Origin: Aurantiochytrium sp. KH105 | Lineage: Eukaryota > Sar > Bigyra > Thraustochytrida > Thraustochytriidae | Direction: 5' to 3' | NCBI GenBank assembly: GCA_003116975.1 | Contig: BGKB01000179.1 | Span: 1,439-65,438, forward strand | Length of the DNA stretch: 64,000 nt | In this document: one piece after another, positions 1 to 64,000 of the stretch | Position numbering within the stretch: position 1 is the first letter of the stretch | Layout: every line of letters starts with the position of its first letter | Position numbers and translations under genes: made by a program | Notes under the pieces: model-generated | Told to the model about the DNA's origin: nothing | Seen by the model: the letters and a program-made list of their open reading frames with translations, nothing else | The model's database searches: none

Positions 1-176
1 CTTCCCGCATTTCCTTCCCACAAAAAAAAAAAAAAAAGCAAAAACCCTGCCCAGTTCCACCACCGGGATGTGGAACCAATCCCCCCCCCCCCCCCCCCCC
101 CCCCCCCATCTCATCTTCAACCTCAACTCTAACTTTCTCTCTTTCAATTGATCAAAAATTGATTATTGGATTTCTT
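1..176. other. 3' flank of the giant gene with homopolymer runs
   Basis: No gene is visible. The stretch holds a 16-A run (22-37) and a 27-C run (81-107). It then becomes pyrimidine-rich up to the stop codon of the giant minus-strand gene at 177-179. Long C runs recur between genes in this window (41790-41806, 54645-54655), so they seem to be a habit of this genome and not a one-off. Their exact lengths are probably unreliable. Confidence 0.7.
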
Positions 177-3100
177 CTAGAACCCAAAAATGCCACCCTT
201 GGCCTTCTTCTTGTTCTTTTTCCTCTTGCGCACGAGTCCACCACCGCTTGGCAAACGGCCCTCCGCGGCCATTCGTTCGCGGCCCATCTTGAGCCAGCGA
301 CGCATAATCGCCACCGATGCGGGGCTCAGTTGCATGCGCCGACCTGCAAAGGCCGTCGCGTTGGCAAGCTTGTCGTCGTCCTCGTCATCATCGCTAATCT
401 CAGCTTCGCGGATGCCCAGCGAGACACCTCGTTTCCGTGCAGACGCCTGAGCTTTGTGAAGCCAGTGCATCATGATCGCGCGTGATGCTGCCGAGAGAAC
501 AACAGGTCCGAAGATTGCTGGCTTGGCCGGCGCGTCTCCAGGGAAATCACCAGGTCCCGCAGGCCCGACGCCCCCGTGCCCTCCTCGTGCACGACCTCCT
601 CCCAAGCCAAAGTCGCCGCCACCAAGCTTGAGCTCGTCGCGATGCCGCTGGACACAGGGCAAGCACAAGGTGCGCAGCTTGGCGTGCTTTTGGAAGAAAT
701 TCTTCCACGCGACCTGATCGAACTCCTCGCTCGGGTACTGGGCTTCAAAAGCATCTCCGAGTTTCTCAATGGGCGTCAAAAGCTCGACCTGAAGCTGCTT
801 GCGGCTGAGACACTGCTCGCACTCCGATTTGCGCGCCCGATTAATGAGCGCTTGGACCGCAGCGCGAAGGGTGCGCCGTCGCCGTGCTTGCGCAAGCCAA
901 AGTCTGATAATGTTCCGCGACGCATTCGTAAGCGTGACGGGGCCGAACTTGGGCCGGCCGTCGTCGTCCTCGTCGTCCGAAGAGACATCAGGATTAACGC
1001 TGCCCAAAATTTTGGTCAGCTGCGCAGTCAAGTACGGCCGCGAGCGTCGCAGCGTGCGCGGCGTAAGAATGTTCGGCAGCTGCGCCACAAGCCACGGGCG
1101 GTTGTAGTCGAGAAACTTGTGTCGAAAGGTTTCGCTCGTGATTTTTTGGTTCATCAAGTACGCTTCGTGAGATGCACCCTTTATCTTGTCGAGCTCGTCC
1201 CAGCGCGGAGCGCCCATGTCATCTTCGTCCAGAGCGGTGTGCCATGCCGTATTTTCGTGTCGCAAGCTCCACAGACGAATCTTATCCGCTGCACGTACTG
1301 CGCACCGCCGTACAAACATGCAAGAGAGAACTGCGTAGGGCACAATGATAAGCAGCGCAGGGTCACCAAAGGCATTGTAATCCGTGCGCAACATAATCTC
1401 GATGCCAAGTACCATAATGATGATGCCGGCTGCATACGTGCAGCAAATCATATAGTATTGGCTGCTAAAGCACAACTGGTCCACAGTTCGCATGGTTTCC
1501 TCAATGCACTCATCAAGCGTATCCTCAAATCCCTTCCAGCGATGCTCTCGCTGAATAAAGCGATACCGCGTGTACGTAAGGTAGTCGTAGATCTTCCACC
1601 CGTGAAAGAGCTCTTGCGACTGCAGGATGAAGATGTCAGCCATGGTCTGGAACCCAATAAGAATAATAGAAAACCAGAGGTAGTACTCCATATCCTGGTT
1701 GCGAATGCCGTACAGATTGGGCAGGCCAATCTGGTCGCGAAAGACCATAAGAATGACAATGAGGAACGGCTGAAAGTATAAAGCAAGCACCTCGGTGGAG
1801 AAAGACATGTACGCGTTCAGGATGGGTTCCACCGTTTCAGATGACTCAAACTGCTGCTCAACCTCTCTCTTGCCCTTGGCGTTCGTCGGCGGAGGCGGCA
1901 GCCCCTTGTTCACGGCCTTCTCCATATCCTCTGCAAGCTTCTTCTTGGCAGCCAATTCGTCCAGCTCAGCAAGCTGTTGGTCTAACGTTCGGCCCAAGTG
2001 AAGCTGTCGACGAACAAAGTCTTTGGTCTCAAGAACGCGTTGCCGCACCACAAAGAAGAAGTGGTCCTTACCAGGATCCCAAAAGACGCGAGAGAGAATC
2101 ATCAGCCCATTGTTGATGACGTACGCTACCACCATGTCCAAAAAGTTGTTGGCGCCAAACGTCACAAGCCCCTGCACAAGGTCAAATGCAACGTTGTGCG
2201 GGCAAATCAGAAGCGATTCTTTCAGCTGACCCTCCACCCAAATGTCGTAGATGATCGACACGAACTTCATAACGAGGATAAAGTACCAAATGATCGAGCC
2301 GTATTGATCCCAGTAGGAAAACTCGATCAAAAAGATGAGAAACACCGTCAGCATCAGCGATGTCGCAACCATGTTACTCCGCTTCCACATCGTCGGTTTC
2401 CAAATGCTTCGCTCCCGCGTGTGGTGGTCTCGTGTATCTTCGTAAAGTTGCTCCTCGATCGAGACCCGACGCGGGACGAATGCGCGTACACTCAAAAGTA
2501 GAATGTAGAGTGCCACCATCACAAACGCCAGGCCCATGCGTCCCGAACGCGTCACGTCGACCTCTTCAGGCAATACGTCCGACTCCATATAGTGCTTTGG
2601 CCACGTTTCCAAAAAGAAGGCCTCGGCAAGATATTCCTCTTTGGCCTCGGCTTCCGCCTCGGCCAGCTGCACAGCCGTCAGATTGGCAGCGTTCTCGATC
2701 GTCAGAGGAAACACCATCAGACTCAGTTCTCGAATGGTTTCGCCTCCCTCGAGCACCAGCCAGCATAAACCGAGCACGCAAGAGAGGGGCAGCGCCGTCA
2801 GGCCTACGCCGACGAGAGGCCCTGGCGTTGTCAGTGCCATGTATGAAAAGAAGCGGAAGCGAGGGGGGCGCTCTAGATGCGTTGTCACGCGATTGATCGC
2901 CCAGAACATGCCGGCAATCAGAACGGTGAAAATGCCAATAAAGACAAAGAGGTTGATAAACACCTCGCGCTGGAAAGCAAAGTTGACAATCAGATCGTAG
3001 TATCCCAATGCCCGAAACTCCACATTGAGTTGAAAATCAGTCCTCGTCTCGTCATAATCAAAGTCGTCGAGCACCAGAGCAATGTAGATGAGTCTCTTCA

Positions 3101-6100
3101 AATCCTTGTTCACTTGGTAGTAGTGCATCTGCAACGTCGCAGAGCGAGGAAAACACTGCCGGCCACACTCTGTCGACATGAGATCTGCCGCGTCGCGATT
3201 GACCTCGAGAGGAATGAGCCAATCCGTCGAGCCCTCTTCCACAAACTGGTCAACGAATCGACCACCGTGAAGAAATTGCTCCACAGTCAGAGGCTCCCAA
3301 ATGAACTCCAATAGTGTTGTACCCGACGCTACCTCAAACCAGCGAGGTGTGAGGTCGCGCGAGGTCAAATCTTCCTCATATTCGCACGTGATTGCTCTCG
3401 TGCAATAGTCTGCGATGGGCTCGCTTTCCAAGAATGAGTACGGATTGACGACACGAATGTTGTCGTAGTCCGGGAGCGGGGCGTAGCTATAGCGTTCCCA
3501 GTCTGTAGGAAGTCGATTACCGTCCTCGTCAAACAGCGGAAGCTCGCACTCAGAGGACTCGAGCAAGTCCCAGATCGTCATGTATGAATCGAAACCACGA
3601 CAGCTCGAGAAAAAGGGGAGATACGGAAGCACCACCTTTTGAAAGGTGAACTTTAGGTCCTCGTCTGCTGCTGTGGTGTCCATCTCATGGAAGATTTCGC
3701 GATACTTGAGAATCATGTCGCGCGTCGTACTCACGTCGACGTCAGGTGGATTCCACCATTGCTGATCTGTCGAAAGTGTGTCGTAGCCCTCAAGAACGTG
3801 CGTCTGGTCCCCGACAGTATTGTTGAAGCCAACAAGGACGCGTCCTTTGGTCGTAGTCTCGTAGCGGGGTGGCATGTTCAGCGGTGGGGAGACGCTTGTC
3901 AAAGTATCGCGCCGAAAAATTGCACCAAAGATGTACTCTTGTGAAACCTCAGACTCTGCAGCGCTTACCACAGGGCTCAGCCGGCGACGTTCAGACAACG
4001 CCGACTCAATGTGTCGCGTCGAGTTGCTGCGTTCTGGGCCATAAACCTGAACTACTGCCGTGTCTTCGAACTGCGGAGTCAACGAGCTGTACATTCCGTG
4101 AAGAATGTGCACTTCCACCCGGAATAAGACGTCTTCTAGAGCAACGAGTGTAATGGCAAATTCGGAAGCCTTGTCGACCTCGTCACTCAAAAACCACGGG
4201 CTTAGATCGATCGGACGGTGGCACGGGTATACTTCGAGCTCCTGGCCAATGGCGCAATTTGGGTCCTCGGCGCACTCTGCCTGAGTTGAGACCGTGTAGC
4301 GCACGCGATCCGAGTCACATCGCTCCTCCTCGCATGTTGAATTTGCTACGAAGATGGCAAGTCGATAGTGCTCTCCGTACACAAGATCATCGGGAAGATG
4401 GGCAAAGTCAAAGGTAATTGTTGCCTTGTTGAGGATGGGAAGCATGAACCACGATCGCTCTGCATCGCGAACGCCCTCCTCGAGCTGGAACCTCTCGATC
4501 CGAGAAGCAAAATCGTCCCAGCTGACGAGTTCGTCCTCCCGCGATGTCCACCAGGAACTCGTCATCTCTTCTTTAATCTCCTCGTACTCCGCGCGCGATG
4601 TTGGAATGCTCTGCTTGACACCATCGACCACCAAAAGACGTCTCGAGGTTTGCGGATAGCTCGTTGAGAACTCTTTATTAAGCGGGCTCAGGTCAATGGC
4701 ATCTCCAATACAGTCCAGGTGCTCGGCTTCTACGCGGTTCAGGTCCAAGGTTGTTGTCTCGCCCGATGAAAGGTCTGTGGTGCCTTCGGCAAATGCAAGT
4801 GAGGCACTCGTTTCGCCATAAAAGACTCCATCATTGGAGACCGAGACGCTAATGTACGCCGCCATAGCCTTGCCGCCAAAAGTCGCGCGACTCGGCAAAC
4901 GACATCGTACCCGCGTCGAGCTCTCATATACACCGGGAACGTGCAGCACGTTCTCACCCCGCAAGGGCGGGTCGATGCCAGGAAGTCCATTCTCGAGGAC
5001 AAAAGCAGTGCTCTCGTGATCAACCACGGAAAACTTGCACACCAATGTGGCAACGTCAAAAAAGTTGCGACCAATTACCGTGAGCATTGTGCCACCCACG
5101 GCCGGAGCTTGAACAGGGCAGATGCGCTCCACGTGGACGCTATCGTTTCGCCACAATGGAGAAGATGCACTCTCGTCAACAATGAGCACCCGCTGCACGA
5201 CCTCCACCTCAGCTTCGATGTTACCCAGCAAAGATGACCCCACGGTGGAGTCAAAGGTCTCCTCCGTCCCACTTATTGTAGTGTACGTGAACTGGGGAAC
5301 GTAGATCTTACTCTGCGTGTACCAGCCCCATGTTCCGTGAGACCGCGTGCCAAGTTCCTTGTCGCAGACAGAAACGCCGGCAATCTCGCAGGACGTGAGA
5401 TTTGCAGAGCCAGAGATCGTTGTTGTACCTCGAGGGCACCGGGTCCTCATACTTTCGGACGAGGCTGTACCCGGCGGGCAAAAGTAGCCTGCCGAGCACT
5501 TGTTTCGCTCCCGCAGATAGCCCTTGGTCCCGCGCTCGCAGATGTTTCCACTCGGACAAATGTTGGAAAAGACGTCCTCCGGAATGGTAGCCTCATTTGT
5601 ATAGTATCCCGCTGGGACCTGATGTTCGAATTGGGCCGAAGAATCCGTTCCAAGAGGGCACACGTGGCCCGAAGGACAAGCTGTGCTTTGCGTCAGATTC
5701 GACATGGCCTCTACGCCGCACACTCTGGAACTTGGACACGGCTCGCAAAGCGAAATGTCTGTAGCCCCGCGCATCTGATTCCATGTACCCATAGGACACA
5801 GCTTGCAAGTGATATCATCCGCAAGCGATCGGTAGGTACCTGCAGAACAAATAGTAGGCTCGTACGTGCCGTACCCCTGGCAAGCGAAGCCAGCAGGACA
5901 TACGCGGCAGACTGTACTTGAATTCTGAGGCGCATATGTTCCAGGAAAGCATAGCGTCGGAGCAATCGAACCAGTGTCGGTGGACATCGTACCGATCGGT
6001 GCTTGCGTTGGGTAGTCAGAGCCTGGGGGACAGTAATGTCCGCGATGGCACGCCCCTGTGCCGCCCGGGGTAGAACTCGCCCATTCGCAATACGCGCCTT

Positions 6101-9100
6101 CTGTGCAGGTTTGTGGCGCCTCTGCGCCTTCTGGTGTGTCTGGTACCCAATCAATTGTGGTGTTGTGCGCAACACCACCCAAGCAAAAGGTGCCAGGAGC
6201 GCATGGCAAGGGTCGCAATGCAGCCATCTCCACTTGCAGGTAGGTCGGCGACAAAGTACTTGCTAGCATGTCGAGCAGCTCGGCGCGAACGAGCGTGAGA
6301 TTGTGTTCCAAGCAAGGTGTGTCAACCTGCGGACTGAGTGCTGCTCCATCGGCGTCGGCAGGTTCAGGCATGCATGCCACATCTGCAGCGTCGACGTGGT
6401 CCGGACGAATCAGCGTCAGCGTGCCTTCCTCGCAAAAGTATCCTGCCGGACACTGAATGATCGGCGTCGAGAGACCCTCGGTGTAGCACACGAAACCTGC
6501 AGGGCAAATCTCTGGCTCTGTGCGGCCCCAGCCCGGACAGACATGCCCAACAGGGCACACAGTGCAGTTCGACTGTCCTTCAAAGCGATTGAACGTTCCT
6601 GGAAAACAGTCCACAGGCTTTAGATTGCCCACGCCTGGGCAGTGCGCGCCAGAAGGGCACGGGATTGCTTCCAACGCACCATCACTCGTCGGACAATAGT
6701 GTCCGGACGGGCATGCTCCGGACCCCGACGGAACACTCGATCCGGGAGGGCAAAAGAAACCATCGTGGCATTGCTGCGGAGTTGAAAAGTTGAAGGTTTG
6801 CGGCGAAGCACTCGCGACGCCTGACCTGCAAAAGGTACCAGCAGGGCACACTTGCGGTGATTCGGATACAGGTGCATCGCGAAAGACTACATCGACATCA
6901 CTGGCCTCGTTTTCGTTCAAGACGTATCCAGGGCCTGCGCCGTGGCCCAGCGAGCTGAATCCTGTGGCCGCCGCAGCGCGTCGCGAGATCGACCATTCTG
7001 GAAGGAGAGAGGCCCAAATCAGTTGCAAACGGCCCGAAATTGCGCTACGAGTCCACATGTCCTCTGTGAGCCCTTCAAAGTATGGACGAACAGGTGTTTG
7101 ACCGTGCGCTTTTGCAGAGGTCTGAAATGCCGTGAGAGATGTCGTCTTGGTTCCTCGCGCGCAAAAGTGGCCCGCCGGGCAAGCGTCATACGGAGCACGC
7201 AGGCCAAGCCTGTCGCAGACGAAGCCTTCCAGACAGGCAACTGGCTTGCTCAAGCCGAAATCGGGGCAAAAATATCCAATCGGGCATTCAAGGCAGCTCG
7301 TCTGGCCGCTCCGCGGCTGAAAGCTACCCGGAGAGCACAGCGTAAAATTGGACTCGCCGGGTCGCTCGACAATCGTTCCGTTTGGCGCCGAAAGAAGGCT
7401 GCCCTGCTGACTGTATGATCCGGGCAGAGCGCCACGCTGCACGCGAAGGAAAATCTGCGAGGTTGTCAAATCACGCCCATTATTGGAAACGCGAACGAGA
7501 AGCTGGTCTGGATCCTGCGGTCTGAGTGTCGGCATCTCGCAGCTCAAAAGACGAGAGGAAATAAAGGTTGCAGGAACCTTAAAGTCCTCTCCAAACAAGC
7601 ACGAAAGCGTCGTAGAATTCACAAAATTGTGACCTCTAACCATAAGCGGGACCCTGCCTTCGCTCAGAACGCGGCGAGGAACGACGTCGTGCACGCTCGG
7701 GTCCGAGTAGTACACAAATCTTTCACCGGAAGAGACAAAGTCCGCGCCATTGTTTGTCATGGACACCACAACACCTTCCGAGAGATCAGACGCCCGCCTT
7801 GCTGGTGGCATACGACAATGTATCTCCGTATCACTCACAAAGCGGGCAGCCACGAGACCCGAATCTCCTGCCCTGCAAGCCAGAGAACTCGCATCCTGGA
7901 AGCCAGTGCCCCTTAGCACCAGCACTGTGCCGCCTGCTTGAGCTGGGCCGCTACGAGGAAGTATGCTCGTGATACTTGCTCGCGCGCCACCAGTGTATGC
8001 AAAGAGAACAGTGCTTGACGAGGTAAAGTCGACTCCTCCATTCTGAGAGATTTGTAGCAAGACTTGTGCATTCGATGCCAGATCATCGTGTCGCGGAGGA
8101 GAAGAGCACGCAAGAATAGAGATATCTGCGTCCTGGCCCCAGTCGCCACGCGTTTCATGGCTCGCAACGAGGCGTGCCGGTGTGCTCTCAGCATTTCCAA
8201 ATTTGCACCAGAGCGAATTCGCGTCTCGAGCAGCCGCAATGTGCAAGTGACGAACAGCAATACGAACTTCGGTGCCACCATCGGTGGGACCTTGCGCAGG
8301 AAAAACCCCCTTGACAGTTGGCCGCTGAAGATAGGTGAATCGCTCACCAAACGTAGAAAAGGCTCCGAGTCCGTGACCGTCGACAAAACTGAGCTCCAGA
8401 GGAACTGATGCTGAGAGCGCACGAGCGGGCCCCGGAGGCGAGAGGCAGCGGACTAGCGTTGAATTCACAACCTCCATTGTGAAGGATTCTACATCTCCAA
8501 ACTTGCAGACAGCACTCGTGGACGAGAACAGGTGCATGTCAATACCCGTAATCTCGACCCATGTCCCGCCATCCATCGGGCCGTGTGCAGGACGCAGCGA
8601 GAAGATTTGCGGCGCATTAATGTAGTTGAGAACGAGGGCGCTGTCCGAAAAGTCAACACCATTGTTGGTCACCTCAACGATCACCGAACCCACCGCATGC
8701 GCAGGTGCAGTGCATCGCACAAGCTCGCTGTTGACATAGTAGCCGGGAACCAGGTCACTGTCAGAGCCGAACTTGCAGGCGAGCGCGTCAGAGTTCACGA
8801 AATCATGCCCGGTCACCGTGATTTCCACCTCACCTTGCGTGTAGGCTGCCGAAGGCTCCAAGCGCGTTACAATTGGACGCGGGGCGTGTCGAAGGCGGTA
8901 AATTGGCGCGCGTAACACCTCCCCTGTCTCGCCTTCAGCCTGCAAGTGGTACAGCTGGGCTGTTGCACTGTCATCCTCTGTTGTAGCAAGAGAGCAGACA
9001 ATGTGTCGCGTGTTTCCAACGGCGGAGGTCACCGTGCAAAGGTCCCCGCCTTCTCCTGCGAGGTTGAGAAGCCGGAAACGCGTAAAGAGAGGATCGACAG

Positions 9101-12100
9101 ACGCGAGATCGATCTCCACCTCAGACCCGCCAACGAAGTCTCCATTCTCGGGATAAACCTGCACGATCTCGGGCGCCAAAAGGTATGCATACGCGAACCC
9201 AGTGGCGGAAAAATGGTGTCCTGCGTCGAACGAAATGGATATGGGAACAACTTGCTTGGTCTGTCCTGCGCTTGGAGGAACTTCGCAGGAAATGACACGC
9301 GATGCTACGTTCACAATTGCGCGTGTGATAATGTCTCCGATCATGCATACGACATGTCCGCTCTGAAGACTTCTCGCGGTTCGCTCTGCGAGTACCAGAC
9401 GCGTTTGCGTGCCACCCTCGACGCTTCCACCTGCAGGATGCGGCCCTTGATCAAAGGTCGCGCGCCACCAACGGTGCAGCGAAAGAGCATTCGAAAACTC
9501 CTGCCCGTTATTGGTAACCCGTACAAGCGTTGTCGTGACAGAAACGTGAGACGCAGGAACCTCGCACTCTACTCGCTCACTGCTAACAAAAGTGGCCTCC
9601 ACAATCTCGGTCATTGCACTGCCCGGCAGAGCGGCATCAGAGGCGGTGGCACTCGTTGGCACATCCGTGAATTCACAACGCAGCGTCTCGGCCTCTTGCC
9701 GGAAGTCGCTGCCTTCGATGCGAAGCGTAGCACCCCCCAGAACATGAAATGCGCCAGGACTCACGTCGTGTAAGGCTGGTTCGCGAACATAGTCGAATCG
9801 CAAGGTCTCCCGTGAGGCTACGCCATCCAAAGTCACCAGTGCATATTTCACGCGATCACAAGTCCTTGGAGGCACGACGCACTCCAATAAGGAGGAACTT
9901 CTCACGACCGCCGCAACTTGCAGTACTTCGTTCTTTTCGCCATTGAGCTGAAAGGTGCATACTTTCTCGCCGTAAAAGTTGGTGCCGACAACCTGCAGCG
10001 CGGTTCCTCCATAGACGCTACCAAACCGCGGAGAAATGGACTCAATCGTGGCCGAATCCACCACTTCGACAAGTACTGGTCCGTCTGCACCAATGGAGGC
10101 AAATTCGTGCCCATTGCCGCTACTGAGCTCGACAGACACCACAACTGGTGTCGAGAAATTCCCGAGAGAAGCAACATTTGATGGCGTCCGGCACGTTGCT
10201 TCTGTTGTGCTCAAAACCGTTGCCGGTACTCTCAGAACTCCCCCAAAGCGACACCATACCTGCAGTGCACGAGAGCTATCAAATGGAAAGTTGACACCCA
10301 CGAGAGAGATAAGATCTCCGCCCAGCACAGAGACTCGCTGCGGCGATACGCTTTGCACTCTTGGAAGATCTTCAAAGTGAAACTCGAGCGGCCGAAGCAA
10401 GGTGTCGTACTCCACAAAAGTCTCAGCCGTATCCCCATCCAGAAACAGACCTACACGTACAGTCTGCGGACCCTCATCCGCAAAGCTTGGAGAAACACAC
10501 TCGACGACCGATGCACTTCGCCGTCGCGCAAGTACTTGGTGTGTATTTCCAAACTTGCAGACCAGCTGTCCAGATCCTGGCAAACCCTGACCTCGTAACG
10601 TCACCAAGGTTCCACCGTAGACGTTGCCGCGCGAGGGGTGAAGCGAGCGGAGAAAGGCCTGCTGTGTTGCCAAGAACACTTTCCTGTTCAGACTCCACTG
10701 CTGCTGGACGTAACCCGCACTACCTTCGCGCATGCTTAGACCTACCCAAACGGTTCTATTCGCCAATGAGCGACCAAGCTCGTCATCGTCAGCTGCAAAG
10801 TCGGGCGTCAAGCATGTTGCAACGGTGAGACTCTCGTCAAAAGTTGCACGCGAAGTCATCGCACGCCGTGCGACATTCATGTGCTCCAAAGGGTTGTCCC
10901 CGCCGATCCAGTCAAAGCTGCAATAGATTTGACCATCCAATCGAGAGTGAAGCGGTGCGTCGAGCGAGAGTCGGACCTCAGTGCCTCCGCGAAGCTGACC
11001 AATGCTAGGCTCAATGGAAGCGATGTCTAGGGGCTCAAAGACCTCCAGCAAGAGCCCTTCGAGCGGAATCGAAATAGATGCACCTGGCACGAGAGACGAG
11101 CGCAGCTTCACCCGCAGCGCACGTGGCCAGACTTCGTCCTCTGCCTGGGGCACAAACGGCAGACGACACGTCACACTGTCCATTCCTTCCTCGACTGCGG
11201 CAGGAACCTCGGAACGCCAGCCGTTTGTACTTTCAAACTCGCACGAAAGAGCGTAGCGATGAGGCGAGCCCGCAAGATGGTTCGTGTGAACCATGGAAAG
11301 ACGTACAAAATGAGGCTGAGCAGAGTGAGATGCCACCAACGCAGGGCTCACACTCCAAAGCTCAAGCTGAGGGAGCACCTTGAGCTCCGCAAATCCAAAT
11401 AGATCTTGTCCTCGGTTCGTATTTGTCATACGGACGAGGTAGACTTTTCCGGCAGCAAGGTTTGTTGGGGTTTTGCATCTTGCATGATGGCGCGAAATGA
11501 TGGATGCAACGGAAGAAAGCGTTGCTTGTGAGCCAGTCTGCAATGGATCCTCAAAGAGGCACGTAAGACGGCGGTCTGCACGTGACATTTCAGCGAATCC
11601 ACTTCCGTAAACGTCAATCCAAGAGTTCGTCTCCGCAAAGACACTTTCTGGCTTCACAGCTTGCACTGTGGGAACAGCGTAAACGGTAAACATGGGTCCG
11701 CGCGATGAGGCGGACCACTGCCGCCCCATATCATAAGACACAACTAACCGTGTCGGCTGCTGCTCTGTGTCCACTTTGGGTTCAATCGCTGGGGTCATGC
11801 AGTACACGGCGTCTTCGTCGAATGCATGAGGCGCGACTTGAGCAAGCGGTCTCGCCCCGTCGGGAAAGGCCACAAAACCACATGTAGTCACTTGGGATGG
11901 GTGGTCGATGCCGCTGAGACGAATCTCTTCGTTCCCGGAAGAGCGCCCCGTTTCTGGCGTGACCCGAAAAACCTTGCTGCCTTCAAGATCGTCAAAGTAA
12001 CGAAAGCTTTGCTTTTCTGCATGCTGAAAAAAGGTCTCCCCATCATACGAAATCGCAAAATCAACGGTCTCTGCAGCCAGGACAGCTGGCGCCACACAGG

Positions 12101-15100
12101 CCAGCCGCTGAATGGACCCGGCTTGTGTCGAGTTCACCACGGCAGCTTCCACCACTACTTGGCCAAAGCGACAGACGAATGCGAATCCTTGCGCAAAGGA
12201 CCGAGAAGAGCCACCCCACACAAAGTTTACGTTGACAACGGAACCTCCGCTAACGCGTCCGTGTTCTGGAGAGACATCAAGGACTTCGAGAGGCTCCACA
12301 AGTTGGATGCGCTCGCAAACTTTATCCGCACCACCATTCCCCGAGATGCATACATCCAAGGCTTCGAGACGGTCCCAGGGCGTTGTAGCTGGAGGAATAA
12401 GGGCGCAGCTTGCGGAGTTTTCAGTTTCAAGATGTGCAGATGACCGCGCCACCTCTTCCAGGGTAATTGGATCAAAAAACGAACACATCAAGGTGTTCAT
12501 GACGTGAAAACCCTCTCCGCGGATGCGAAAGACGGTTCTCTCTGAGAATCGCGCAATGCTTGAAGGTGAGATTCCGTCAGGCGTTAAGTGCAAAGCGGCC
12601 TGGTATACAAATCGTCCCCTGTGAAGCAGCAGCAGCGAGTTTTCCTCAACAAGCTCGACGATGGCCAACGTATCTTGCGAAGCAGGCGGCGCTATGCACT
12701 CGTGCACAAGAGACGCACGAGTCCCACTCGTCTCGTTCACCTCTACCGTTTCGACAACAGCCTCCTTAACCGGACCCGCGGGGTCACCCAAACTGCGGAA
12801 ACGACAAGCGAGCGCGACTCCCGCCTTCGCTCCCACATTGTAAAACTTGAGACGCGTACCACCAGAAGCAGGTCCAAGCAAAGGCCACATTTCTACATCT
12901 GCGCTAGGACTGACAAAGGTAAACTCGTGCCCAACAAAATGATGAAAATCGACGCCTGCATTCAAAGAAACAAACAACGGCACCTCGCGCTCGCTCTCTC
13001 CTTCGCTTAAAGACCACAGAGGCGAGATACACGCAATCTGCATCCTGCGATAGCCGAAAGAGCGAAGCGACATGTGGGTGATGCGCCCAGGCGAAGAACG
13101 TGACGATCCAAACCTGCATCGCACCTGCGGCTGGGCCTCGTCAACACTCGTCACGAGCGGAACGATGATTTGTGTTCCGCCATACGCAGATCCACGTGTT
13201 GGAGAGAGCGGTCCATCGCTGTTCATTTCATAAGGTATGAATACAAGTTCCTGTGCGGAGCAAACTCTGGGCAGCGGTTGACCACGCGCATACACTCCAA
13301 GAGAAACGGACGTTGCCGCTCCTTGGATCTGCGGAACGAGGCAGCTAATCTCGGACGACGAGACGAACTGAGCAGCTACATGCATCTGGTGTACTTCGCT
13401 CGCACTTGAAGCATTGTTCCTTGAAAAGACGCACTCAAGCAGGTAGTCCTGCCGAAACGCATGACCCTTGACTCGAAGTCGAGTGCCTCCTTGGATCGGG
13501 CCGATATGTGGGTCCATCCCAAGGATCTGTGGAGGTGACGTGTACGTGAACACAAGTGCATTCGACGAAAGATCCGCGCCTCCGTTCGATGACAGGCGGG
13601 CCAGCACACGGCCCTCTGTAAGATCTTCTGCAGGAGGCGATACGCATCGAACCTCCCCGGGCGAGAGCACTTCTCCCTGAACGACTTGGTTACCGAATTT
13701 GCAGGTTAAATTTGCGCCTTGGCCACTCAGGTGCGCTCCGCTGATTGTAACAGCCGTGCCACCAATTGAGGGACCTTCTTCGGGGTCTAGATGCACAAGC
13801 TGAGGCACGTGCCGATACCAAAACTCGCCAACATGCTGAAAATGCTCGCGGTCTACAGAAATGCTGAGCTGAACGGCAACTTCATTGTCCTCAACATCCC
13901 ATCCAGCAGGAGGTACTGCGCAGCGGATTTCCTGGCCCCCAACCACAGAAGCCTTTGCGTCGCCGAGGTCGCCAAAACGGCACATTGCTTCGCCAGTGGC
14001 GACCTGACCAAAGTTCTGCCCATGAATTGAGACAATCGTTCCACCCGAGAATGGGCCGGAATGCGGCGCAAAGCGATTGATATCGAGCCCATCCAGAACC
14101 TGGAAGGAAAGTTTGTGATCGTTGGCGACCCGTTCTGGAATCTGACCATCATGCATCGAAACGCGAATACTGTGCGTGCCAGGGCCGAGCTCGTGTGGAA
14201 CTGTGCAGGCCAGAAGCGAAGTTCCAAGCCAGCGCGCCGACGTTGCGTGCAGCTCTCCATTGTTTTCGAATTCGCAAGTGTACGTTTCATCGTCAAGAGC
14301 CTTGACAAAACCCTCGCCAATCACTTGCAGAGTCGTTTGACCTGCACGGCGATTACCTGCCTGGGGCCAAACCTTGCGAACAAACATTTCGGGGTGATAC
14401 TCGTAGGCGAAAGTGTGAAGAACCTGGTCCTCGCGAGCGACAAGACGTGTTTCTACGGTTATTTCATTTCCCAACTGACGCTTGGGCGGGACCTTGCAGC
14501 TCCATGTTCGGTCTCCGTTTTCATGTGCAGGCACATGTGCCGTGTAAAGGCTTGTGACGAATTCGCAATGCAGATCATCAAGCTCGACTGGTTCTTGTGC
14601 ATCGGTCTGCCCGGTGCGCGTGTCGGAAAGAACAAAGCTTATCTCCGTTCCGCCCTGCGCTGGCCCTACGCGAGGACTCACGCGCTCAACAGTCACAGGG
14701 GGAGTAAAAACAAAGTGCCCCACCGGAATCTCATCGACTCCATTCGTGTATAGCCTCAAGCTCACCCGCCCAGTGCTTGTGACAGTGGGCGAAGTACATT
14801 CAACGAGATTAGCGTTGATCCATGTCGCGGATACGCGTGCGTAGTTGAAGCCACACGCCATGGTTGGCGAACGCGGAAAGTTAGTGCCCGTGATCTGCAC
14901 GAGCGTTTCCCTTGATGCTGGACCTTGAGAAGGAAATACCTCCAAGATTGTCACTGGTGCGTGAAAGGAAAAGTAGTCGCTCTCAAGCGCTACAAAATCG
15001 ACGCCGTTCTTAGAGACACTGACGCGCGCATTTCCTCCGCTTGCGACCCGAGGCGTAACACAGCGAATCTGTGTCTCCGACTCGTATGCTCCCGTAGTGA

Positions 15101-18100
15101 CATAGCGGTCCCCGTCAGGAAATGTGAACGCGCATGATAGCAAATCGTGCGTTTCAAAGTGATGACCCCGAATGCGTAGCGATGTTGCCCCATGTACAGT
15201 TCCCATCAGTGGATACATCGAGTCAATCGTCAAATCCTCCACGAAGGTGTACATGGCGGAACTTGCGGGTCCGTGACTTTGTCCTGGGCCATACGTCACT
15301 GACACACGAACGGCATCACTGGCATCGCCTTGAACGTGCGCAGGCGCCACACAAATGACCTCTCGTAGGGATAACAGTGTCGCTGGAATGGGATCCGTGT
15401 GACCCTCGAAGACGCAAAAGACATCTGGCCGAGTAATGGAGTCTTCAGGAGCATAAAAGCTGCCCCAGATCCGAATAGGTGTCCCGCCGGACATTGGCCC
15501 AGCATGGGGCTCGAGACGTGTCACGACCGGTGCTGCAAGAAGAGTGAAGCTGGTGGCCTCTCGAGTATCCCCTGCGTCACTCCGAACGCGAAGTTTGATA
15601 TCTCGAGCAGCACCAGGTGGCAAGGCTGGATCCCAATTTGGGCTTGCGCACTCCAAGAGAAGAGACGAAAGCACCGCCGCGCGCGTGGACACTCGAAATC
15701 TTCCGTCCTCCGACGACCAATCGCAAAACGTACTCGCGCTGCCTTCGAATCCACTTCCGTGGATCTTGACAGCTTCGTCACTTTTGTCCATGGCAAAGGA
15801 TGGCTCGATGGCATGAAGACGCATCGCTGGACCAGCCTTGATGGTTGCGTGAAAAGAGCCATCAAGGGTGTAAATAGGCTTTTCATCTTGTTCATGGGCA
15901 AGCGCGATCCTGTAAAGTCCAGGCTCTTCGAGAGCTCGAAGCGAGCAAGATAGTTCATTCTTCCCGTGCACGACAGCTTGCTCGGTGAAAGACCAAGAGG
16001 AGTGCACCTCCACGTCTTGTCGCGAAAGTAAGCACACGTAGGTCGTGTTTTCCCGAAAGCCGCGTCCAGTGAAGCGGAAGCGCGCTGACTCATCTCCGAC
16101 TTGAATGCGACGCGAAGTCAAAGCGGTGGTCAAAACGGGCGCCAAGAGAACGTTGATCTCGTTAAGGACACGTTGTACACTTTGTGCAGGAAAACGGGGC
16201 GCAAGTTCCACAGAAGCTTGAAGAGATGACTGGTCGCTTAGATGCGAGTGCGACCAAGTTCCAAAGCACCTCACACGCAGAGGAGATAAGATCTCCGTGT
16301 TGAGCTCATGCAGAAGCTCTTGTCCATCATCTTCGAACGTGGTCAAAGCGCAATACGGATTATCCGATGCTGCATCGAATCGAAAGGAGTCAGCAGAGGG
16401 CACGTGGAGCTCGAAGCTCAGTTCACCAGTGGCTCGTTGCACCAAAATCTCGGTCGAGGAGATAGAAACCCCGTGCACTCCGGGGACAATTTTGATCGAA
16501 GAACTCGCGTGAACAAAGGACTCGCCATTTTCAGCAATTCCCACCCGAAGGAACTCGCCAATGCGGGTTTCGGGAACCACAGGAAGCGTACAACGAACAG
16601 TGGACGCGTTCAAATATGTAGCAGGTAGCACACGCGCTCCGCGGAAAGGACTCTCAACGCGGCAAGCCAGATCCGCCGAAGGGAAGAAGCCAGAGCCGAC
16701 AATCTCAATCGGAGCCCAAGCCTTACCGAAAGGGACCTCCCATGGCTCCGTGCTACCAATGCGCGGCTGGTGGAACATCGCAGCTTGCCCTGAATAAAAC
16801 TCGCGGAAAGGGGTCTTCTGATGTAGAGTAACCTCGACAAGCGCGTGCGCCGCCTCCGTCTCATTGGACGCCTCAGGAACAACACAGCGAACGCTTGTTG
16901 CCGACTCCACAATAGCCGTTGCCTCTCCTGCTCGGCCTTGAAAGGCGCATGCGTAGGATTTGTCCATGGAAAACCCATCTCCATGAAATGTGACAAGAGA
17001 TGCGTCCTCTTTTGGAAGTAACAACGGAGACATGCGATCCACAGTGGGCGCTGGTTGCCATGCTTCCAAAGGAATATGGACTGCAAACCATTGCACACTG
17101 TCATTCAGCGATACTCGAAGCCCCGCCGTTGTCTCCTTGACAGGAAGAGCGCATGCAAAGTAACCCTCCGTTTCATTGCGTACTTCTGAGTACAACGGCG
17201 AGCCTTGCGCAGTCTGGCAACGAAGCTTGTTAAGCACGACTCCCTCAGAGGTGACGATTGAAAACAAACCGCAGAGCATCGACGGCTCACTACATTTGCC
17301 GAGCCCAACAAAGTCGATCTGGGGAAGATCATGTACTTGCAACACTTGTGTACGGCTAAGCGACTCGTACTGGTTGTCGCGGCTTGAAATTCTCAGTACG
17401 TACTGGGAAGTTTCTCGTGCGTCCTGCAATAGTTCGCGCGGCAAACGGCATAGCACGAGGCTCTGGTTCACATAAGAAGCAGGCTCGACAATTGCATTTT
17501 CGTCATCAAAAATACAATAAAGCTGGGTCTGGGCGGGAAAGTTGCGCCCCTTAACGTGAAAAAAGGTTGGCTTCTCGGCAGTGCCCCGAAAGACCGCGTT
17601 GGGTGCAACATGATCGATGTCCCAAAGCGGAGCAAGATCAATTTCTGCTTGCGAAGCAGCCAGAGTACGCCCATGGTCGATTGAGACGCAAATAAAAACG
17701 GGACTTCCCACTCCAAGTCGATCGTGCAAATCTTGAGGAACACCGCAGGATGCTCGAGTCGCGCTGTAGACTTCGCCGTCTGCAGCAACGTGGGTGACAG
17801 CTTCGGTTCCCATAGTACATGGGTGGGAAGAGTAGACACAGTGCAACGGACCCGACGAGAAACCAGAGCCGAGCAAGTCAACCGTGGATCCCGGGAGCGC
17901 GGGACTTGCGACAATTTTAGTCAGAGCACGTGCGATGAAAGGGATGGGGCGAAAGACGAAGGAGCCAGAGGCAAGTGCGATTCCAGTTTCCCGCGCAAGC
18001 ACAGCGACGCGCGCGATTCCAGCTTCACTCACGGAAGGAGTAACACAGGTAATGACGGAAGCGATCAGATCCACTTCGGCTTCTACGAGTGTTGCATTCA

Positions 18101-21100
18101 TCGCACCACTCTCTCTGGTGAATTGGCATTGAACACCTTTTACAGGCTCCTCAAATTCCAAGTCTCCGATTTCAAAGGTGATGCGCGTCCCGCCGCCGGT
18201 GGGACCCGAGGGCGGCTCGAGTGTCGCATGTACAATACCGGTCTCGCCGGAGAGCAGCGACCGCGGTCCACGCAGGCGAATCACCGAGCCCTCCGAAGCA
18301 ACACGACGGGCCTCTCCTGCTGCCCCAAATAGCAGCCTCACCGATAAGTCTTCTTGCGCGACAGCAGCTTCTCCAAGCCGCATCGGAACGACACAGGAAA
18401 TAAGATGCTCGGATAGTATCATTGCCGCACTCTGGACGTCGCCAAAGTCGCAGCTGACGGGTACGTCAGATGGCACTTTCGAGACGGTGATGCGGAGAAG
18501 CTGACCTGGCGTGGGGTGCATAGGGTCCATTTCGAGCAGTGACACAGGGCCAATAATCTTGACCGTGACGAAATTAGCGCCGACGAGCGATTGAGAAAGA
18601 TCTGAACTTTGCAAAGCTCGCATGTCGTTGCGTACGTAAAGACGAGCCGCTGTGAATAGACTCGCAACGTCTTCCAGAGCAGATGCCCATTGAGGAATTT
18701 CACATGAAACCACTGAACTTGAGCGTCGCAAGACTTGGAGCGATGTCACACATCTCTCCAGGTTTTCATCGCAAAGTGCACACCCGAGGGTCTCAACATC
18801 TGCAAACCCGGCTCCTCGAATATCTACAACGGTTGAAGAGAGCGCTGAGACGATTTGGATATCTTTACCCCGATGAAGCGCAGCTTGAGGTGTTCGCACA
18901 ACGTGTACGCTGCCAGCATGCTGTAAAAAGACGGGTTCTAGGTCTTCTTCGTCGGACAACTGCAGCGAAACTTGAGCTGAAGGCTCGGCACATTTCCCTT
19001 GTGTACAGGCAGGAACCTCGCAGTGAAGCAAGATGTTTGCATCGCGAAGAAGTGAAGCCTGGCAGGTTCCATAAACATCTCCAACCTGGGCGCGAACAAT
19101 GAATTGAGTTCCCGATGTTTCCGCACCCAGGCGGGAGCGCAGCGAGTCCGCCGTGCCAGACGACAGTTCGATGCGCAGAACAAAGGCCTCGTCCGGACTC
19201 GCCCAAGCAGGCGTTGCTGCGCTCGCCACAAGATGTGGCAAGGCCTCGAAAAGAAGCGGAACGTCTTGTGCGACCCATGAAAGGCTTCCATCGGGCAAAT
19301 ACGCGTGCAGACGAACGGCCATCGTTCCTGGTGAAGCGAAATGCGGGGTGCGGCAGCGAAGTGACGACGAAGACTCGAAGACAGCAGCCTCTCGGGCCAC
19401 AAAGCTCGAGCCATCTTCCGCATAAAAATCGCAAATGTAAGGAAGATTTGCGAGAAAGTTACGACCCAGAACACTAATCACCGTTCCGCCAGTCTGAGAG
19501 CCCATTGACGGACGAAGAGCAGCTGCTGACATTTCTGGAACCACAGAGAGAATAGCTGATGAGGAAGAAAGATCGACTCCATTCCCGGAAACGTGAAGCT
19601 TAAAGGAATAGCTCTGCTCGTACATTAGAAGCTCTGCAGGCACGGCGCACTGCAAAAGAGTGCTGGACAATACGGTCGCAGGTGTCAAAAACGCACCTTC
19701 TATTGCCAAGTCCTCTTCCACTGATGCCTTAAACCACGCACAGCGGGTCTGGTTGGATCCATCAGAGACGAAGTCAGCGCCCTGCACCGTCAGGACGCGA
19801 GAACTGGCGACACCAGTCGACTGAATTTGTAAGAGCGACGGCTCAACAGCAAAAACTTGGGGCAGTGCAGCGTACCGGAAGACGACAATGCCTGCCGAGG
19901 GCTCCTGAACAAGAACATCGCGCTGAGTTTCAGTATGGAGAAGGCGGACGCTTACAAAGGCGTCCTGCGGCATTGATACCTCAGGTGTGTCGCACACAAC
20001 AGACGTCACTTCCTCTTCATCCATGCTTCCTGTCGCGTTCGACTCTACTTCGAAGCCATCTGGCAAAGTAAACACGCAAACAAGAAACGTGCTTGACGAG
20101 GTAGCTTGGGCTTCCACCAAGCCCGCACCCTCCATCGTCAAAGTGATTCTCGTCCCACCTTCGAGGGGGCCGGCGATAGGCCGAAGATCGACGATGCGAA
20201 AGGGGTTACTTGGTGCACGCAGAGTAAGACCGGTGTCCACAAAGCTTCCTGGATCTGTCAGCAAGGAGACCTCAACGCTTAAATTGGAGTTGGGTTCTTG
20301 GCGTGTCGCAAAGAGTGATGATGGCACAGGGCACACAAGGGCGCCAATGTCCATGTCAAAAGAAGCTGCAACAGCCTCCCTTCCTCCGAATCGGCAGCTC
20401 AGAGATAAGTCTTCCTCGAGCGGGGAGAGCAACGTTGCTGCAAGGTCACGCGTCGTCACGTCAAGTGCGAGCACCACCTCAGTTCTTGCACCTCGGGCTC
20501 CCCATAAGGTGCGGGTCGAGATGGCCTCCTCGGTGGAGGACGAAAAAGAAAGTGAACTCAAAGGGAGGAAGGTGATGTTGAGCGCACTGGAGGAGTACTC
20601 GACACCATTGAAAGACACGTCAAGATGCAGCCCGTCTTGTGCAAAATCCCAGACTCCAAGACTGAGCTGCTCCTTGACAAAGTCGAGCCCTGGAAGCGGA
20701 CACTGCAGCGCATCCCAGTCCGCGCCGATTGTCCCGATGACGGAATACGATGCAGTTGCATCTGAGGAGAGCGTGTATCTGCAGTGAACTTCAACATTCG
20801 CGCCAAAGTGAAGCAGCCCGGGATCCGTCTCCAACGAAACCGCAATGAACCGCGAGTGATTAAAGGACAAGTCCACAAACTGTCGCCTCGATCGTAGGCC
20901 AGCGTCAAGCTGAGGTACATCCACCGCCCACAATGGAAGGCGCTCACGATTTGATTCAAAGGCTAGGGTGGACTCGTCGTCTTGAACGCTTGCAAGACCA
21001 AGCGAGCACGGAAAGGCCACTCCAAGACCGCGCTGCAGGTCAGGCAACGATGGCATAGTACAAGTCCAATTCGAAAGAACCCGCGTGTGTCCCACAAAGG

Positions 21101-24100
21101 TATCTTCCGGTCCACAACGAAAAACGCAGCTCCAAAGTCCCCCGTCATATTGATCTGGTGACGGAAGTTGCAAGGAAATTTGCGTTCCGCCCTCGGGTGA
21201 AACCACACGAGGATTGACCCCAGAGAGATGAGGAAATGGCGAAATCTGGAGCGGAACGCCGGTGGAAGCGTCGATACTTTCCCCATCGTTCGCGAGCACG
21301 CTCACCGAGCTACCCTTGACAGTATCAAAGGAAGACTGCCAGGAAAGAGGCATTTCACAAATGACCTGTGTGCTGTTGACTGCAAAAGCCTCAACAAAAG
21401 CTGGTGTAGCGCCTTCAAAGTAGCAGACCTGTGCACTCGTTTCCGTGAAGTTCTCACCGTTGACGATAAGCGCATTGGGCCAAAGTACCTGACTCAGTGC
21501 ATCAAGAATAATCGCTTCTGAGTGCACGCTGTGCGTCACAGCAGGCTCCGCAAGAATAAATCCTGCTGGCAGAGGAGACGAAAAATCTGCGCCTCCGTTC
21601 ATGCTTATGCTCAGAAGCGGGGTCGCTCCAAGTGCCGAGTCCGGAGCCGGAGGGACGGGACAAACGAGGTGGAAGGTCTCGTCAAGGGATCCAGGCACCA
21701 GCGTGCCCTGCGTAACGGAGGCGCTCCAATCCTCAACGCCATCCACAGCAAAACTGCAGACAGGAACGGCACCAGCCTGATCGAAGCCCGTCCCGCGGAC
21801 AACAACAGATGCACCACCTCGCGTTGAGATGGCTGACGGCCCACGAATGTCAAGAATGACAACATCCGCGAGAAATGTGAAGGCTGTCGTGGCCAAGACT
21901 TGACCAGTGGCCACCACCTGAACCTCAACTTCCGCGTGCTGCGGGAACTGTTCGGTTCTCCACGCAAGCGTTCCGTCAGGTGTGAGACATGTTACTTCGC
22001 CATTTGCATGAATAACCTCTGCATTGACAGTCACTGCCACGCCAAGATCTTCAGAAAGCCGAAATGAACAGGCCACTGGGACGTCTAAAAGGGTGCTTGT
22101 GTCAAGGGGAACGTGAAGCAATGTTCCACCCGACGCAGGACCGGATGAGGGCTCGGAAGCCTGAAGAGACATCGACGCGGCGGGCTCGAGCACGGTGACA
22201 TTCATCTCGATGCCAGAGCCAGCTTGCAAAGTGCTTGAGCCGCCATTCATGGAAAGAGAAACTTCATAAACACCCGGCAAAAGAAGGTGAGGGGGCAGCT
22301 CACATGTAAGCGTCTCCGAAGAGACGTATTGAGCCTGAACGTGAAAATAGGTCTCTCCAAAAAGGCAAGCAATATCGGAGGCTGGAACGAAATTTTCACC
22401 ACGAATCTCCAGCACCTCACCGATGCCTGACGTGAGGTGGGATGGCGCCAACCCAGACAGCGTAAACGGCGCATGAAGGAAAATAGTTTGCGCAAGAAGC
22501 GGGTCTTGAGTGATCTCATTCGCGCTGTTGCTCAGACTCACGACAAAAGAGCTCGCACTGGCACCCCACGGGAGTTGTGGCATTTGCACAGCAGAACATA
22601 AGACAGAGTGACCATCTGATGAGAGGTAGCCCGGCACGATCACGCCGTCTCCAACGTGACAGCGCAAACTCGGGGAGCCAATTATTCCATGCGCAAACAC
22701 GCGAAAGCTCACAGACGCGGTTCCCTCTTCGACGGAGGATGGCTGGACTCGAAAGACCTCGGGCCGCGGCGCAAAGGTGTAGCTTGCGACACCGTAATGG
22801 CCCATGTCGTTTTCCCAGAATGCAACACGAACCTTAACATCACCAGCCACGCCATGATTTGGAGTTGTACATGACATCTGACTATCGTCATCAATGATCG
22901 CGCGTTTTGAAACCTCGGCAAAGTTTGCACGCGCATCGTCGCTGAAAAAGATACAACGCGGATCGAGATCGCGCAGAGATGTTTCAAAGAGCAGGAAGCC
23001 CTTGCCGTGCACACGAATAGTAGTGCCTCCGGCTAGATCTCCAACCCCAGGTTCAAGGCTGTCGAGACGAATTTCGGCTGCATCTGTCGACGTTTGGCTG
23101 TCGCCTCGCGATTTGACAACTTGAACAATCGGAGATTCTTTCAAAGCGGAGAAGTCGTGGCCATTGAGCGACACCCGAACTGGCGTCTCTTGCGCCGTGA
23201 CTGAGCCTCGTGCAATTTGATTGGCGATGCGCGCTGGGACGAGGCAACGCAGCGTACCAGACTCGGCATCGAAAGAAGCTTCGCTCACAGCCAAAAGAGG
23301 GTCTCCAAATCCGCACTGCATCGAAGCCGTATGCCGAAGGTTGCTGCCCGAGACGGTGATGCTTCCGCCTTCCGAAACAGTCCCAGGTGTGACTGTCAGC
23401 TGACTTGGATACGTGGCGATCATCTGAATTGCCAACCTTGTGGAAAGCTCCTCCCCAGTCTCGCCATTTTCAAAGTGCAACGTCCACCATTCCTCCTCGT
23501 CAAAAATGCCCGAATGATTCCACGCTGACGGAATCTGGCAGCCAAAAGCGCTCATTCCGCTTTGCATGAAGATCGGTGCGCGGACCATACTGTCGCCACC
23601 CTCGGACGTAAACTGACAGACGACAGCGTCAAAGCCCACTTGCGCGAGAACGCGCCAGAGCCCATGCAGAGATGACGAAGACGCGACGTGTATGGCTTCA
23701 GTGAGACCCACCACGACTTCAGTCGGTGCTGCAGACTCGAGAACGATGGTAGGAATGAAGTGGAAGCGGCCATGAGCCACGACATAATTCACGCTGTTCA
23801 ATGCGACGCGTACGGCGACAGAGGCTTCGCCTGCATCAAACGAAAGTTCAGAAGCCTCCACAAGATCGAGAGCAGGGGAGGTGCACGTGAACGTCGATTG
23901 GTTGACAATATGAAAGGACGTTCGAATGCCACCCACTTCGCAGACAAGATCTGGGATGGCGAGGGCACTTAAGTTGGCCGAAACATGTACGCGAATCAAC
24001 GTGCGACCCGCGGAGGGACCGAACGCAGGAGAAGCGAGATTTAGCCGAGGTGTCTCGATCAAATCCATCATCAAGTCCGACTCCGCTCGTTCCCCAGCCT

Positions 24101-27100
24101 TTGTCCAAAGTGCAACTTCCAGACGCAAGTGTGCTCCCGTCGAATTACGCAAAAGTGGAAGAAGAGGTCCACTTGTGGGAAGCGTACACGAGACGCGTGA
24201 GCCATCTTCGAGAACCACCGCTCGCGACGTAATATGCGAAGCCCACGACTGTCCGGGGACACGAAAGAGGCACGAGTCAACAATTCCAAGATGAAGACCA
24301 TGCCCGCGCACCACCACGGACGTTCCAGGCCATCCCAGGCGCGGTTCAATTGATTCAATCGCAAGTGCTTGCTCGGTATAGGCGAAGGAGCAAGCCTGCT
24401 CGAGATTTGAGCAAAAGAACTGGGCGCCACCATTGACAGATAAGGTCAATCCCACCTCCTCGCCGGCCGGGCCTGGGGGTGCAATGCACTCCACAAGATG
24501 GGCGCTCAGAAGACGTCCTGGGACAATGGTGCTTCCAAAACGGCATTGCAAATCTGTTGGCTTGCTCAATGAAGCCATGCCAAATCCATGTACAAGCACT
24601 GCTGTTCCACCCGCTGGGCTGCCTTCCGAAGGTTCTGTGTGGGTTACGACAGGCATCGGGGTGACTCGAAAAAAGGGCGGCGTTGCGGCAAGCACAGAGC
24701 GCGACTCGCCACTCTCCAGGACATAGCGCAGATCAATCTGACCGGAAGACCCTAATGCGAGCTCATATGGCACTTCACACACGATCCCAGTTGACGCAAG
24801 AGAAGGCCAAGCGGCAGTCTCTTCCACATCAGCGCCCGATATGTCCATGAAGACACAGCGGAGGGAGCTCACGACAGCAGGTGGGAGACCGCTCGCGTTT
24901 GCACCAGAGACAAGAATTGATGAGAGCTCTCCCGCAGGGGAAAACCAGCGGTCTGGCACCAATTCTTCCACCTGAAGAGGTTGCAACAGGACGGGGCCGG
25001 CTACGGGCCCTCCATAGGTTTCCCCATCATCCACTGAAAGGCTAAGGCTGATTGCGTGGCCAGGCCAAAGACTTAACGCGGATCGTAGAGAAACTGGTAT
25101 ATGGCATCTCAATGCATCGACACCCCTGATTTCTGCTTGCGTAGTTGCCGTCACGTTGCCAACCGAAAGTCTGCACAGGACTGTTGAAGGACTCTCAACG
25201 TCCAGGACTGGATGCTGAAGACGCGCGTCAATGACCGCCTCTGTGCCAGCTCCAGCTACAATATATGCCGGGAGCAGCGTCTCAATCGTTGGCTCCGTGA
25301 CAAAGTCAATCGTGCACGCGTTCTCGTCAATGCATTGGCCTACAGGTAGGGAAACGAGCTTGTTCCGATGCGAGACAAAGACCTCCACGCCGGATGTGCT
25401 GGCCAAAATCGCTGGCGACAGACACTCGGCAAGGTTTGACTCCACAAGCTGCGCATGTACCACGTGCACTATGCCAGAAATGGGTTCGCGAAAGACGCAC
25501 GAGAAGAATAGGGAAGCGACAGCGTTGGCAACGACGAGTTGTACGGGGCGGCCGCCTCCTACAGGAATGACACGCGGAGATACCTTGAGTACGCGCAGCG
25601 GCCTGTGCAGCGCAAACACAAGACCCGTGTCAATGGAAGGACTTGAATCAGATAAACCTTGGATATAGACGGGGTAAAGCCCAGGGCTCTCCATAGCAGC
25701 TGGAAAAGGGCAACGAAGTTCGCTCGTCGATGCGTCAAATCCAAGCGCCGGCAATGCATCATCCTGGCCAAAGCGACACTGTGCAGACGACCAATTCTGC
25801 GCTGCACCTGCAGCAGCTTGAATTCGGATATCGCTTGTCTCATTGTCGCCGATGACGCCATGCCCTGGAGATATGTCCAGAAAAATTGGTGTGGTTGATC
25901 CAGCGTCCAATACAAATGGTGTGGCAATCCACTTGACGAGATCGACAGAAATGGAAAGACTGAGATCGCTGGGGTCGGCTGCAATGGGGACGGGACAGGA
26001 AACAACGTCGCTTGTCAGCGGCGTACACGATTCGTAGACAAGACTTCCGGCAGTCCCAAACGCGCAGAAAAGACCCGGAATATCGCCCAGGCCCACACCG
26101 GTAAGATTAACAATTGAAGTGCCTGGAAGAACCGTTGTCGGACTCACGGAATCTACGCTGGGCTCCCGATACAATTCGATTGAAACTGGGTCCACATTTA
26201 CAAGGTTCCCAACGAGGCCAACGGACACAGTCTCAGTCTGCACAAGAGCGCTGCTGAAGACCCAAGACGCGGGCATGATGCAGCGGACGGCAGCTTCCGA
26301 GATCCACGTGGCCTGTGTACGCGTCTCGCGACTGCCATGCGCAAAGAGGCAGCCTGTTCGATAAGAGTCGTCCTCGAATCCGATCGAACGATGCAAACCA
26401 CTCCCGTAGATCATGAGAGACTGCGTACTTGCATTGCTTTGAGAAGCTATGACGACTCGTGGCAAAGCATACAGTAAGATGGGGTCTGCGCGAAAAAAGT
26501 AACGACTTGCCTCAGTGCCTTCGATAATTTCCGCCCCGTTGAGCTTAGCACTGACACTTGCCAAGCCTTCTTCGAACCGGCTAGGCGCAGTGCAATCGAG
26601 ATAAATCGTGCTGCTGCTCTCTTTGACAATGAGGCCCTCCACTGTGATCGATTCCCGGTCGAAGTGAAAAGTGCACTCCCCTGTATCGCCGATCGCTGCG
26701 AGCTCAGACTGTGAGAACGCCAAGGATGCTCCTTTGCTAACAGAAACGCGGACGTTGGTCTCTTTGCCGAGCGGACCCTGGCGTGGGAGGAGACCAGAAA
26801 TCACGAGAGGCTCAAAAGACGTGAAATTGAGGCTTGCCAATGTCCTGTTGTGAAGAAGAATTCGCAAGGGCATCGTTTTGGCTTCCAGCATAGAAGGCAC
26901 CAAGCACGATGCTTGCGTTGAAGAAGCCACATAGACTGTGCTGCGCTCAGCCTCTGCACCAAAGACACACTCAAGGCCATCTGCAAAAGTCTCAAGATTT
27001 GCACCTCGAAACGAAACCTCGTATCCCCCCCGACGCGTACCCCAAAGCTGCGTCTCGGAGTCGTGAATGACGGCCGCCTCGACGACATCGAGCACCCCGT

Positions 27101-30100
27101 CTTCCCAGAAGAACACTTGCTGGCGATTGACGACGAGCGATAGATCGACCTCGCCTGGCCCGGAGATCACCCCGGGTGGAACGACACACCAAGCGTGAGA
27201 GCTTGAGATGACGTTGGCCGGGGCATATGCAGTCGAGCTGTCAATCGAAAAGGCGCACTCGAGGCTTCCATCCTCGAACCCAAAGTTTGCACCATGAACA
27301 TGAATTGCGTCCGCGCCGGCAAGTCCAATTGTTGTAGGAAAGACGGTAGCGATTTGCGGCGCAGCGTAGAACATAAAGGGAACAGCGTTAGACCACCGAT
27401 CCACCCCATTCGTCAGACGCACAAACGTCGCGCCACCTTCCGAAGAAGAGGCGTTACCTGGCATGGCCTCGCAGTGTAGTTGCTGAGTTTCACGTGACAG
27501 TACAACCGGGGTGCGCGCTTCAGGGCCTCCAAATTGACACCACCACCCCGTGGCGTTATCGCTCGCAGCCAGCAAAAGTTGGTCGAGAAGGACAGGCGCA
27601 GAAAGGGTCACCGAGTTGTTTTGCACGAGATCGACGCAAGCACGCTCCGGGGACACCTGCTCAAGAGAAGGTGTTGCGCCCGCGTCAAGGTCCATCATGA
27701 CGTCAATGAAACGAACAGAAGGGCGCTCTCCATGAGCGCCCGAGTCGATCGTAAGTCGTAAATCGTCGCCTCCATTGACGCCCGATGGCCTTGCGTAGAC
27801 AAGGCTTTCAAGGCCGGCGTTGATGTCTTGCAAAGTGCCGGAAAACTCCATCTCGACATCGTTTGCTCCAGAACCCTTTGCAAAAGCGAGACCCGCGGCA
27901 CTGCCAAGTGTCACAGTGGCAATGCCGCTCGTGACGAAAACGTTGACCGTGTACTCGCGAATACCGTCCGCGGTGTGACTTGAAACATCCATGTCTGAAA
28001 TCGCGTATCCGTCGAGTCGCAATGCTGTAGCAGCAGGAATGACCACGGTGGGCGGGTCGTTAACGGAAAGCACATCAATGGGAATGATAACCTCATCCGT
28101 GAGCTCACTGATTGCGTCTTTGGGGGAACCCACGCCGAGATCGCTCACGAGAATCACGAGACTTTCCTGCAATACTTGAGAATTCGAGTCTGGATCTCCA
28201 CGATATCTAATTTCGTGCAGTGCCGCGTTCAGGGCCTGCAAGGTGCCAGTGAATGCCATGGACCTATCACCGACGCCGCTTCCCAAAACAAAATTCAGTC
28301 CTTGCGTTGTCGCCAAGGAGATGGAACCCCCAGCAACCGAAAGAGAAACCTGAAAAATGGGTTCGGCACCGCCAGAATTCTCAAACTCCCAGTAGTAGTC
28401 CATGTCCACATCATGAACGGTGACGCCATAAATTGCGATGGTCTCATCCTCATCGGTGGTCTGGTCGCTCGGGACGGACAAGGAGGGCGCGTCATTGACG
28501 GCTTCGACAGAAAGACGAATCGAACGCGATGCCGTCTGCGCGCCGCCAAGGCCGAGTCCGGCGTTTCCCTGGTCACTTACTGACACCGTGATTGTATCCT
28601 CGCCATGCCAGTCGAGATGACCTTGGTACACGAAGCTTGCTAGGGCAAGGTTCACCTCGTCCAGTCCGCCCGTGAAGACGACGACCTGATCGCGATCACC
28701 AGTTCCCGTCGCAAACGATACGTCTTCGATTTGTGCATTGTCAAGTGTAATGACACCATTGTTGGCCTCAATAGTGACTGCGAAGACAGAGTCTGGGCTC
28801 AAAGCCGCGTCCTTGTCAGACACACGAAAGCCAGCAATACGCCGCGAACCATCTTCGAGCAAGTCAAGCGTAATATTTTCGCCCTGCTGGATAAGCTGCA
28901 CTTGCGTTTCCTGGTCTGGTGGCTCATAGTGGACCTCTGGGGCCTGATTGAAGGCATGATATACGGACATCAACGCAGCGCCCCCTCCAAAGCCATCGAG
29001 AAGTTCTTGCGCCGTTTGCCAAGATATTGCCGCGTCGCCACCCTCTTGTCGCCACTGAAGCTTGATGACGTGTGTGCCGGCAGGCATGTTGAGCAAAGCG
29101 CTTCCGCGCATGGTATCTGTGATGCGCACCAAGGCGTCTTGAGAAGCGCCCTTGCCGTGTACAACCTTACCGTTGACGACAAGACGAAGAGAGAGCGCGC
29201 TCCATCGCTCCCAGGTCCAATAGTCCATATCGGGTCTCCCAAGTTGAGAGGTCGTGAGCGAGAAGCTGACGTGGACCGTGCTCGTTTCGCCAACAAGCTC
29301 AAGGGTGTTGCTTGCTCCCGGAATGTCGAACCATCCATCCACATCCGCGGAGGCATCGCGAAGGGCGATCTTCGTCTTGCTGAGGGTTGCCTTGTCGAGT
29401 GACCGCGTCAGAACTGCGGCCGTGTGCTCGCCTTCAATAATGAGACTACGGCCCGAAACAAAGCCACCAAACATTGAAGGCTGCGAAAGCCATAGAGGCA
29501 CGGTGCTGCCCCATTTGCGCCACTGCAGCTTGACCACATGTTGTCCCGCGGAAAGGGGAGCGAGAATATCCCCGTTAAGAACGGCGGATCGATATGTCCT
29601 TGAGATTGTGCGGAACATGGCGCCGGATTCTCGGTATGCAACACCATCAATGAGCAGACGTGTTCCGAGCAAATCGGCTTCCTGGAGCACATCGGCATTT
29701 GGCGCAGATTGCGGCCTCACCTGAATCGCGTACAATAGGTGCATCGTCCATTCCCGTGGAAGCGTAAAGCTTATGGTACAGTCGGGAACGTCGACCCAAT
29801 CGTCGGAGGCGCTGCTAATGCGCGCCCCGGTGAGAGGCTGTGCCGTATAAAAGAATTTGTGACGAGCCTTGACGGTGACGGAACGCGATCCGCCTTGGCC
29901 GCGAAGGAGCGTGGGTCGAATGCTCCACGTGCGTACTCGAGACCCCCAGCGGCGCCACTCGAGCGTTGCTGTGTGTTCGCCTGGGCCCAAATTTGCCACG
30001 GCGTGGCCCATGAGGCTCGCGCGATTCTGCTCGAACGAGGAGAGCGGATTTGCATGTGATCCGGATTGTCTAAAGGGAACGCCATCAATGACGATGCGCA

Positions 30101-30620
30101 TGCCGAGCACATCATCGTCCTCGGACCACCCGAGCGCGTCTGCACCTGGCTCGTAGGCCTTGTCTGCAATGACATTGGCCGTGTACGTGACGCGCACGGT
30201 ATATTCTTTGTCCAACAAAAAGCTCACCGTGGTGTTCTCAACGGCCTGCCACTCAGGTGCGGCATCTTGGCCCAGAAACGCGCTGCTCGTGGGCTCCACG
30301 CTCCACAGCAGGCCGTTATCGAGGCTCCCTGCGCCCTCGCATCCAAGCACAAACGCCAGCATCAGCAGCAGGGTCCCGGCCCGCCACCCTCCGAAGTGTC
30401 CCAGTTTTTCCCGTCCCACGCCCTGGGGACGCAGCCTTGGGGCCGCATGCTTTTCGAGCGCATTGGTAAAGATGCTCCTTTCCCTGTCCTCTCGCTTCGC
30501 GACGTCCATCTTGTGCGTCGCCAGGGCCCGGTCGCGCTTGGTCGTCCCGGCCCCTCGCGTGCCCTCGCCGCACTCGCACGAGCTACCGTTCGAGGGCATC
30601 ATCATCACCATCTTCGCCAT
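177..30620 (-). CDS. Giant TIG/IPT-repeat, cysteine-rich, multi-pass membrane protein (about 10,147 aa)
   Basis: A single uninterrupted frame of more than 30 kb ends in TAG at 177-179. The open frame reaches a TTG at 30809. The first ATG is at 30620, with more at 30611-30597 and another at 30509. A hydrophobic segment (around 30377-30340) ending in a CEG-A-like cleavage site suggests a signal peptide or anchor, with an unusually long N-region from any of these starts. Order of parts: three related beta-sandwich-like modules, three VNDAP-type cadherin-like repeats, about 66 TIG-like units, a GCC2/GCC3-like cysteine-rich stalk, one more TIG, a juxtamembrane ectodomain, about ten membrane segments, and a cytosolic tail. 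TIG repeats also occur in fibrocystin and PKHDL1, but I see no G8 or PbH1 regions and the C-terminus is multi-pass, so it is not an orthologue of those. A surface or flagellar receptor/adhesin is likely. The ligand is unknown. Confidence 0.93.
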   Translation of the reverse strand: MAKMVMMMPSNGSSCECGEGTRGAGTTKRDRALATHKMDVAKREDRERSIFTNALEKHAAPRLRPQGVGREKLGHFGGWRAGTLLLMLAFVLGCEGAGSLDNGLLWSVEPTSSAFLGQDAAPEWQAVENTTVSFLLDKEYTVRVTYTANVIADKAYEPGADALGWSEDDDVLGMRIVIDGVPFRQSGSHANPLSSFEQNRASLMGHAVANLGPGEHTATLEWRRWGSRVRTWSIRPTLLRGQGGSRSVTVKARHKFFYTAQPLTGARISSASDDWVDVPDCTISFTLPREWTMHLLYAIQVRPQSAPNADVLQEADLLGTRLLIDGVAYRESGAMFRTISRTYRSAVLNGDILAPLSAGQHVVKLQWRKWGSTVPLWLSQPSMFGGFVSGRSLIIEGEHTAAVLTRSLDKATLSKTKIALRDASADVDGWFDIPGASNTLELVGETSTVHVSFSLTTSQLGRPDMDYWTWERWSALSLRLVVNGKVVHGKGASQDALVRITDTMRGSALLNMPAGTHVIKLQWRQEGGDAAISWQTAQELLDGFGGGAALMSVYHAFNQAPEVHYEPPDQETQVQLIQQGENITLDLLEDGSRRIAGFRVSDKDAALSPDSVFAVTIEANNGVITLDNAQIEDVSFATGTGDRDQVVVFTGGLDEVNLALASFVYQGHLDWHGEDTITVSVSDQGNAGLGLGGAQTASRSIRLSVEAVNDAPSLSVPSDQTTDEDETIAIYGVTVHDVDMDYYWEFENSGGAEPIFQVSLSVAGGSISLATTQGLNFVLGSGVGDRSMAFTGTLQALNAALHEIRYRGDPDSNSQVLQESLVILVSDLGVGSPKDAISELTDEVIIPIDVLSVNDPPTVVIPAATALRLDGYAISDMDVSSHTADGIREYTVNVFVTSGIATVTLGSAAGLAFAKGSGANDVEMEFSGTLQDINAGLESLVYARPSGVNGGDDLRLTIDSGAHGERPSVRFIDVMMDLDAGATPSLEQVSPERACVDLVQNNSVTLSAPVLLDQLLLAASDNATGWWCQFGGPEARTPVVLSRETQQLHCEAMPGNASSSEGGATFVRLTNGVDRWSNAVPFMFYAAPQIATVFPTTIGLAGADAIHVHGANFGFEDGSLECAFSIDSSTAYAPANVISSSHAWCVVPPGVISGPGEVDLSLVVNRQQVFFWEDGVLDVVEAAVIHDSETQLWGTRRGGYEVSFRGANLETFADGLECVFGAEAERSTVYVASSTQASCLVPSMLEAKTMPLRILLHNRTLASLNFTSFEPLVISGLLPRQGPLGKETNVRVSVSKGASLAFSQSELAAIGDTGECTFHFDRESITVEGLIVKESSSTIYLDCTAPSRFEEGLASVSAKLNGAEIIEGTEASRYFFRADPILLYALPRVVIASQSNASTQSLMIYGSGLHRSIGFEDDSYRTGCLFAHGSRETRTQATWISEAAVRCIMPASWVFSSALVQTETVSVGLVGNLVNVDPVSIELYREPSVDSVSPTTVLPGTSIVNLTGVGLGDIPGLFCAFGTAGSLVYESCTPLTSDVVSCPVPIAADPSDLSLSISVDLVKWIATPFVLDAGSTTPIFLDISPGHGVIGDNETSDIRIQAAAGAAQNWSSAQCRFGQDDALPALGFDASTSELRCPFPAAMESPGLYPVYIQGLSDSSPSIDTGLVFALHRPLRVLKVSPRVIPVGGGRPVQLVVANAVASLFFSCVFREPISGIVHVVHAQLVESNLAECLSPAILASTSGVEVFVSHRNKLVSLPVGQCIDENACTIDFVTEPTIETLLPAYIVAGAGTEAVIDARLQHPVLDVESPSTVLCRLSVGNVTATTQAEIRGVDALRCHIPVSLRSALSLWPGHAISLSLSVDDGETYGGPVAGPVLLQPLQVEELVPDRWFSPAGELSSILVSGANASGLPPAVVSSLRCVFMDISGADVEETAAWPSLASTGIVCEVPYELALGSSGQIDLRYVLESGESRSVLAATPPFFRVTPMPVVTHTEPSEGSPAGGTAVLVHGFGMASLSKPTDLQCRFGSTIVPGRLLSAHLVECIAPPGPAGEEVGLTLSVNGGAQFFCSNLEQACSFAYTEQALAIESIEPRLGWPGTSVVVRGHGLHLGIVDSCLFRVPGQSWASHITSRAVVLEDGSRVSCTLPTSGPLLPLLRNSTGAHLRLEVALWTKAGERAESDLMMDLIETPRLNLASPAFGPSAGRTLIRVHVSANLSALAIPDLVCEVGGIRTSFHIVNQSTFTCTSPALDLVEASELSFDAGEASVAVRVALNSVNYVVAHGRFHFIPTIVLESAAPTEVVVGLTEAIHVASSSSLHGLWRVLAQVGFDAVVCQFTSEGGDSMVRAPIFMQSGMSAFGCQIPSAWNHSGIFDEEEWWTLHFENGETGEELSTRLAIQMIATYPSQLTVTPGTVSEGGSITVSGSNLRHTASMQCGFGDPLLAVSEASFDAESGTLRCLVPARIANQIARGSVTAQETPVRVSLNGHDFSALKESPIVQVVKSRGDSQTSTDAAEIRLDSLEPGVGDLAGGTTIRVHGKGFLLFETSLRDLDPRCIFFSDDARANFAEVSKRAIIDDDSQMSCTTPNHGVAGDVKVRVAFWENDMGHYGVASYTFAPRPEVFRVQPSSVEEGTASVSFRVFAHGIIGSPSLRCHVGDGVIVPGYLSSDGHSVLCSAVQMPQLPWGASASSFVVSLSNSANEITQDPLLAQTIFLHAPFTLSGLAPSHLTSGIGEVLEIRGENFVPASDIACLFGETYFHVQAQYVSSETLTCELPPHLLLPGVYEVSLSMNGGSSTLQAGSGIEMNVTVLEPAASMSLQASEPSSGPASGGTLLHVPLDTSTLLDVPVACSFRLSEDLGVAVTVNAEVIHANGEVTCLTPDGTLAWRTEQFPQHAEVEVQVVATGQVLATTAFTFLADVVILDIRGPSAISTRGGASVVVRGTGFDQAGAVPVCSFAVDGVEDWSASVTQGTLVPGSLDETFHLVCPVPPAPDSALGATPLLSISMNGGADFSSPLPAGFILAEPAVTHSVHSEAIILDALSQVLWPNALIVNGENFTETSAQVCYFEGATPAFVEAFAVNSTQVICEMPLSWQSSFDTVKGSSVSVLANDGESIDASTGVPLQISPFPHLSGVNPRVVSPEGGTQISLQLPSPDQYDGGLWSCVFRCGPEDTFVGHTRVLSNWTCTMPSLPDLQRGLGVAFPCSLGLASVQDDESTLAFESNRERLPLWAVDVPQLDAGLRSRRQFVDLSFNHSRFIAVSLETDPGLLHFGANVEVHCRYTLSSDATASYSVIGTIGADWDALQCPLPGLDFVKEQLSLGVWDFAQDGLHLDVSFNGVEYSSSALNITFLPLSSLSFSSSTEEAISTRTLWGARGARTEVVLALDVTTRDLAATLLSPLEEDLSLSCRFGGREAVAASFDMDIGALVCPVPSSLFATRQEPNSNLSVEVSLLTDPGSFVDTGLTLRAPSNPFRIVDLRPIAGPLEGGTRITLTMEGAGLVEAQATSSSTFLVCVFTLPDGFEVESNATGSMDEEEVTSVVCDTPEVSMPQDAFVSVRLLHTETQRDVLVQEPSAGIVVFRYAALPQVFAVEPSLLQIQSTGVASSRVLTVQGADFVSDGSNQTRCAWFKASVEEDLAIEGAFLTPATVLSSTLLQCAVPAELLMYEQSYSFKLHVSGNGVDLSSSSAILSVVPEMSAAALRPSMGSQTGGTVISVLGRNFLANLPYICDFYAEDGSSFVAREAAVFESSSSLRCRTPHFASPGTMAVRLHAYLPDGSLSWVAQDVPLLFEALPHLVASAATPAWASPDEAFVLRIELSSGTADSLRSRLGAETSGTQFIVRAQVGDVYGTCQASLLRDANILLHCEVPACTQGKCAEPSAQVSLQLSDEEDLEPVFLQHAGSVHVVRTPQAALHRGKDIQIVSALSSTVVDIRGAGFADVETLGCALCDENLERCVTSLQVLRRSSSVVSCEIPQWASALEDVASLFTAARLYVRNDMRALQSSDLSQSLVGANFVTVKIIGPVSLLEMDPMHPTPGQLLRITVSKVPSDVPVSCDFGDVQSAAMILSEHLISCVVPMRLGEAAVAQEDLSVRLLFGAAGEARRVASEGSVIRLRGPRSLLSGETGIVHATLEPPSGPTGGGTRITFEIGDLEFEEPVKGVQCQFTRESGAMNATLVEAEVDLIASVITCVTPSVSEAGIARVAVLARETGIALASGSFVFRPIPFIARALTKIVASPALPGSTVDLLGSGFSSGPLHCVYSSHPCTMGTEAVTHVAADGEVYSATRASCGVPQDLHDRLGVGSPVFICVSIDHGRTLAASQAEIDLAPLWDIDHVAPNAVFRGTAEKPTFFHVKGRNFPAQTQLYCIFDDENAIVEPASYVNQSLVLCRLPRELLQDARETSQYVLRISSRDNQYESLSRTQVLQVHDLPQIDFVGLGKCSEPSMLCGLFSIVTSEGVVLNKLRCQTAQGSPLYSEVRNETEGYFACALPVKETTAGLRVSLNDSVQWFAVHIPLEAWQPAPTVDRMSPLLLPKEDASLVTFHGDGFSMDKSYACAFQGRAGEATAIVESATSVRCVVPEASNETEAAHALVEVTLHQKTPFREFYSGQAAMFHQPRIGSTEPWEVPFGKAWAPIEIVGSGFFPSADLACRVESPFRGARVLPATYLNASTVRCTLPVVPETRIGEFLRVGIAENGESFVHASSSIKIVPGVHGVSISSTEILVQRATGELSFELHVPSADSFRFDAASDNPYCALTTFEDDGQELLHELNTEILSPLRVRCFGTWSHSHLSDQSSLQASVELAPRFPAQSVQRVLNEINVLLAPVLTTALTSRRIQVGDESARFRFTGRGFRENTTYVCLLSRQDVEVHSSWSFTEQAVVHGKNELSCSLRALEEPGLYRIALAHEQDEKPIYTLDGSFHATIKAGPAMRLHAIEPSFAMDKSDEAVKIHGSGFEGSASTFCDWSSEDGRFRVSTRAAVLSSLLLECASPNWDPALPPGAARDIKLRVRSDAGDTREATSFTLLAAPVVTRLEPHAGPMSGGTPIRIWGSFYAPEDSITRPDVFCVFEGHTDPIPATLLSLREVICVAPAHVQGDASDAVRVSVTYGPGQSHGPASSAMYTFVEDLTIDSMYPLMGTVHGATSLRIRGHHFETHDLLSCAFTFPDGDRYVTTGAYESETQIRCVTPRVASGGNARVSVSKNGVDFVALESDYFSFHAPVTILEVFPSQGPASRETLVQITGTNFPRSPTMACGFNYARVSATWINANLVECTSPTVTSTGRVSLRLYTNGVDEIPVGHFVFTPPVTVERVSPRVGPAQGGTEISFVLSDTRTGQTDAQEPVELDDLHCEFVTSLYTAHVPAHENGDRTWSCKVPPKRQLGNEITVETRLVAREDQVLHTFAYEYHPEMFVRKVWPQAGNRRAGQTTLQVIGEGFVKALDDETYTCEFENNGELHATSARWLGTSLLACTVPHELGPGTHSIRVSMHDGQIPERVANDHKLSFQVLDGLDINRFAPHSGPFSGGTIVSIHGQNFGQVATGEAMCRFGDLGDAKASVVGGQEIRCAVPPAGWDVEDNEVAVQLSISVDREHFQHVGEFWYRHVPQLVHLDPEEGPSIGGTAVTISGAHLSGQGANLTCKFGNQVVQGEVLSPGEVRCVSPPAEDLTEGRVLARLSSNGGADLSSNALVFTYTSPPQILGMDPHIGPIQGGTRLRVKGHAFRQDYLLECVFSRNNASSASEVHQMHVAAQFVSSSEISCLVPQIQGAATSVSLGVYARGQPLPRVCSAQELVFIPYEMNSDGPLSPTRGSAYGGTQIIVPLVTSVDEAQPQVRCRFGSSRSSPGRITHMSLRSFGYRRMQIACISPLWSLSEGESEREVPLFVSLNAGVDFHHFVGHEFTFVSPSADVEMWPLLGPASGGTRLKFYNVGAKAGVALACRFRSLGDPAGPVKEAVVETVEVNETSGTRASLVHECIAPPASQDTLAIVELVEENSLLLLHRGRFVYQAALHLTPDGISPSSIARFSERTVFRIRGEGFHVMNTLMCSFFDPITLEEVARSSAHLETENSASCALIPPATTPWDRLEALDVCISGNGGADKVCERIQLVEPLEVLDVSPEHGRVSGGSVVNVNFVWGGSSRSFAQGFAFVCRFGQVVVEAAVVNSTQAGSIQRLACVAPAVLAAETVDFAISYDGETFFQHAEKQSFRYFDDLEGSKVFRVTPETGRSSGNEEIRLSGIDHPSQVTTCGFVAFPDGARPLAQVAPHAFDEDAVYCMTPAIEPKVDTEQQPTRLVVSYDMGRQWSASSRGPMFTVYAVPTVQAVKPESVFAETNSWIDVYGSGFAEMSRADRRLTCLFEDPLQTGSQATLSSVASIISRHHARCKTPTNLAAGKVYLVRMTNTNRGQDLFGFAELKVLPQLELWSVSPALVASHSAQPHFVRLSMVHTNHLAGSPHRYALSCEFESTNGWRSEVPAAVEEGMDSVTCRLPFVPQAEDEVWPRALRVKLRSSLVPGASISIPLEGLLLEVFEPLDIASIEPSIGQLRGGTEVRLSLDAPLHSRLDGQIYCSFDWIGGDNPLEHMNVARRAMTSRATFDESLTVATCLTPDFAADDDELGRSLANRTVWVGLSMREGSAGYVQQQWSLNRKVFLATQQAFLRSLHPSRGNVYGGTLVTLRGQGLPGSGQLVCKFGNTHQVLARRRSASVVECVSPSFADEGPQTVRVGLFLDGDTAETFVEYDTLLRPLEFHFEDLPRVQSVSPQRVSVLGGDLISLVGVNFPFDSSRALQVWCRFGGVLRVPATVLSTTEATCRTPSNVASLGNFSTPVVVSVELSSGNGHEFASIGADGPVLVEVVDSATIESISPRFGSVYGGTALQVVGTNFYGEKVCTFQLNGEKNEVLQVAAVVRSSSLLECVVPPRTCDRVKYALVTLDGVASRETLRFDYVREPALHDVSPGAFHVLGGATLRIEGSDFRQEAETLRCEFTDVPTSATASDAALPGSAMTEIVEATFVSSERVECEVPASHVSVTTTLVRVTNNGQEFSNALSLHRWWRATFDQGPHPAGGSVEGGTQTRLVLAERTARSLQSGHVVCMIGDIITRAIVNVASRVISCEVPPSAGQTKQVVPISISFDAGHHFSATGFAYAYLLAPEIVQVYPENGDFVGGSEVEIDLASVDPLFTRFRLLNLAGEGGDLCTVTSAVGNTRHIVCSLATTEDDSATAQLYHLQAEGETGEVLRAPIYRLRHAPRPIVTRLEPSAAYTQGEVEITVTGHDFVNSDALACKFGSDSDLVPGYYVNSELVRCTAPAHAVGSVIVEVTNNGVDFSDSALVLNYINAPQIFSLRPAHGPMDGGTWVEITGIDMHLFSSTSAVCKFGDVESFTMEVVNSTLVRCLSPPGPARALSASVPLELSFVDGHGLGAFSTFGERFTYLQRPTVKGVFPAQGPTDGGTEVRIAVRHLHIAAARDANSLWCKFGNAESTPARLVASHETRGDWGQDADISILACSSPPRHDDLASNAQVLLQISQNGGVDFTSSSTVLFAYTGGARASITSILPRSGPAQAGGTVLVLRGTGFQDASSLACRAGDSGLVAARFVSDTEIHCRMPPARRASDLSEGVVVSMTNNGADFVSSGERFVYYSDPSVHDVVPRRVLSEGRVPLMVRGHNFVNSTTLSCLFGEDFKVPATFISSRLLSCEMPTLRPQDPDQLLVRVSNNGRDLTTSQIFLRVQRGALPGSYSQQGSLLSAPNGTIVERPGESNFTLCSPGSFQPRSGQTSCLECPIGYFCPDFGLSKPVACLEGFVCDRLGLRAPYDACPAGHFCARGTKTTSLTAFQTSAKAHGQTPVRPYFEGLTEDMWTRSAISGRLQLIWASLLPEWSISRRAAAATGFSSLGHGAGPGYVLNENEASDVDVVFRDAPVSESPQVCPAGTFCRSGVASASPQTFNFSTPQQCHDGFFCPPGSSVPSGSGACPSGHYCPTSDGALEAIPCPSGAHCPGVGNLKPVDCFPGTFNRFEGQSNCTVCPVGHVCPGWGRTEPEICPAGFVCYTEGLSTPIIQCPAGYFCEEGTLTLIRPDHVDAADVACMPEPADADGAALSPQVDTPCLEHNLTLVRAELLDMLASTLSPTYLQVEMAALRPLPCAPGTFCLGGVAHNTTIDWVPDTPEGAEAPQTCTEGAYCEWASSTPGGTGACHRGHYCPPGSDYPTQAPIGTMSTDTGSIAPTLCFPGTYAPQNSSTVCRVCPAGFACQGYGTYEPTICSAGTYRSLADDITCKLCPMGTWNQMRGATDISLCEPCPSSRVCGVEAMSNLTQSTACPSGHVCPLGTDSSAQFEHQVPAGYYTNEATIPEDVFSNICPSGNICERGTKGYLRERNKCSAGYFCPPGTASSESMRTRCPRGTTTISGSANLTSCEIAGVSVCDKELGTRSHGTWGWYTQSKIYVPQFTYTTISGTEETFDSTVGSSLLGNIEAEVEVVQRVLIVDESASSPLWRNDSVHVERICPVQAPAVGGTMLTVIGRNFFDVATLVCKFSVVDHESTAFVLENGLPGIDPPLRGENVLHVPGVYESSTRVRCRLPSRATFGGKAMAAYISVSVSNDGVFYGETSASLAFAEGTTDLSSGETTTLDLNRVEAEHLDCIGDAIDLSPLNKEFSTSYPQTSRRLLVVDGVKQSIPTSRAEYEEIKEEMTSSWWTSREDELVSWDDFASRIERFQLEEGVRDAERSWFMLPILNKATITFDFAHLPDDLVYGEHYRLAIFVANSTCEEERCDSDRVRYTVSTQAECAEDPNCAIGQELEVYPCHRPIDLSPWFLSDEVDKASEFAITLVALEDVLFRVEVHILHGMYSSLTPQFEDTAVVQVYGPERSNSTRHIESALSERRRLSPVVSAAESEVSQEYIFGAIFRRDTLTSVSPPLNMPPRYETTTKGRVLVGFNNTVGDQTHVLEGYDTLSTDQQWWNPPDVDVSTTRDMILKYREIFHEMDTTAADEDLKFTFQKVVLPYLPFFSSCRGFDSYMTIWDLLESSECELPLFDEDGNRLPTDWERYSYAPLPDYDNIRVVNPYSFLESEPIADYCTRAITCEYEEDLTSRDLTPRWFEVASGTTLLEFIWEPLTVEQFLHGGRFVDQFVEEGSTDWLIPLEVNRDAADLMSTECGRQCFPRSATLQMHYYQVNKDLKRLIYIALVLDDFDYDETRTDFQLNVEFRALGYYDLIVNFAFQREVFINLFVFIGIFTVLIAGMFWAINRVTTHLERPPRFRFFSYMALTTPGPLVGVGLTALPLSCVLGLCWLVLEGGETIRELSLMVFPLTIENAANLTAVQLAEAEAEAKEEYLAEAFFLETWPKHYMESDVLPEEVDVTRSGRMGLAFVMVALYILLLSVRAFVPRRVSIEEQLYEDTRDHHTRERSIWKPTMWKRSNMVATSLMLTVFLIFLIEFSYWDQYGSIIWYFILVMKFVSIIYDIWVEGQLKESLLICPHNVAFDLVQGLVTFGANNFLDMVVAYVINNGLMILSRVFWDPGKDHFFFVVRQRVLETKDFVRRQLHLGRTLDQQLAELDELAAKKKLAEDMEKAVNKGLPPPPTNAKGKREVEQQFESSETVEPILNAYMSFSTEVLALYFQPFLIVILMVFRDQIGLPNLYGIRNQDMEYYLWFSIILIGFQTMADIFILQSQELFHGWKIYDYLTYTRYRFIQREHRWKGFEDTLDECIEETMRTVDQLCFSSQYYMICCTYAAGIIIMVLGIEIMLRTDYNAFGDPALLIIVPYAVLSCMFVRRCAVRAADKIRLWSLRHENTAWHTALDEDDMGAPRWDELDKIKGASHEAYLMNQKITSETFRHKFLDYNRPWLVAQLPNILTPRTLRRSRPYLTAQLTKILGSVNPDVSSDDEDDDGRPKFGPVTLTNASRNIIRLWLAQARRRRTLRAAVQALINRARKSECEQCLSRKQLQVELLTPIEKLGDAFEAQYPSEEFDQVAWKNFFQKHAKLRTLCLPCVQRHRDELKLGGGDFGLGGGRARGGHGGVGPAGPGDFPGDAPAKPAIFGPVVLSAASRAIMMHWLHKAQASARKRGVSLGIREAEISDDDEDDDKLANATAFAGRRMQLSPASVAIMRRWLKMGRERMAAEGRLPSGGGLVRKRKKNKKKAKGGIFGF
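180..1130 (-). other. Cytosolic tail: CxxC pair and three ASxxIMxxWL repeats
   Basis: The tail of about 300 residues has three copies of a short helical motif: FGPVTLTNASRNIIRLWLAQ (about 893-950), FGPVVLSAASRAIMMHWLHK (about 455-513) and MQLSPASVAIMRRWLKMG (about 285-343). Between the first and second lies a pair of zinc-type knuckles, CEQC (about 811-824) and CLPC (about 655-666), with a WKNFFQKHAKLRT helix before the second. Gly-rich and acidic linkers separate the parts, and the protein ends in a Lys-rich stretch. The repeats look like binding sites for one partner. I do not recognise the partner. Confidence 0.7.
1310..2970 (-). other. Multi-pass membrane region (about 10 segments) with a cytosolic coiled coil
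   Basis: By eye the hydrophobic stretches begin with FINLFVFIGIFTVLIAGMFW (about 2900-2965) and continue with PLVGVGLTALPLSCVLGLCW, GLAFVMVALYILLLSVRAF, VATSLMLTVFLIFLIEF, SIIWYFILVMKFVSIIY, FLDMVVAYVINNGLMILS, LALYFQPFLIVILMVF, YLWFSIILIGFQTMADIFI, YMICCTYAAGIIIMVLGI and ALLIIVPYAVLSCMFV (about 1320-1380). A charged helical stretch around 1900-2040 (LAELDELAAKKKLAEDMEK) lies between the sixth and seventh. The family is not recognised. The overall plan (cysteine-rich ectodomain, then a multi-pass bundle) recalls meckelin-type proteins, but I see no diagnostic motif. Confidence 0.75.
4790..5131 (-). other. Isolated membrane-proximal TIG domain
   Basis: A canonical TIG unit (residues about 8497-8610) starts with CPVQAPAVGGTMLTVIGRNF and continues with a CKF, an RCRLP strand and a final SNDGVFYG turn. 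It is separated from the main array by the cysteine-rich stalk. It is followed by about 600 residues of unrecognised ectodomain before the first membrane segment. Confidence 0.8.
5310..7397 (-). other. Cysteine-rich GCC2/GCC3 (ephrin-receptor-like) stalk
   Basis: Residues about 7740-8440 contain many C-P-x-G-x-x-C and C-x-x-G-(T/S)-(F/Y) motifs, such as CSPGSFQPRSGQTSC, CPIGYFCPDFG, CPAGHFCARG and CPRGTTTISG. This is the GCC2/GCC3 or EphR-like cysteine-rich pattern, expected to be disulphide-stabilised and extracellular. One insertion of about 110 residues with no such motifs splits the first third. The stalk lies between the TIG array and a final isolated TIG. Confidence 0.85.
7425..27689 (-). 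other. Array of about 66 TIG/IPT-like domains
   Basis: Residues about 980-7730 repeat at roughly 100-residue spacing. I counted about 66 unit starts by eye. The pattern is P-x-x-G-x-x-x-GGT near the first strand, then G-x-x-F, then a C-x-F-G, then a V-x-C-x-x-P, and often an N-G-x-D-F motif before the next unit. The two cysteines per unit (CxF and CxxP) could form an intra-domain disulphide. Units nearest the membrane are canonical (for example PAHGPMDGGTWVEITG), while many in the N-terminal half have lost GGT and keep only the two cysteines. TIG folds are immunoglobulin-like, so the array would be a very long, possibly rod-like spacer. Confidence 0.88.
27690..28952 (-). other. Three tandem-95 / cadherin-like repeats of the giant protein
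   Basis: Residues about 555-980 form three units of about 145 residues. The linkers VNDAPSLSV and VNDPPTVVI are the classic junction motif of tandem-95/VCBS/cadherin-like repeats, which usually bind calcium. Each unit carries a G.G..D....F.GTL..+N.AL....Y core (for example FTGTLQALNAALHEIRYRG). Such repeats dominate giant bacterial adhesins and also occur in some protist surface proteins. They sit between the N-terminal modules and the TIG array. Confidence 0.8.
28965..30317 (-). other. Three N-terminal beta-sandwich-like modules of the giant protein
   Basis: Residues about 100-550 (counted from the ATG at 30620) contain three related blocks of roughly 150 residues. Each has a hydrophobic strand region, a 'LIDGV.(Y/F)R.SG' or 'LVVNGKV' loop and then a 'G.H...L.WR..G' strand: GEHTATLEWRRWGS, GQHVVKLQWRKWGS and GTHVIKLQWRQEGG. 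The G-x-H-x-V-x-L-Q-W-R signature resembles jelly-roll domains of extracellular and tail-fibre proteins. I cannot name the family. They form the membrane-distal tip if the C-terminus is in the membrane. Confidence 0.65.
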
Positions 30621-31550
30621 CTTCGCCTTCCAACGACCGTCTCGTCCCTCGCAGGCCTGACCTGGCCCTGCGCAGCCTCGACTACGCTCGCTCGCTCGCC
30701 CGCCCGCCCGCCGACGCGAGCCCGCGCGAAGGGACTCTCCTCTCGCGGTCTCGGTCTCGGGGCCTGACTGATGGTTTGTCTTGTTTGTTCGCTTCCTTTG
30801 CTGCGACAACGCGGCTCAACGGAAGGCTCCGCGCACACCGTGCAGTCTCCTAACTAGATCCAGACTAGTTTTACGGTGTGGGGCTAATGTAAAGCAGTTG
30901 TGACTGTGGTCTCTCCATCGGCAGAGACATCATCGGTGCTCGCAATATCTCCATCAAACCCATCTCGTGCACGAAGTGACTCTTCTGGCTGGTAAACTTA
31001 TGCTAGGCCTAGTTACGGCTTAGATTCTCTAGGCCTATTGTTTGTAGAGATAAATAGGACGTGATAACTAGCCTAGACCTATACTCGTTTCACGGTGTGG
31101 AGACCTGACTAGTTCCAAACTAGTTTCACAGTGTAGAAAACTAGTTCTAGAACTTTGGAGCCTGCTGTCTCGACGGGCCTCGAGCGCGGGCCGAGCGAGG
31201 ATGCGGGTGGAGTTTCCCGCGCTCGCTCGAGCATTCCTTCATCGCTGGATGCCCGCGCGGCGGGCAAGCCTCGTCGGGGTCAGGCGGGCGGGGTTCCGGC
31301 GCGAGGCGGCGGCGGCGGTCCCAGCGTCCGTCCGCGGGCACTCGTGATAGATAGGCCTAGCCAGAACCCGGCGCCGCAGCTGCGCTTTTACGCGCCGCGA
31401 CGGTTTTTGGCCCTACTTGGACGAGTATAACGTAGAGGCCACGAGTTCTTTCCGTCAAAGACTGCGAGTTGGGGAAGCACGGAGCGGAGCAGAGGAGAAC
31501 AAGATCACGGCGGGCGGGCAACGGCCGAGTCGAAGACGACGAAAAAGACG
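30621..31550. promoter_or_regulatory. Divergent promoter region between the giant gene and the RMC1-like gene
   Basis: About 930 bp separate the two ATGs, which point away from each other. Nothing coding is convincing. The middle (about 30840-31155) is less GC-rich than its flanks. It carries three near-identical 18-bp direct repeats (30863-30881, 31083-31100, 31119-31136; core CTAGTTTCACGGTGTGG), TAGGCCTA palindromes (31004-31011, 31030-31037, 31352-31359) and a 12-bp palindrome AGTTCTAGAACT (31143-31154). A regulatory role is an inference from position and repetition. Confidence 0.5.
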
Positions 31551-34500
31551 ATGGCGGCGACCGCGGGAAGAGCGGCCACGCGAGGATGGCTCGAAATATC
31601 CAAGACGGCCATCGACGTGGACTTCTCAGGCCACAAGGTCTGGTACGATAGCGCGAACGAGCAGCTGGTGCTCATGAAAAAGAATGTATACTACACGTTG
31701 GCTCTCCAATTTGGCGCCAAGGTCTCCCCGCCTCTCAACTTTGTGCACGCCGGGCCCGTCCTAGACGTCAAATTCTCTCCCTGTAAGCGCTTCCTGGCGA
31801 TCCAGCGGAACGACACCACCATCGAAGTTGTAGATCTCGTCTTGGCCACAGAGACGCGTCTCACGTGCCGGCCCAAACGCGGTAATCTCGTCCTTCGAGG
31901 CGGAGTTCTCTGGCTCCAGCGTGAAGCCCAGGTCTCCAAGTCAACGCGTCTCGATGCAGAAGCTGAAGATTTGCCGTGCCTATGCATTGTGGCGCGCTCA
32001 GGCCTTGAGGTGCATCGCCTTCCAAACACGGAGCGTGGCGAAGACTCGTGCAAGCTTCTTGGCACCATCAAGCACACCATCCACTGCTTTTGGCACCTTC
32101 CAGAACAGCAACTTCTCGTTCTGGCCACAGGAAATGGTACGGAGATGCGCCCATACCAATTTCAAAGCGGTCACTTGCCCATCAAGCTCGCCAAGTTCTT
32201 CTTACCAAAGCTTCCCGCTGCACGAAATCTTTTACTGACAAAGCTCTACGGGTCCATGTATGCCATTGAAACGCTGAACGCGTCGCGCCGTCTCAATGTT
32301 TACCGTCTCGGCCGCGAGTCGTCCTCACGCGTCCGCGAGCTCGAGTTGAGCTCTTCGGGAAGTGTCTACCTGAGCATCGTCGACAATCTCATTTGCGTGC
32401 ACAACATGGAAGCAAGATTCACGTCGATTTACGATATTCTTGCAGAAACAAGCCTGCCGTGCGTCGCTCCGAGAGCAATCCATCGTGCATGGAGCCGACC
32501 CGACGGACGAATCTCCACTACGCCTACCTCTGGCACGGCCAAGTCATCCGATGCAGGCACAGACGGCTCGCCCGGTGGAAGTGGAGGTGATAACACAGTC
32601 AGCGTCGAGGAACTTGTCCTTCATGAAGGTGACTCCATTGGACTTGAGCCTGTCGAGGGCGCGGTCAGTGACGCACAAGCTCTGGAACCTGGGGCCTTGT
32701 GCGCAGCCAAGCTCACGCAGATGGCACTTTCTGATACAAGCGCAACAGATTCTCTTGTTGGACTGGTGCTCACGGAGATTGACGGTGAATCGCTCTCCGA
32801 GGTTCCATTCGACGACGTTGTTGATCGGATCGATGAGGCGGATCGACCCGTGCGCATTTCGCTCTCTAGCGCACCCTCGTCTTCCCACGGCCACGATACC
32901 GAACTCGGCGATAATGCGGACGAGGTCGCTGCGAGGGCAATTCGCGATGAGGACCTCTTGTACAGCACGAGCTGGGTATTTCTTGCCCCGCACTGGATTC
33001 TAGACTCCAAAATGGGCCACCTTTGGAGGCTGGAGCTCAACCTCGATTCTGTACCTGGAGAAGCTCTCTGCGTAGCACGCGAACAGGCGTTGGCTACAGA
33101 CGCCGAGATGGAGGAGCCATCGTTTGTGCTGCGCGACCCGCGCAGGCTCGTTCGTTTCTTGCTAAGACGTGCGTGCAGGCCTCCGGTAAGCTCCGTTTCC
33201 GAGTTTGCCTTTGGCGCGACCAAGCGCGACGCAAGCGCTTATTGCAAAGCCATACTTTTGCACTGCCTCCGCGCATTGATGGCGTCGAAATCTTCGTCGC
33301 CGGATGTCCTGCTTATGATGTTCAACCAAATGAATGTAGTCTATCTCCGTGCGCTTCGCGAAAGAGCATCCATGGCCGCGCAAGCGCCACCACCGGCGCA
33401 TCATGGCAGTGGCGGGTCAACGTCCAGCTTCAAGTTCCGTGGAAGCTTCCCATCGGCGCCCAGCGCTCGTCCCAGTGCGCAAAGCTCGCCGGCCATTACG
33501 GGGCGAAATGAGTCGCAAGCGCAACAAGTTCAAGCGGGACCGGGAGCAGACCCGACTATCCTTGTAGGAACGGCCCTTTCAGATTCCTCTGCTGGCGTCG
33601 GGGGTGGAGATGTCGCCAAGACCGGCGCTGACCAGGGTGATGGGAACGGAGGAGGCGAAGGAAACGATCGTTCGTTCAGCCTTCCTCGCGCCTCGAGCCT
33701 TTTGACTGCTGGCTCCACGTCTGTGAGGACGCGCTTCACTTCGAGCATCGGTTCGAAGCGCCGAAGCGCCATCCTGGAGAGCATGTCGCGTTTTGCTGGG
33801 GGCAGCGGCGCGATCGTGTCATCTCCGGAGGCAACCTCTCTTCAAACCAAGAGTGCGCGCGACGAGCTTGAGGAAGGCCGCACAATTCTGCAGTCCCCTC
33901 ATCCGCAGAGCAAGCTGAGAGGAGGCGCCTCAGGGGCCATTGCTGCTGGTGCAAATGCTGATGCTAGTGCAAGTGCTGGTGCTGGTGCTGGTGCTGGTGT
34001 TGCTGTGACCTCTGCCACGGGCCCTTCGCTGCACGTGGAGACGGGACGTACAAGGGACGCGACGGAGCGGGGTGTACGAGGAGACGGGGCCGCTCGCGAT
34101 GGTGACGAAAAAGCACAAATCGTGGTCTCCAAACGAGAACTCCTGAAACGCACGTCCACGTTTATGACGAGCGCGTCGAGCTTTGCAGGGGACAAGTCGC
34201 AACGCGTCTTGATGCAGCTCATGTCAGACTTTCGTGCGGCTGGGCGCATCGCTCTCAAGGACATTCGCTGCTACAACCGCTCTGCAGTCGTGCTGCAAAT
34301 CGATGTGTTCACGTGGGTTTTTATGCCGCTAATGCCTGATACAGCGGATACAACGGAAGGGGCTGTAGCATGTGCGCGCATCTCAACGTATCTTCTCGCA
34401 TATATTCAGAGCTTGCAGGCATACGAGATCCCCACGGAAAAGTACATTCATGAGCTCCTCTCTTGGCTGCTGGTGGTGGGGCGGCGCGAGTATGTTCTTC

Positions 34501-35000
34501 GTCAGCTCTTGCAACATCACGTCCCCACAGATTCGAGACGGCTCTCTCGGGCTCTTTTAGAGGCAAGTGCAGCATATCCTGCTTTTTGGGAGCTCGCGCT
34601 GGACATGATGCATCGGTTGGGCCATCACGATTTGATCATTCGCGCCCTCCTTGATCGCGACCAGCTGGTCGCGGCGCTTCAGGTGATTCACCATCACCCA
34701 CAGTACTTGCTTGGGGAGACGCAACACGGGTCCTCGGCGCTTCCGGATGGTGTAACTCTCGTCTCGGCATCGGACCTTTTCGATTGTGCACTTCGAAACG
34801 CCGCTGCACGAGAGGGTGCTCCGGGACCCTTTTTTGCTTTGTATAGCTTCTTTATGAGCGTCTCTCCGCGCACCGTCACAGCCATGGGCAACCGACCTTC
34901 GCCACTTGCAATGGAAATTGTAGATCTCGAGGCTCGTTTGCGTCAAGTTTTGGGGGCAACGGATGCTGCGCCGCTCGCTGAGGCTTTGGGCGTTTGTTGA
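31551..35000 (+). CDS. RMC1/Mic1-like regulator of the MON1-CCZ1 complex, with a PDZ-like insertion
   Basis: 1149 residues. The N-terminus (about 1-320) has WD/propeller-like strands (VLDVKFSPCKRFLAIQ, LVLRGGVLWL) typical of RMC1/C18orf8 proteins. The C-terminus (about 885-1110) matches the Mic1 region: FRAAGRIALKDIRCYN, a WVF helix, YIHELLSWLLVVGRREYVLR and a final helical repeat. RMC1 is known as a third subunit of the MON1-CCZ1 Rab7 exchange factor on late endosomes. Residues about 350-441 look like an inserted PDZ-like domain (GLVLTEIDGESLSEVPFDD). Residues about 610-870 are Ser/Gly/Ala-rich linker, including a GCTGGT-type hexanucleotide repeat encoding Ala-Gly. That makes the protein clearly longer than animal RMC1 (about 650 residues). 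The start ATG is the first in frame. Confidence 0.8.
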   Translation: MAATAGRAATRGWLEISKTAIDVDFSGHKVWYDSANEQLVLMKKNVYYTLALQFGAKVSPPLNFVHAGPVLDVKFSPCKRFLAIQRNDTTIEVVDLVLATETRLTCRPKRGNLVLRGGVLWLQREAQVSKSTRLDAEAEDLPCLCIVARSGLEVHRLPNTERGEDSCKLLGTIKHTIHCFWHLPEQQLLVLATGNGTEMRPYQFQSGHLPIKLAKFFLPKLPAARNLLLTKLYGSMYAIETLNASRRLNVYRLGRESSSRVRELELSSSGSVYLSIVDNLICVHNMEARFTSIYDILAETSLPCVAPRAIHRAWSRPDGRISTTPTSGTAKSSDAGTDGSPGGSGGDNTVSVEELVLHEGDSIGLEPVEGAVSDAQALEPGALCAAKLTQMALSDTSATDSLVGLVLTEIDGESLSEVPFDDVVDRIDEADRPVRISLSSAPSSSHGHDTELGDNADEVAARAIRDEDLLYSTSWVFLAPHWILDSKMGHLWRLELNLDSVPGEALCVAREQALATDAEMEEPSFVLRDPRRLVRFLLRRACRPPVSSVSEFAFGATKRDASAYCKAILLHCLRALMASKSSSPDVLLMMFNQMNVVYLRALRERASMAAQAPPPAHHGSGGSTSSFKFRGSFPSAPSARPSAQSSPAITGRNESQAQQVQAGPGADPTILVGTALSDSSAGVGGGDVAKTGADQGDGNGGGEGNDRSFSLPRASSLLTAGSTSVRTRFTSSIGSKRRSAILESMSRFAGGSGAIVSSPEATSLQTKSARDELEEGRTILQSPHPQSKLRGGASGAIAAGANADASASAGAGAGAGVAVTSATGPSLHVETGRTRDATERGVRGDGAARDGDEKAQIVVSKRELLKRTSTFMTSASSFAGDKSQRVLMQLMSDFRAAGRIALKDIRCYNRSAVVLQIDVFTWVFMPLMPDTADTTEGAVACARISTYLLAYIQSLQAYEIPTEKYIHELLSWLLVVGRREYVLRQLLQHHVPTDSRRLSRALLEASAAYPAFWELALDMMHRLGHHDLIIRALLDRDQLVAALQVIHHHPQYLLGETQHGSSALPDGVTLVSASDLFDCALRNAAAREGAPGPFFALYSFFMSVSPRTVTAMGNRPSPLAMEIVDLEARLRQVLGATDAAPLAEALGVC

Positions 35001-35291
35001 CTTAAACGCGCGTGCAATTGCAATTTGCATCATGAAGCGTGCAAGCGAATCGAATACTTGGAAGAACCTGATAAGCGCACATTGACAAACCCTCCATAAC
35101 GAAAAAGATTTGAATTCCTGCCCTTTTCTCTCTTTTTCTTTCCTTTTCTTTTCTTTCGTTTCAATTCATTTCATTTCATTCGTGAAAGTGGAAGTGACGC
35201 GTTGTGTGTGAAGAATTCTTTTGCGGGGAGAGTTAATGATAAATCGCTAGCTATTCGTTCGTCCCACGACCGAGGGCTTTTGGCGACGAGT

Positions 35292-38255
35292 CTAAAAAAG
35301 CTTTTCGAACTGGGCGTGGTCATCGAGCACGCGGACGGATCCAGCATAGGTGCCCTCAGCGACCTTGAGAATCCACTCGCCCGTGTCGTACTCTTCGATA
35401 ATGGCGATCTCATTGTTGTCCTTGATGCGAACGCGGTCACCCTTGGAAAGTCCGAGATTTGGAGGACCAATGGGACGGCGGTCATCATCGTCGTGACCGC
35501 CGTAACCAGAGGCGGCAGGAGTTTTGGGAACTGCTGGCGTAGCAGGCGTCTGAGGAACGGTGGCAGCAGGGGTTGCAATGCTTCCGTAGGTGGAGTTCGG
35601 ATTTGCGTACGCCTCAAAGCCTGCCGCGGGCGTCTTGGGCGGATTGTAGCTTGGCGCAGGAACTGCAGGACCATTGTCCCGGTTCGGATTCCACGCATCC
35701 TCGGCGCCATCGGCCCCGGGCGTTCCTGGCCCACCAGGCGTGCCTGGGCCAGGCGTACCAGGACCGGGTGTACCGCCGTTGCCCTCGTCGATCGTGGCTG
35801 CCGGATTCCAAGCAGCTGGGCCGTCGTGGCTTTCGCTGGGGTGCAGAGGTGTCGAACCATAGGCGCCGCCCACTTCGGGGACAAAGCCACCGCCCATGCC
35901 ACCCATGTTGTTCATTGCGGGAGCACGAGCGCCATTTTCATCGCCCACGACATGGACGTGCTCACGAGGAATCTCAATCGTTAATTTCTTCGAGTGAATC
36001 TCCACCTTGGCTTTGGCCTCGGTGGCACTGACGACGATTCCGATGTAACCCTTGTGGCGACCACGCTTGATCTGCACACTCTTGCCCACGAGGCCGTCAT
36101 CATTTCGAGAAAGGCCACCTCTACCGCGGCCTCTGCCTCGGCCCGCGGTGAAGCCGCTGCCCATGGGGCGACCTCGTCCAAACGAGGAGACCCCAAAACC
36201 AGCTTCGTTGCGGAGCTTGACACCTGCAAGCTGGACATTGCGAGCACGCTCGACGAAAACACCAGCGTTGGCGAGGCGCATTCGCGAATGCAAAAAGAGG
36301 AAACTGCGGTGAACGTGCTTGACTGTGGCCTCGAGACCAGCATTCTCACCCGACACAATTTTGACGGCGCTGTTCTGTGCAATCGAGTTGCGCTCCTTGT
36401 CCATAGCAGTGGTAGATCTGCTCTTGTGATTGAGCTTTCCGCGAATCTCGTGCACACCGCACGTCCGCACAGAACCCGTTTGCAAAAGCACGTCGACGGA
36501 TTCGCTGCCGATCTTGACGACGACGCCAACCTGGGTGCCAAGAGAAATGAGGTCCATGAGCTCAAAGCCGGCGAGCTTTTCTGTAATTTGCGCAACCTCG
36601 GCGGAAATGTGCAAATCATCGACAAAGACGACAATTTCTTTCGAAGCAGAGTCGGTAAAGACAATCGCCTTGGCCTTGTCTGTATCCTCTATGACCTTGA
36701 CAACGGTACCCGTTTCACCTGCGTAGCGGCCATTGAGAACCTTGACGTGGTCACCCACCTGAAAGACCTTCATGAGATCCCCGGCCGGGAACTCGAGGAA
36801 GCTTCCGCGAACCGCTTCGTCGATAGGATTCATCGTGATCTCCCCGGTAGTGCCATTCACAGCAGTGACCTCACCCTTGAGGTGGTGCAGTTCGCCTTCG
36901 CGCACCATGACAATGTCACCCTTTTGGAACTTGGGTCCCGCCACGTTTTCCTCCTTGTTTCCCTCAGTGTAACCAATGGTCTCGAGAAGGTCACCATCCT
37001 CGAAGGCCTCCTCCGCATCTTCCTCATCGTCGGCGTCGAGAGCCTTTCCATGGCGGAAGATTTGCAGCTCTTCTAGGGTCGGCTTCACATTTTTGGTCTG
37101 AATGGCCTTTTCGTTAATCTCCTTGATAAGGTAACCGTCCTCGTAGTAATCCTTTCCGAGGCGATCCATGATGCGGCCCAAGGGTTCGTAGCGGTCGCGC
37201 GCCGGGTACTCGCCTGCCGCGGCGAGCTGATCCGCATTGAAAAAACGCTTGGGCGGGATGATCTTCTTGGCACGATGCGCTTTGAGCTCGTCGCCCTCCA
37301 GGAGCGATGCGCCTATATCGATACGAGGCATGCATTTAATGATCACCTTGTCCGTCTCGCCCACGTGGACAATGCGCGCCAAATCTCCCTTGTAGGGTAA
37401 TCTGCGCAGACGCACAAAGTCGCCAGCCTTGATGACGCGTTTCTTTGACACGATCCGCAGCACGGTCGGCATCTCGTTTTGCGGCACCATGGTCCATTTG
37501 GTGCGATACACGCCCCGGAGACCATTGAGCGCGTCGAGAGCGTGCTCCTTTGTCCGTGCTTCAATGTAGAGGAACTCGGGGGTCCCGGCAGTAAGCACGG
37601 AATAGATTTTGGGTGCCGTCTTGGTCCCCCTTTGTGCATCCTTGTTGGCGGAGAACATGTACTTGTTCATGAGCTGGACGCAAAGGAGCTGCTCATCACC
37701 CTTTTTGCACTTTACGCAAAAGAGCTTGGGGTCCGTCGCCGTTGGCAAGAAGGCGTTACGAGACACGGCCACGTCGTCACCGTCGCCGTCCATGTGAATT
37801 CGGGTACTCTCCTGCCGGTGGCGGCGCTCGAGCTCGGCCGCGACTTCTTCTGCGGTCCTGTTTTCGAAGGCCTCGCGCTCGCGTCGGCGCCTTTCAAGAC
37901 GTTCTTTGACGTCGTCATCGTCGTCGTCGTCTCCCTCGTTCCCGTACCCCCTTTCCTCGGCCATGTCGTCCTCGTCTTCGTCGTCGTCGTCGTCAACGGC
38001 CTCTTCTTCGAACATGGAGGTCATCATGCGTCGCTTTGCGCCCCCTTTCCGTCTTCCCTGCGCCTTTTTCCTTTTTCCCGCTGGGCGTTCGTCCTCTTCC
38101 TCCTCGTCGTCGTCGTCCTCGTCGTCGTCCTCCTCCTCCTCGTCGTCATCCTCATCGGATTCGGACTCGCTGTCGGAGTCCACGGCGCGCTTCGACTCGC
38201 GGCGCTCCTCCTCCTCCTCGCCCTCGGACGACTCTTGCTCCGAGTCCGAGCTCAT
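35292..38255 (-). CDS. SPT5: Transcription elongation factor SPT5 (DSIF large subunit)
   Basis: 987 residues. The acidic Asp/Glu/Ser-rich N-terminus (1-120) is followed by the NGN domain (about 176-270; LFCVKCKKGDEQLLCVQL and a final VLRIVSKK), which pairs with SPT4. Several KOW domains follow: KAGDFVRLRRLPYKGDLARI about 285, KGDIVMVREGELHHLKG about 445, VGDHVKVLNGRYAGETG about 500, NSAVKIVSGENAG about 625, and KSVQIKRGRHKGYIG about 725. An RG-rich linker (about 690) precedes the last of these. A TP-rich C-terminal region (about 790-925) is the expected target of P-TEFb/CDK9-type kinases. A terminal KOW (LSKGDRVRIKDNNEIAIIEEY) closes the protein. It clamps RNA polymerase II and controls pausing and elongation. 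Size and layout match SPT5. Confidence 0.95.
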   Translation of the reverse strand: MSSDSEQESSEGEEEEERRESKRAVDSDSESESDEDDDEEEEDDDEDDDDEEEEDERPAGKRKKAQGRRKGGAKRRMMTSMFEEEAVDDDDDEDEDDMAEERGYGNEGDDDDDDDVKERLERRRREREAFENRTAEEVAAELERRHRQESTRIHMDGDGDDVAVSRNAFLPTATDPKLFCVKCKKGDEQLLCVQLMNKYMFSANKDAQRGTKTAPKIYSVLTAGTPEFLYIEARTKEHALDALNGLRGVYRTKWTMVPQNEMPTVLRIVSKKRVIKAGDFVRLRRLPYKGDLARIVHVGETDKVIIKCMPRIDIGASLLEGDELKAHRAKKIIPPKRFFNADQLAAAGEYPARDRYEPLGRIMDRLGKDYYEDGYLIKEINEKAIQTKNVKPTLEELQIFRHGKALDADDEEDAEEAFEDGDLLETIGYTEGNKEENVAGPKFQKGDIVMVREGELHHLKGEVTAVNGTTGEITMNPIDEAVRGSFLEFPAGDLMKVFQVGDHVKVLNGRYAGETGTVVKVIEDTDKAKAIVFTDSASKEIVVFVDDLHISAEVAQITEKLAGFELMDLISLGTQVGVVVKIGSESVDVLLQTGSVRTCGVHEIRGKLNHKSRSTTAMDKERNSIAQNSAVKIVSGENAGLEATVKHVHRSFLFLHSRMRLANAGVFVERARNVQLAGVKLRNEAGFGVSSFGRGRPMGSGFTAGRGRGRGRGGLSRNDDGLVGKSVQIKRGRHKGYIGIVVSATEAKAKVEIHSKKLTIEIPREHVHVVGDENGARAPAMNNMGGMGGGFVPEVGGAYGSTPLHPSESHDGPAAWNPAATIDEGNGGTPGPGTPGPGTPGGPGTPGADGAEDAWNPNRDNGPAVPAPSYNPPKTPAAGFEAYANPNSTYGSIATPAATVPQTPATPAVPKTPAASGYGGHDDDDRRPIGPPNLGLSKGDRVRIKDNNEIAIIEEYDTGEWILKVAEGTYAGSVRVLDDHAQFEKLF

Positions 38256-39095
38256 CTTCTTCTCCTTCTTTTCACTCCTGCTTCTCCTCCTCCTCCTCCT
38301 CCTCCTCTCCGCGCGCTATGCCCGCGCTGTGCTGCACGAGCACGAGCACGAGCGCGACCGCCTCGCGCGCCGCCGCGTCCTCCTTCCCTCGCCGCGAACG
38401 GGATCCGCGTTCGCGCGCGCGCGCGGGCGGGGGCGGGCGGGCGGAGCGTGCGGGGCCGCGGGCGAGGCGCGCGGGGCCGCGTGCGGAGGGCGGCTGCGCG
38501 TCTGCGCGCGTGCGGGCGCGGCAGCGTGCGGCGCTGCGCGTCTTCTTCGCGCTCTGCGCCGCGCTTGGATCTGGAGCTAACGCCGGAAACCGCCCTATCG
38601 CGCGCGCTCGCGTCGCTGCGCGCGCCCTTGGGCCTCTTTCCATTTTCTCACAACTTGCGCCGACGAGGTTGATGTCATGAAAGATCCTGCTGTCGTGAAA
38701 GATCCTGCTGCTGGCCGGGCCATCTTTGGGCACGCGGCGAGGAGAGGAGGCTGCTGCTTCATAATTTGGTCGACGGAGAAGCGAAGAGCGCTGCTGGCGA
38801 GAGGCTTGATCTTGCCTGTGGCCTGGAATGTGGCTGCTTGGAAGAGAGATCATGTGGGGCGCTGGATGAGCTAGGCGAAAAGAAAGGCTCGGGAGGTCTT
38901 CCGAAGACGGCGGCCGTGCCTTCCAGAGTACAACAGAATCGAAGCAGAGAACTCTGATTTACAAACAGGTTAGATTCTTGCTGCCAAGGTTGAGGTCGGT
39001 ACGGAGCAGTGTGCTGAGACTATGACTTTTCCATTTCTCTTCCTTTTGTCTTTCGGAACACGCGGAGAACAGTTCGCGTGCTTTTGCTAACTTAC
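38256..39095. promoter_or_regulatory. Divergent intergenic region upstream of SPT5
   Basis: 840 bp between the SPT5 ATG and the ATG of the next plus-strand gene. It begins with a CTC-trinucleotide tract (about 38281-38312) and a very GC-rich stretch to about 38640. An imperfect direct repeat, TGAAAGATCCTGCTG twice (38678-38692 and 38696-38710), follows. Open frames here are GC-driven and overlap on both strands, and none looks like a gene. It probably holds promoters for both neighbours. Confidence 0.5.
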
Positions 39096-39725
39096 ATGTT
39101 AGAAAAGAAAAAAAAGCAATTTCGTTCCAGGCACGTGTCGAAGCTCGTTCCAGGCACGACTAAGACTGCGCGGTCCTACAGCCTGCTCGCATGCGCTCAA
39201 ACTTATAACGATACTCATGAACTGGATGGACTTTATCGTGTAGCGCTGGGTAAGGGCAGCGCCCAACGTGGACCTGTCTCGGCGCGCTGCGATCTCGCCA
39301 TGCTGAGTAGAAAGGTCGATACGCTTGAACCAAACGATTCGACGTGCATGCAAGGTTGCGCCAAGCCATCGCTTCTCGAAGACTGGACTCATGTCGTCGT
39401 ATCTGACATTGGTTTTGTAGAAGATGGTATCGAGCCCAAGACGACGAGTCGAGAAAAGCCCGCCAAGAAACCAAAACAGAAAAAGAATAAGAAGAAGCAC
39501 AAGAAGAAGCTTAAGAAGTTGAGGCCTTCCAGAACCACGATTGCCAAGACGACCACAAGCATCACTGAACTGGTGATTGGGGCACGAGAAGCGCCTGAAA
39601 TGACATGGGAAGAGGTAACCCCCCTGGACACATGCAACACCGATTCAGAAGCAGACCTGACGCCGGATTTAGATACAGCCAGTGTTACATCTGATTGCGA
39701 TACTTCGTCGTGGTCTCTCGTATAA
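39096..39725 (+). CDS. Hypothetical small protein with three W-x-x-V (LIR-like) motifs
   Basis: 209 residues from the ATG at 39096; the frame extends 18 bases upstream to a GTG, which I did not use. No known domain is recognised. A Lys-rich segment (about 120-145, KKNKKKHKKKLKKL) could bind nucleic acid or act as a nuclear signal. The C-terminus is acidic and Ser/Thr-rich. Three tryptophans sit in W-x-x-V with acidic or hydroxyl residues before them: EDWTHV at W97, MTWEEV at W171 and SSWSLV at W206, which ends the protein. The first closely resembles the LC3-interacting motif of p62 (DDDWTHL). An autophagy-receptor-like role is a guess. A short protein with antisense frames of similar size could also be spurious, but its composition is not random. 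Confidence 0.55.
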   Translation: MLEKKKKQFRSRHVSKLVPGTTKTARSYSLLACAQTYNDTHELDGLYRVALGKGSAQRGPVSARCDLAMLSRKVDTLEPNDSTCMQGCAKPSLLEDWTHVVVSDIGFVEDGIEPKTTSREKPAKKPKQKKNKKKHKKKLKKLRPSRTTIAKTTTSITELVIGAREAPEMTWEEVTPLDTCNTDSEADLTPDLDTASVTSDCDTSSWSLV

Positions 39726-40027
39726 GCTAGGTGTAGCCAATGCATAAGTAGCACGGCACCAAGGGAAAATAAGGTTGTGCAGATTGGTTATGTGTGTGCA
39801 GAATGAGATCGCAAATTCAAAATCTGCCCGCCCACTTGTTTCGGTCAGCAAAAGTTTGCCTGCAGGCGATTGATTGTAGCGAGCTTCGTGATAAATGACG
39901 TTGTGCTTGAATGATGGTTGTTGCTTTCTTTTCTTTTCTTTTTTATCGTATTCGCTTCTTCTTCTTCTTCTTCTTCTTCCCTCCTTTGTTGCTCTGTCCT
40001 ATTTTTGGGCCACTGTCTGGCTCAGGC
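39726..40027. other. Convergent 3' intergenic region
   Basis: About 300 bp between two genes ending towards each other. It contains pyrimidine tracts, TTTCTTTTCTTTTC (about 39935-39950) and a CTT repeat (about 39955-39979). No gene or structured RNA is seen. Confidence 0.6.
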
Positions 40028-40936
40028 TCATAGCATCTCACTTTCCTCGGGCAACGGGGAGCCGGCTTCAGACGGCATCGAGTCAAGGAGGCTCTCGTCA
40101 GTAGTTTGTGAAGCAACCAAGTGCTCGAGTGCCTCCTCGAACTTGTCCAAATGCAGGGCTTCCAGCGCGGTATCCCGATCAGCTTCCGAGATCGAGAGCG
40201 AATCCTCGAGGACGGAGCGGGCTGCCTGCATTGCGCCAACCATGGCCTCGATGACGGACGTGAGGTTTTCGTTTGCAGTCTTCAATTCGATGATTGCGTC
40301 TTCTGGTGACTTAAAAATGGTTGTGCCGGCATCCTCATCCTCTTCCTGCGGGGCTCCCTCCTTGGCAAGCCGGCGCAAGTTTTCCACGGCGCTATCGTTC
40401 ATGTAAATGCTTGCAGCCAGACGCGAGGCTTCTGCGGTGAGTTCGTCCTGAACCTTTTCCAGGGCTTGCCACTGCTCCGCGCTTTTGTTTTGCTCTTGCT
40501 GCGCATACGAGGCCTCTTCGGAGCTGAGCGGCGACACACTTGAGGACGCCTCGCTCGCCTGCTGCTCTACGTCTGCGGCACTCGTTTGGTTGGGGTCTGC
40601 GAGGACCTTGAATACAAAACAGTAGTTGTCGCGCTCGACATCCTCGCACGGAAAGACGATTTCGCTCCCGTTGAGGAGTCGCACGGGCACTCCTCGCTCG
40701 AGGCGTTCTGCGTCGATCCACGTCCCGTTTGAGGACGAGTCTTCGACAACGACCTCGCGCAGTCCCTCTGGCGAGACGCGCTGTGTGATGGACAAGTGCT
40801 TTGATGAAATGTGCATATCGGAGAGCACCAGCGAGCACGACGGGTGCCTACCCAACGTAAAGCTAGACCTTCGCCCCGTGTCAAATTGCAGGACCCAGTC
40901 CGGGTTTCCCCGGCTCTCCACTCTTGCCCAGATCAT
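40028..40936 (-). CDS. FHA-domain protein
   Basis: 302 residues. An N-terminal forkhead-associated domain (1-110) shows the expected landmarks: LGRHPSC with Arg30, ISSKH with Ser44 and His47, and SSNGTWID with Asn70. These residues line the phosphothreonine pocket in known FHA domains. The rest is Glu/Ala/Ser-rich and predicted helical (QALEKVQDELTAEASRLAAS and a later ENLTSVIEAMVGAMQAAR), with no catalytic domain. It is therefore likely a phospho-dependent adaptor, not a kinase. It is transcribed away from the TPR gene, across a 1.3-kb gap. I cannot assign it to a named pathway. Confidence 0.85.
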   Translation of the reverse strand: MIWARVESRGNPDWVLQFDTGRRSSFTLGRHPSCSLVLSDMHISSKHLSITQRVSPEGLREVVVEDSSSNGTWIDAERLERGVPVRLLNGSEIVFPCEDVERDNYCFVFKVLADPNQTSAADVEQQASEASSSVSPLSSEEASYAQQEQNKSAEQWQALEKVQDELTAEASRLAASIYMNDSAVENLRRLAKEGAPQEEDEDAGTTIFKSPEDAIIELKTANENLTSVIEAMVGAMQAARSVLEDSLSISEADRDTALEALHLDKFEEALEHLVASQTTDESLLDSMPSEAGSPLPEESEML

Positions 40937-42267
40937 TGTCCTTGGCCTTTTTTTCTCTCGTGTTACAACGTCGTTGCTGCAAGGCGTCCGGTATCTGCTC
41001 GGCTCGTTTTAATCTTCTGCGTTTTGCGAATCTCCGCGAGGTTTTCGAGCAGTTTCCGCAGGCCGTCTACGTCGATCTTCCCCAGTTCTTTGCCTTCGCG
41101 CGTTCGCCTTCGCCCTCTAGCTTGCTCGCTCCCGAGGTTTCGCTCGCCCGCTCACTCGAGGACCTCGGGCTCGCGTCGGGCTCGAGCTCCCCGTTTCGTC
41201 CCGATCTCGTTTCGCCTCCTTTCGCCCGAGATGCGCCGCGCTTCGAGTGGCTGCAGGGCTGCGCTTGGCTTGGCCGCCGCCCCTTCTCCTCCTCCTCCTC
41301 CGCGCCGCCCTCGCCCTGCGCCGCGCAGCTCCGCTCCCTCCGCGCGGCTGCGAGAGGGCTCGCGCAACGAGGTCTGTCTCGTTTTGCCCCTCGCTCTGCT
41401 GGGTCGTCGATGATCAGAGCACATCGAGCCCATAGTAAGAAGGGGCAGTCGCCTTCGCCCTGACAAGGCGCCCCTCTCTTTTCGGCACGAATTGTCCGCC
41501 TGCAAGGTGCTCGAGGTCGAGATCAACACAACTTGATTTGCTTGAGCAACTTGAAAGTTGGGTAGTATTCAGGTAGCTGTCGCTTGCTCTTTGCTACGCG
41601 TGCTTTTGCTGCAGCATCATCGCATCACATCGCAACGCAACGCAACGCAACGTATCGCATCGCATCAAAAATGGTGTACGCGATAATCATCGGCCTGCGA
41701 AGAGGTTGGAAACAAAAGTTTTCGTTCGTTCGTTCGATCGATCGATTGATGGATGGATCGATCAATCCTAAACCTCGTAATACTTGCTGCCCCCCCCCCC
41801 CCCCCCAAAAGGCCTCGTCCCCATCCCACCGGATGTCTAAAAAGAGGCTTAAAATTTCCCCTTCGACCCGTTAGACCCGTTGAATGCTATTTTACTAGTA
41901 GTAGTAGTAGTACCAGGGCATCGGCGCGGCGCGGACTGGGTGTGTACCTCAAAGCAAAGAACTCTTCTCTGAGAGCGCTGAAGCCAGAGGCACACGGTAA
42001 GCAAAAAAGGAGTCTGAGAGTTGGTTGCTATGAGCGAATGGATCAATTGATTGACCACGTGAGAGAGAATTGATCAAGGAGCATCGCACCACAAGGCAAC
42101 GCAACGCATCGCATCGCAACGCATCACATTGCATTGCATTGCGTTGCGTTGCATCGCATTGACTTGCATCGCCGCGGAGGGTTTGCACTCACTTCCATCT
42201 TCCTTATTTGCAGAGCGACGCGGTTCTGCTGCGCGGCAAAACCTCTCGCCCCGCCGCGGACGAAATC
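40937..42267. promoter_or_regulatory. Divergent intergenic region with microsatellites and a possible 5'-UTR intron
   Basis: About 1.3 kb between the FHA and TPR genes. It holds GCAAC/GCATC pentamer repeats (about 41617-41668 and 42092-42170), a CGTT/CGAT/GATG tetramer tract (about 41720-41765), a 17-C run (41790-41806) and an AGT trinucleotide run (about 41895-41910). The second pentamer block contains a 12-bp inverted repeat (arms 42094-42105 and 42139-42150). A GTAAGC at 41997 and a CTTATTTGCAG ending at 42213 could bound a 217-nt intron in the TPR gene's leader. Overlapping open frames look spurious. Confidence 0.45.
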
Positions 42268-43617
42268 ATGGAGCCCGCTCTCGAGGAAAAGGATGATACG
42301 GCTTGCGGCGAGGCAGTCGTGGCGGCCACGCAGACGCATGTACCTCAGAATGTCGCAGCGGTGAGCGGTGGCGGCAATGTTTCGCCCAAGCTTCATGCGT
42401 CGTCGCAGGAGAGCAAACTTCGTGACTTTGGCTTTGGTCTCGGCACACCGTCGCTGGTCGCGCTCCTGGAGCCAGATGCCAACCTTTCCAAGGGAGCCTT
42501 GCCGCAGCTTGACCTTCCTCAGCGTGTAGGCCATCCCTCGCACACGAACGCGCCGCAACGCGAATCCATGTCGAGTCGCGATGCTCGTATCTTGCAAGTA
42601 TTTGGCGCGAGCGCCGTGGAAGAGCAGCGCGGATCGCCTAGCGGCAAAGGCGGGCGCAAGTCCAAAATGGGCGCCTCCGCGCGCAAAGCTGTGCAGCAAA
42701 ACAACAACACTGCGGTCTCACGTCTGCGAGACCTTGAAATGCTTGCAAAGTCGAGTCGAAGGGCAGGCAAGCTGGCGCAGGAAGCCAACGCAGTGTACTC
42801 GCGTGCCGTGCTTTTCGACAATCTCGAGCGTTGGACCAAGGCAATCTCTAGCTACGAGCATTACCTCGATTTGTGTGAGCGACTGCAGGATGCAGAGGGG
42901 GCCGTCGTGGCCTACAACTGCCTTGGAGTTGCTTATTTTCATTCTGCAGTTGGTGGTGCAGAAGCCACGAGCAAAGCTGTCGGCCTCAATGAGGCCAATG
43001 ATGAGGAGAGTGGCGCGGTGTATCAAGACGAGCACAAGGTAGCCGCTGAGAAGAATGACGATCAAAGTGAGCCCAAACAGTCTGAGCGCTCGCGATTACT
43101 GGAGTCTTCACTGGCTTATCACCAGAGTCACCTCGAATCTGCAGATGAAGCGGGTCAGTTTGTCGCACTTTGCAATATTGGTCTCGTGTATTCGCGCCTT
43201 GGGGAATTTGAGCGTGCAGTTGATGCGCATCAGCGCGCCCTGCGATTGGCCATTGATCTTCGCAGCCCGCACGGCCAAAGCCTTGCAGTCGGCAATCTTG
43301 CCCTGTGCAGCGCAGAGATGGGCGACTTTGACACAGCCAAGGCTTGCATGGACAAGCATTTGAGTCTTGTGCGAGACCTTCGCAACCCCGAAGCCGAGAC
43401 GCTCGCATGCCAGCAATTGGGCCAGCTTGCGAATCGCGCGGGACACTATGATGAAGCTGCAGAGTACTTTGAGATGGCGCGACGAATCGCCACCGAGGCA
43501 GGTGACCGGGGCATGCTCAAGCTCATCAATTGTAGTATTGGTGTTTCTCATGGTAATGTGCGAATGCAAGAGTACCTGAAGCAGCTCTCTCACACTTTTC
43601 AGGGAGCTCAGGACTGA
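42268..43617 (+). CDS. TPR-repeat protein (GPSM/TTC29-like)
   Basis: 449 residues from the ATG at 42268; the frame opens 60 bases earlier at a TTG just before a splice-acceptor-like CAG. The N-terminal 180 residues are low-complexity. From about residue 190 there are several tetratricopeptide repeats: LERWTKAISSYEHYLDLCER, GQFVALCNIGLVYSRLGEFERAVDAH, SLAVGNLALCSAEMGDFDTAK and LACQQLGQLANRAGHYDEAAEYF. The spacing of about 40 residues and the ALxxN/LG..Y pattern resemble LGN/GPSM and TTC29-type TPRs, some of which act in polarity or axoneme assembly. The role here is a scaffold, with partner unknown. An acidic Lys/Glu insertion lies between the first TPR pair and the rest (about 255-290). Confidence 0.8.
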   Translation: MEPALEEKDDTACGEAVVAATQTHVPQNVAAVSGGGNVSPKLHASSQESKLRDFGFGLGTPSLVALLEPDANLSKGALPQLDLPQRVGHPSHTNAPQRESMSSRDARILQVFGASAVEEQRGSPSGKGGRKSKMGASARKAVQQNNNTAVSRLRDLEMLAKSSRRAGKLAQEANAVYSRAVLFDNLERWTKAISSYEHYLDLCERLQDAEGAVVAYNCLGVAYFHSAVGGAEATSKAVGLNEANDEESGAVYQDEHKVAAEKNDDQSEPKQSERSRLLESSLAYHQSHLESADEAGQFVALCNIGLVYSRLGEFERAVDAHQRALRLAIDLRSPHGQSLAVGNLALCSAEMGDFDTAKACMDKHLSLVRDLRNPEAETLACQQLGQLANRAGHYDEAAEYFEMARRIATEAGDRGMLKLINCSIGVSHGNVRMQEYLKQLSHTFQGAQD

Positions 43618-43964
43618 AAGGGCGAAAAATGACATGAAAAGAAATCGGGAGAGGCGGATCTTGGGCATACTGGACTTGAATTTGACGCATGCACACGCAC
43701 TACGCACATACTCACGCAAGCGAATCTCATAGAAAACATCAAAACAGTTTAGCTTATAAAAATGGAAAAAGCAACTTTGACTCCCCCCACAGTGTAAAAT
43801 GGAAAGAGCAGGAGGGTCCAGGAGTCTAGGGCCTAGATAATTTGTTCATGATGAGGTCCCATTGTCTCCTTTGCGCCTGTGTTCGTTTTTCACCCCTCCA
43901 ACCAACACAGAAGCATGGAGTCACATCTCACTCTGCAGAACCCGCACGTGCATCACTATTTTTA
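43618..43964. other. Convergent 3' intergenic region
   Basis: About 350 bp between the stops of the TPR gene and the minus-strand membrane protein gene. It is AT-richer than the genes. I see no gene, repeat or RNA structure in it. Confidence 0.6.
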
Positions 43965-46900
43965 TTAATTGGCTCTGGAGAGGTAGCTGACCATGTTCCA
44001 AAGCCTTTCATCGGACTGACGCGAGGCGGCTTCACGTTTCTTCGCACGACGCTTAAGCACGACGAAAATCGTGCCGAGGGCAACCACAGCCAACGCACCA
44101 ACGCTCGCCAGAGCAATCGCAAGCGTGTTTGCGTTTCCAGCACTTTCGTCATCTTCTGCGTACTCTGGCATGCTTGCAGAAAGGACCTTGACGTACTCAA
44201 TGTCCGATTTCGCAAGCTGCCGTTTCAGTTCATTCTGACCCCGATTCGTCCGCAGCATCTTTTGAATTCTCCCCAATTCAACGTTTTCAATGCGGTACAT
44301 GATGACCAAGTCGCCTGCTTCGTCCTTAATCGATCGAAAGTCGAGCAACTTGGTTCCGCAATAAACGCGGCTCAGGCTCGTGCGTTTCGCAATCGTCGTG
44401 GCCAAGGCAGAGCACACTGCGTTCAAAAAGGTAGCGGAGGATTGCTGATCAGCATCATACGCCAGAGGGAATCGAATGCCGTCAATCTTGTACGACGGGC
44501 TCTGCCCAATGTAGGTGACCTCGACATCCCCAAAGCCGTCAGCGCTGGACAATGCGCTCTGCACGGTACTCTCCACGGTCGAGGCCGAGTCCACGGCTTT
44601 AGAGACGGAGGCTTCCTGATCACTGGTGCTCGAGAACAATGCAAAGAACTGCACAGTCACCTGCGTCTCGGGGCGTTCCGTGAGTTCTCGGCGGCGTGAG
44701 GGTACGTGAACCTCCCCAAGAGCGCGCCCGCGTCCCTCGGGACGCTTTGAACTCATGAGTCCACTTGCGCGATAGTTCTCAACGCTGAGATCAAGGTCGT
44801 CCACAAAGACCTCCTCCTCCAGCTCACGACCGCCGCGCGTACGCTTCTTGCGAAGTTCAGCCGTATCATCAACAAACGCTTCCTCCAGACCACGATCGCC
44901 ACGCGTACGCTTCTTGCGAAGCTCTTCGATATTGTCTTCGTCGACCATTCCCAGGTCACGATCGCCACGCGTTCGCTTCTTGCGAAGCTCTGCAACGTTC
45001 TCTTGGTCGACCATTTCTAGATCGCGACCGCCGCGCTTGCGCTTCTTACGAGCGTCGCTCTCGTCGCGAGAGGCAAAAAGATTCCGTGCACTAGCTCGTG
45101 ACGAAAGACGGCGCGCCTCCCACGAGGTTGGCTCCGGCGTCGGGACCGCCACGTAGTCGCACGAGTATCCACCCGAATGGTCGTTGACGACCTCAAAGAC
45201 AGGCGTGCTTTGCCCACAACTAAACAGACTGCAGTGATGATTCCTCCAGTTGATATGCCAAGCATCACATGCCCCGTCTGTCGCGCTATAACAGGCGAGC
45301 TGGCAAGCCAGTTCCATCATCTCCGTCTGATCGTCTGAAATGTACTCGGGGCAAGTTGCCGCAAGATCAATGTAGGACCCTCCCTCGCCATCGTCGACAA
45401 CAGCTCCTTCGACGGTCATGTCGCACTCACAGTACGCTGTGGGGTCGAGATCTGCTGCAATGACATCCACGGTCGACGTGCACACGCTGGTATCCACCAT
45501 TTTGCCAAACATGGGCTCCGGCGCAGCGGTATTCGTGGGACACTGGACTTCACAGCGGTCGGTTGATGGCGCTTGCGTCTCTCCTGCTGGGTTTGGCGTA
45601 GGCGACAACGTTGGCTTTGGCGTAGGCGGCACAGTTGTTGGGTAAGGAGTCGGCTCTGTTGGCGCCGCAGTAGGGCTCTCCGTCCATTCTGTTGGTGCCG
45701 AAGTCGGAGAATCCGTTTCCTCTGTGGGGAACATTGTTGGCCACGCCGTCGGAAACGATGATGGGTACGAAGTCGGAAACGCAGTCGGGAATGGTGTCGG
45801 AGAATCCGAAGGAGAGCTTGTGGGAGAAGGAGTTGGAAACGCCGTAGGGTTGGGTGTTGGTGAAGATGTCGGAGAATCCGAAGGAAAGCTTGTGGGAAAA
45901 CTTGTTGGAAACGCCGTAGGGTTGGGCGTAGGCGAAGAAGCAGGATTGACTGTTGGCGAAGGCGTCGGCACCGGCGTGGGAATTTCCGAGCCAAAAGTGC
46001 CCGTCGTCGAAGGCGACGGGGTTGGCGCTTCTGTCTCATCGACCGAGGGACGTGCAACAGGTTGAAACGTGGGCTCCAGCGTCGCCTGAGGCGACTGGGT
46101 GGGCTTTGGCGTAGGTTCGACGGTTGGTTGTAGCTGCGTGACAGAGAATTCAAAACGAAGATCGATGCCTGCAACAACCTGGCATTGGTCCGTTGTGCTA
46201 CAGCTTGCGCTAACAGAGCACTGGGTGAATCGCAGCGCGCTCGTGAAGAGAAGTACATCGGTTGTGGCGAGGACCTGGACCTGGTTATCACAGAGTTTAA
46301 CAGTGTCCGGAATGGCCAAGTAGTCGACCCAGTCCCCATCATCGTTTTGGTATTGAAGGGTGATTCCCTGCTGGCAAGTGCTCAGACTGACGGGAAGGTC
46401 GGCCGCAGAAGCAATACAGTCTTCGCTATCTTCGCTGTCGAGACTGGTAAAGTAGTCTTCGATGACCTGCTCGTATCCGAATTCCGCAATGGTGGTGACG
46501 CATTTCTGTCGCTGAGAGTCGAGAGCAGAGGTCACGAGGCAGAAGCCTTCGGCGAGCTCACGATCTTCAAAGAGCTGATAACATTCGTCCGCGTCGGCAT
46601 TGGGAAAACTATACCCATTGCAAAAGCTCTTAAAGCACTGATTGAGGCTCGTGGCGCTGAGCCCTGGGCCGCAAAACAAACGCCCGTACTCGAGTGCCTC
46701 TGCCTCGCTCCAGGGGATCTGAATGTCTTGGCAGACGGCCTCGATGGCGAGATGCTCTTCGTGCGCTGCCACAGCGAGGGTGTCCGCGCTGTCGACCATG
46801 ACGCCCGTGTAGCAAAAGCCCCCGAGATCTGAGCGCGAGGAGAAATCGTCCGGTTCAACGAGGGTCTCGATATTGAGACGGTAGTTGCCGTACTTGTTTT

Positions 46901-48218
46901 TATTGTTGGGATTGACCGTCCCTGTGCAGCGAATGACGGAAAAGATGCCCGTGTTGCCATCGCGCACGTACCAAAGAACGTCAAAGGTCTCTTGGTCGAT
47001 CCGAGACCAGGCCTGTGCGTAGGACGGTGCGTCAGACATGGCGCCACCACTCCAGGTCCACGTGTCTTCCAGCGACGAGCCGTCAATGCATGCATCCGCG
47101 GACATGTAAAAGAAGCCATCGGCCGTGGTCATGTTGACAGAACGAATGACGCCGCGTTCTCCCTGTGAGACGGCAAAGCGGAAGTCATCGGCCTCGTACA
47201 TGGCGAGCCAGGATTCTGGCGAGTCTGCGTCGATTTGGCACTTGCTTCCATCTTTCCAAAAGGCGTCCCAGGATTTGGGTTTCCAGACGCAGGGTTGGCC
47301 AGCGTGGTCGGTGCGCTGGAGACAGGCGCTTTTGGTGATTTCGCAAAGGTCATCTGTGTCTCTGCCATCGCAGAGTCGCCACGAGCCGATGTCGTCATTG
47401 AAGGAGACGCAGTTCGGGTCGCCGTAGCAAGTGCACTGGTTGCAGCAGGGCTCCTCGAGGCCAGTGCTCTGGACACCGACGATGATGGCGAGCGAGGCGT
47501 TCATGAGTTCGGGCTGACGAATGGCGAGACAACGGTCGTTGTCATCGTCGGTGTTTTCGCAAAAGGCCTCGAGGAGGCCCACGGAGCGACATGCCGCGGC
47601 CGAAAGGTCGACGGCGGACTGGCAGTCCTCGGTTCTCGCGGTGTCCTGCGCCGGGCAGCAGTTGGCGAGCTCTGGCAGGGCCACGGCTGCGGACCAGTTG
47701 GCTACTGAAGAGATCATGGCGGGATCGTCGCCACAGAGTGGTGCGGCGCCACAGTTGTCGCCCTCAACGTCGCCAACGAGGACGGTCTCGGCGCCAACAG
47801 CTTCAGCGAGAGCAGTTTCGATCGAGGTCTTCATGTTCGAAGTGAGGAGCGTGTTGTCCATTTCGAGCACAAGCGACCCCTGCGTGGCCGTGTAGGGCGT
47901 AATTGTTTTCACAGGAGCAAGCGTGGGCGCAGGTGTGGGCGGCCTTGGGCCGCAGTATGCTTCGTCGGCGTCGTAGTATTCACAGTTCGCAAGGCACCTG
48001 GCCTGACTCGTCGCTAGCGACTGGCACGTGGTACATGTTTGGACGTAGGTATCAGTGTCGAGCTCGAGGGTCCAGGCGCAGTATTCGTCTGCGAGGCAAT
48101 CTGACGCCGATAAAAGGCTGTTGCACTCTTCTAGGGTCGACTGTGCGTTCACGAGGACAATTGCAGCGAGCGCCACGGCGCACGCCGTGGCAACGCTGCG
48201 CGTGCACGCGTCTCTCAT
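43965..48218 (-). CDS. Type I membrane protein: cysteine-rich ectodomain, Pro-Thr stalk, RKKR repeats, SEA-like domain
   Basis: 1417 residues. A signal peptide (1-26, VATACAVALAAIVLVNAQS) is followed by a cysteine-rich head (about 30-690) without a recognised enzyme fold. A Pro-Thr-rich stalk (about 697-883, PTxxPT repeats) is likely O-glycosylated. A PAN/apple-like cysteine cluster (about 895-1030, CDAWHINWRNHHCSLFSC) comes next. Then come four exact 22-residue repeats starting RKKR (1057-1144), a SEA-like alpha/beta segment (about 1175-1350), one membrane helix (about 1365-1389, LAIALASVGALAVVALGTIF) and a short basic tail. It is probably a cell-surface glycoprotein. Stramenopiles have many proteins with such PT stalks. 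The RKKR blocks suggest proprotein-convertase cleavage, which is inferred. Confidence 0.88.
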   Translation of the reverse strand: MRDACTRSVATACAVALAAIVLVNAQSTLEECNSLLSASDCLADEYCAWTLELDTDTYVQTCTTCQSLATSQARCLANCEYYDADEAYCGPRPPTPAPTLAPVKTITPYTATQGSLVLEMDNTLLTSNMKTSIETALAEAVGAETVLVGDVEGDNCGAAPLCGDDPAMISSVANWSAAVALPELANCCPAQDTARTEDCQSAVDLSAAACRSVGLLEAFCENTDDDNDRCLAIRQPELMNASLAIIVGVQSTGLEEPCCNQCTCYGDPNCVSFNDDIGSWRLCDGRDTDDLCEITKSACLQRTDHAGQPCVWKPKSWDAFWKDGSKCQIDADSPESWLAMYEADDFRFAVSQGERGVIRSVNMTTADGFFYMSADACIDGSSLEDTWTWSGGAMSDAPSYAQAWSRIDQETFDVLWYVRDGNTGIFSVIRCTGTVNPNNKNKYGNYRLNIETLVEPDDFSSRSDLGGFCYTGVMVDSADTLAVAAHEEHLAIEAVCQDIQIPWSEAEALEYGRLFCGPGLSATSLNQCFKSFCNGYSFPNADADECYQLFEDRELAEGFCLVTSALDSQRQKCVTTIAEFGYEQVIEDYFTSLDSEDSEDCIASAADLPVSLSTCQQGITLQYQNDDGDWVDYLAIPDTVKLCDNQVQVLATTDVLLFTSALRFTQCSVSASCSTTDQCQVVAGIDLRFEFSVTQLQPTVEPTPKPTQSPQATLEPTFQPVARPSVDETEAPTPSPSTTGTFGSEIPTPVPTPSPTVNPASSPTPNPTAFPTSFPTSFPSDSPTSSPTPNPTAFPTPSPTSSPSDSPTPFPTAFPTSYPSSFPTAWPTMFPTEETDSPTSAPTEWTESPTAAPTEPTPYPTTVPPTPKPTLSPTPNPAGETQAPSTDRCEVQCPTNTAAPEPMFGKMVDTSVCTSTVDVIAADLDPTAYCECDMTVEGAVVDDGEGGSYIDLAATCPEYISDDQTEMMELACQLACYSATDGACDAWHINWRNHHCSLFSCGQSTPVFEVVNDHSGGYSCDYVAVPTPEPTSWEARRLSSRASARNLFASRDESDARKKRKRGGRDLEMVDQENVAELRKKRTRGDRDLGMVDEDNIEELRKKRTRGDRGLEEAFVDDTAELRKKRTRGGRELEEEVFVDDLDLSVENYRASGLMSSKRPEGRGRALGEVHVPSRRRELTERPETQVTVQFFALFSSTSDQEASVSKAVDSASTVESTVQSALSSADGFGDVEVTYIGQSPSYKIDGIRFPLAYDADQQSSATFLNAVCSALATTIAKRTSLSRVYCGTKLLDFRSIKDEAGDLVIMYRIENVELGRIQKMLRTNRGQNELKRQLAKSDIEYVKVLSASMPEYAEDDESAGNANTLAIALASVGALAVVALGTIFVVLKRRAKKREAASRQSDERLWNMVSYLSRAN
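44787..45050 (-). repeat. Four in-frame 66-bp tandem repeats (22 residues each)
   Basis: The copies start at 45050, 44984, 44918 and 44852, reading on the minus strand. Each begins RKKR and continues (T/K)RG(D/G)R(D/G/E)L, then an acidic stretch ending in -EL or -DL. Copies 2 and 3 contain RGD (RKKRTRGDRDL, RKKRTRGDRGL). Exact 66-bp spacing shows duplication without indels. Confidence 0.92.
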
Positions 48219-50880
48219 TGTTTATCGCTTTCGATTTCCCCCCCTTGCTCGCAGCGAGGCGCTTCTACGGAATGAGAAGTGGGGCTGTATCAATGTAGTA
48301 GCAGTACTACTGCCAGCCACACTCGGGTCGCGTGCTTGCCTGTCCTCTCTTTTAGGAGTGTGTCCACGATGTGAGGCTCTTTTTCCTCTCGGCCCCTTTC
48401 CTCGTCGCTGCGTGGAAACCCGAGCGATCGAGCGCGTCCTCGCCGCCCGCTCTTCCCCTCCCTCGCTCGCTCGCTCGCGTGCCTTCGCCCGCGCTCTCCC
48501 GGCCGGGAAGCTCTGCCTGCGTTCGCAAGGTCGCGTGATTGGTCGCTGCTGTGCTATGTAGTGTAGTATTTGCTCGCTCACTTCTGCGCTCCTTCGCTCT
48601 TTCGCTCGCTCGCTCCTTCGCGCGGCCGCTTGCCTGCTCGCTCCGGCGCCCGCTCCCTCGCCGCGCTCTGTCTATCCCTCTCCCGCTCGTCCGCGCCCGC
48701 CCGCGGCCGGGCCCTCGCGTCCGCGCCCGGCACGTGCACGCGCCTTGCCGCTCTGCTCTGCTCTGCCTTTGGCTCTTGCGCCTGGCCTAGCTCTTGCGCT
48801 TCTAGCTCTCGCTCGTGCGAGGAGCGCTTCTGCCGCGCACGCGCCCTCGCTCGCTCGCTCGCTCGCAGTCAAGCAATCAACAGATCAAGCGATCAACCTC
48901 CCGCCGCAGAAGTCGCGGCGGCGGCGAGCTGTGCCGAGATGAGATGAGATGAGCTGAGCTCGACGAAATGGACGCTGCAGCCGCGCCCGCTCCGCTCCGG
49001 CCGAGTCTGCTCGGCCGCAGGGCTGGACGTCCCGGCTCGGCTCGGCTCGGCTCGGCTTGCCTTGCCTGGCTTTGCCTCGCCTGGCCTTGTCTGGCCTCGC
49101 TCGCCCGGCTCGGCTCCGCGCTGTCTCGGTTTTGCGCTGTCTCGGCTTTGCGCTGCCTGCCTGCTGTCTTTTTCCTTTCGCTCGCTCGCTCGCTCGCTCG
49201 CTCGCGCGAGTTTCCAGTATGGACGGCCGCCGCGCGCGCCAAGTCGGGAATCGCGGAATACTCCACTTGCGCGGGCCGGCTGGCCACTATGCGCGGTCGA
49301 TCGATGGTCGATTGACGTGAGAGGCTTTAATGTGGTTGGTTGCTTGGTTGATTGATTGATTGATTGATTGCCTGGTTGATTGCTGGACGGACGGATGGAT
49401 GGATTGCCATCGGTCGATCGTCCCTCTGCAGAGCTGGAGCTGGATGGGTGGATTCCTGGCGCCGAACGCGCCGTCTGCACGTCGCCGGCCGCACCCAGAC
49501 GCGCCCAATTTCTACCCGCCGCAGTCAGCAGCAGCAGCAGCTGCGTCCCGTCTCTCGCCTCGCAGCCGCCGCTCGTGGCGCCTGGTCCGCGCCGGGACCC
49601 AGGCACGACGTCCCCACTAAGGGTGCGCATCCGCCGCGCGCCCCCGCGCGAATCGACTCCCGCCGGAGCTGCCGCCGCCCGAGAGGGGACGCGCCCCGTC
49701 CGTCCCTGCACGTGCGAGCCGATCCAAGGCGCGCTCGCAGGCCCTCCTCCTCCTCCTTGGCGCCCTGCCTCGTCGCGGCCGTGGCCGCTGTGAAAAGGGA
49801 CGCGGGACATCGTCGCTAACCTCGCGGGAAACCTCGCGGTCGCCCTCGCCGTCGTCGTCTCCGAGCCCGCGTGCTGGCCGCTTGCTGCAGCTGCTGCTGC
49901 TGATGGCTGCGGCTGCGACCGGCAGACGGCACGGAGGGAGACCGGGAGGGAGGAGCAGAAGAAGCCGCGGCAGTTGTGCAAGCCGCGGGCGGCTGCGCGA
50001 CCTGACCGGGCACGTGCCGCTCGGGAGCTGGCAAAATGGTGGACTTGAACTTATTTTCTCAGGCTGTTATGGAGGTCCCGCAAGAGGACCTCGACAGCGA
50101 CTGCAACAGCGACTGCAACTACGACGACTGCGAGCGCGGCTGTGGCGCGCCGGGCACGCCGATAAGAGGAGGCGCGCTCCGTGCGATGGCAAAGTGGCGG
50201 GCTGGCCACCGCCGCGGCGCTCGGCCCCGTCCTTGGAGCGGCTCCAGGCAACGAACGGCTCGGAGAAGGCGGCGGTGCAGCTGCAGCTGGCTGCTGCTGG
50301 CGGGCAGAAGGGAGGGAGGGAGGGAGGGAGGGAGGGAGGACAGTGACAGCGGCAGCGGCAGCGGCTCGTTCTAGGTAGCGGCAGCAAGGCGGTGGTCATT
50401 CGGAGAAGTGCAAGTGTTCACGCTGCTGCTTGATACTGTATCATGCAGCAGGCCGTTGCAGCTGCATCATCCCCTGCTGCAGGTGCCTTCCGGTGAAGGC
50501 TGCTCTTGCGTTCGTGCTCCCCAGAGGGTGCCTAATTTGCGCCAGCCACGACAGAGAGCTGCAGCTGACAGATTGTGGAGACAGGCAACAGACAAGACAG
50601 TCAAACAGAGAGGCAAGACGTTGTACTACGCGTCTGGCTTTTGGTACTCGGTCTTAGCGAATGAGCCCACCCGCACCGAACACCACGATTTCGTCGACAG
50701 ACCACCTGCCTCGGCATTCTCTCTACACAGATCGCGACACGAGGTGCCAGCATTCATGCGTCTTTCATCAGAAGAGCATCGTGCTGCCAGCGCCAGGGAA
50801 AAAGGAAAACGGGAAAGACCGACCGTTCTTGCTTGATTTTCTTTTCCAAGCTGTGAGTGCAATTAATTATCGACTTTAGG
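48219..50880. other. 2.7-kb low-complexity intergenic region
   Basis: No convincing gene. It contains CTCG tetramer tracts (about 48460-48480, 48845-48868, 49180-49206), a CGGCT pentamer repeat (about 49035-49060), GATT repeats (about 49347-49372) and GGGA repeats (about 50310-50340). A palindromic GGCACGTGCC lies at 50009-50018. Overlapping open frames on both strands are rich in Ser/Arg/Ala and follow the repeats, so they are probably not translated. A short frame from an ATG at 50036 (acidic, Asp/Cys-rich start) is the only one I would look at again. Confidence 0.6.
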
Positions 50881-51720
50881 CTAGAAAAAACCAGCGGCCG
50901 GAGCGGTGATGTCAAGAGGGAGATCAGTGAGCTCGCGAGCAATGCTCACGGCAACGTGAAAGGTGGCAATCCAGAGCCGAGCTTTAGTCTTGCCGTGCGT
51001 CTTGGAAAGCACCATGTACAGGACAGTGTAGAGAATGGTGCGACGAAGACCCTCCGTGGGACGGCTCCACTCGGTCTGCTCATGGTCCCAGCCGCGGCCC
51101 AAACGCCGCTCCAAGTACCTGAGAATGCTGCCGCCAATACCAGCCAAAAAAGCCGCCACAAAGGGTGCCGCAGGGGAATTCGGAAACAATTGGCGAGCCT
51201 TATCAACACTGCCACACACGGTCGTTGACGAATCAATCGCCTCAAAGGTAGTCACTACAAGACTCGTGAGCGAGCGGGGCGTCGAGATGAGCTGGTATCC
51301 CAAGTCCAAAGGCGACCAATACACGATACCATACGCCAAGATCCACGTTTGCAAGAGGTCCTTGCTGCGAAAGATGCTTGGCGGCTGGGCCATGGCCAAG
51401 TCGCGGACAGAGGTGCCACCAAAGCCGTGGCACAGAAATCCGCACACGAGATCGTAGATCCACGAGGCTTTCATGCTCTCGAGTTCGCGTCCGCGCCCTT
51501 TGACGGCGCCTGCCCCCTCTGCAAATGCGCGCCATGACGCGAGGGCCTTGATGGAGTGCACAAACATGAGGTCCCACGGGTACGATTCATCGAGGGTGAT
51601 GTGGTCACGAAAGTAGACCACGAGCCGGTCGAGTGCCTGCGACACGGGCGTGCTCGCGCGCAGGGCGTCCGACGCTGGCGACAGCGAAAATTGCACGCCT
51701 TCCTTTGGCACGAGCGCCAT
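50881..51720 (-). CDS. TRIC-type trimeric intracellular cation channel (TMEM38-like)
   Basis: 279 residues from the ATG at 51720. The frame stays open upstream to 52326, but that extension is Cys/Ser-rich and antisense to the neighbour, so I rejected it. Family landmarks are present. HGFGGTSVRDLAMAQPPS (98-115) corresponds to the FGG...GEPP segment. YWSPLDLGYQLI (134-145) matches the Y-x-P-x-D-x-x-Y motif. LAGIGGSILRYLERRLGRGW (192-211) matches the second glycine-rich helix ending in F/L-E-x-L-x-x-G-x-W. TRIC channels form homotrimers in the ER membrane and carry K+ counter-current during Ca2+ release. Length agrees with animal TRIC-A/B (about 290-300). Confidence 0.88.
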   Translation of the reverse strand: MALVPKEGVQFSLSPASDALRASTPVSQALDRLVVYFRDHITLDESYPWDLMFVHSIKALASWRAFAEGAGAVKGRGRELESMKASWIYDLVCGFLCHGFGGTSVRDLAMAQPPSIFRSKDLLQTWILAYGIVYWSPLDLGYQLISTPRSLTSLVVTTFEAIDSSTTVCGSVDKARQLFPNSPAAPFVAAFLAGIGGSILRYLERRLGRGWDHEQTEWSRPTEGLRRTILYTVLYMVLSKTHGKTKARLWIATFHVAVSIARELTDLPLDITAPAAGFF

Positions 51721-51898
51721 CTCTGCTGGACCTTGCCTTCTTCGACGCGACCACACCACACCACAAAAAGAATCTCTGCTCAAGCCGCGTGCGCCGCACC
51801 GCTCCACGCCGCGCTGTGTCGCGCCTGCACCTACGCTGCCGCGCTGTCTCTGGTCTGTGCGGCGTTTCCTCGAGCGTAAAGATGATGCGTGTTTATGA
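51721..51898. promoter_or_regulatory. Compact bidirectional promoter
   Basis: Only 178 bp separate the ATGs of the TRIC gene (-) and the coiled-coil gene (+), so both promoters and leaders must lie here or overlap coding sequence. I see no TATA box. Out-of-frame ATGs at 51882, 51885 and 51894 precede the plus-strand start and could affect translation. Confidence 0.5.
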
Positions 51899-54460
51899 AT
51901 GCAAGAGGGGCCAGGCTTTGTTTGCAGCGCGATCGGACCCGTCCTCGCCATTGCATGCGAGGACCCCGGTGTGTACTCTGTTGGAGCGCGGACCTCTCTT
52001 CTACTTTTCGCGGGGTCCGTGGGACTGGCCTGTCCAGACCTGCGAGCTTCGACCATGTTGCAGCAGCACCAGCAGCACCAGCAGCACCAGCAGCTGGTGC
52101 TGCAGCGCCAAGCTAAAGAGCAGGCTGGAGAGCCAGAACAAAAGCAGCAAGAGTACCCAGAACAACAGCAGCACCAGCAGAAGCTGGACGATAATGGAAA
52201 AGAACCACCGGCGCCACTTTCCAAAGCTCGTGCGGCCATCGTTCGCGAGGCGTGGAACGCGGTCGTGCGTGAAGTCCAGACCGGGTTGCCAGGAACAGAA
52301 ACAAACAGCGTCAAGCCGGCCACCACGTTGAAACAATCACAATGCCAAGATTTTTACGCGAACCAGCGTGTTCCTCTGAAACGATGCCTTGCAACTTGCA
52401 TTCCCGAAACCAGAGAGCGCATGCTTCGTGCCTTGCTCGACGTATCGGTGTCCAAAACTGGAAAGGACACACAAAACGAACCAGAAATAGCACAAAGGAA
52501 CAGCAGCTCTGTACTCGAAGCGCTTCGGACACACCTCATTGATCGGAGCGACTATTTTGCTTTCTGGCAGCATGAGAGCGATCGCGTCGGTGGCGATCTC
52601 GCCGCCTTTCGCGGACTCTTTCTCGGCCCCGCTGCAGGTAGAGGAGACGCAGGCGCCATTGTGCAGAGCCATGTCACGGAGCATGTACGACCTCTTCATC
52701 AAGGAAGCTTTTTCCGTCAAGCGCGCTCCTTTTGGCCGTTTATTGTTCGAGAGCGCGTTCACAAACATCGATATTCGCTGCGAGGACGAGGGCCCCGTGA
52801 CCAGCAGCTAGAGAAAGCTTATGCACTCAAGCTAGATCATGACCTCGAGGAAATCCCGGAAGATGTGACCTCTTTAGCCCATGACAAAGACGTGGATGTC
52901 GCCCACGGCGAGCACCGCCGCGAGAGGTTGCTTCGAGACGAGCGTGTTCGTCAAAAGCTCAGCCGTCTATGGCGTCTCGTGCATCACGAGCCTACGCCCT
53001 CGCAACAAGCTGCCATTTCGTTCATGGCGCAAGGTGCGGGTCTTGACGGCGTGCGTCGTGTTCTTGGGCGGGAACAAATGAGCTTTTCAGATCGTATTGT
53101 ACGTTATCATGCCAATGAGACGCGCCAGCGACAAGCAGATATAGCACGACAGCAACGCGACGCCAAGGTTCTTGGCAAGGCTCGAAAAGCAAGGATTATG
53201 GCCAAGGTGCAAGTAAGAGAAAATGTCAAACGTCTTGAACGTCTGCAGGCAGCGAATCTCGAGGAGCGCCGCCTTGCTCTGAGCGCCAAGCGCCGCGAAG
53301 CTCTCTTGGCTTATCGCGACCAGGCAGTTGAGCGCCAGGATCGAAAGTATGTGAGGCGGTCGATACGTTATGGCGACTTTGATCATGATCCAGACTTGCT
53401 TTGCGAGATTGGAAATCCCTTCGATCGTCTCGAAGGCAGACGAGCTCGTGAACAGAGCGAAAAGGAGAAGAAGGAGCGTGCACGCGAGCTCGCCGCCCGC
53501 AAGGCAGCTCAAAAAGTAGAACTCGAGCGGCAACGAGGGAAACTTGCGGACGAGGATACAAAAGGAGAGGAAACGAAGCAGACAAAGGCCGAAAAACCGC
53601 GCGCACAACATTGGGACACGGTGTCATGGGACACGATGGTCGAATTCGAGGAGGCGCTGATGTTTGCCTTGCTTGGTCCGCAAGCTGGCGAGGCGGTTCT
53701 GCCCTTCCTCCCTGATCTCTTGGCGCGAGACTTGGCTCACATTCGCGTCCGTGTGCCGAGAACTGGAATGGCATGTGAGACGGGTTTCTACTCTGTTCAA
53801 GTTGGCACTGCCGTTCCACAATTTATGTGGCAGGCACTAGTCATGGAGGTAATTGATTTGTGGACAAACACGGCGCAAGCGGACGAGTATGCATGTTTCG
53901 TTGAAGACCTTGTTCAAGTGATCAGTACCAGTGCACGATTTGTGGGAGCAAAAGGCGCAAAGCAAGTTCAAACGTTGCGAAGACTTGCGGAAATTGAGCC
54001 GGGCATGCGCATGTATGCAAATGATCAAGGGGGGCATAACGTGGAAGACAACGAGGTACATTCGACTGACGGGAAAATGACATCGAAAGCAGAAACAACA
54101 AGATGTCTGATGCGGTGGCCAGAAACTCTTGGCCGAATCGAAGTTCGCGCACAGGCGTGGACCATGTCGACCAAAAGTGACGACGCGCGATTCAATATTC
54201 AACCATGTAGCCCGGGTCCACAAGCATACTCGCCATTGCCGCTTCCAAAGGGTTTTTCCGGCGTGCACAAAGTGCCTCCGCCGAAGATACCACCAGAGAA
54301 CCGGGCTTCTGCGGAACGCTCCGCTCGTGCAGCATCCGCTGCTTGGCCCCCTTCGCTCATGCCAGCGCAAGACAAGAAGCTTGAAGCTGCGTTGCGAGCC
54401 TCAAATCGCACCACTGCTGCCGCTGTACGCGAGCTCGCGCACCTTCTCTCGTCATCATGA
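51899..54460 (+). CDS. Coiled-coil protein of unknown function, with an internal frame anomaly
   Basis: 853 residues as an open frame. A Gln/His-rich N-terminus (about 53-95) comes from CAGCACCAG repeats. A long charged helical region (about 395-570, for example KARIMAKVQVRENVKRLERL) should form a coiled coil. A more hydrophobic part follows (about 580-700, MVEFEEALMFALLGPQAGEA). No family is recognised. Between about 52640 and 52810 the frame used by this protein has poor codon character (GC-poor third bases, Arg/His-rich). The +1 frame over the same bases reads smoothly (MYDLFIKEAFSVKRAPFG) with GC-rich third bases until a TAG at 52808. Two compensating single-base errors or indels would explain this. 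Confidence 0.7.
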   Translation: MQEGPGFVCSAIGPVLAIACEDPGVYSVGARTSLLLFAGSVGLACPDLRASTMLQQHQQHQQHQQLVLQRQAKEQAGEPEQKQQEYPEQQQHQQKLDDNGKEPPAPLSKARAAIVREAWNAVVREVQTGLPGTETNSVKPATTLKQSQCQDFYANQRVPLKRCLATCIPETRERMLRALLDVSVSKTGKDTQNEPEIAQRNSSSVLEALRTHLIDRSDYFAFWQHESDRVGGDLAAFRGLFLGPAAGRGDAGAIVQSHVTEHVRPLHQGSFFRQARSFWPFIVRERVHKHRYSLRGRGPRDQQLEKAYALKLDHDLEEIPEDVTSLAHDKDVDVAHGEHRRERLLRDERVRQKLSRLWRLVHHEPTPSQQAAISFMAQGAGLDGVRRVLGREQMSFSDRIVRYHANETRQRQADIARQQRDAKVLGKARKARIMAKVQVRENVKRLERLQAANLEERRLALSAKRREALLAYRDQAVERQDRKYVRRSIRYGDFDHDPDLLCEIGNPFDRLEGRRAREQSEKEKKERARELAARKAAQKVELERQRGKLADEDTKGEETKQTKAEKPRAQHWDTVSWDTMVEFEEALMFALLGPQAGEAVLPFLPDLLARDLAHIRVRVPRTGMACETGFYSVQVGTAVPQFMWQALVMEVIDLWTNTAQADEYACFVEDLVQVISTSARFVGAKGAKQVQTLRRLAEIEPGMRMYANDQGGHNVEDNEVHSTDGKMTSKAETTRCLMRWPETLGRIEVRAQAWTMSTKSDDARFNIQPCSPGPQAYSPLPLPKGFSGVHKVPPPKIPPENRASAERSARAASAAWPPSLMPAQDKKLEAALRASNRTTAAAVRELAHLLSSS

Positions 54461-54859
54461 TGATCTTATCAGGGCATTGGGTTGTAATGTGTCGTCAGAA
54501 AAGACATGGCAATGAACAACAGCAAGGGAAGGAAATCATGAACATCATAAAATTATACAGTTGGTAATAAAGCCCGAATGCCTTTCTCTCTCTCTCTCCC
54601 TCTCTCTCAGAAACGAAGTCTGGCATTCGTCATCTCCGCCCACTCCCCCCCCCCCTCTCAAAAAATTAGAAGTTGTTCTCCATCCTGTACGGAAGACAAG
54701 AACCGACAAGAACAACCAAAAAAAAAGACGGTCCTTCGCCCGGGGACCGGTCTATCGGATACAGCAAACCCTGATTGATTGATCGATCGATCGATCGACC
54801 GACCGACCGAGTGCCTTGGCGCGCGCGCGCGCGTGTGTGGTCAAGGTACAGAAGGGAGG
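54461..54859. promoter_or_regulatory. Intergenic region with TC, poly-C and GATC-type repeats
   Basis: About 400 bp. Contents: a CTCT tract (about 54584-54610), an 11-C run (54645-54655), a GATT/GATC/GACC tetramer tract (54772-54811) and an alternating GC tract (about 54819-54834). The tetramer tract ends 48 bases before the next ATG, so it is in the probable promoter or leader of the SAM gene. Confidence 0.5.
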
Positions 54860-56023
54860 ATGCGCGGCTTTACCTCGCACGGCGCGAACGGTGCAGGCGG
54901 TAGCATCGACGAAGATCTCTTGCGAGCAGAGTTTGACGAAGACGTCGGCGACGAGCAGAACGACGAGGACCAGAACCAAGCCGCAACACGTGTTGCGCGG
55001 AGACAAGGCGCAGCAGAACGGGCCGGCTCGAGACAGCAAGCATCGCAGCGACAACCGCAACGAAAGTCGCTTTACCCGACGCTTGACGTGGATCCGGCAC
55101 CCTCGTCGAAAGTCGCAGAGATTCCCGCTCGGAGCAAAGCGGGCAGCAGTACCTCTATGCGATATCCTTCAGTTCCAGCCAATACGCCAGCGCCGCCACG
55201 GCCGTCGCGACCAGTGACTATCGAAGGGTCTCACGGCGATCATGAACTTAACCCCCCTGCATCTTCTGAGGCGGCTTCTCGAACGCGGAAACCCGTAAAA
55301 AAGAAGAGCATGGCCTCGAGGCTGCGTTCGACGCTCACATCCAGGCGTGGATTTTCAAGATCAAATCTCAGCAGTTCGGGAGACGCCATCGAGGAGAGCG
55401 ACGCCGGTCTGGACATTGACGAGGCAAACGAGGAGGAAGCGGCGTCCGCCATGCCACCGAGAAGTTTTGAAAAGGATGAGCTCGCCCAATGCTGGTACGA
55501 AGTATTTTGCGAGGTTGGATTGCCTGCTTCAGTGGCGAAAATGTACTCGATTGGTTTTAGCAAATTCGGCATTGACGATCAAAATGCTGGAGATCTCACC
55601 GACGAAGACTTGGCTGCCAATGGAGTCGCCAATGCTCAGCACCGACAAATTATCATGCGTCTCATCCAGGGTCTTTTGGAGCATCAACAAGATCAAGCTG
55701 CTCTCGACGCTGTTTCTGGCGGGGTGGAAGTTGACGCAGCCCAGTCGGCTGAAGATGATCAGCAGAAAGAGGTGAGCTGGGAAGAAGTAGATCGCCAGCA
55801 ACACAAACTCCAAGAAGAGATTGCAAAGGTAGACCGCCTTGAAGCCAACTTGGCACGAATCCTTGCCGGCGATACGGATCGTCAGCGAGCCTTTAAAGCG
55901 CGTCTCGCAAAGGAACGCGCGGCCCGAGAACAGGAGCGTGAGCAGACTCGCAGAGATCATGCACTTCGCAAGGCCAAACGCGCGATGGAACGAGTACAAA
56001 AGGATATCGACGACGCACAGTAG
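54860..56023 (+). CDS. SAM-domain and coiled-coil protein
   Basis: 387 residues from the ATG at 54860; the open frame begins earlier at a TTG inside the GATC repeat, which is unlikely to be used. Residues 1-200 are low-complexity, with a basic Ser-rich patch (about 145-165, KKKSMASRLRSTLTSRRGFS). Residues about 204-274 look like a SAM domain (WYEVFCEVGLPASVAKMYS, then a DLTDEDLAANGV turn and a final IIMRLIQGLLE helix). The DLTDEDL-x-x-x-G-V pattern is typical of SAM domains. The end (about 310-387) is a charged coiled coil (RLEANLARILAGDTDRQRAF). It is likely an oligomerising scaffold. Confidence 0.8.
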   Translation: MRGFTSHGANGAGGSIDEDLLRAEFDEDVGDEQNDEDQNQAATRVARRQGAAERAGSRQQASQRQPQRKSLYPTLDVDPAPSSKVAEIPARSKAGSSTSMRYPSVPANTPAPPRPSRPVTIEGSHGDHELNPPASSEAASRTRKPVKKKSMASRLRSTLTSRRGFSRSNLSSSGDAIEESDAGLDIDEANEEEAASAMPPRSFEKDELAQCWYEVFCEVGLPASVAKMYSIGFSKFGIDDQNAGDLTDEDLAANGVANAQHRQIIMRLIQGLLEHQQDQAALDAVSGGVEVDAAQSAEDDQQKEVSWEEVDRQQHKLQEEIAKVDRLEANLARILAGDTDRQRAFKARLAKERAAREQEREQTRRDHALRKAKRAMERVQKDIDDAQ

Positions 56024-56950
56024 GTCTCATGCACATATATTTACTTCTTTCAGAGATATTTCTTGTACCTTTGAGCAACTGGCAACCGTGCTATTGGTAG
56101 TGGTGCGCGCATTTGTGCGAGTCCCGACGTCGGCAGTGAGTCTGACCTCTTTTCGGATTTTCTCCCTTCAATGCTTCTTTGCTCCCTTCTTCACATTCAT
56201 TTCGCCCACTGTGCTTCCTATGCTTGCCATCTGCCACTGTCATCCACGAAATAGTCCAACTCATAAACCCTTTCATCTTGCTGTTTGTGGCTGGCGACAA
56301 TTCTTTGACCGGCTCATTCATCATTCTTTCATTTCAAAGTCATCAACAACCAAATCGCTTTCTGTAGCGCGCGCGCGGTACGTCTTTGGTGCAAGAGGAA
56401 ATAGGGCTGGTTGATCTCTCGGACGGTCCTTCGCGGTGCCGCGCACTCGCTCCACCGTCCTCTCTCTCTCTCTCTCTCTCTTTTCCTGGTCGCCGCGGCC
56501 GCAGGTGGTCTCGTCAGGCCATCGTTCCGAGCGACCGGGAGAGAGATGGCGAGATGACGCTCCGCGGTGGCGGTGTTTGACGAGGTCCTCCGGCGCTCGC
56601 GCGGGCGGCGCGGTCGGGAGGCATGCCCTCGAAGACGCTCGCGCGCGACGAAGCCGCGTCGTGCCGAAGTCCACCTCGGCCTCGCGTGGACAGGCGTCGG
56701 AGACGGGGACGGAGTCCGGCGGAAATCGGTCGGAGGTTACGACCTGAGCACGTTGTAGCAGCAGCGGCAGAGTGGTATAGCAGGACAAGCAGGAGCTCGA
56801 GCAGAACGAGGAGAAGCAAAAGACTAACGCATGGCAGCCGACCTTTGTGGCCGCTTTCACGAGGACAGAGGCAAGCGAGGTGGAGCGTATACAGATAGGT
56901 AGATCGATTCCTCCTCCGTTTCGGCCTCGGTCTTCTTCATTTGCGCGATA
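56024..56950. other. Intergenic region upstream of the small spliced gene
   Basis: About 930 bp. The first 330 bases are AT-richer and are probably the 3' flank of the SAM gene. Beyond that is GC-rich sequence with a CT dinucleotide tract (56459-56480). A long minus-strand frame crosses it and the next gene (56321-57139), but it is Arg/Ser-rich and antisense to that gene's exon, so I did not call it. Confidence 0.5.
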
Positions 56951-57284
56951 ATGGCGCCTCTTAGCAACGGAGCTGTCGCAGGCGCGACCTTGGCCGTCGC
57001 CACGGGCATTGCATCGGTGTGGATGTCCTGGGGATACCGGCTGCACTGCGACACCATGACGCGCGCGAATGCGTACGAGCGCGAGATCGCGCAGCGGTGC
57101 AACTGGTACGTTTGACAGCTCGATTCGCTTCGTTGGCATTGATTGAACAAATGATGATCACGGCGACTGACGCTTCATCGCGCTCGAACAACGTGACTAC
57201 AGGGACCAAGAAAAGATGCCATTGCACGCCTTTAAGCCGGAAAACAACCCCGGCGCCACGACTGTCACGACGACAAACTTGTAA
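56951..57284 (+). CDS. Small spliced gene, 78-residue single-pass membrane protein
   Basis: Two exons: 56951-57105 and 57203-57284, with a 97-nt intron (57106-57202). The donor is GTACGT and the acceptor CTACAG; a plausible branch region, CGACTGACG, lies about 40 nt upstream of the acceptor. The junction completes a TGG codon. Without splicing the frame stops two codons into the intron. The product has a hydrophobic segment (about 7-27, GAVAGATLAVATGIASVWMS), then HCDTMTRANAYEREIAQRCN and a polar tail ending TTTNL. Codon third positions in both exons are GC-rich. The family is unknown. Size and one N-terminal helix would suit a small mitochondrial or ER membrane assembly factor, which is only a guess. 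Confidence 0.72.
57106..57202 (+). other. Spliceosomal intron (97 nt)
   Basis: The intron has GT...AG ends, starting GTACGTTTGA and ending CGTGACTACAG. Removing it joins two open exons in one frame. This is the only intron in the window that is clearly inside coding sequence. Confidence 0.72.
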
Positions 57285-59591
57285 AAGACCGCTCTGAAAA
57301 AAGCGCAAAACCTGTGATGCGGAGCGCTCATCGTCGCTTTCGCAACGATGGTCCAGCATCACATTGTTTGTTGTTGTCAGACTAGGCCTTGCCGAGGCTC
57401 GGGACTCAGCCTAGGTCCTTTGTCGCCGGCCGCTGCACGCACTCGACATGATAACTGAATATTCAAGCTGGATTCCCCATGTTGTTGTTTGTATCCTTGG
57501 CATCACCGCGTGCGTCCTCGTGGCGATTCACGAGTTTGTGGCCAGGCAGCCAGGCAGCCAAGCCTCTCAGCGGGTTAGACGCCTGCCGCTGCTGCTGCTG
57601 CCGCTGCTGCTGCTGCTGCTTGACGCCTACCTTGGGACAGACGCCCTTGATCTTTTTTTTTTTTTTTTCGGCGTCGTTACTGTCAATGCCAATGATTCGA
57701 ATCTGTCGAGGGGTCGCGGCGAGCAATCGAGCGACAGTGCGACGCGGCGAATCATCGATCCATTCCTCCACTGGCAGCCAGCAAGCCATTCATATCTTTC
57801 ATCATCATCGCACGCGATCCAAAGCGGAGCGCGCCCCAGCTCATGTGCAGGCCTGCCGCCATGCCTCTGCCCAGGGTTCATTCAATCCACGTCAACTCAA
57901 CTCACAGTGAAATCATCTCGACTCAACTCAACTCAACTCAACTCATCTCATCTCAGCCAAGACGCTCGTCCCTGGCCCGACGCACGTGGCAGGGCACGTG
58001 CCGTGCCGTCCCGTGCCGTCCCGTGCCGCGTTCTCCAGCTCGAGTGCAACCTTGCGATCTTACAAGCAATCCATCCACCGACCGAACGATCGCGGTCGCG
58101 TGCATCGATCGCCACGACGCCCACCTTGCTCGACGGGCCCAAGGACGTACGTCTTCGTCCCCAGTCACATCCGCCCCGTCACGATCACATCCCGCGCACT
58201 CGAGCCGGCGCCTCGTCTTTCTTTCTTCACCTCGGCTCCTCCTCCCTGCGACGCACGTCTCGCGGCTCTTCGTTCGCCCGCCGCCGCGCACGCGAACCTC
58301 TGCTCGCGTCGCTTGTTTTCCTCGTGCTCGCACTCGCTGTCGCAGGCTTGGTTGGTCGTGCGCGCTGAGATCGACGTCCTGTGCGTTGTTTATGTCAGGC
58401 TTCCATTTCTTTTGGATGGGTCGATCGATGTTTCGCACACCTTCAGCCAGGAGAGAAAAATGGGCCGCCGGAAGCAGCAGCAGAGCCTTTGCCACCACCC
58501 GCGCGTGGCTGCCTGATGTGATCAGAGGGCTCGTGCTCCCGCCGCCGGCCGCTCACGCTCGCACACGCGGGCTCCGCCCGCCCTCTCGAGCGACGCACGC
58601 TCGCAGCTCGCTGTCGCCCGCTCGAAACCAGCGCGGCACGTGCAGGGCGTCACTACTCCTAAAACCGAAAGCGGAAGAAGACCAACTGGAGGAGCCTGGG
58701 AGGAAGGGGGGTGTGCGCCCGCCCTGTGCCCGCTCTCTTTGGGCGACTTGCGCGCGCGGATAGCGCACTTGCGCGCGCGGATAGCGCACTTGGCGCGCGC
58801 GCGGGGGCAGTGGCCCGCTGCCGCGAGCGGGCGGGCGATACATACCTTCACGGCCCGCGCCCGGCTAGCTGCAGAGCGCAGTGTGCGCGGCCGCGCGCAA
58901 GTCGGCCAAAGCGGTTTACGCCAGTGCGCGGCGCGCTTTGGCCGACTTGCGCCGGCCAGCCCGGCTTTGCGGTACGCGGCCGCCGGCGCTTCGCTAGTAC
59001 TCAAAGTAGGAGAAACACGGCACGCGTTCACGCGCCCCGCCCGAGTCAGTCCGCGATCGATCGTCGATCACGCGAGCGAGCGATCGCAGCGCGGCAGCGA
59101 GCGCGCAGAGCCCGCGCGGGCCGCAGGCCGGTCGAGCGGGAGCGAGCGGCGGCGGCGGCGAGCGAGCGTGCACGCGCCGCTTGCGTTGCGTTGTCTGCGG
59201 CTGTTTGTTGGAGTGAGCGAGCGATTGGTTGATTGATTGAGCTGCCCTGCGCGCCTCGAACCGGGCGGAGAGCGCGTGCACGGCCCCTCGCCGCGCGCGT
59301 CGTGGCCAGCGCGGCGCCGTCGGCGCCGTCTCCTGGGCCTCGCTCGGGCGCGCCTTGCCTAGTCTGCGTGCGTGCGTGCGAGCGTGCGGGGCGGCCAGAA
59401 AAGGCCTGCCAGCGAGGGCTCGAGCACGGCACGTGCCGTTTTCTTCCCCTTATCTCTTATAAGCACTCGCAGTCAGTAGAGAGGTAAGGGCGCGGTCGCG
59501 CTTGTGCTTGCGCTTGCCCTTGCGCTCGCGCTCAGGCTCGGGGGCGCGCATAAGACCCTGCGCCGGACAGGGAAGACGAGGGACAGGCACC
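57285..59591. other. 2.3-kb intergenic region with repeats and a hairpin
   Basis: No gene that I trust. Contents: CTG repeats (about 57588-57620), a 16-T run (57653-57668), an ACTCA repeat (about 57891-57950), CCGTGCCGTC repeats (about 58000-58028), a 21-bp exact tandem duplication (58746-58787), a 19-bp perfect inverted repeat (58895-58952) and a GATT tract (about 59225-59241). GGCACGTGCC palindromes lie at 57993-58002 and 59428-59437. A frame from an ATG at 57448 starts with a plausible membrane helix but then runs through microsatellites. Confidence 0.55.
58895..58952. repeat. Perfect 19-bp inverted repeat with a 20-nt loop
   Basis: The left arm is 58895-58913 (GCGCAAGTCGGCCAAAGCG) and the right arm 58934-58952 is its exact reverse complement. 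The 20-base spacer is 58914-58933. It lies in the gap about 640 bases before the RhoGEF ATG. It could form a DNA cruciform or RNA hairpin. Confidence 0.9.
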
Positions 59592-62420
59592 ATGGGCGAC
59601 CTCGAAGCTCTCGACAATGAGCTGGAGCTCCTGGACATGGCCATGAACGTCTTCGAGGAGACGAGCGGCGGCGTCGGCACCGACTTCGAGGAGCAAATGG
59701 AGAACCTCGTCAACCCATATCGCAAGTTCGTCCGCACGGAGGTCGTCGGCGTCAAGTCGGCGCCCTTCTCAAGCTCCACCGAGGAGCAGGCCCGCGCGTA
59801 CTTTTTCAAAGATATTATCCTCATCGCTCTCCCAAGTGGCGACGGGACGCCCGAATCCATCGGGTCCATGCTCGAGCACGAGGACGCAGGCAAGCGCAAT
59901 ACACTCAAGCGCTTCAAAAACAAATACAACGTCTTCAGGTGGCTCGACTTGCACCGCTGCAACGTCCGCGACGCCAAGAACGACCATGCTCTCCAGGTCA
60001 CCTACGTCTCGCGCGAGCGCGAAATGAAAAAGACAGGAACGATGCGCGTCCTCACCCGAGTTGAGAAGATCGAGCTCATCTTTGAGTCTGCCGAGCTCGC
60101 GCAAGAAATCTTCTCCGACCTGACCATCTGGATCGACGAGCTCATCGAAATCGACCTGCGCCGCGCCTCGCTAGGGTCCATGTCCGAGGGCGCCTCGCTC
60201 CTTTCCGGCGTCAGCGGCCGCGAGTCCATGGTGAGCGCCCGCACGGGCGGGACTGGGACCACGAGCGAAGATGGCCGCAAGCGGACCTGGGCAACGCGCA
60301 AAAACACTCGCCGAGCCGGCACGCTCCGCACGCATGGCAGCAGCGGTCTCTCGCGCAAGGGCTCCGGCGTTTCCGACACCGTCGATGGCGGCGATTCCAT
60401 CGGCGGTCTTTCTCTCGCTGATCTCGAATCTAGATACAAGCTCCAGCTCGACGCCCCCGTCACGGCGAGCGTCGAGTACGTTGTCGAGTTTGGCGAAGGC
60501 ATGATGGGCTTCCGCCTGAGCTCCGGACCTTCCGTCGGCGTCATTGTCGGCAAAATCGCCGACGGATCCTTTTCAGATGAGGTCGGCATCTGCATCGGCG
60601 ACCGCGTCCTTGAGGTCGATGAGACGCCCATCGAGCTCGACACGACATGGCAAGAGGTCGTCGAGCTTATCAAGAGCCACCCGCGCCCGCTGCGCATCAA
60701 GTTCGAGCGCTTTGCAGGCCGACATGTCCTTGGCGACGATGGGTCCGACTCCAAGTCGACCGTCTCTGCCGCTGCCTCGGCCGTGGCCAAGCGTTTGTCG
60801 GGCACACGCGGAAAGAAGGAAGCTCGCCGCGCTTGGGCCGCCAAACGCGCGCAGCGAGCTCATGCCGCCGACGTCGATGATGGTAACGAGCATATGATTT
60901 CCCTCAAAGAGGTTGAAAAACTTTACCGCGCCGGTAAAGCCTCAGAGATGAAGGAGACGCAGCAACGCATCCTCCAGTTGTTTGCAGAGATGAAGGCCAC
61001 CGACAGCGACGAGGCCTACCAGCAGGCCTGTCGCGTCCTCGAAGAAATCTGGTCCACCGAGCGCTCCTACGTTCAGGACTTGCGCATGCTTGTGCGCGAG
61101 TTCATCCTACCCTTGCGCCGCAAGACCAAGCGCCTCAAGTGCCGGGAGCAAAACGGTTCGCGCATTTGCGAGCACAACATGCTGCGCTCCCAGTGCTCCC
61201 GGACCTCGGCCACGGCAGAGAATGTGATCAGCAGCGAAGACATGCGCACCATCTTTCTCAATGTCGAGACCCTCGTCAAGATCAACACCGAGCTTCTCGC
61301 CCACATGCAGCGCGAGCTTGTTAAATTTGTTGAAGCCGGCACCGTGCCTACCGTCACAGATGTGGCCGGCATCTACAGCCCGGCGTTTCAGCGCGTCATG
61401 CCCTTTGTCAAGCTCTACTCGCTTTACTGTCACATGTATCCGCAGGCCATCGACCATCTCCTCATTTTGCGCACCGAGAACCCGGACGTTGATGCTTTGC
61501 TCAAGCTTCGTGAAGAGCGCGCCAAAACTTCGCTCAACTCGCTCCTCATCACCCCCGTGCAGCGCCTCTGCCGTTACCCCTTGCTCTTCAATGAGCTTCT
61601 CCGTCACGTGCGGGCTCTTGATCGTGAGGAGCTTGAACCCATTATTGAAGAGCTCGAACGCACGGCAAAGATTGTATCTGATGTCGCCGAAAAGGTCAAC
61701 GATATTGTGGGAGAACAAGAAGACCACGAGACCCTAATGGACGTGTACAACGAGCTTGGCGGCTCGGGCGTCGTTGACTGGCTCATCGCGCCGTCGCGCA
61801 AGTTCATCACCAAGGTCGAAGTTCTCATGCACGAGGCTCCCTACAACGCCGAGCCTAAAAAGCTCATCATGTACCTTTGCACGGACCTCATCATCTTTGG
61901 CAAGTCCGGCTCCACAGGTCGCTTTGGCTCATTGAAAAAGTCGGGAGGCAAGTTGGGTACCCCACGCTCAATGTCGCTCCGCAAAAAGGTTGGCAGTTTG
62001 CGCCACAACAGCTCGCACCACGGATCAATCTCGAAAAAGGGCTCGCTGCACCGTTCCACCGGCCACGGAGGGGGCGCAGTTGTCAAGCTTCTCAAGACGA
62101 TCGAGCTCAAGTCCGTCACGGCCACCAAGCTCGGCGAAAGGCTAAGCGGCATGCCGGGCATTGAGCTCAAGTATGTGCACCGTTCGGTCGACGCAGCTGG
62201 CAAGGGCCGTTCGGGCAAGCAAAAGACCAGCATTAACAAAATGCGCATCTGGCTTCACACCGACGACGAGATGGAAGCCACGTACATGGACATTGATGGT
62301 GCTGTGAACAAGCTCAAGACTGCAAAGCAGGAGCATGCACGGGCGCGCAGTCGTGTTGGCGCAGCCAAGACGGCGCGCTCGTGGAAGTCGCGCTCTAAAT
62401 TTGCCTCCGATGATCCTTAA
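59592..62420 (+). CDS. Dbl-family RhoGEF with PH-PDZ-DH-PH architecture
   Basis: 942 residues from the ATG at 59592; the frame opens earlier at a TTG. Residues about 40-190 look like a PH-type domain (YFFKDIILIALPSGDG and a long final helix). Residues about 290-375 are a PDZ domain (MGFRLSSGPSVGVIVGKIAD, then a GDRVLEVDETPI strand). Residues about 480-703 are the DH domain (ACRVLEEIWSTERSYVQDLR; the CR3 helix reads NSLLITPVQRLCRYPLLFNE). A second PH (about 725-915) has a basic Ser/Gly/Lys insertion (about 770-835). It should load GTP on Rho/Rac-family GTPases and so control actin. The DH has an extra Cys/His stretch (residues about 516-537) between its first two conserved helices. Confidence 0.92.
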   Translation: MGDLEALDNELELLDMAMNVFEETSGGVGTDFEEQMENLVNPYRKFVRTEVVGVKSAPFSSSTEEQARAYFFKDIILIALPSGDGTPESIGSMLEHEDAGKRNTLKRFKNKYNVFRWLDLHRCNVRDAKNDHALQVTYVSREREMKKTGTMRVLTRVEKIELIFESAELAQEIFSDLTIWIDELIEIDLRRASLGSMSEGASLLSGVSGRESMVSARTGGTGTTSEDGRKRTWATRKNTRRAGTLRTHGSSGLSRKGSGVSDTVDGGDSIGGLSLADLESRYKLQLDAPVTASVEYVVEFGEGMMGFRLSSGPSVGVIVGKIADGSFSDEVGICIGDRVLEVDETPIELDTTWQEVVELIKSHPRPLRIKFERFAGRHVLGDDGSDSKSTVSAAASAVAKRLSGTRGKKEARRAWAAKRAQRAHAADVDDGNEHMISLKEVEKLYRAGKASEMKETQQRILQLFAEMKATDSDEAYQQACRVLEEIWSTERSYVQDLRMLVREFILPLRRKTKRLKCREQNGSRICEHNMLRSQCSRTSATAENVISSEDMRTIFLNVETLVKINTELLAHMQRELVKFVEAGTVPTVTDVAGIYSPAFQRVMPFVKLYSLYCHMYPQAIDHLLILRTENPDVDALLKLREERAKTSLNSLLITPVQRLCRYPLLFNELLRHVRALDREELEPIIEELERTAKIVSDVAEKVNDIVGEQEDHETLMDVYNELGGSGVVDWLIAPSRKFITKVEVLMHEAPYNAEPKKLIMYLCTDLIIFGKSGSTGRFGSLKKSGGKLGTPRSMSLRKKVGSLRHNSSHHGSISKKGSLHRSTGHGGGAVVKLLKTIELKSVTATKLGERLSGMPGIELKYVHRSVDAAGKGRSGKQKTSINKMRIWLHTDDEMEATYMDIDGAVNKLKTAKQEHARARSRVGAAKTARSWKSRSKFASDDP

Positions 62421-63164
62421 AAATAATATCCAGTTCACGCGTGCACGGCGCGATGCGACACGAAGCAACGAGACGCGGCGCATTATGGCGCGGCCTTTCG
62501 CGTGATGAAGGAGACCGACAAAAGAGGCGCGCGGAACCCTTCTTTTTCTTCTTTTTTTTGCATGCCCTCGTTTGTCCGCATGCTTGACGCACGCCTCTTC
62601 CTTTTCTTTCTTTACAATTCTGACTGAACAGCGCGCATCATGTCAGGTTTATCGTCTTTTGCAGATTCACGTTTCGCCCAAATTTTTCTTGGGCATTTCA
62701 TCCCATCCCATCATACCCCATTCAGGACTGGATGCGCTCTCTTCATCTTTTTTTCGTTCTTCTATTTCTCTTGTTTTTACTCCTACTACACATCTTTTTC
62801 TCTTCGTTTCTTCCATTGCCAAGTACGCCACCGACACAGGTCTGCTCGCCGCAAAGCCGCGCATCTGCCTATCCTGGCCCGACAGGCGATATTGTAAAGC
62901 AAGTAAAAAGATCCGTTGAGATTATTTTTCGGCCACTTTGATGATTTTCGTTGTCAATCTCCGCAAGGCTTTCAGTCAACTCATCACGTTCGGGACTCAC
63001 ATCATTCATGTTAATTCAAGAGCGAAGTGCCCTCGTGGTCGTCGTGGTCATCGTGGCGGCGGTGGCGGCAATAGCGGGCGCGAAAAGGCCGCGCGCTCGC
63101 ACGAACACTTGACGGTGAACGCACGCTACTAAACCTCAAACACATTCAACACAAGCACACCGCC
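62421..63164. other. Intergenic region between the RhoGEF and the last gene
   Basis: About 740 bp. The first half is the RhoGEF 3' flank with pyrimidine-rich, TTTTC-type tracts (about 62541-62560, 62740-62815). Near the end is a CGTGGT/GGCGGC-rich stretch (about 63029-63070). I see no gene or RNA structure. Confidence 0.55.
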
Positions 63165-64000
63165 ATGGCCACGGCCGACGAGTACACTGCGCACCTACTT
63201 GAGGTGGCGCGAACCGCTGCGGAAGAAGCCAAGATTGACGAAGATGTGAAACCCAGCTATTTGATGCCGAGCGTGGTGCTGGGCTCTGGCGCCGCGGTTG
63301 CGGGCGGTCATCTCTCGTACGAGCAAGACATTATTCGCGAGGCCTACTCAAGCGCTAATTACACAAGCATTCGAGAACTACCTGATCGCATGCGCGCAGG
63401 CGAGGTTGCGCTAGCCCGAGAGCTCAAAGCCCTCGAGCTGCACCGACCCGAAGAGGTAGCCAAGGTGCGATCAAGACGCGCAGCTGATCGGAATCACGGA
63501 CTCTTTCAGGACTTTGAATACATTCCATCCCCATATACGCGGGAAAAAGAAATCAAGGCGAGAGAACGACTCTTGGCCAAAGCCAAGCAACTTGAAGTCG
63601 GACGAGGCAAAGACTTTATTGCGGGGAGCGGGTCCTCCAAAGCCAAATATGAGGACTGCTTCGACCCCCACAACTATCGCTATCCCTACCAGAGTAACGA
63701 CATTGATGCGCTCAAAATTTTCCAGGCGCAGGAACGCATTGTGCACGAGAGCAAGGTTCTCCATGGACCATTTTGCCCGAGCGGCAGAAGCGCTCGAGCA
63801 TGTTTCGACAAGGCTGCGCGTGGGCGTTTGCCTGAAATCGTCAAGACCTTGCACAACATCCTCGCGGCCGACTGGTCGGATTGCGAGTTTCGTGTCGCCA
63901 CCACGGCAGACGACCATGTTGCAGTATGCTTTGACCTCGTCGCGCTTGACGGTCAGCTCACCGGGCTCCGGGCCTTTATGAACACGCTTGAAGCGAGTCA
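63165..64000 (+). CDS. Unrecognised protein, N-terminal part (runs off the window)
   Basis: Open from an ATG in good context (CCGCCATGG) at 63165 to the last base, 278 codons with no stop, so the 3' end is missing. The start is rich in Ala/Glu. An Arg/Lys/Glu helical region spans about residues 75-150, with a FQDFEYIPSPYTREKEIKAR segment at about 115-134. A FDPHNYRYPY motif (about 170) and GPFCPSGRSA (about 205) follow, then a possible alpha/beta segment (CEFRVATTADDHVAVCFDLV) near the end. FDPHxYxYPY and PFxPSGR-like motifs recall some small flagella-associated proteins such as the C4orf47/CFAP96 group, but this is a weak impression. Confidence 0.75.
   Translation, partial: MATADEYTAHLLEVARTAAEEAKIDEDVKPSYLMPSVVLGSGAAVAGGHLSYEQDIIREAYSSANYTSIRELPDRMRAGEVALARELKALELHRPEEVAKVRSRRAADRNHGLFQDFEYIPSPYTREKEIKARERLLAKAKQLEVGRGKDFIAGSGSSKAKYEDCFDPHNYRYPYQSNDIDALKIFQAQERIVHESKVLHGPFCPSGRSARACFDKAARGRLPEIVKTLHNILAADWSDCEFRVATTADDHVAVCFDLVALDGQLTGLRAFMNTLEAS

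Follow-up and report, generated by a model that had tools for sequence, protein, structure and literature searches.

A giant TIG-repeat protein with a multi-pass membrane bundle, and a paralogue with a different tip, in Aurantiochytrium sp. KH105

The minus strand of the window, by which we mean the whole 64,000-nucleotide stretch of contig BGKB01000179.1 that was analysed from the thraustochytrid Aurantiochytrium sp. KH105, carries an open frame that runs from an ATG at 30620 to a stop at 177 (177..30620) and encodes 10,147 amino acids (10,148 codons with the stop). An earlier note, made from the letters of the window, had described an uninterrupted frame of about 10,150 residues with a domain order from N-terminal beta modules to a repeat-bearing tail; the frame is confirmed, and the order was recovered by Pfam, a self-profile and hydropathy, the cadherin-like stretch being weak. 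A second giant of ~12,250 amino acids from its first Met, on contigs C36 and C17, has in common with it the TIG array, the Cys-rich stalk, the membrane-proximal part, the membrane bundle and the tail. We propose, at slightly better than even chances, that the window protein acts at the cell surface as a giant receptor for adhesion, its membrane part serving as a transducer. Proteins of ~10,000 and ~12,000 residues would rank among the largest membrane proteins known, and the two giants define a membrane domain unrecognised by the libraries used here.

The assembly from which the window comes (76.0 Mb in 367 contigs) contains both haplotypes. Half of it is close to the 39-43 Mb given for four thraustochytrids in an excerpt of PMC5924542, where that paper's own strain is suggested to be diploid. 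The allele of the giant on contig C53 encodes 10,145 amino acids from its first Met and has the same divergent neighbour alongside; the window and C53 are 96.5% identical across 1,607 columns of the stretch in which this neighbour starts. The alleles have 9,771 residues in common over 10,145 aligned codons, their sole indel being two codons near the start. The 1,086 base differences between them are distributed as 222, 161 and 703 over codon positions 1, 2 and 3, and 194 of 200 sliding windows of 150 codons show strictly more change at third positions than at either of the others (6 do not). Overall dN/dS is 0.185, so that the purifying selection which the earlier note had read from the lack of frame breaks is now measured between alleles, codons 1-95 excepted. 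Tandem Repeats Finder reported no DNA tandem arrays in the frame, and its length is therefore not an effect of repeat assembly. The presence of the same frame on a second haplotype, the excess of third-position changes and the lack of tandem repeats in the DNA rule out chance and artefact as its origin.

The same note had called such a frame exceptional for a eukaryote. Size and architecture are indeed remarkable; the single exon is not, since long open frames are common in this genome (a dynein heavy chain of 4,568 codons, polyketide-synthase-like frames of 5,708 and 5,831 codons). The start of translation is less firmly placed than the frame. Residues 1-97 (30330..30620, minus strand, as for all features of the giant below) form a long N-terminal extension followed, by hydropathy, by a signal-peptide-like stretch at about residues 76-100, with a peak of 1.64; three hydrophobic peaks within the TIG array (at about residues 1700, 2916 and 6182) equal it in strength. 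Codons 1-95 are nearly unconstrained between alleles (dN/dS 0.72), so the true start may be downstream of the ATG at 30620, where M38 is one possibility, or further upstream in an exon not seen here, and the extension may be partly untranslated. The open frame also extends upstream of the ATG, and a TTG at 30809 would give 10,210 amino acids. Directly downstream of the gene lies a poly-C run of 27 (window 81-107), which is ~6 long in C53.

The tip of the protein consists of three tandem beta-sandwich modules (residues 98-560; 28941..30329) with a predicted TNF/C1q-like (TNF-like lectin) fold. The modules are mutually similar (z 10-35 between modules), and the structure model is of moderate confidence (pLDDT 63.5). 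In this model they look most like sugar-binding TNF-type lectins, a likeness of fold that is no demonstration of sugar binding; by the Foldseek ranking alone, phage tail fibres and C1q-like proteins come ahead of the lectins, and Pfam gave no C1q or TNF match for the modules. Identity to the tip modules is 11-13% for the TNF-like lectins (BC2L-C N-terminal domain, PLTL) and the C1q/TNF superfamily. Members of this superfamily are habitually trimers built of three chains, whereas the giant has three modules in a single chain, which suggests that the tip is possibly an intrachain pseudo-trimer. Genome searches with tip, bundle and tail queries scored best candidates only, so that their counts are lower bounds; within this scope the tip modules were found nowhere except in the window gene and its allele. 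Five weak PDB matches of the tip profile to tRNA methyltransferases (32-45 positions, best E 0.022) were judged spurious. The next stretch (residues 561-990; 27651..28940) is assigned weakly to cadherin-like beta repeats, with Cadherin_4 at 15.1 bits (Pfam cut-off 25.1) and tand_rpt_95 at 16.7 bits (cut-off 90).

Most of the length is a rod of TIG modules. Residues 1015-7717 (7470..27578) hold 60 units by the self-profile, in an array that Pfam and NCBIfam also recognise; one isolated unit nearer the membrane brings the total to 61, and since gaps in the array could house about six more, the earlier figure of about 66 is a fair one. Pfam TIG (PF01833) scores 264.1 bits in one half of the protein and 449.5 bits in the other (cut-off 20.9), TIG_plexin and TIG_SUH are also matched in the array, and the bacterial-type repeat CoaZ_rpt_PGGG (NCBIfam) is over its cut-off within the TIG regions. 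The self-profile, seeded with 17 Pfam hits from the giant and iterated on the giant and its paralogue, found 61 units in the former, 65 in the latter and none in one shuffled copy. At least two Cys are present in 61 of 61 units of the giant, the isolated one included. The rod is followed by a Cys-rich stalk (residues 7731-8450; 5271..7430) with 51 Cys in 720 residues, in which Pfam detects Ephrin_rec_like (PF07699; GCC2/GCC3 type) at 33.8 bits (cut-off 23.1). The isolated TIG, recognised by the self-profile, occupies residues 8497-8601 (4818..5132); in the paralogue the last TIG unit (9255-9337) lies ahead of the Cys-rich part and no isolated TIG was recognised after it. A membrane-proximal ectodomain without a family assignment (residues 8606-9205; 3006..4805) is partly conserved in the paralogue (of the 506 residues from 8700 onwards, 288 align, with 33.3% identity) and contains a further hydrophobic peak at residues 8822-8840.

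The multi-pass bundle (residues 9206-9790; 1251..3005) has about ten hydrophobic segments by hydropathy, a figure obtained by hand merging of 12 overlapping peaks in residues 9210-9770; the segments lie between 9212 and 9771. The paralogue has the same six charged residues inside the segments (E9433, K9452, D9495, R9511, D9662 and D9753). The charges of the loops and one sequon (9313) would fit an N-terminus outside and a tail inside, provided that segment 6 (9484-9514) spans the membrane incompletely. Peaks of comparable height at residues 8822-8840 and at the three places in the TIG array speak against so simple a reading. Sequon counts at large were rejected as evidence of topology, since the ectodomain, with 54, and the tail, with 2, have them at equal density (5.9 and 5.8 per 1,000 residues). 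Pfam gave no family over cut-off in the bundle; a match of EPV_E5 to one span (E 0.014) was judged spurious. PDB searches gave no sequence relatives of the bundle, a two-sequence profile returning one row at E 2.3, and a single-sequence AF2 model reached pLDDT 40.5 and pTM 0.25, too low for it to be usable. By its sequence the bundle is thus a membrane domain unclassified by the libraries searched. When the bundle was used as a query against the genome, at least eight matches were obtained, all of them in the two giant genes and their alleles. The concern, raised earlier, that the membrane part might occur as a separate protein finds no example among the candidates scored in this genome. The proposal of a distinct class of surface protein with a multi-pass part gains from a paralogue that shares the bundle, while the channel- or transducer-like character suggested for it at the same time drew no Pfam family and no PDB relative.

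The tail (residues 9791-10147; 177..1250) is probably cytoplasmic. It carries two CxxC pairs (9934 and 9986), as does the tail of the paralogue, and helix repeats of the form LSxASxxIxxxWL near acidic runs, two located by regular expressions (9897 and 10098) and a third by eye (10042). Among the best candidates scored in the genome, the tail query matched only the two giants and their alleles at E <0.01. A further five rows with weaker E values, between 0.014 and 1.26, came from second stretches of the paralogue (two rows) and from unrelated places (three).

The open frames of the paralogue are 12,341 and 12,336 codons long and intact on both haplotypes, with dN/dS 0.181. The best blastp stretch between the two giants is 25.6% identical over 1,577 columns. 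Within the bundle identity is 31%, 31% and 41% in three span groups and 22% in the long loop; a stretch from the last spans into the beginning of the tail is 41% identical. At its tip the paralogue has two Laminin_G_3 stretches (91.5 bits), and its N-terminus shows no similarity to the tip modules of the window protein (z -0.3 to 0.8). Between the alleles of the window giant, dN/dS is 0.12 in the tip modules, 0.20 in the cadherin-like stretch, 0.23 in the TIG rod, 0.04 in the Cys-rich stalk, 0.04 in residues 8451-9205, 0.06 in the bundle and 0.02 in the tail, which is the most constrained part.

The receptor reading fits this pattern, in which the rod changes faster, the tip is conserved and the neck, bundle and tail are very strongly conserved, and it fits a paralogue that changes the head and keeps the engine. 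In the mechanism we propose, the head of three TNF/C1q-like modules, possibly a pseudo-trimer, would bind a glycan or protein ligand, and the head would be kept at a distance from the cell by the Cys-rich neck and a rod of at least 60 TIG modules, stiffened by disulphides. At an assumed ~4 nm per TIG module the rod might measure perhaps ~0.25 micrometre if extended. Binding or pull would pass via the conserved membrane-proximal domain to the bundle of about nine to ten spans, which, acting as a channel or as a transducer of another kind, may relay a signal to the conserved tail, where the CxxC-pair module and the repeated helices could dock a cytosolic partner. The sister protein would do the same with equal neck, bundle and tail and a different lectin-like tip. 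Surface location, disulphides, ligand binding and the relay of force or signal are what we infer, and the bundle could serve as an anchor only. The fuller proposal of a new protist receptor family, with a one-chain TNF/C1q-type pseudo-trimeric lectin head, a disulphide-stapled TIG rod of about a quarter micrometre, an unclassified multi-pass transducer and a sister with a laminin-G-like tip, is tentative: possible, and more doubtful than probable. If true, such a family would sense surfaces or cells at long reach, by means of heads that can be exchanged. Attachment to and sensing of surfaces by labyrinthuleans are little understood, and with two paralogues that combine one membrane engine with different lectin-like tips, surface recognition becomes open to direct test. 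For Aurantiochytrium limacinum, the part of PMC12221091 that we draw on lists tentative ectoplasmic-net candidates in a proteome and calls their roles speculative; TIG or cadherin occurs nowhere in its main text.

A structural role is the rather unlikely alternative that deserves most weight, in which the rod holds scales, wall or the ectoplasmic-net surface and the bundle anchors it without signalling. Arrays of TIG modules, like Cys-rich stalks, commonly have structural roles, and neither a catalytic or channel family nor a PDB sequence match came from bundle or tail. For anchorage, however, one span would be enough, yet about ten segments with conserved charged residues are kept at the low dN/dS of the bundle, and the tail is constrained more strongly than any other part. 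A role in recognition by the flagellated zoospore or by mating cells, with the head binding a partner cell or the flagellar surface coat, would be in keeping with two paralogues with different tips, and the genome has cilium genes (a meckelin at 590.8 bits, a kelch-TIG dynein heavy chain). We consider this improbable, the tip being more constrained than the rod, unlike in fast-evolving mating proteins. The artefact or pseudogene explanation, by repeat mis-assembly or chance read-through fusion of several genes, can point to codons 1-95 as the only part that looks unconstrained; in view of a frame and flanks shared by two haplotypes, the third-position pattern, the lack of DNA tandem repeats and a paralogue intact on two haplotypes, its probability is close to nil.

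It is just as improbable as a mating role that the bundle is a very distant relative of meckelin, polycystin/TRP, adhesion GPCR, TMC, anoctamin or OSCA proteins that sequence methods missed. In meckelin (TMEM67) a multi-pass bundle comes after a Cys-rich extracellular part, a layout that resembles the giant's; the Cys-rich part was seen in the genome's own meckelin, and the best (insignificant) hhalign match places the likeness just before and at the first span of both proteins. As a parent of the bundle, however, meckelin reached an hhalign probability of 0.1-0.2, against 0.3-0.5 with the unrelated bundle of a protein on contig C25, and the best of eight local or end-free alignments to two meckelins (the genome's and the human one) gave z 1.87, equalled in 10 of 200 shuffles. 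The shuffle controls keep local composition, and positive controls gave z 18-48. These tests are no better than controls, and Pfam places nothing over cut-off in the bundle. In the genome, the meckelin profile (PF09773, E up to 0.1) matched only contigs C20 and C131.

The receptor reading can be set beside several known systems. Fibrocystin (PKHD1) and PKHD1L1 are giant surface proteins with TIG/IPT arrays, as is the window protein, and have G8 and parallel-beta-helix regions and one membrane span, whereas the window giant has about ten hydrophobic segments, a Cys-rich neck and a different head. A Pfam scan of residues 100-10040 (E up to 1) found no G8, as had been noted by eye, and reported no beta-helix family. 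The genome does encode G8 domains at 13 places, none in the giants, in proteins on contigs C320, C360, C142, C104, C113, C127, C313, C21 and C68 (L030, L031); 11 of the 13 matches are in frames of 1,011-1,553 codons. Polycystin-1 and very large adhesion GPCRs (ADGRV1) also join a very large adhesive ectodomain to a multi-pass membrane part, and the giant resembles them in this working layout; Pfam scans (E up to 1) listed no GPS/GAIN, REJ, PLAT, PKD-channel or 7tm family in it, no TRP or polycystin domain, and, in bundle or tail, no known family of channels, GPCRs, kinases or cyclases.

Other TIG membrane proteins of the genome, with frames of 4,717 and 4,716 codons on C25/C71 and of ~4,400 codons on C90 and kin, likewise have a cadherin and/or TIG ectodomain, a Cys-rich part and a multi-pass end. 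They are shorter, and the membrane part of C25 shows no relation to the giant's by blastp, hhalign or the shuffle test; C90 was compared with the giant by eye and by domain scan. The multi-pass ends of C25 and C90 after the Cys-rich motif appear by eye alike to one another and unlike the giant's. This second TIG or cadherin-TIG group (~4,400-4,700 codons) includes L032, L025/L026 and frames on contigs C49, C128, C134 and C71. Searches of viral_contigs and genome_contigs, which cover viruses and prokaryotes and say little about eukaryotes, gave no relatives of the giant; homologues in other species are likely. TIG-type adhesion proteins of protists are already in print, to go by portions of three papers: TIG domains in choanoflagellate and filasterean GPCRs (PMC3251606), a marine heterotrophic flagellate whose expression table puts IPT, G8 and Fibrocystin-L under cell adhesion or signalling (PMC7852580), and a dinoflagellate with fibrocystin-L homologues (PMC4860509). 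A TIG-GCC-multi-pass giant of stramenopiles is not described among the literature matches listed.

Several further genes of the genome and the window were recorded. The dynein heavy chain (L033, contig C47), of which the first part was read, has N-terminal kelch, TIG and filamin modules in its one 4,568-codon frame, and a 4,527-codon frame on contig C33 is presumably its allele. A PfaA-type polyunsaturated fatty acid synthase is present (E 1.4e-278), its N- and C-terminal parts on different contigs and each piece below the family's curated cut-off. The genome also has a fused CrtI-CrtB frame of 1,318 codons; a fused CrtIBY is given for 5/5 thraustochytrids in the excerpt of PMC5924542. From such features the lineage reads as thraustochytrid-like. 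In the window, the divergent neighbour of the giant (31551-35000, plus strand) encodes a 1,149-aa protein with the N- and C-terminal domains of RMC1 (regulator of MON1-CCZ1) and is followed by an SPT5 gene (35292-38255, minus strand). Frames at 43965-48218 (minus), 51899-54460 (plus) and 54779-56023 (plus) encode 1,417, 853 and 414 amino acids with no Pfam family at E 0.001, and the frame at 59502-62420 (plus) has PDZ and RhoGEF domains.
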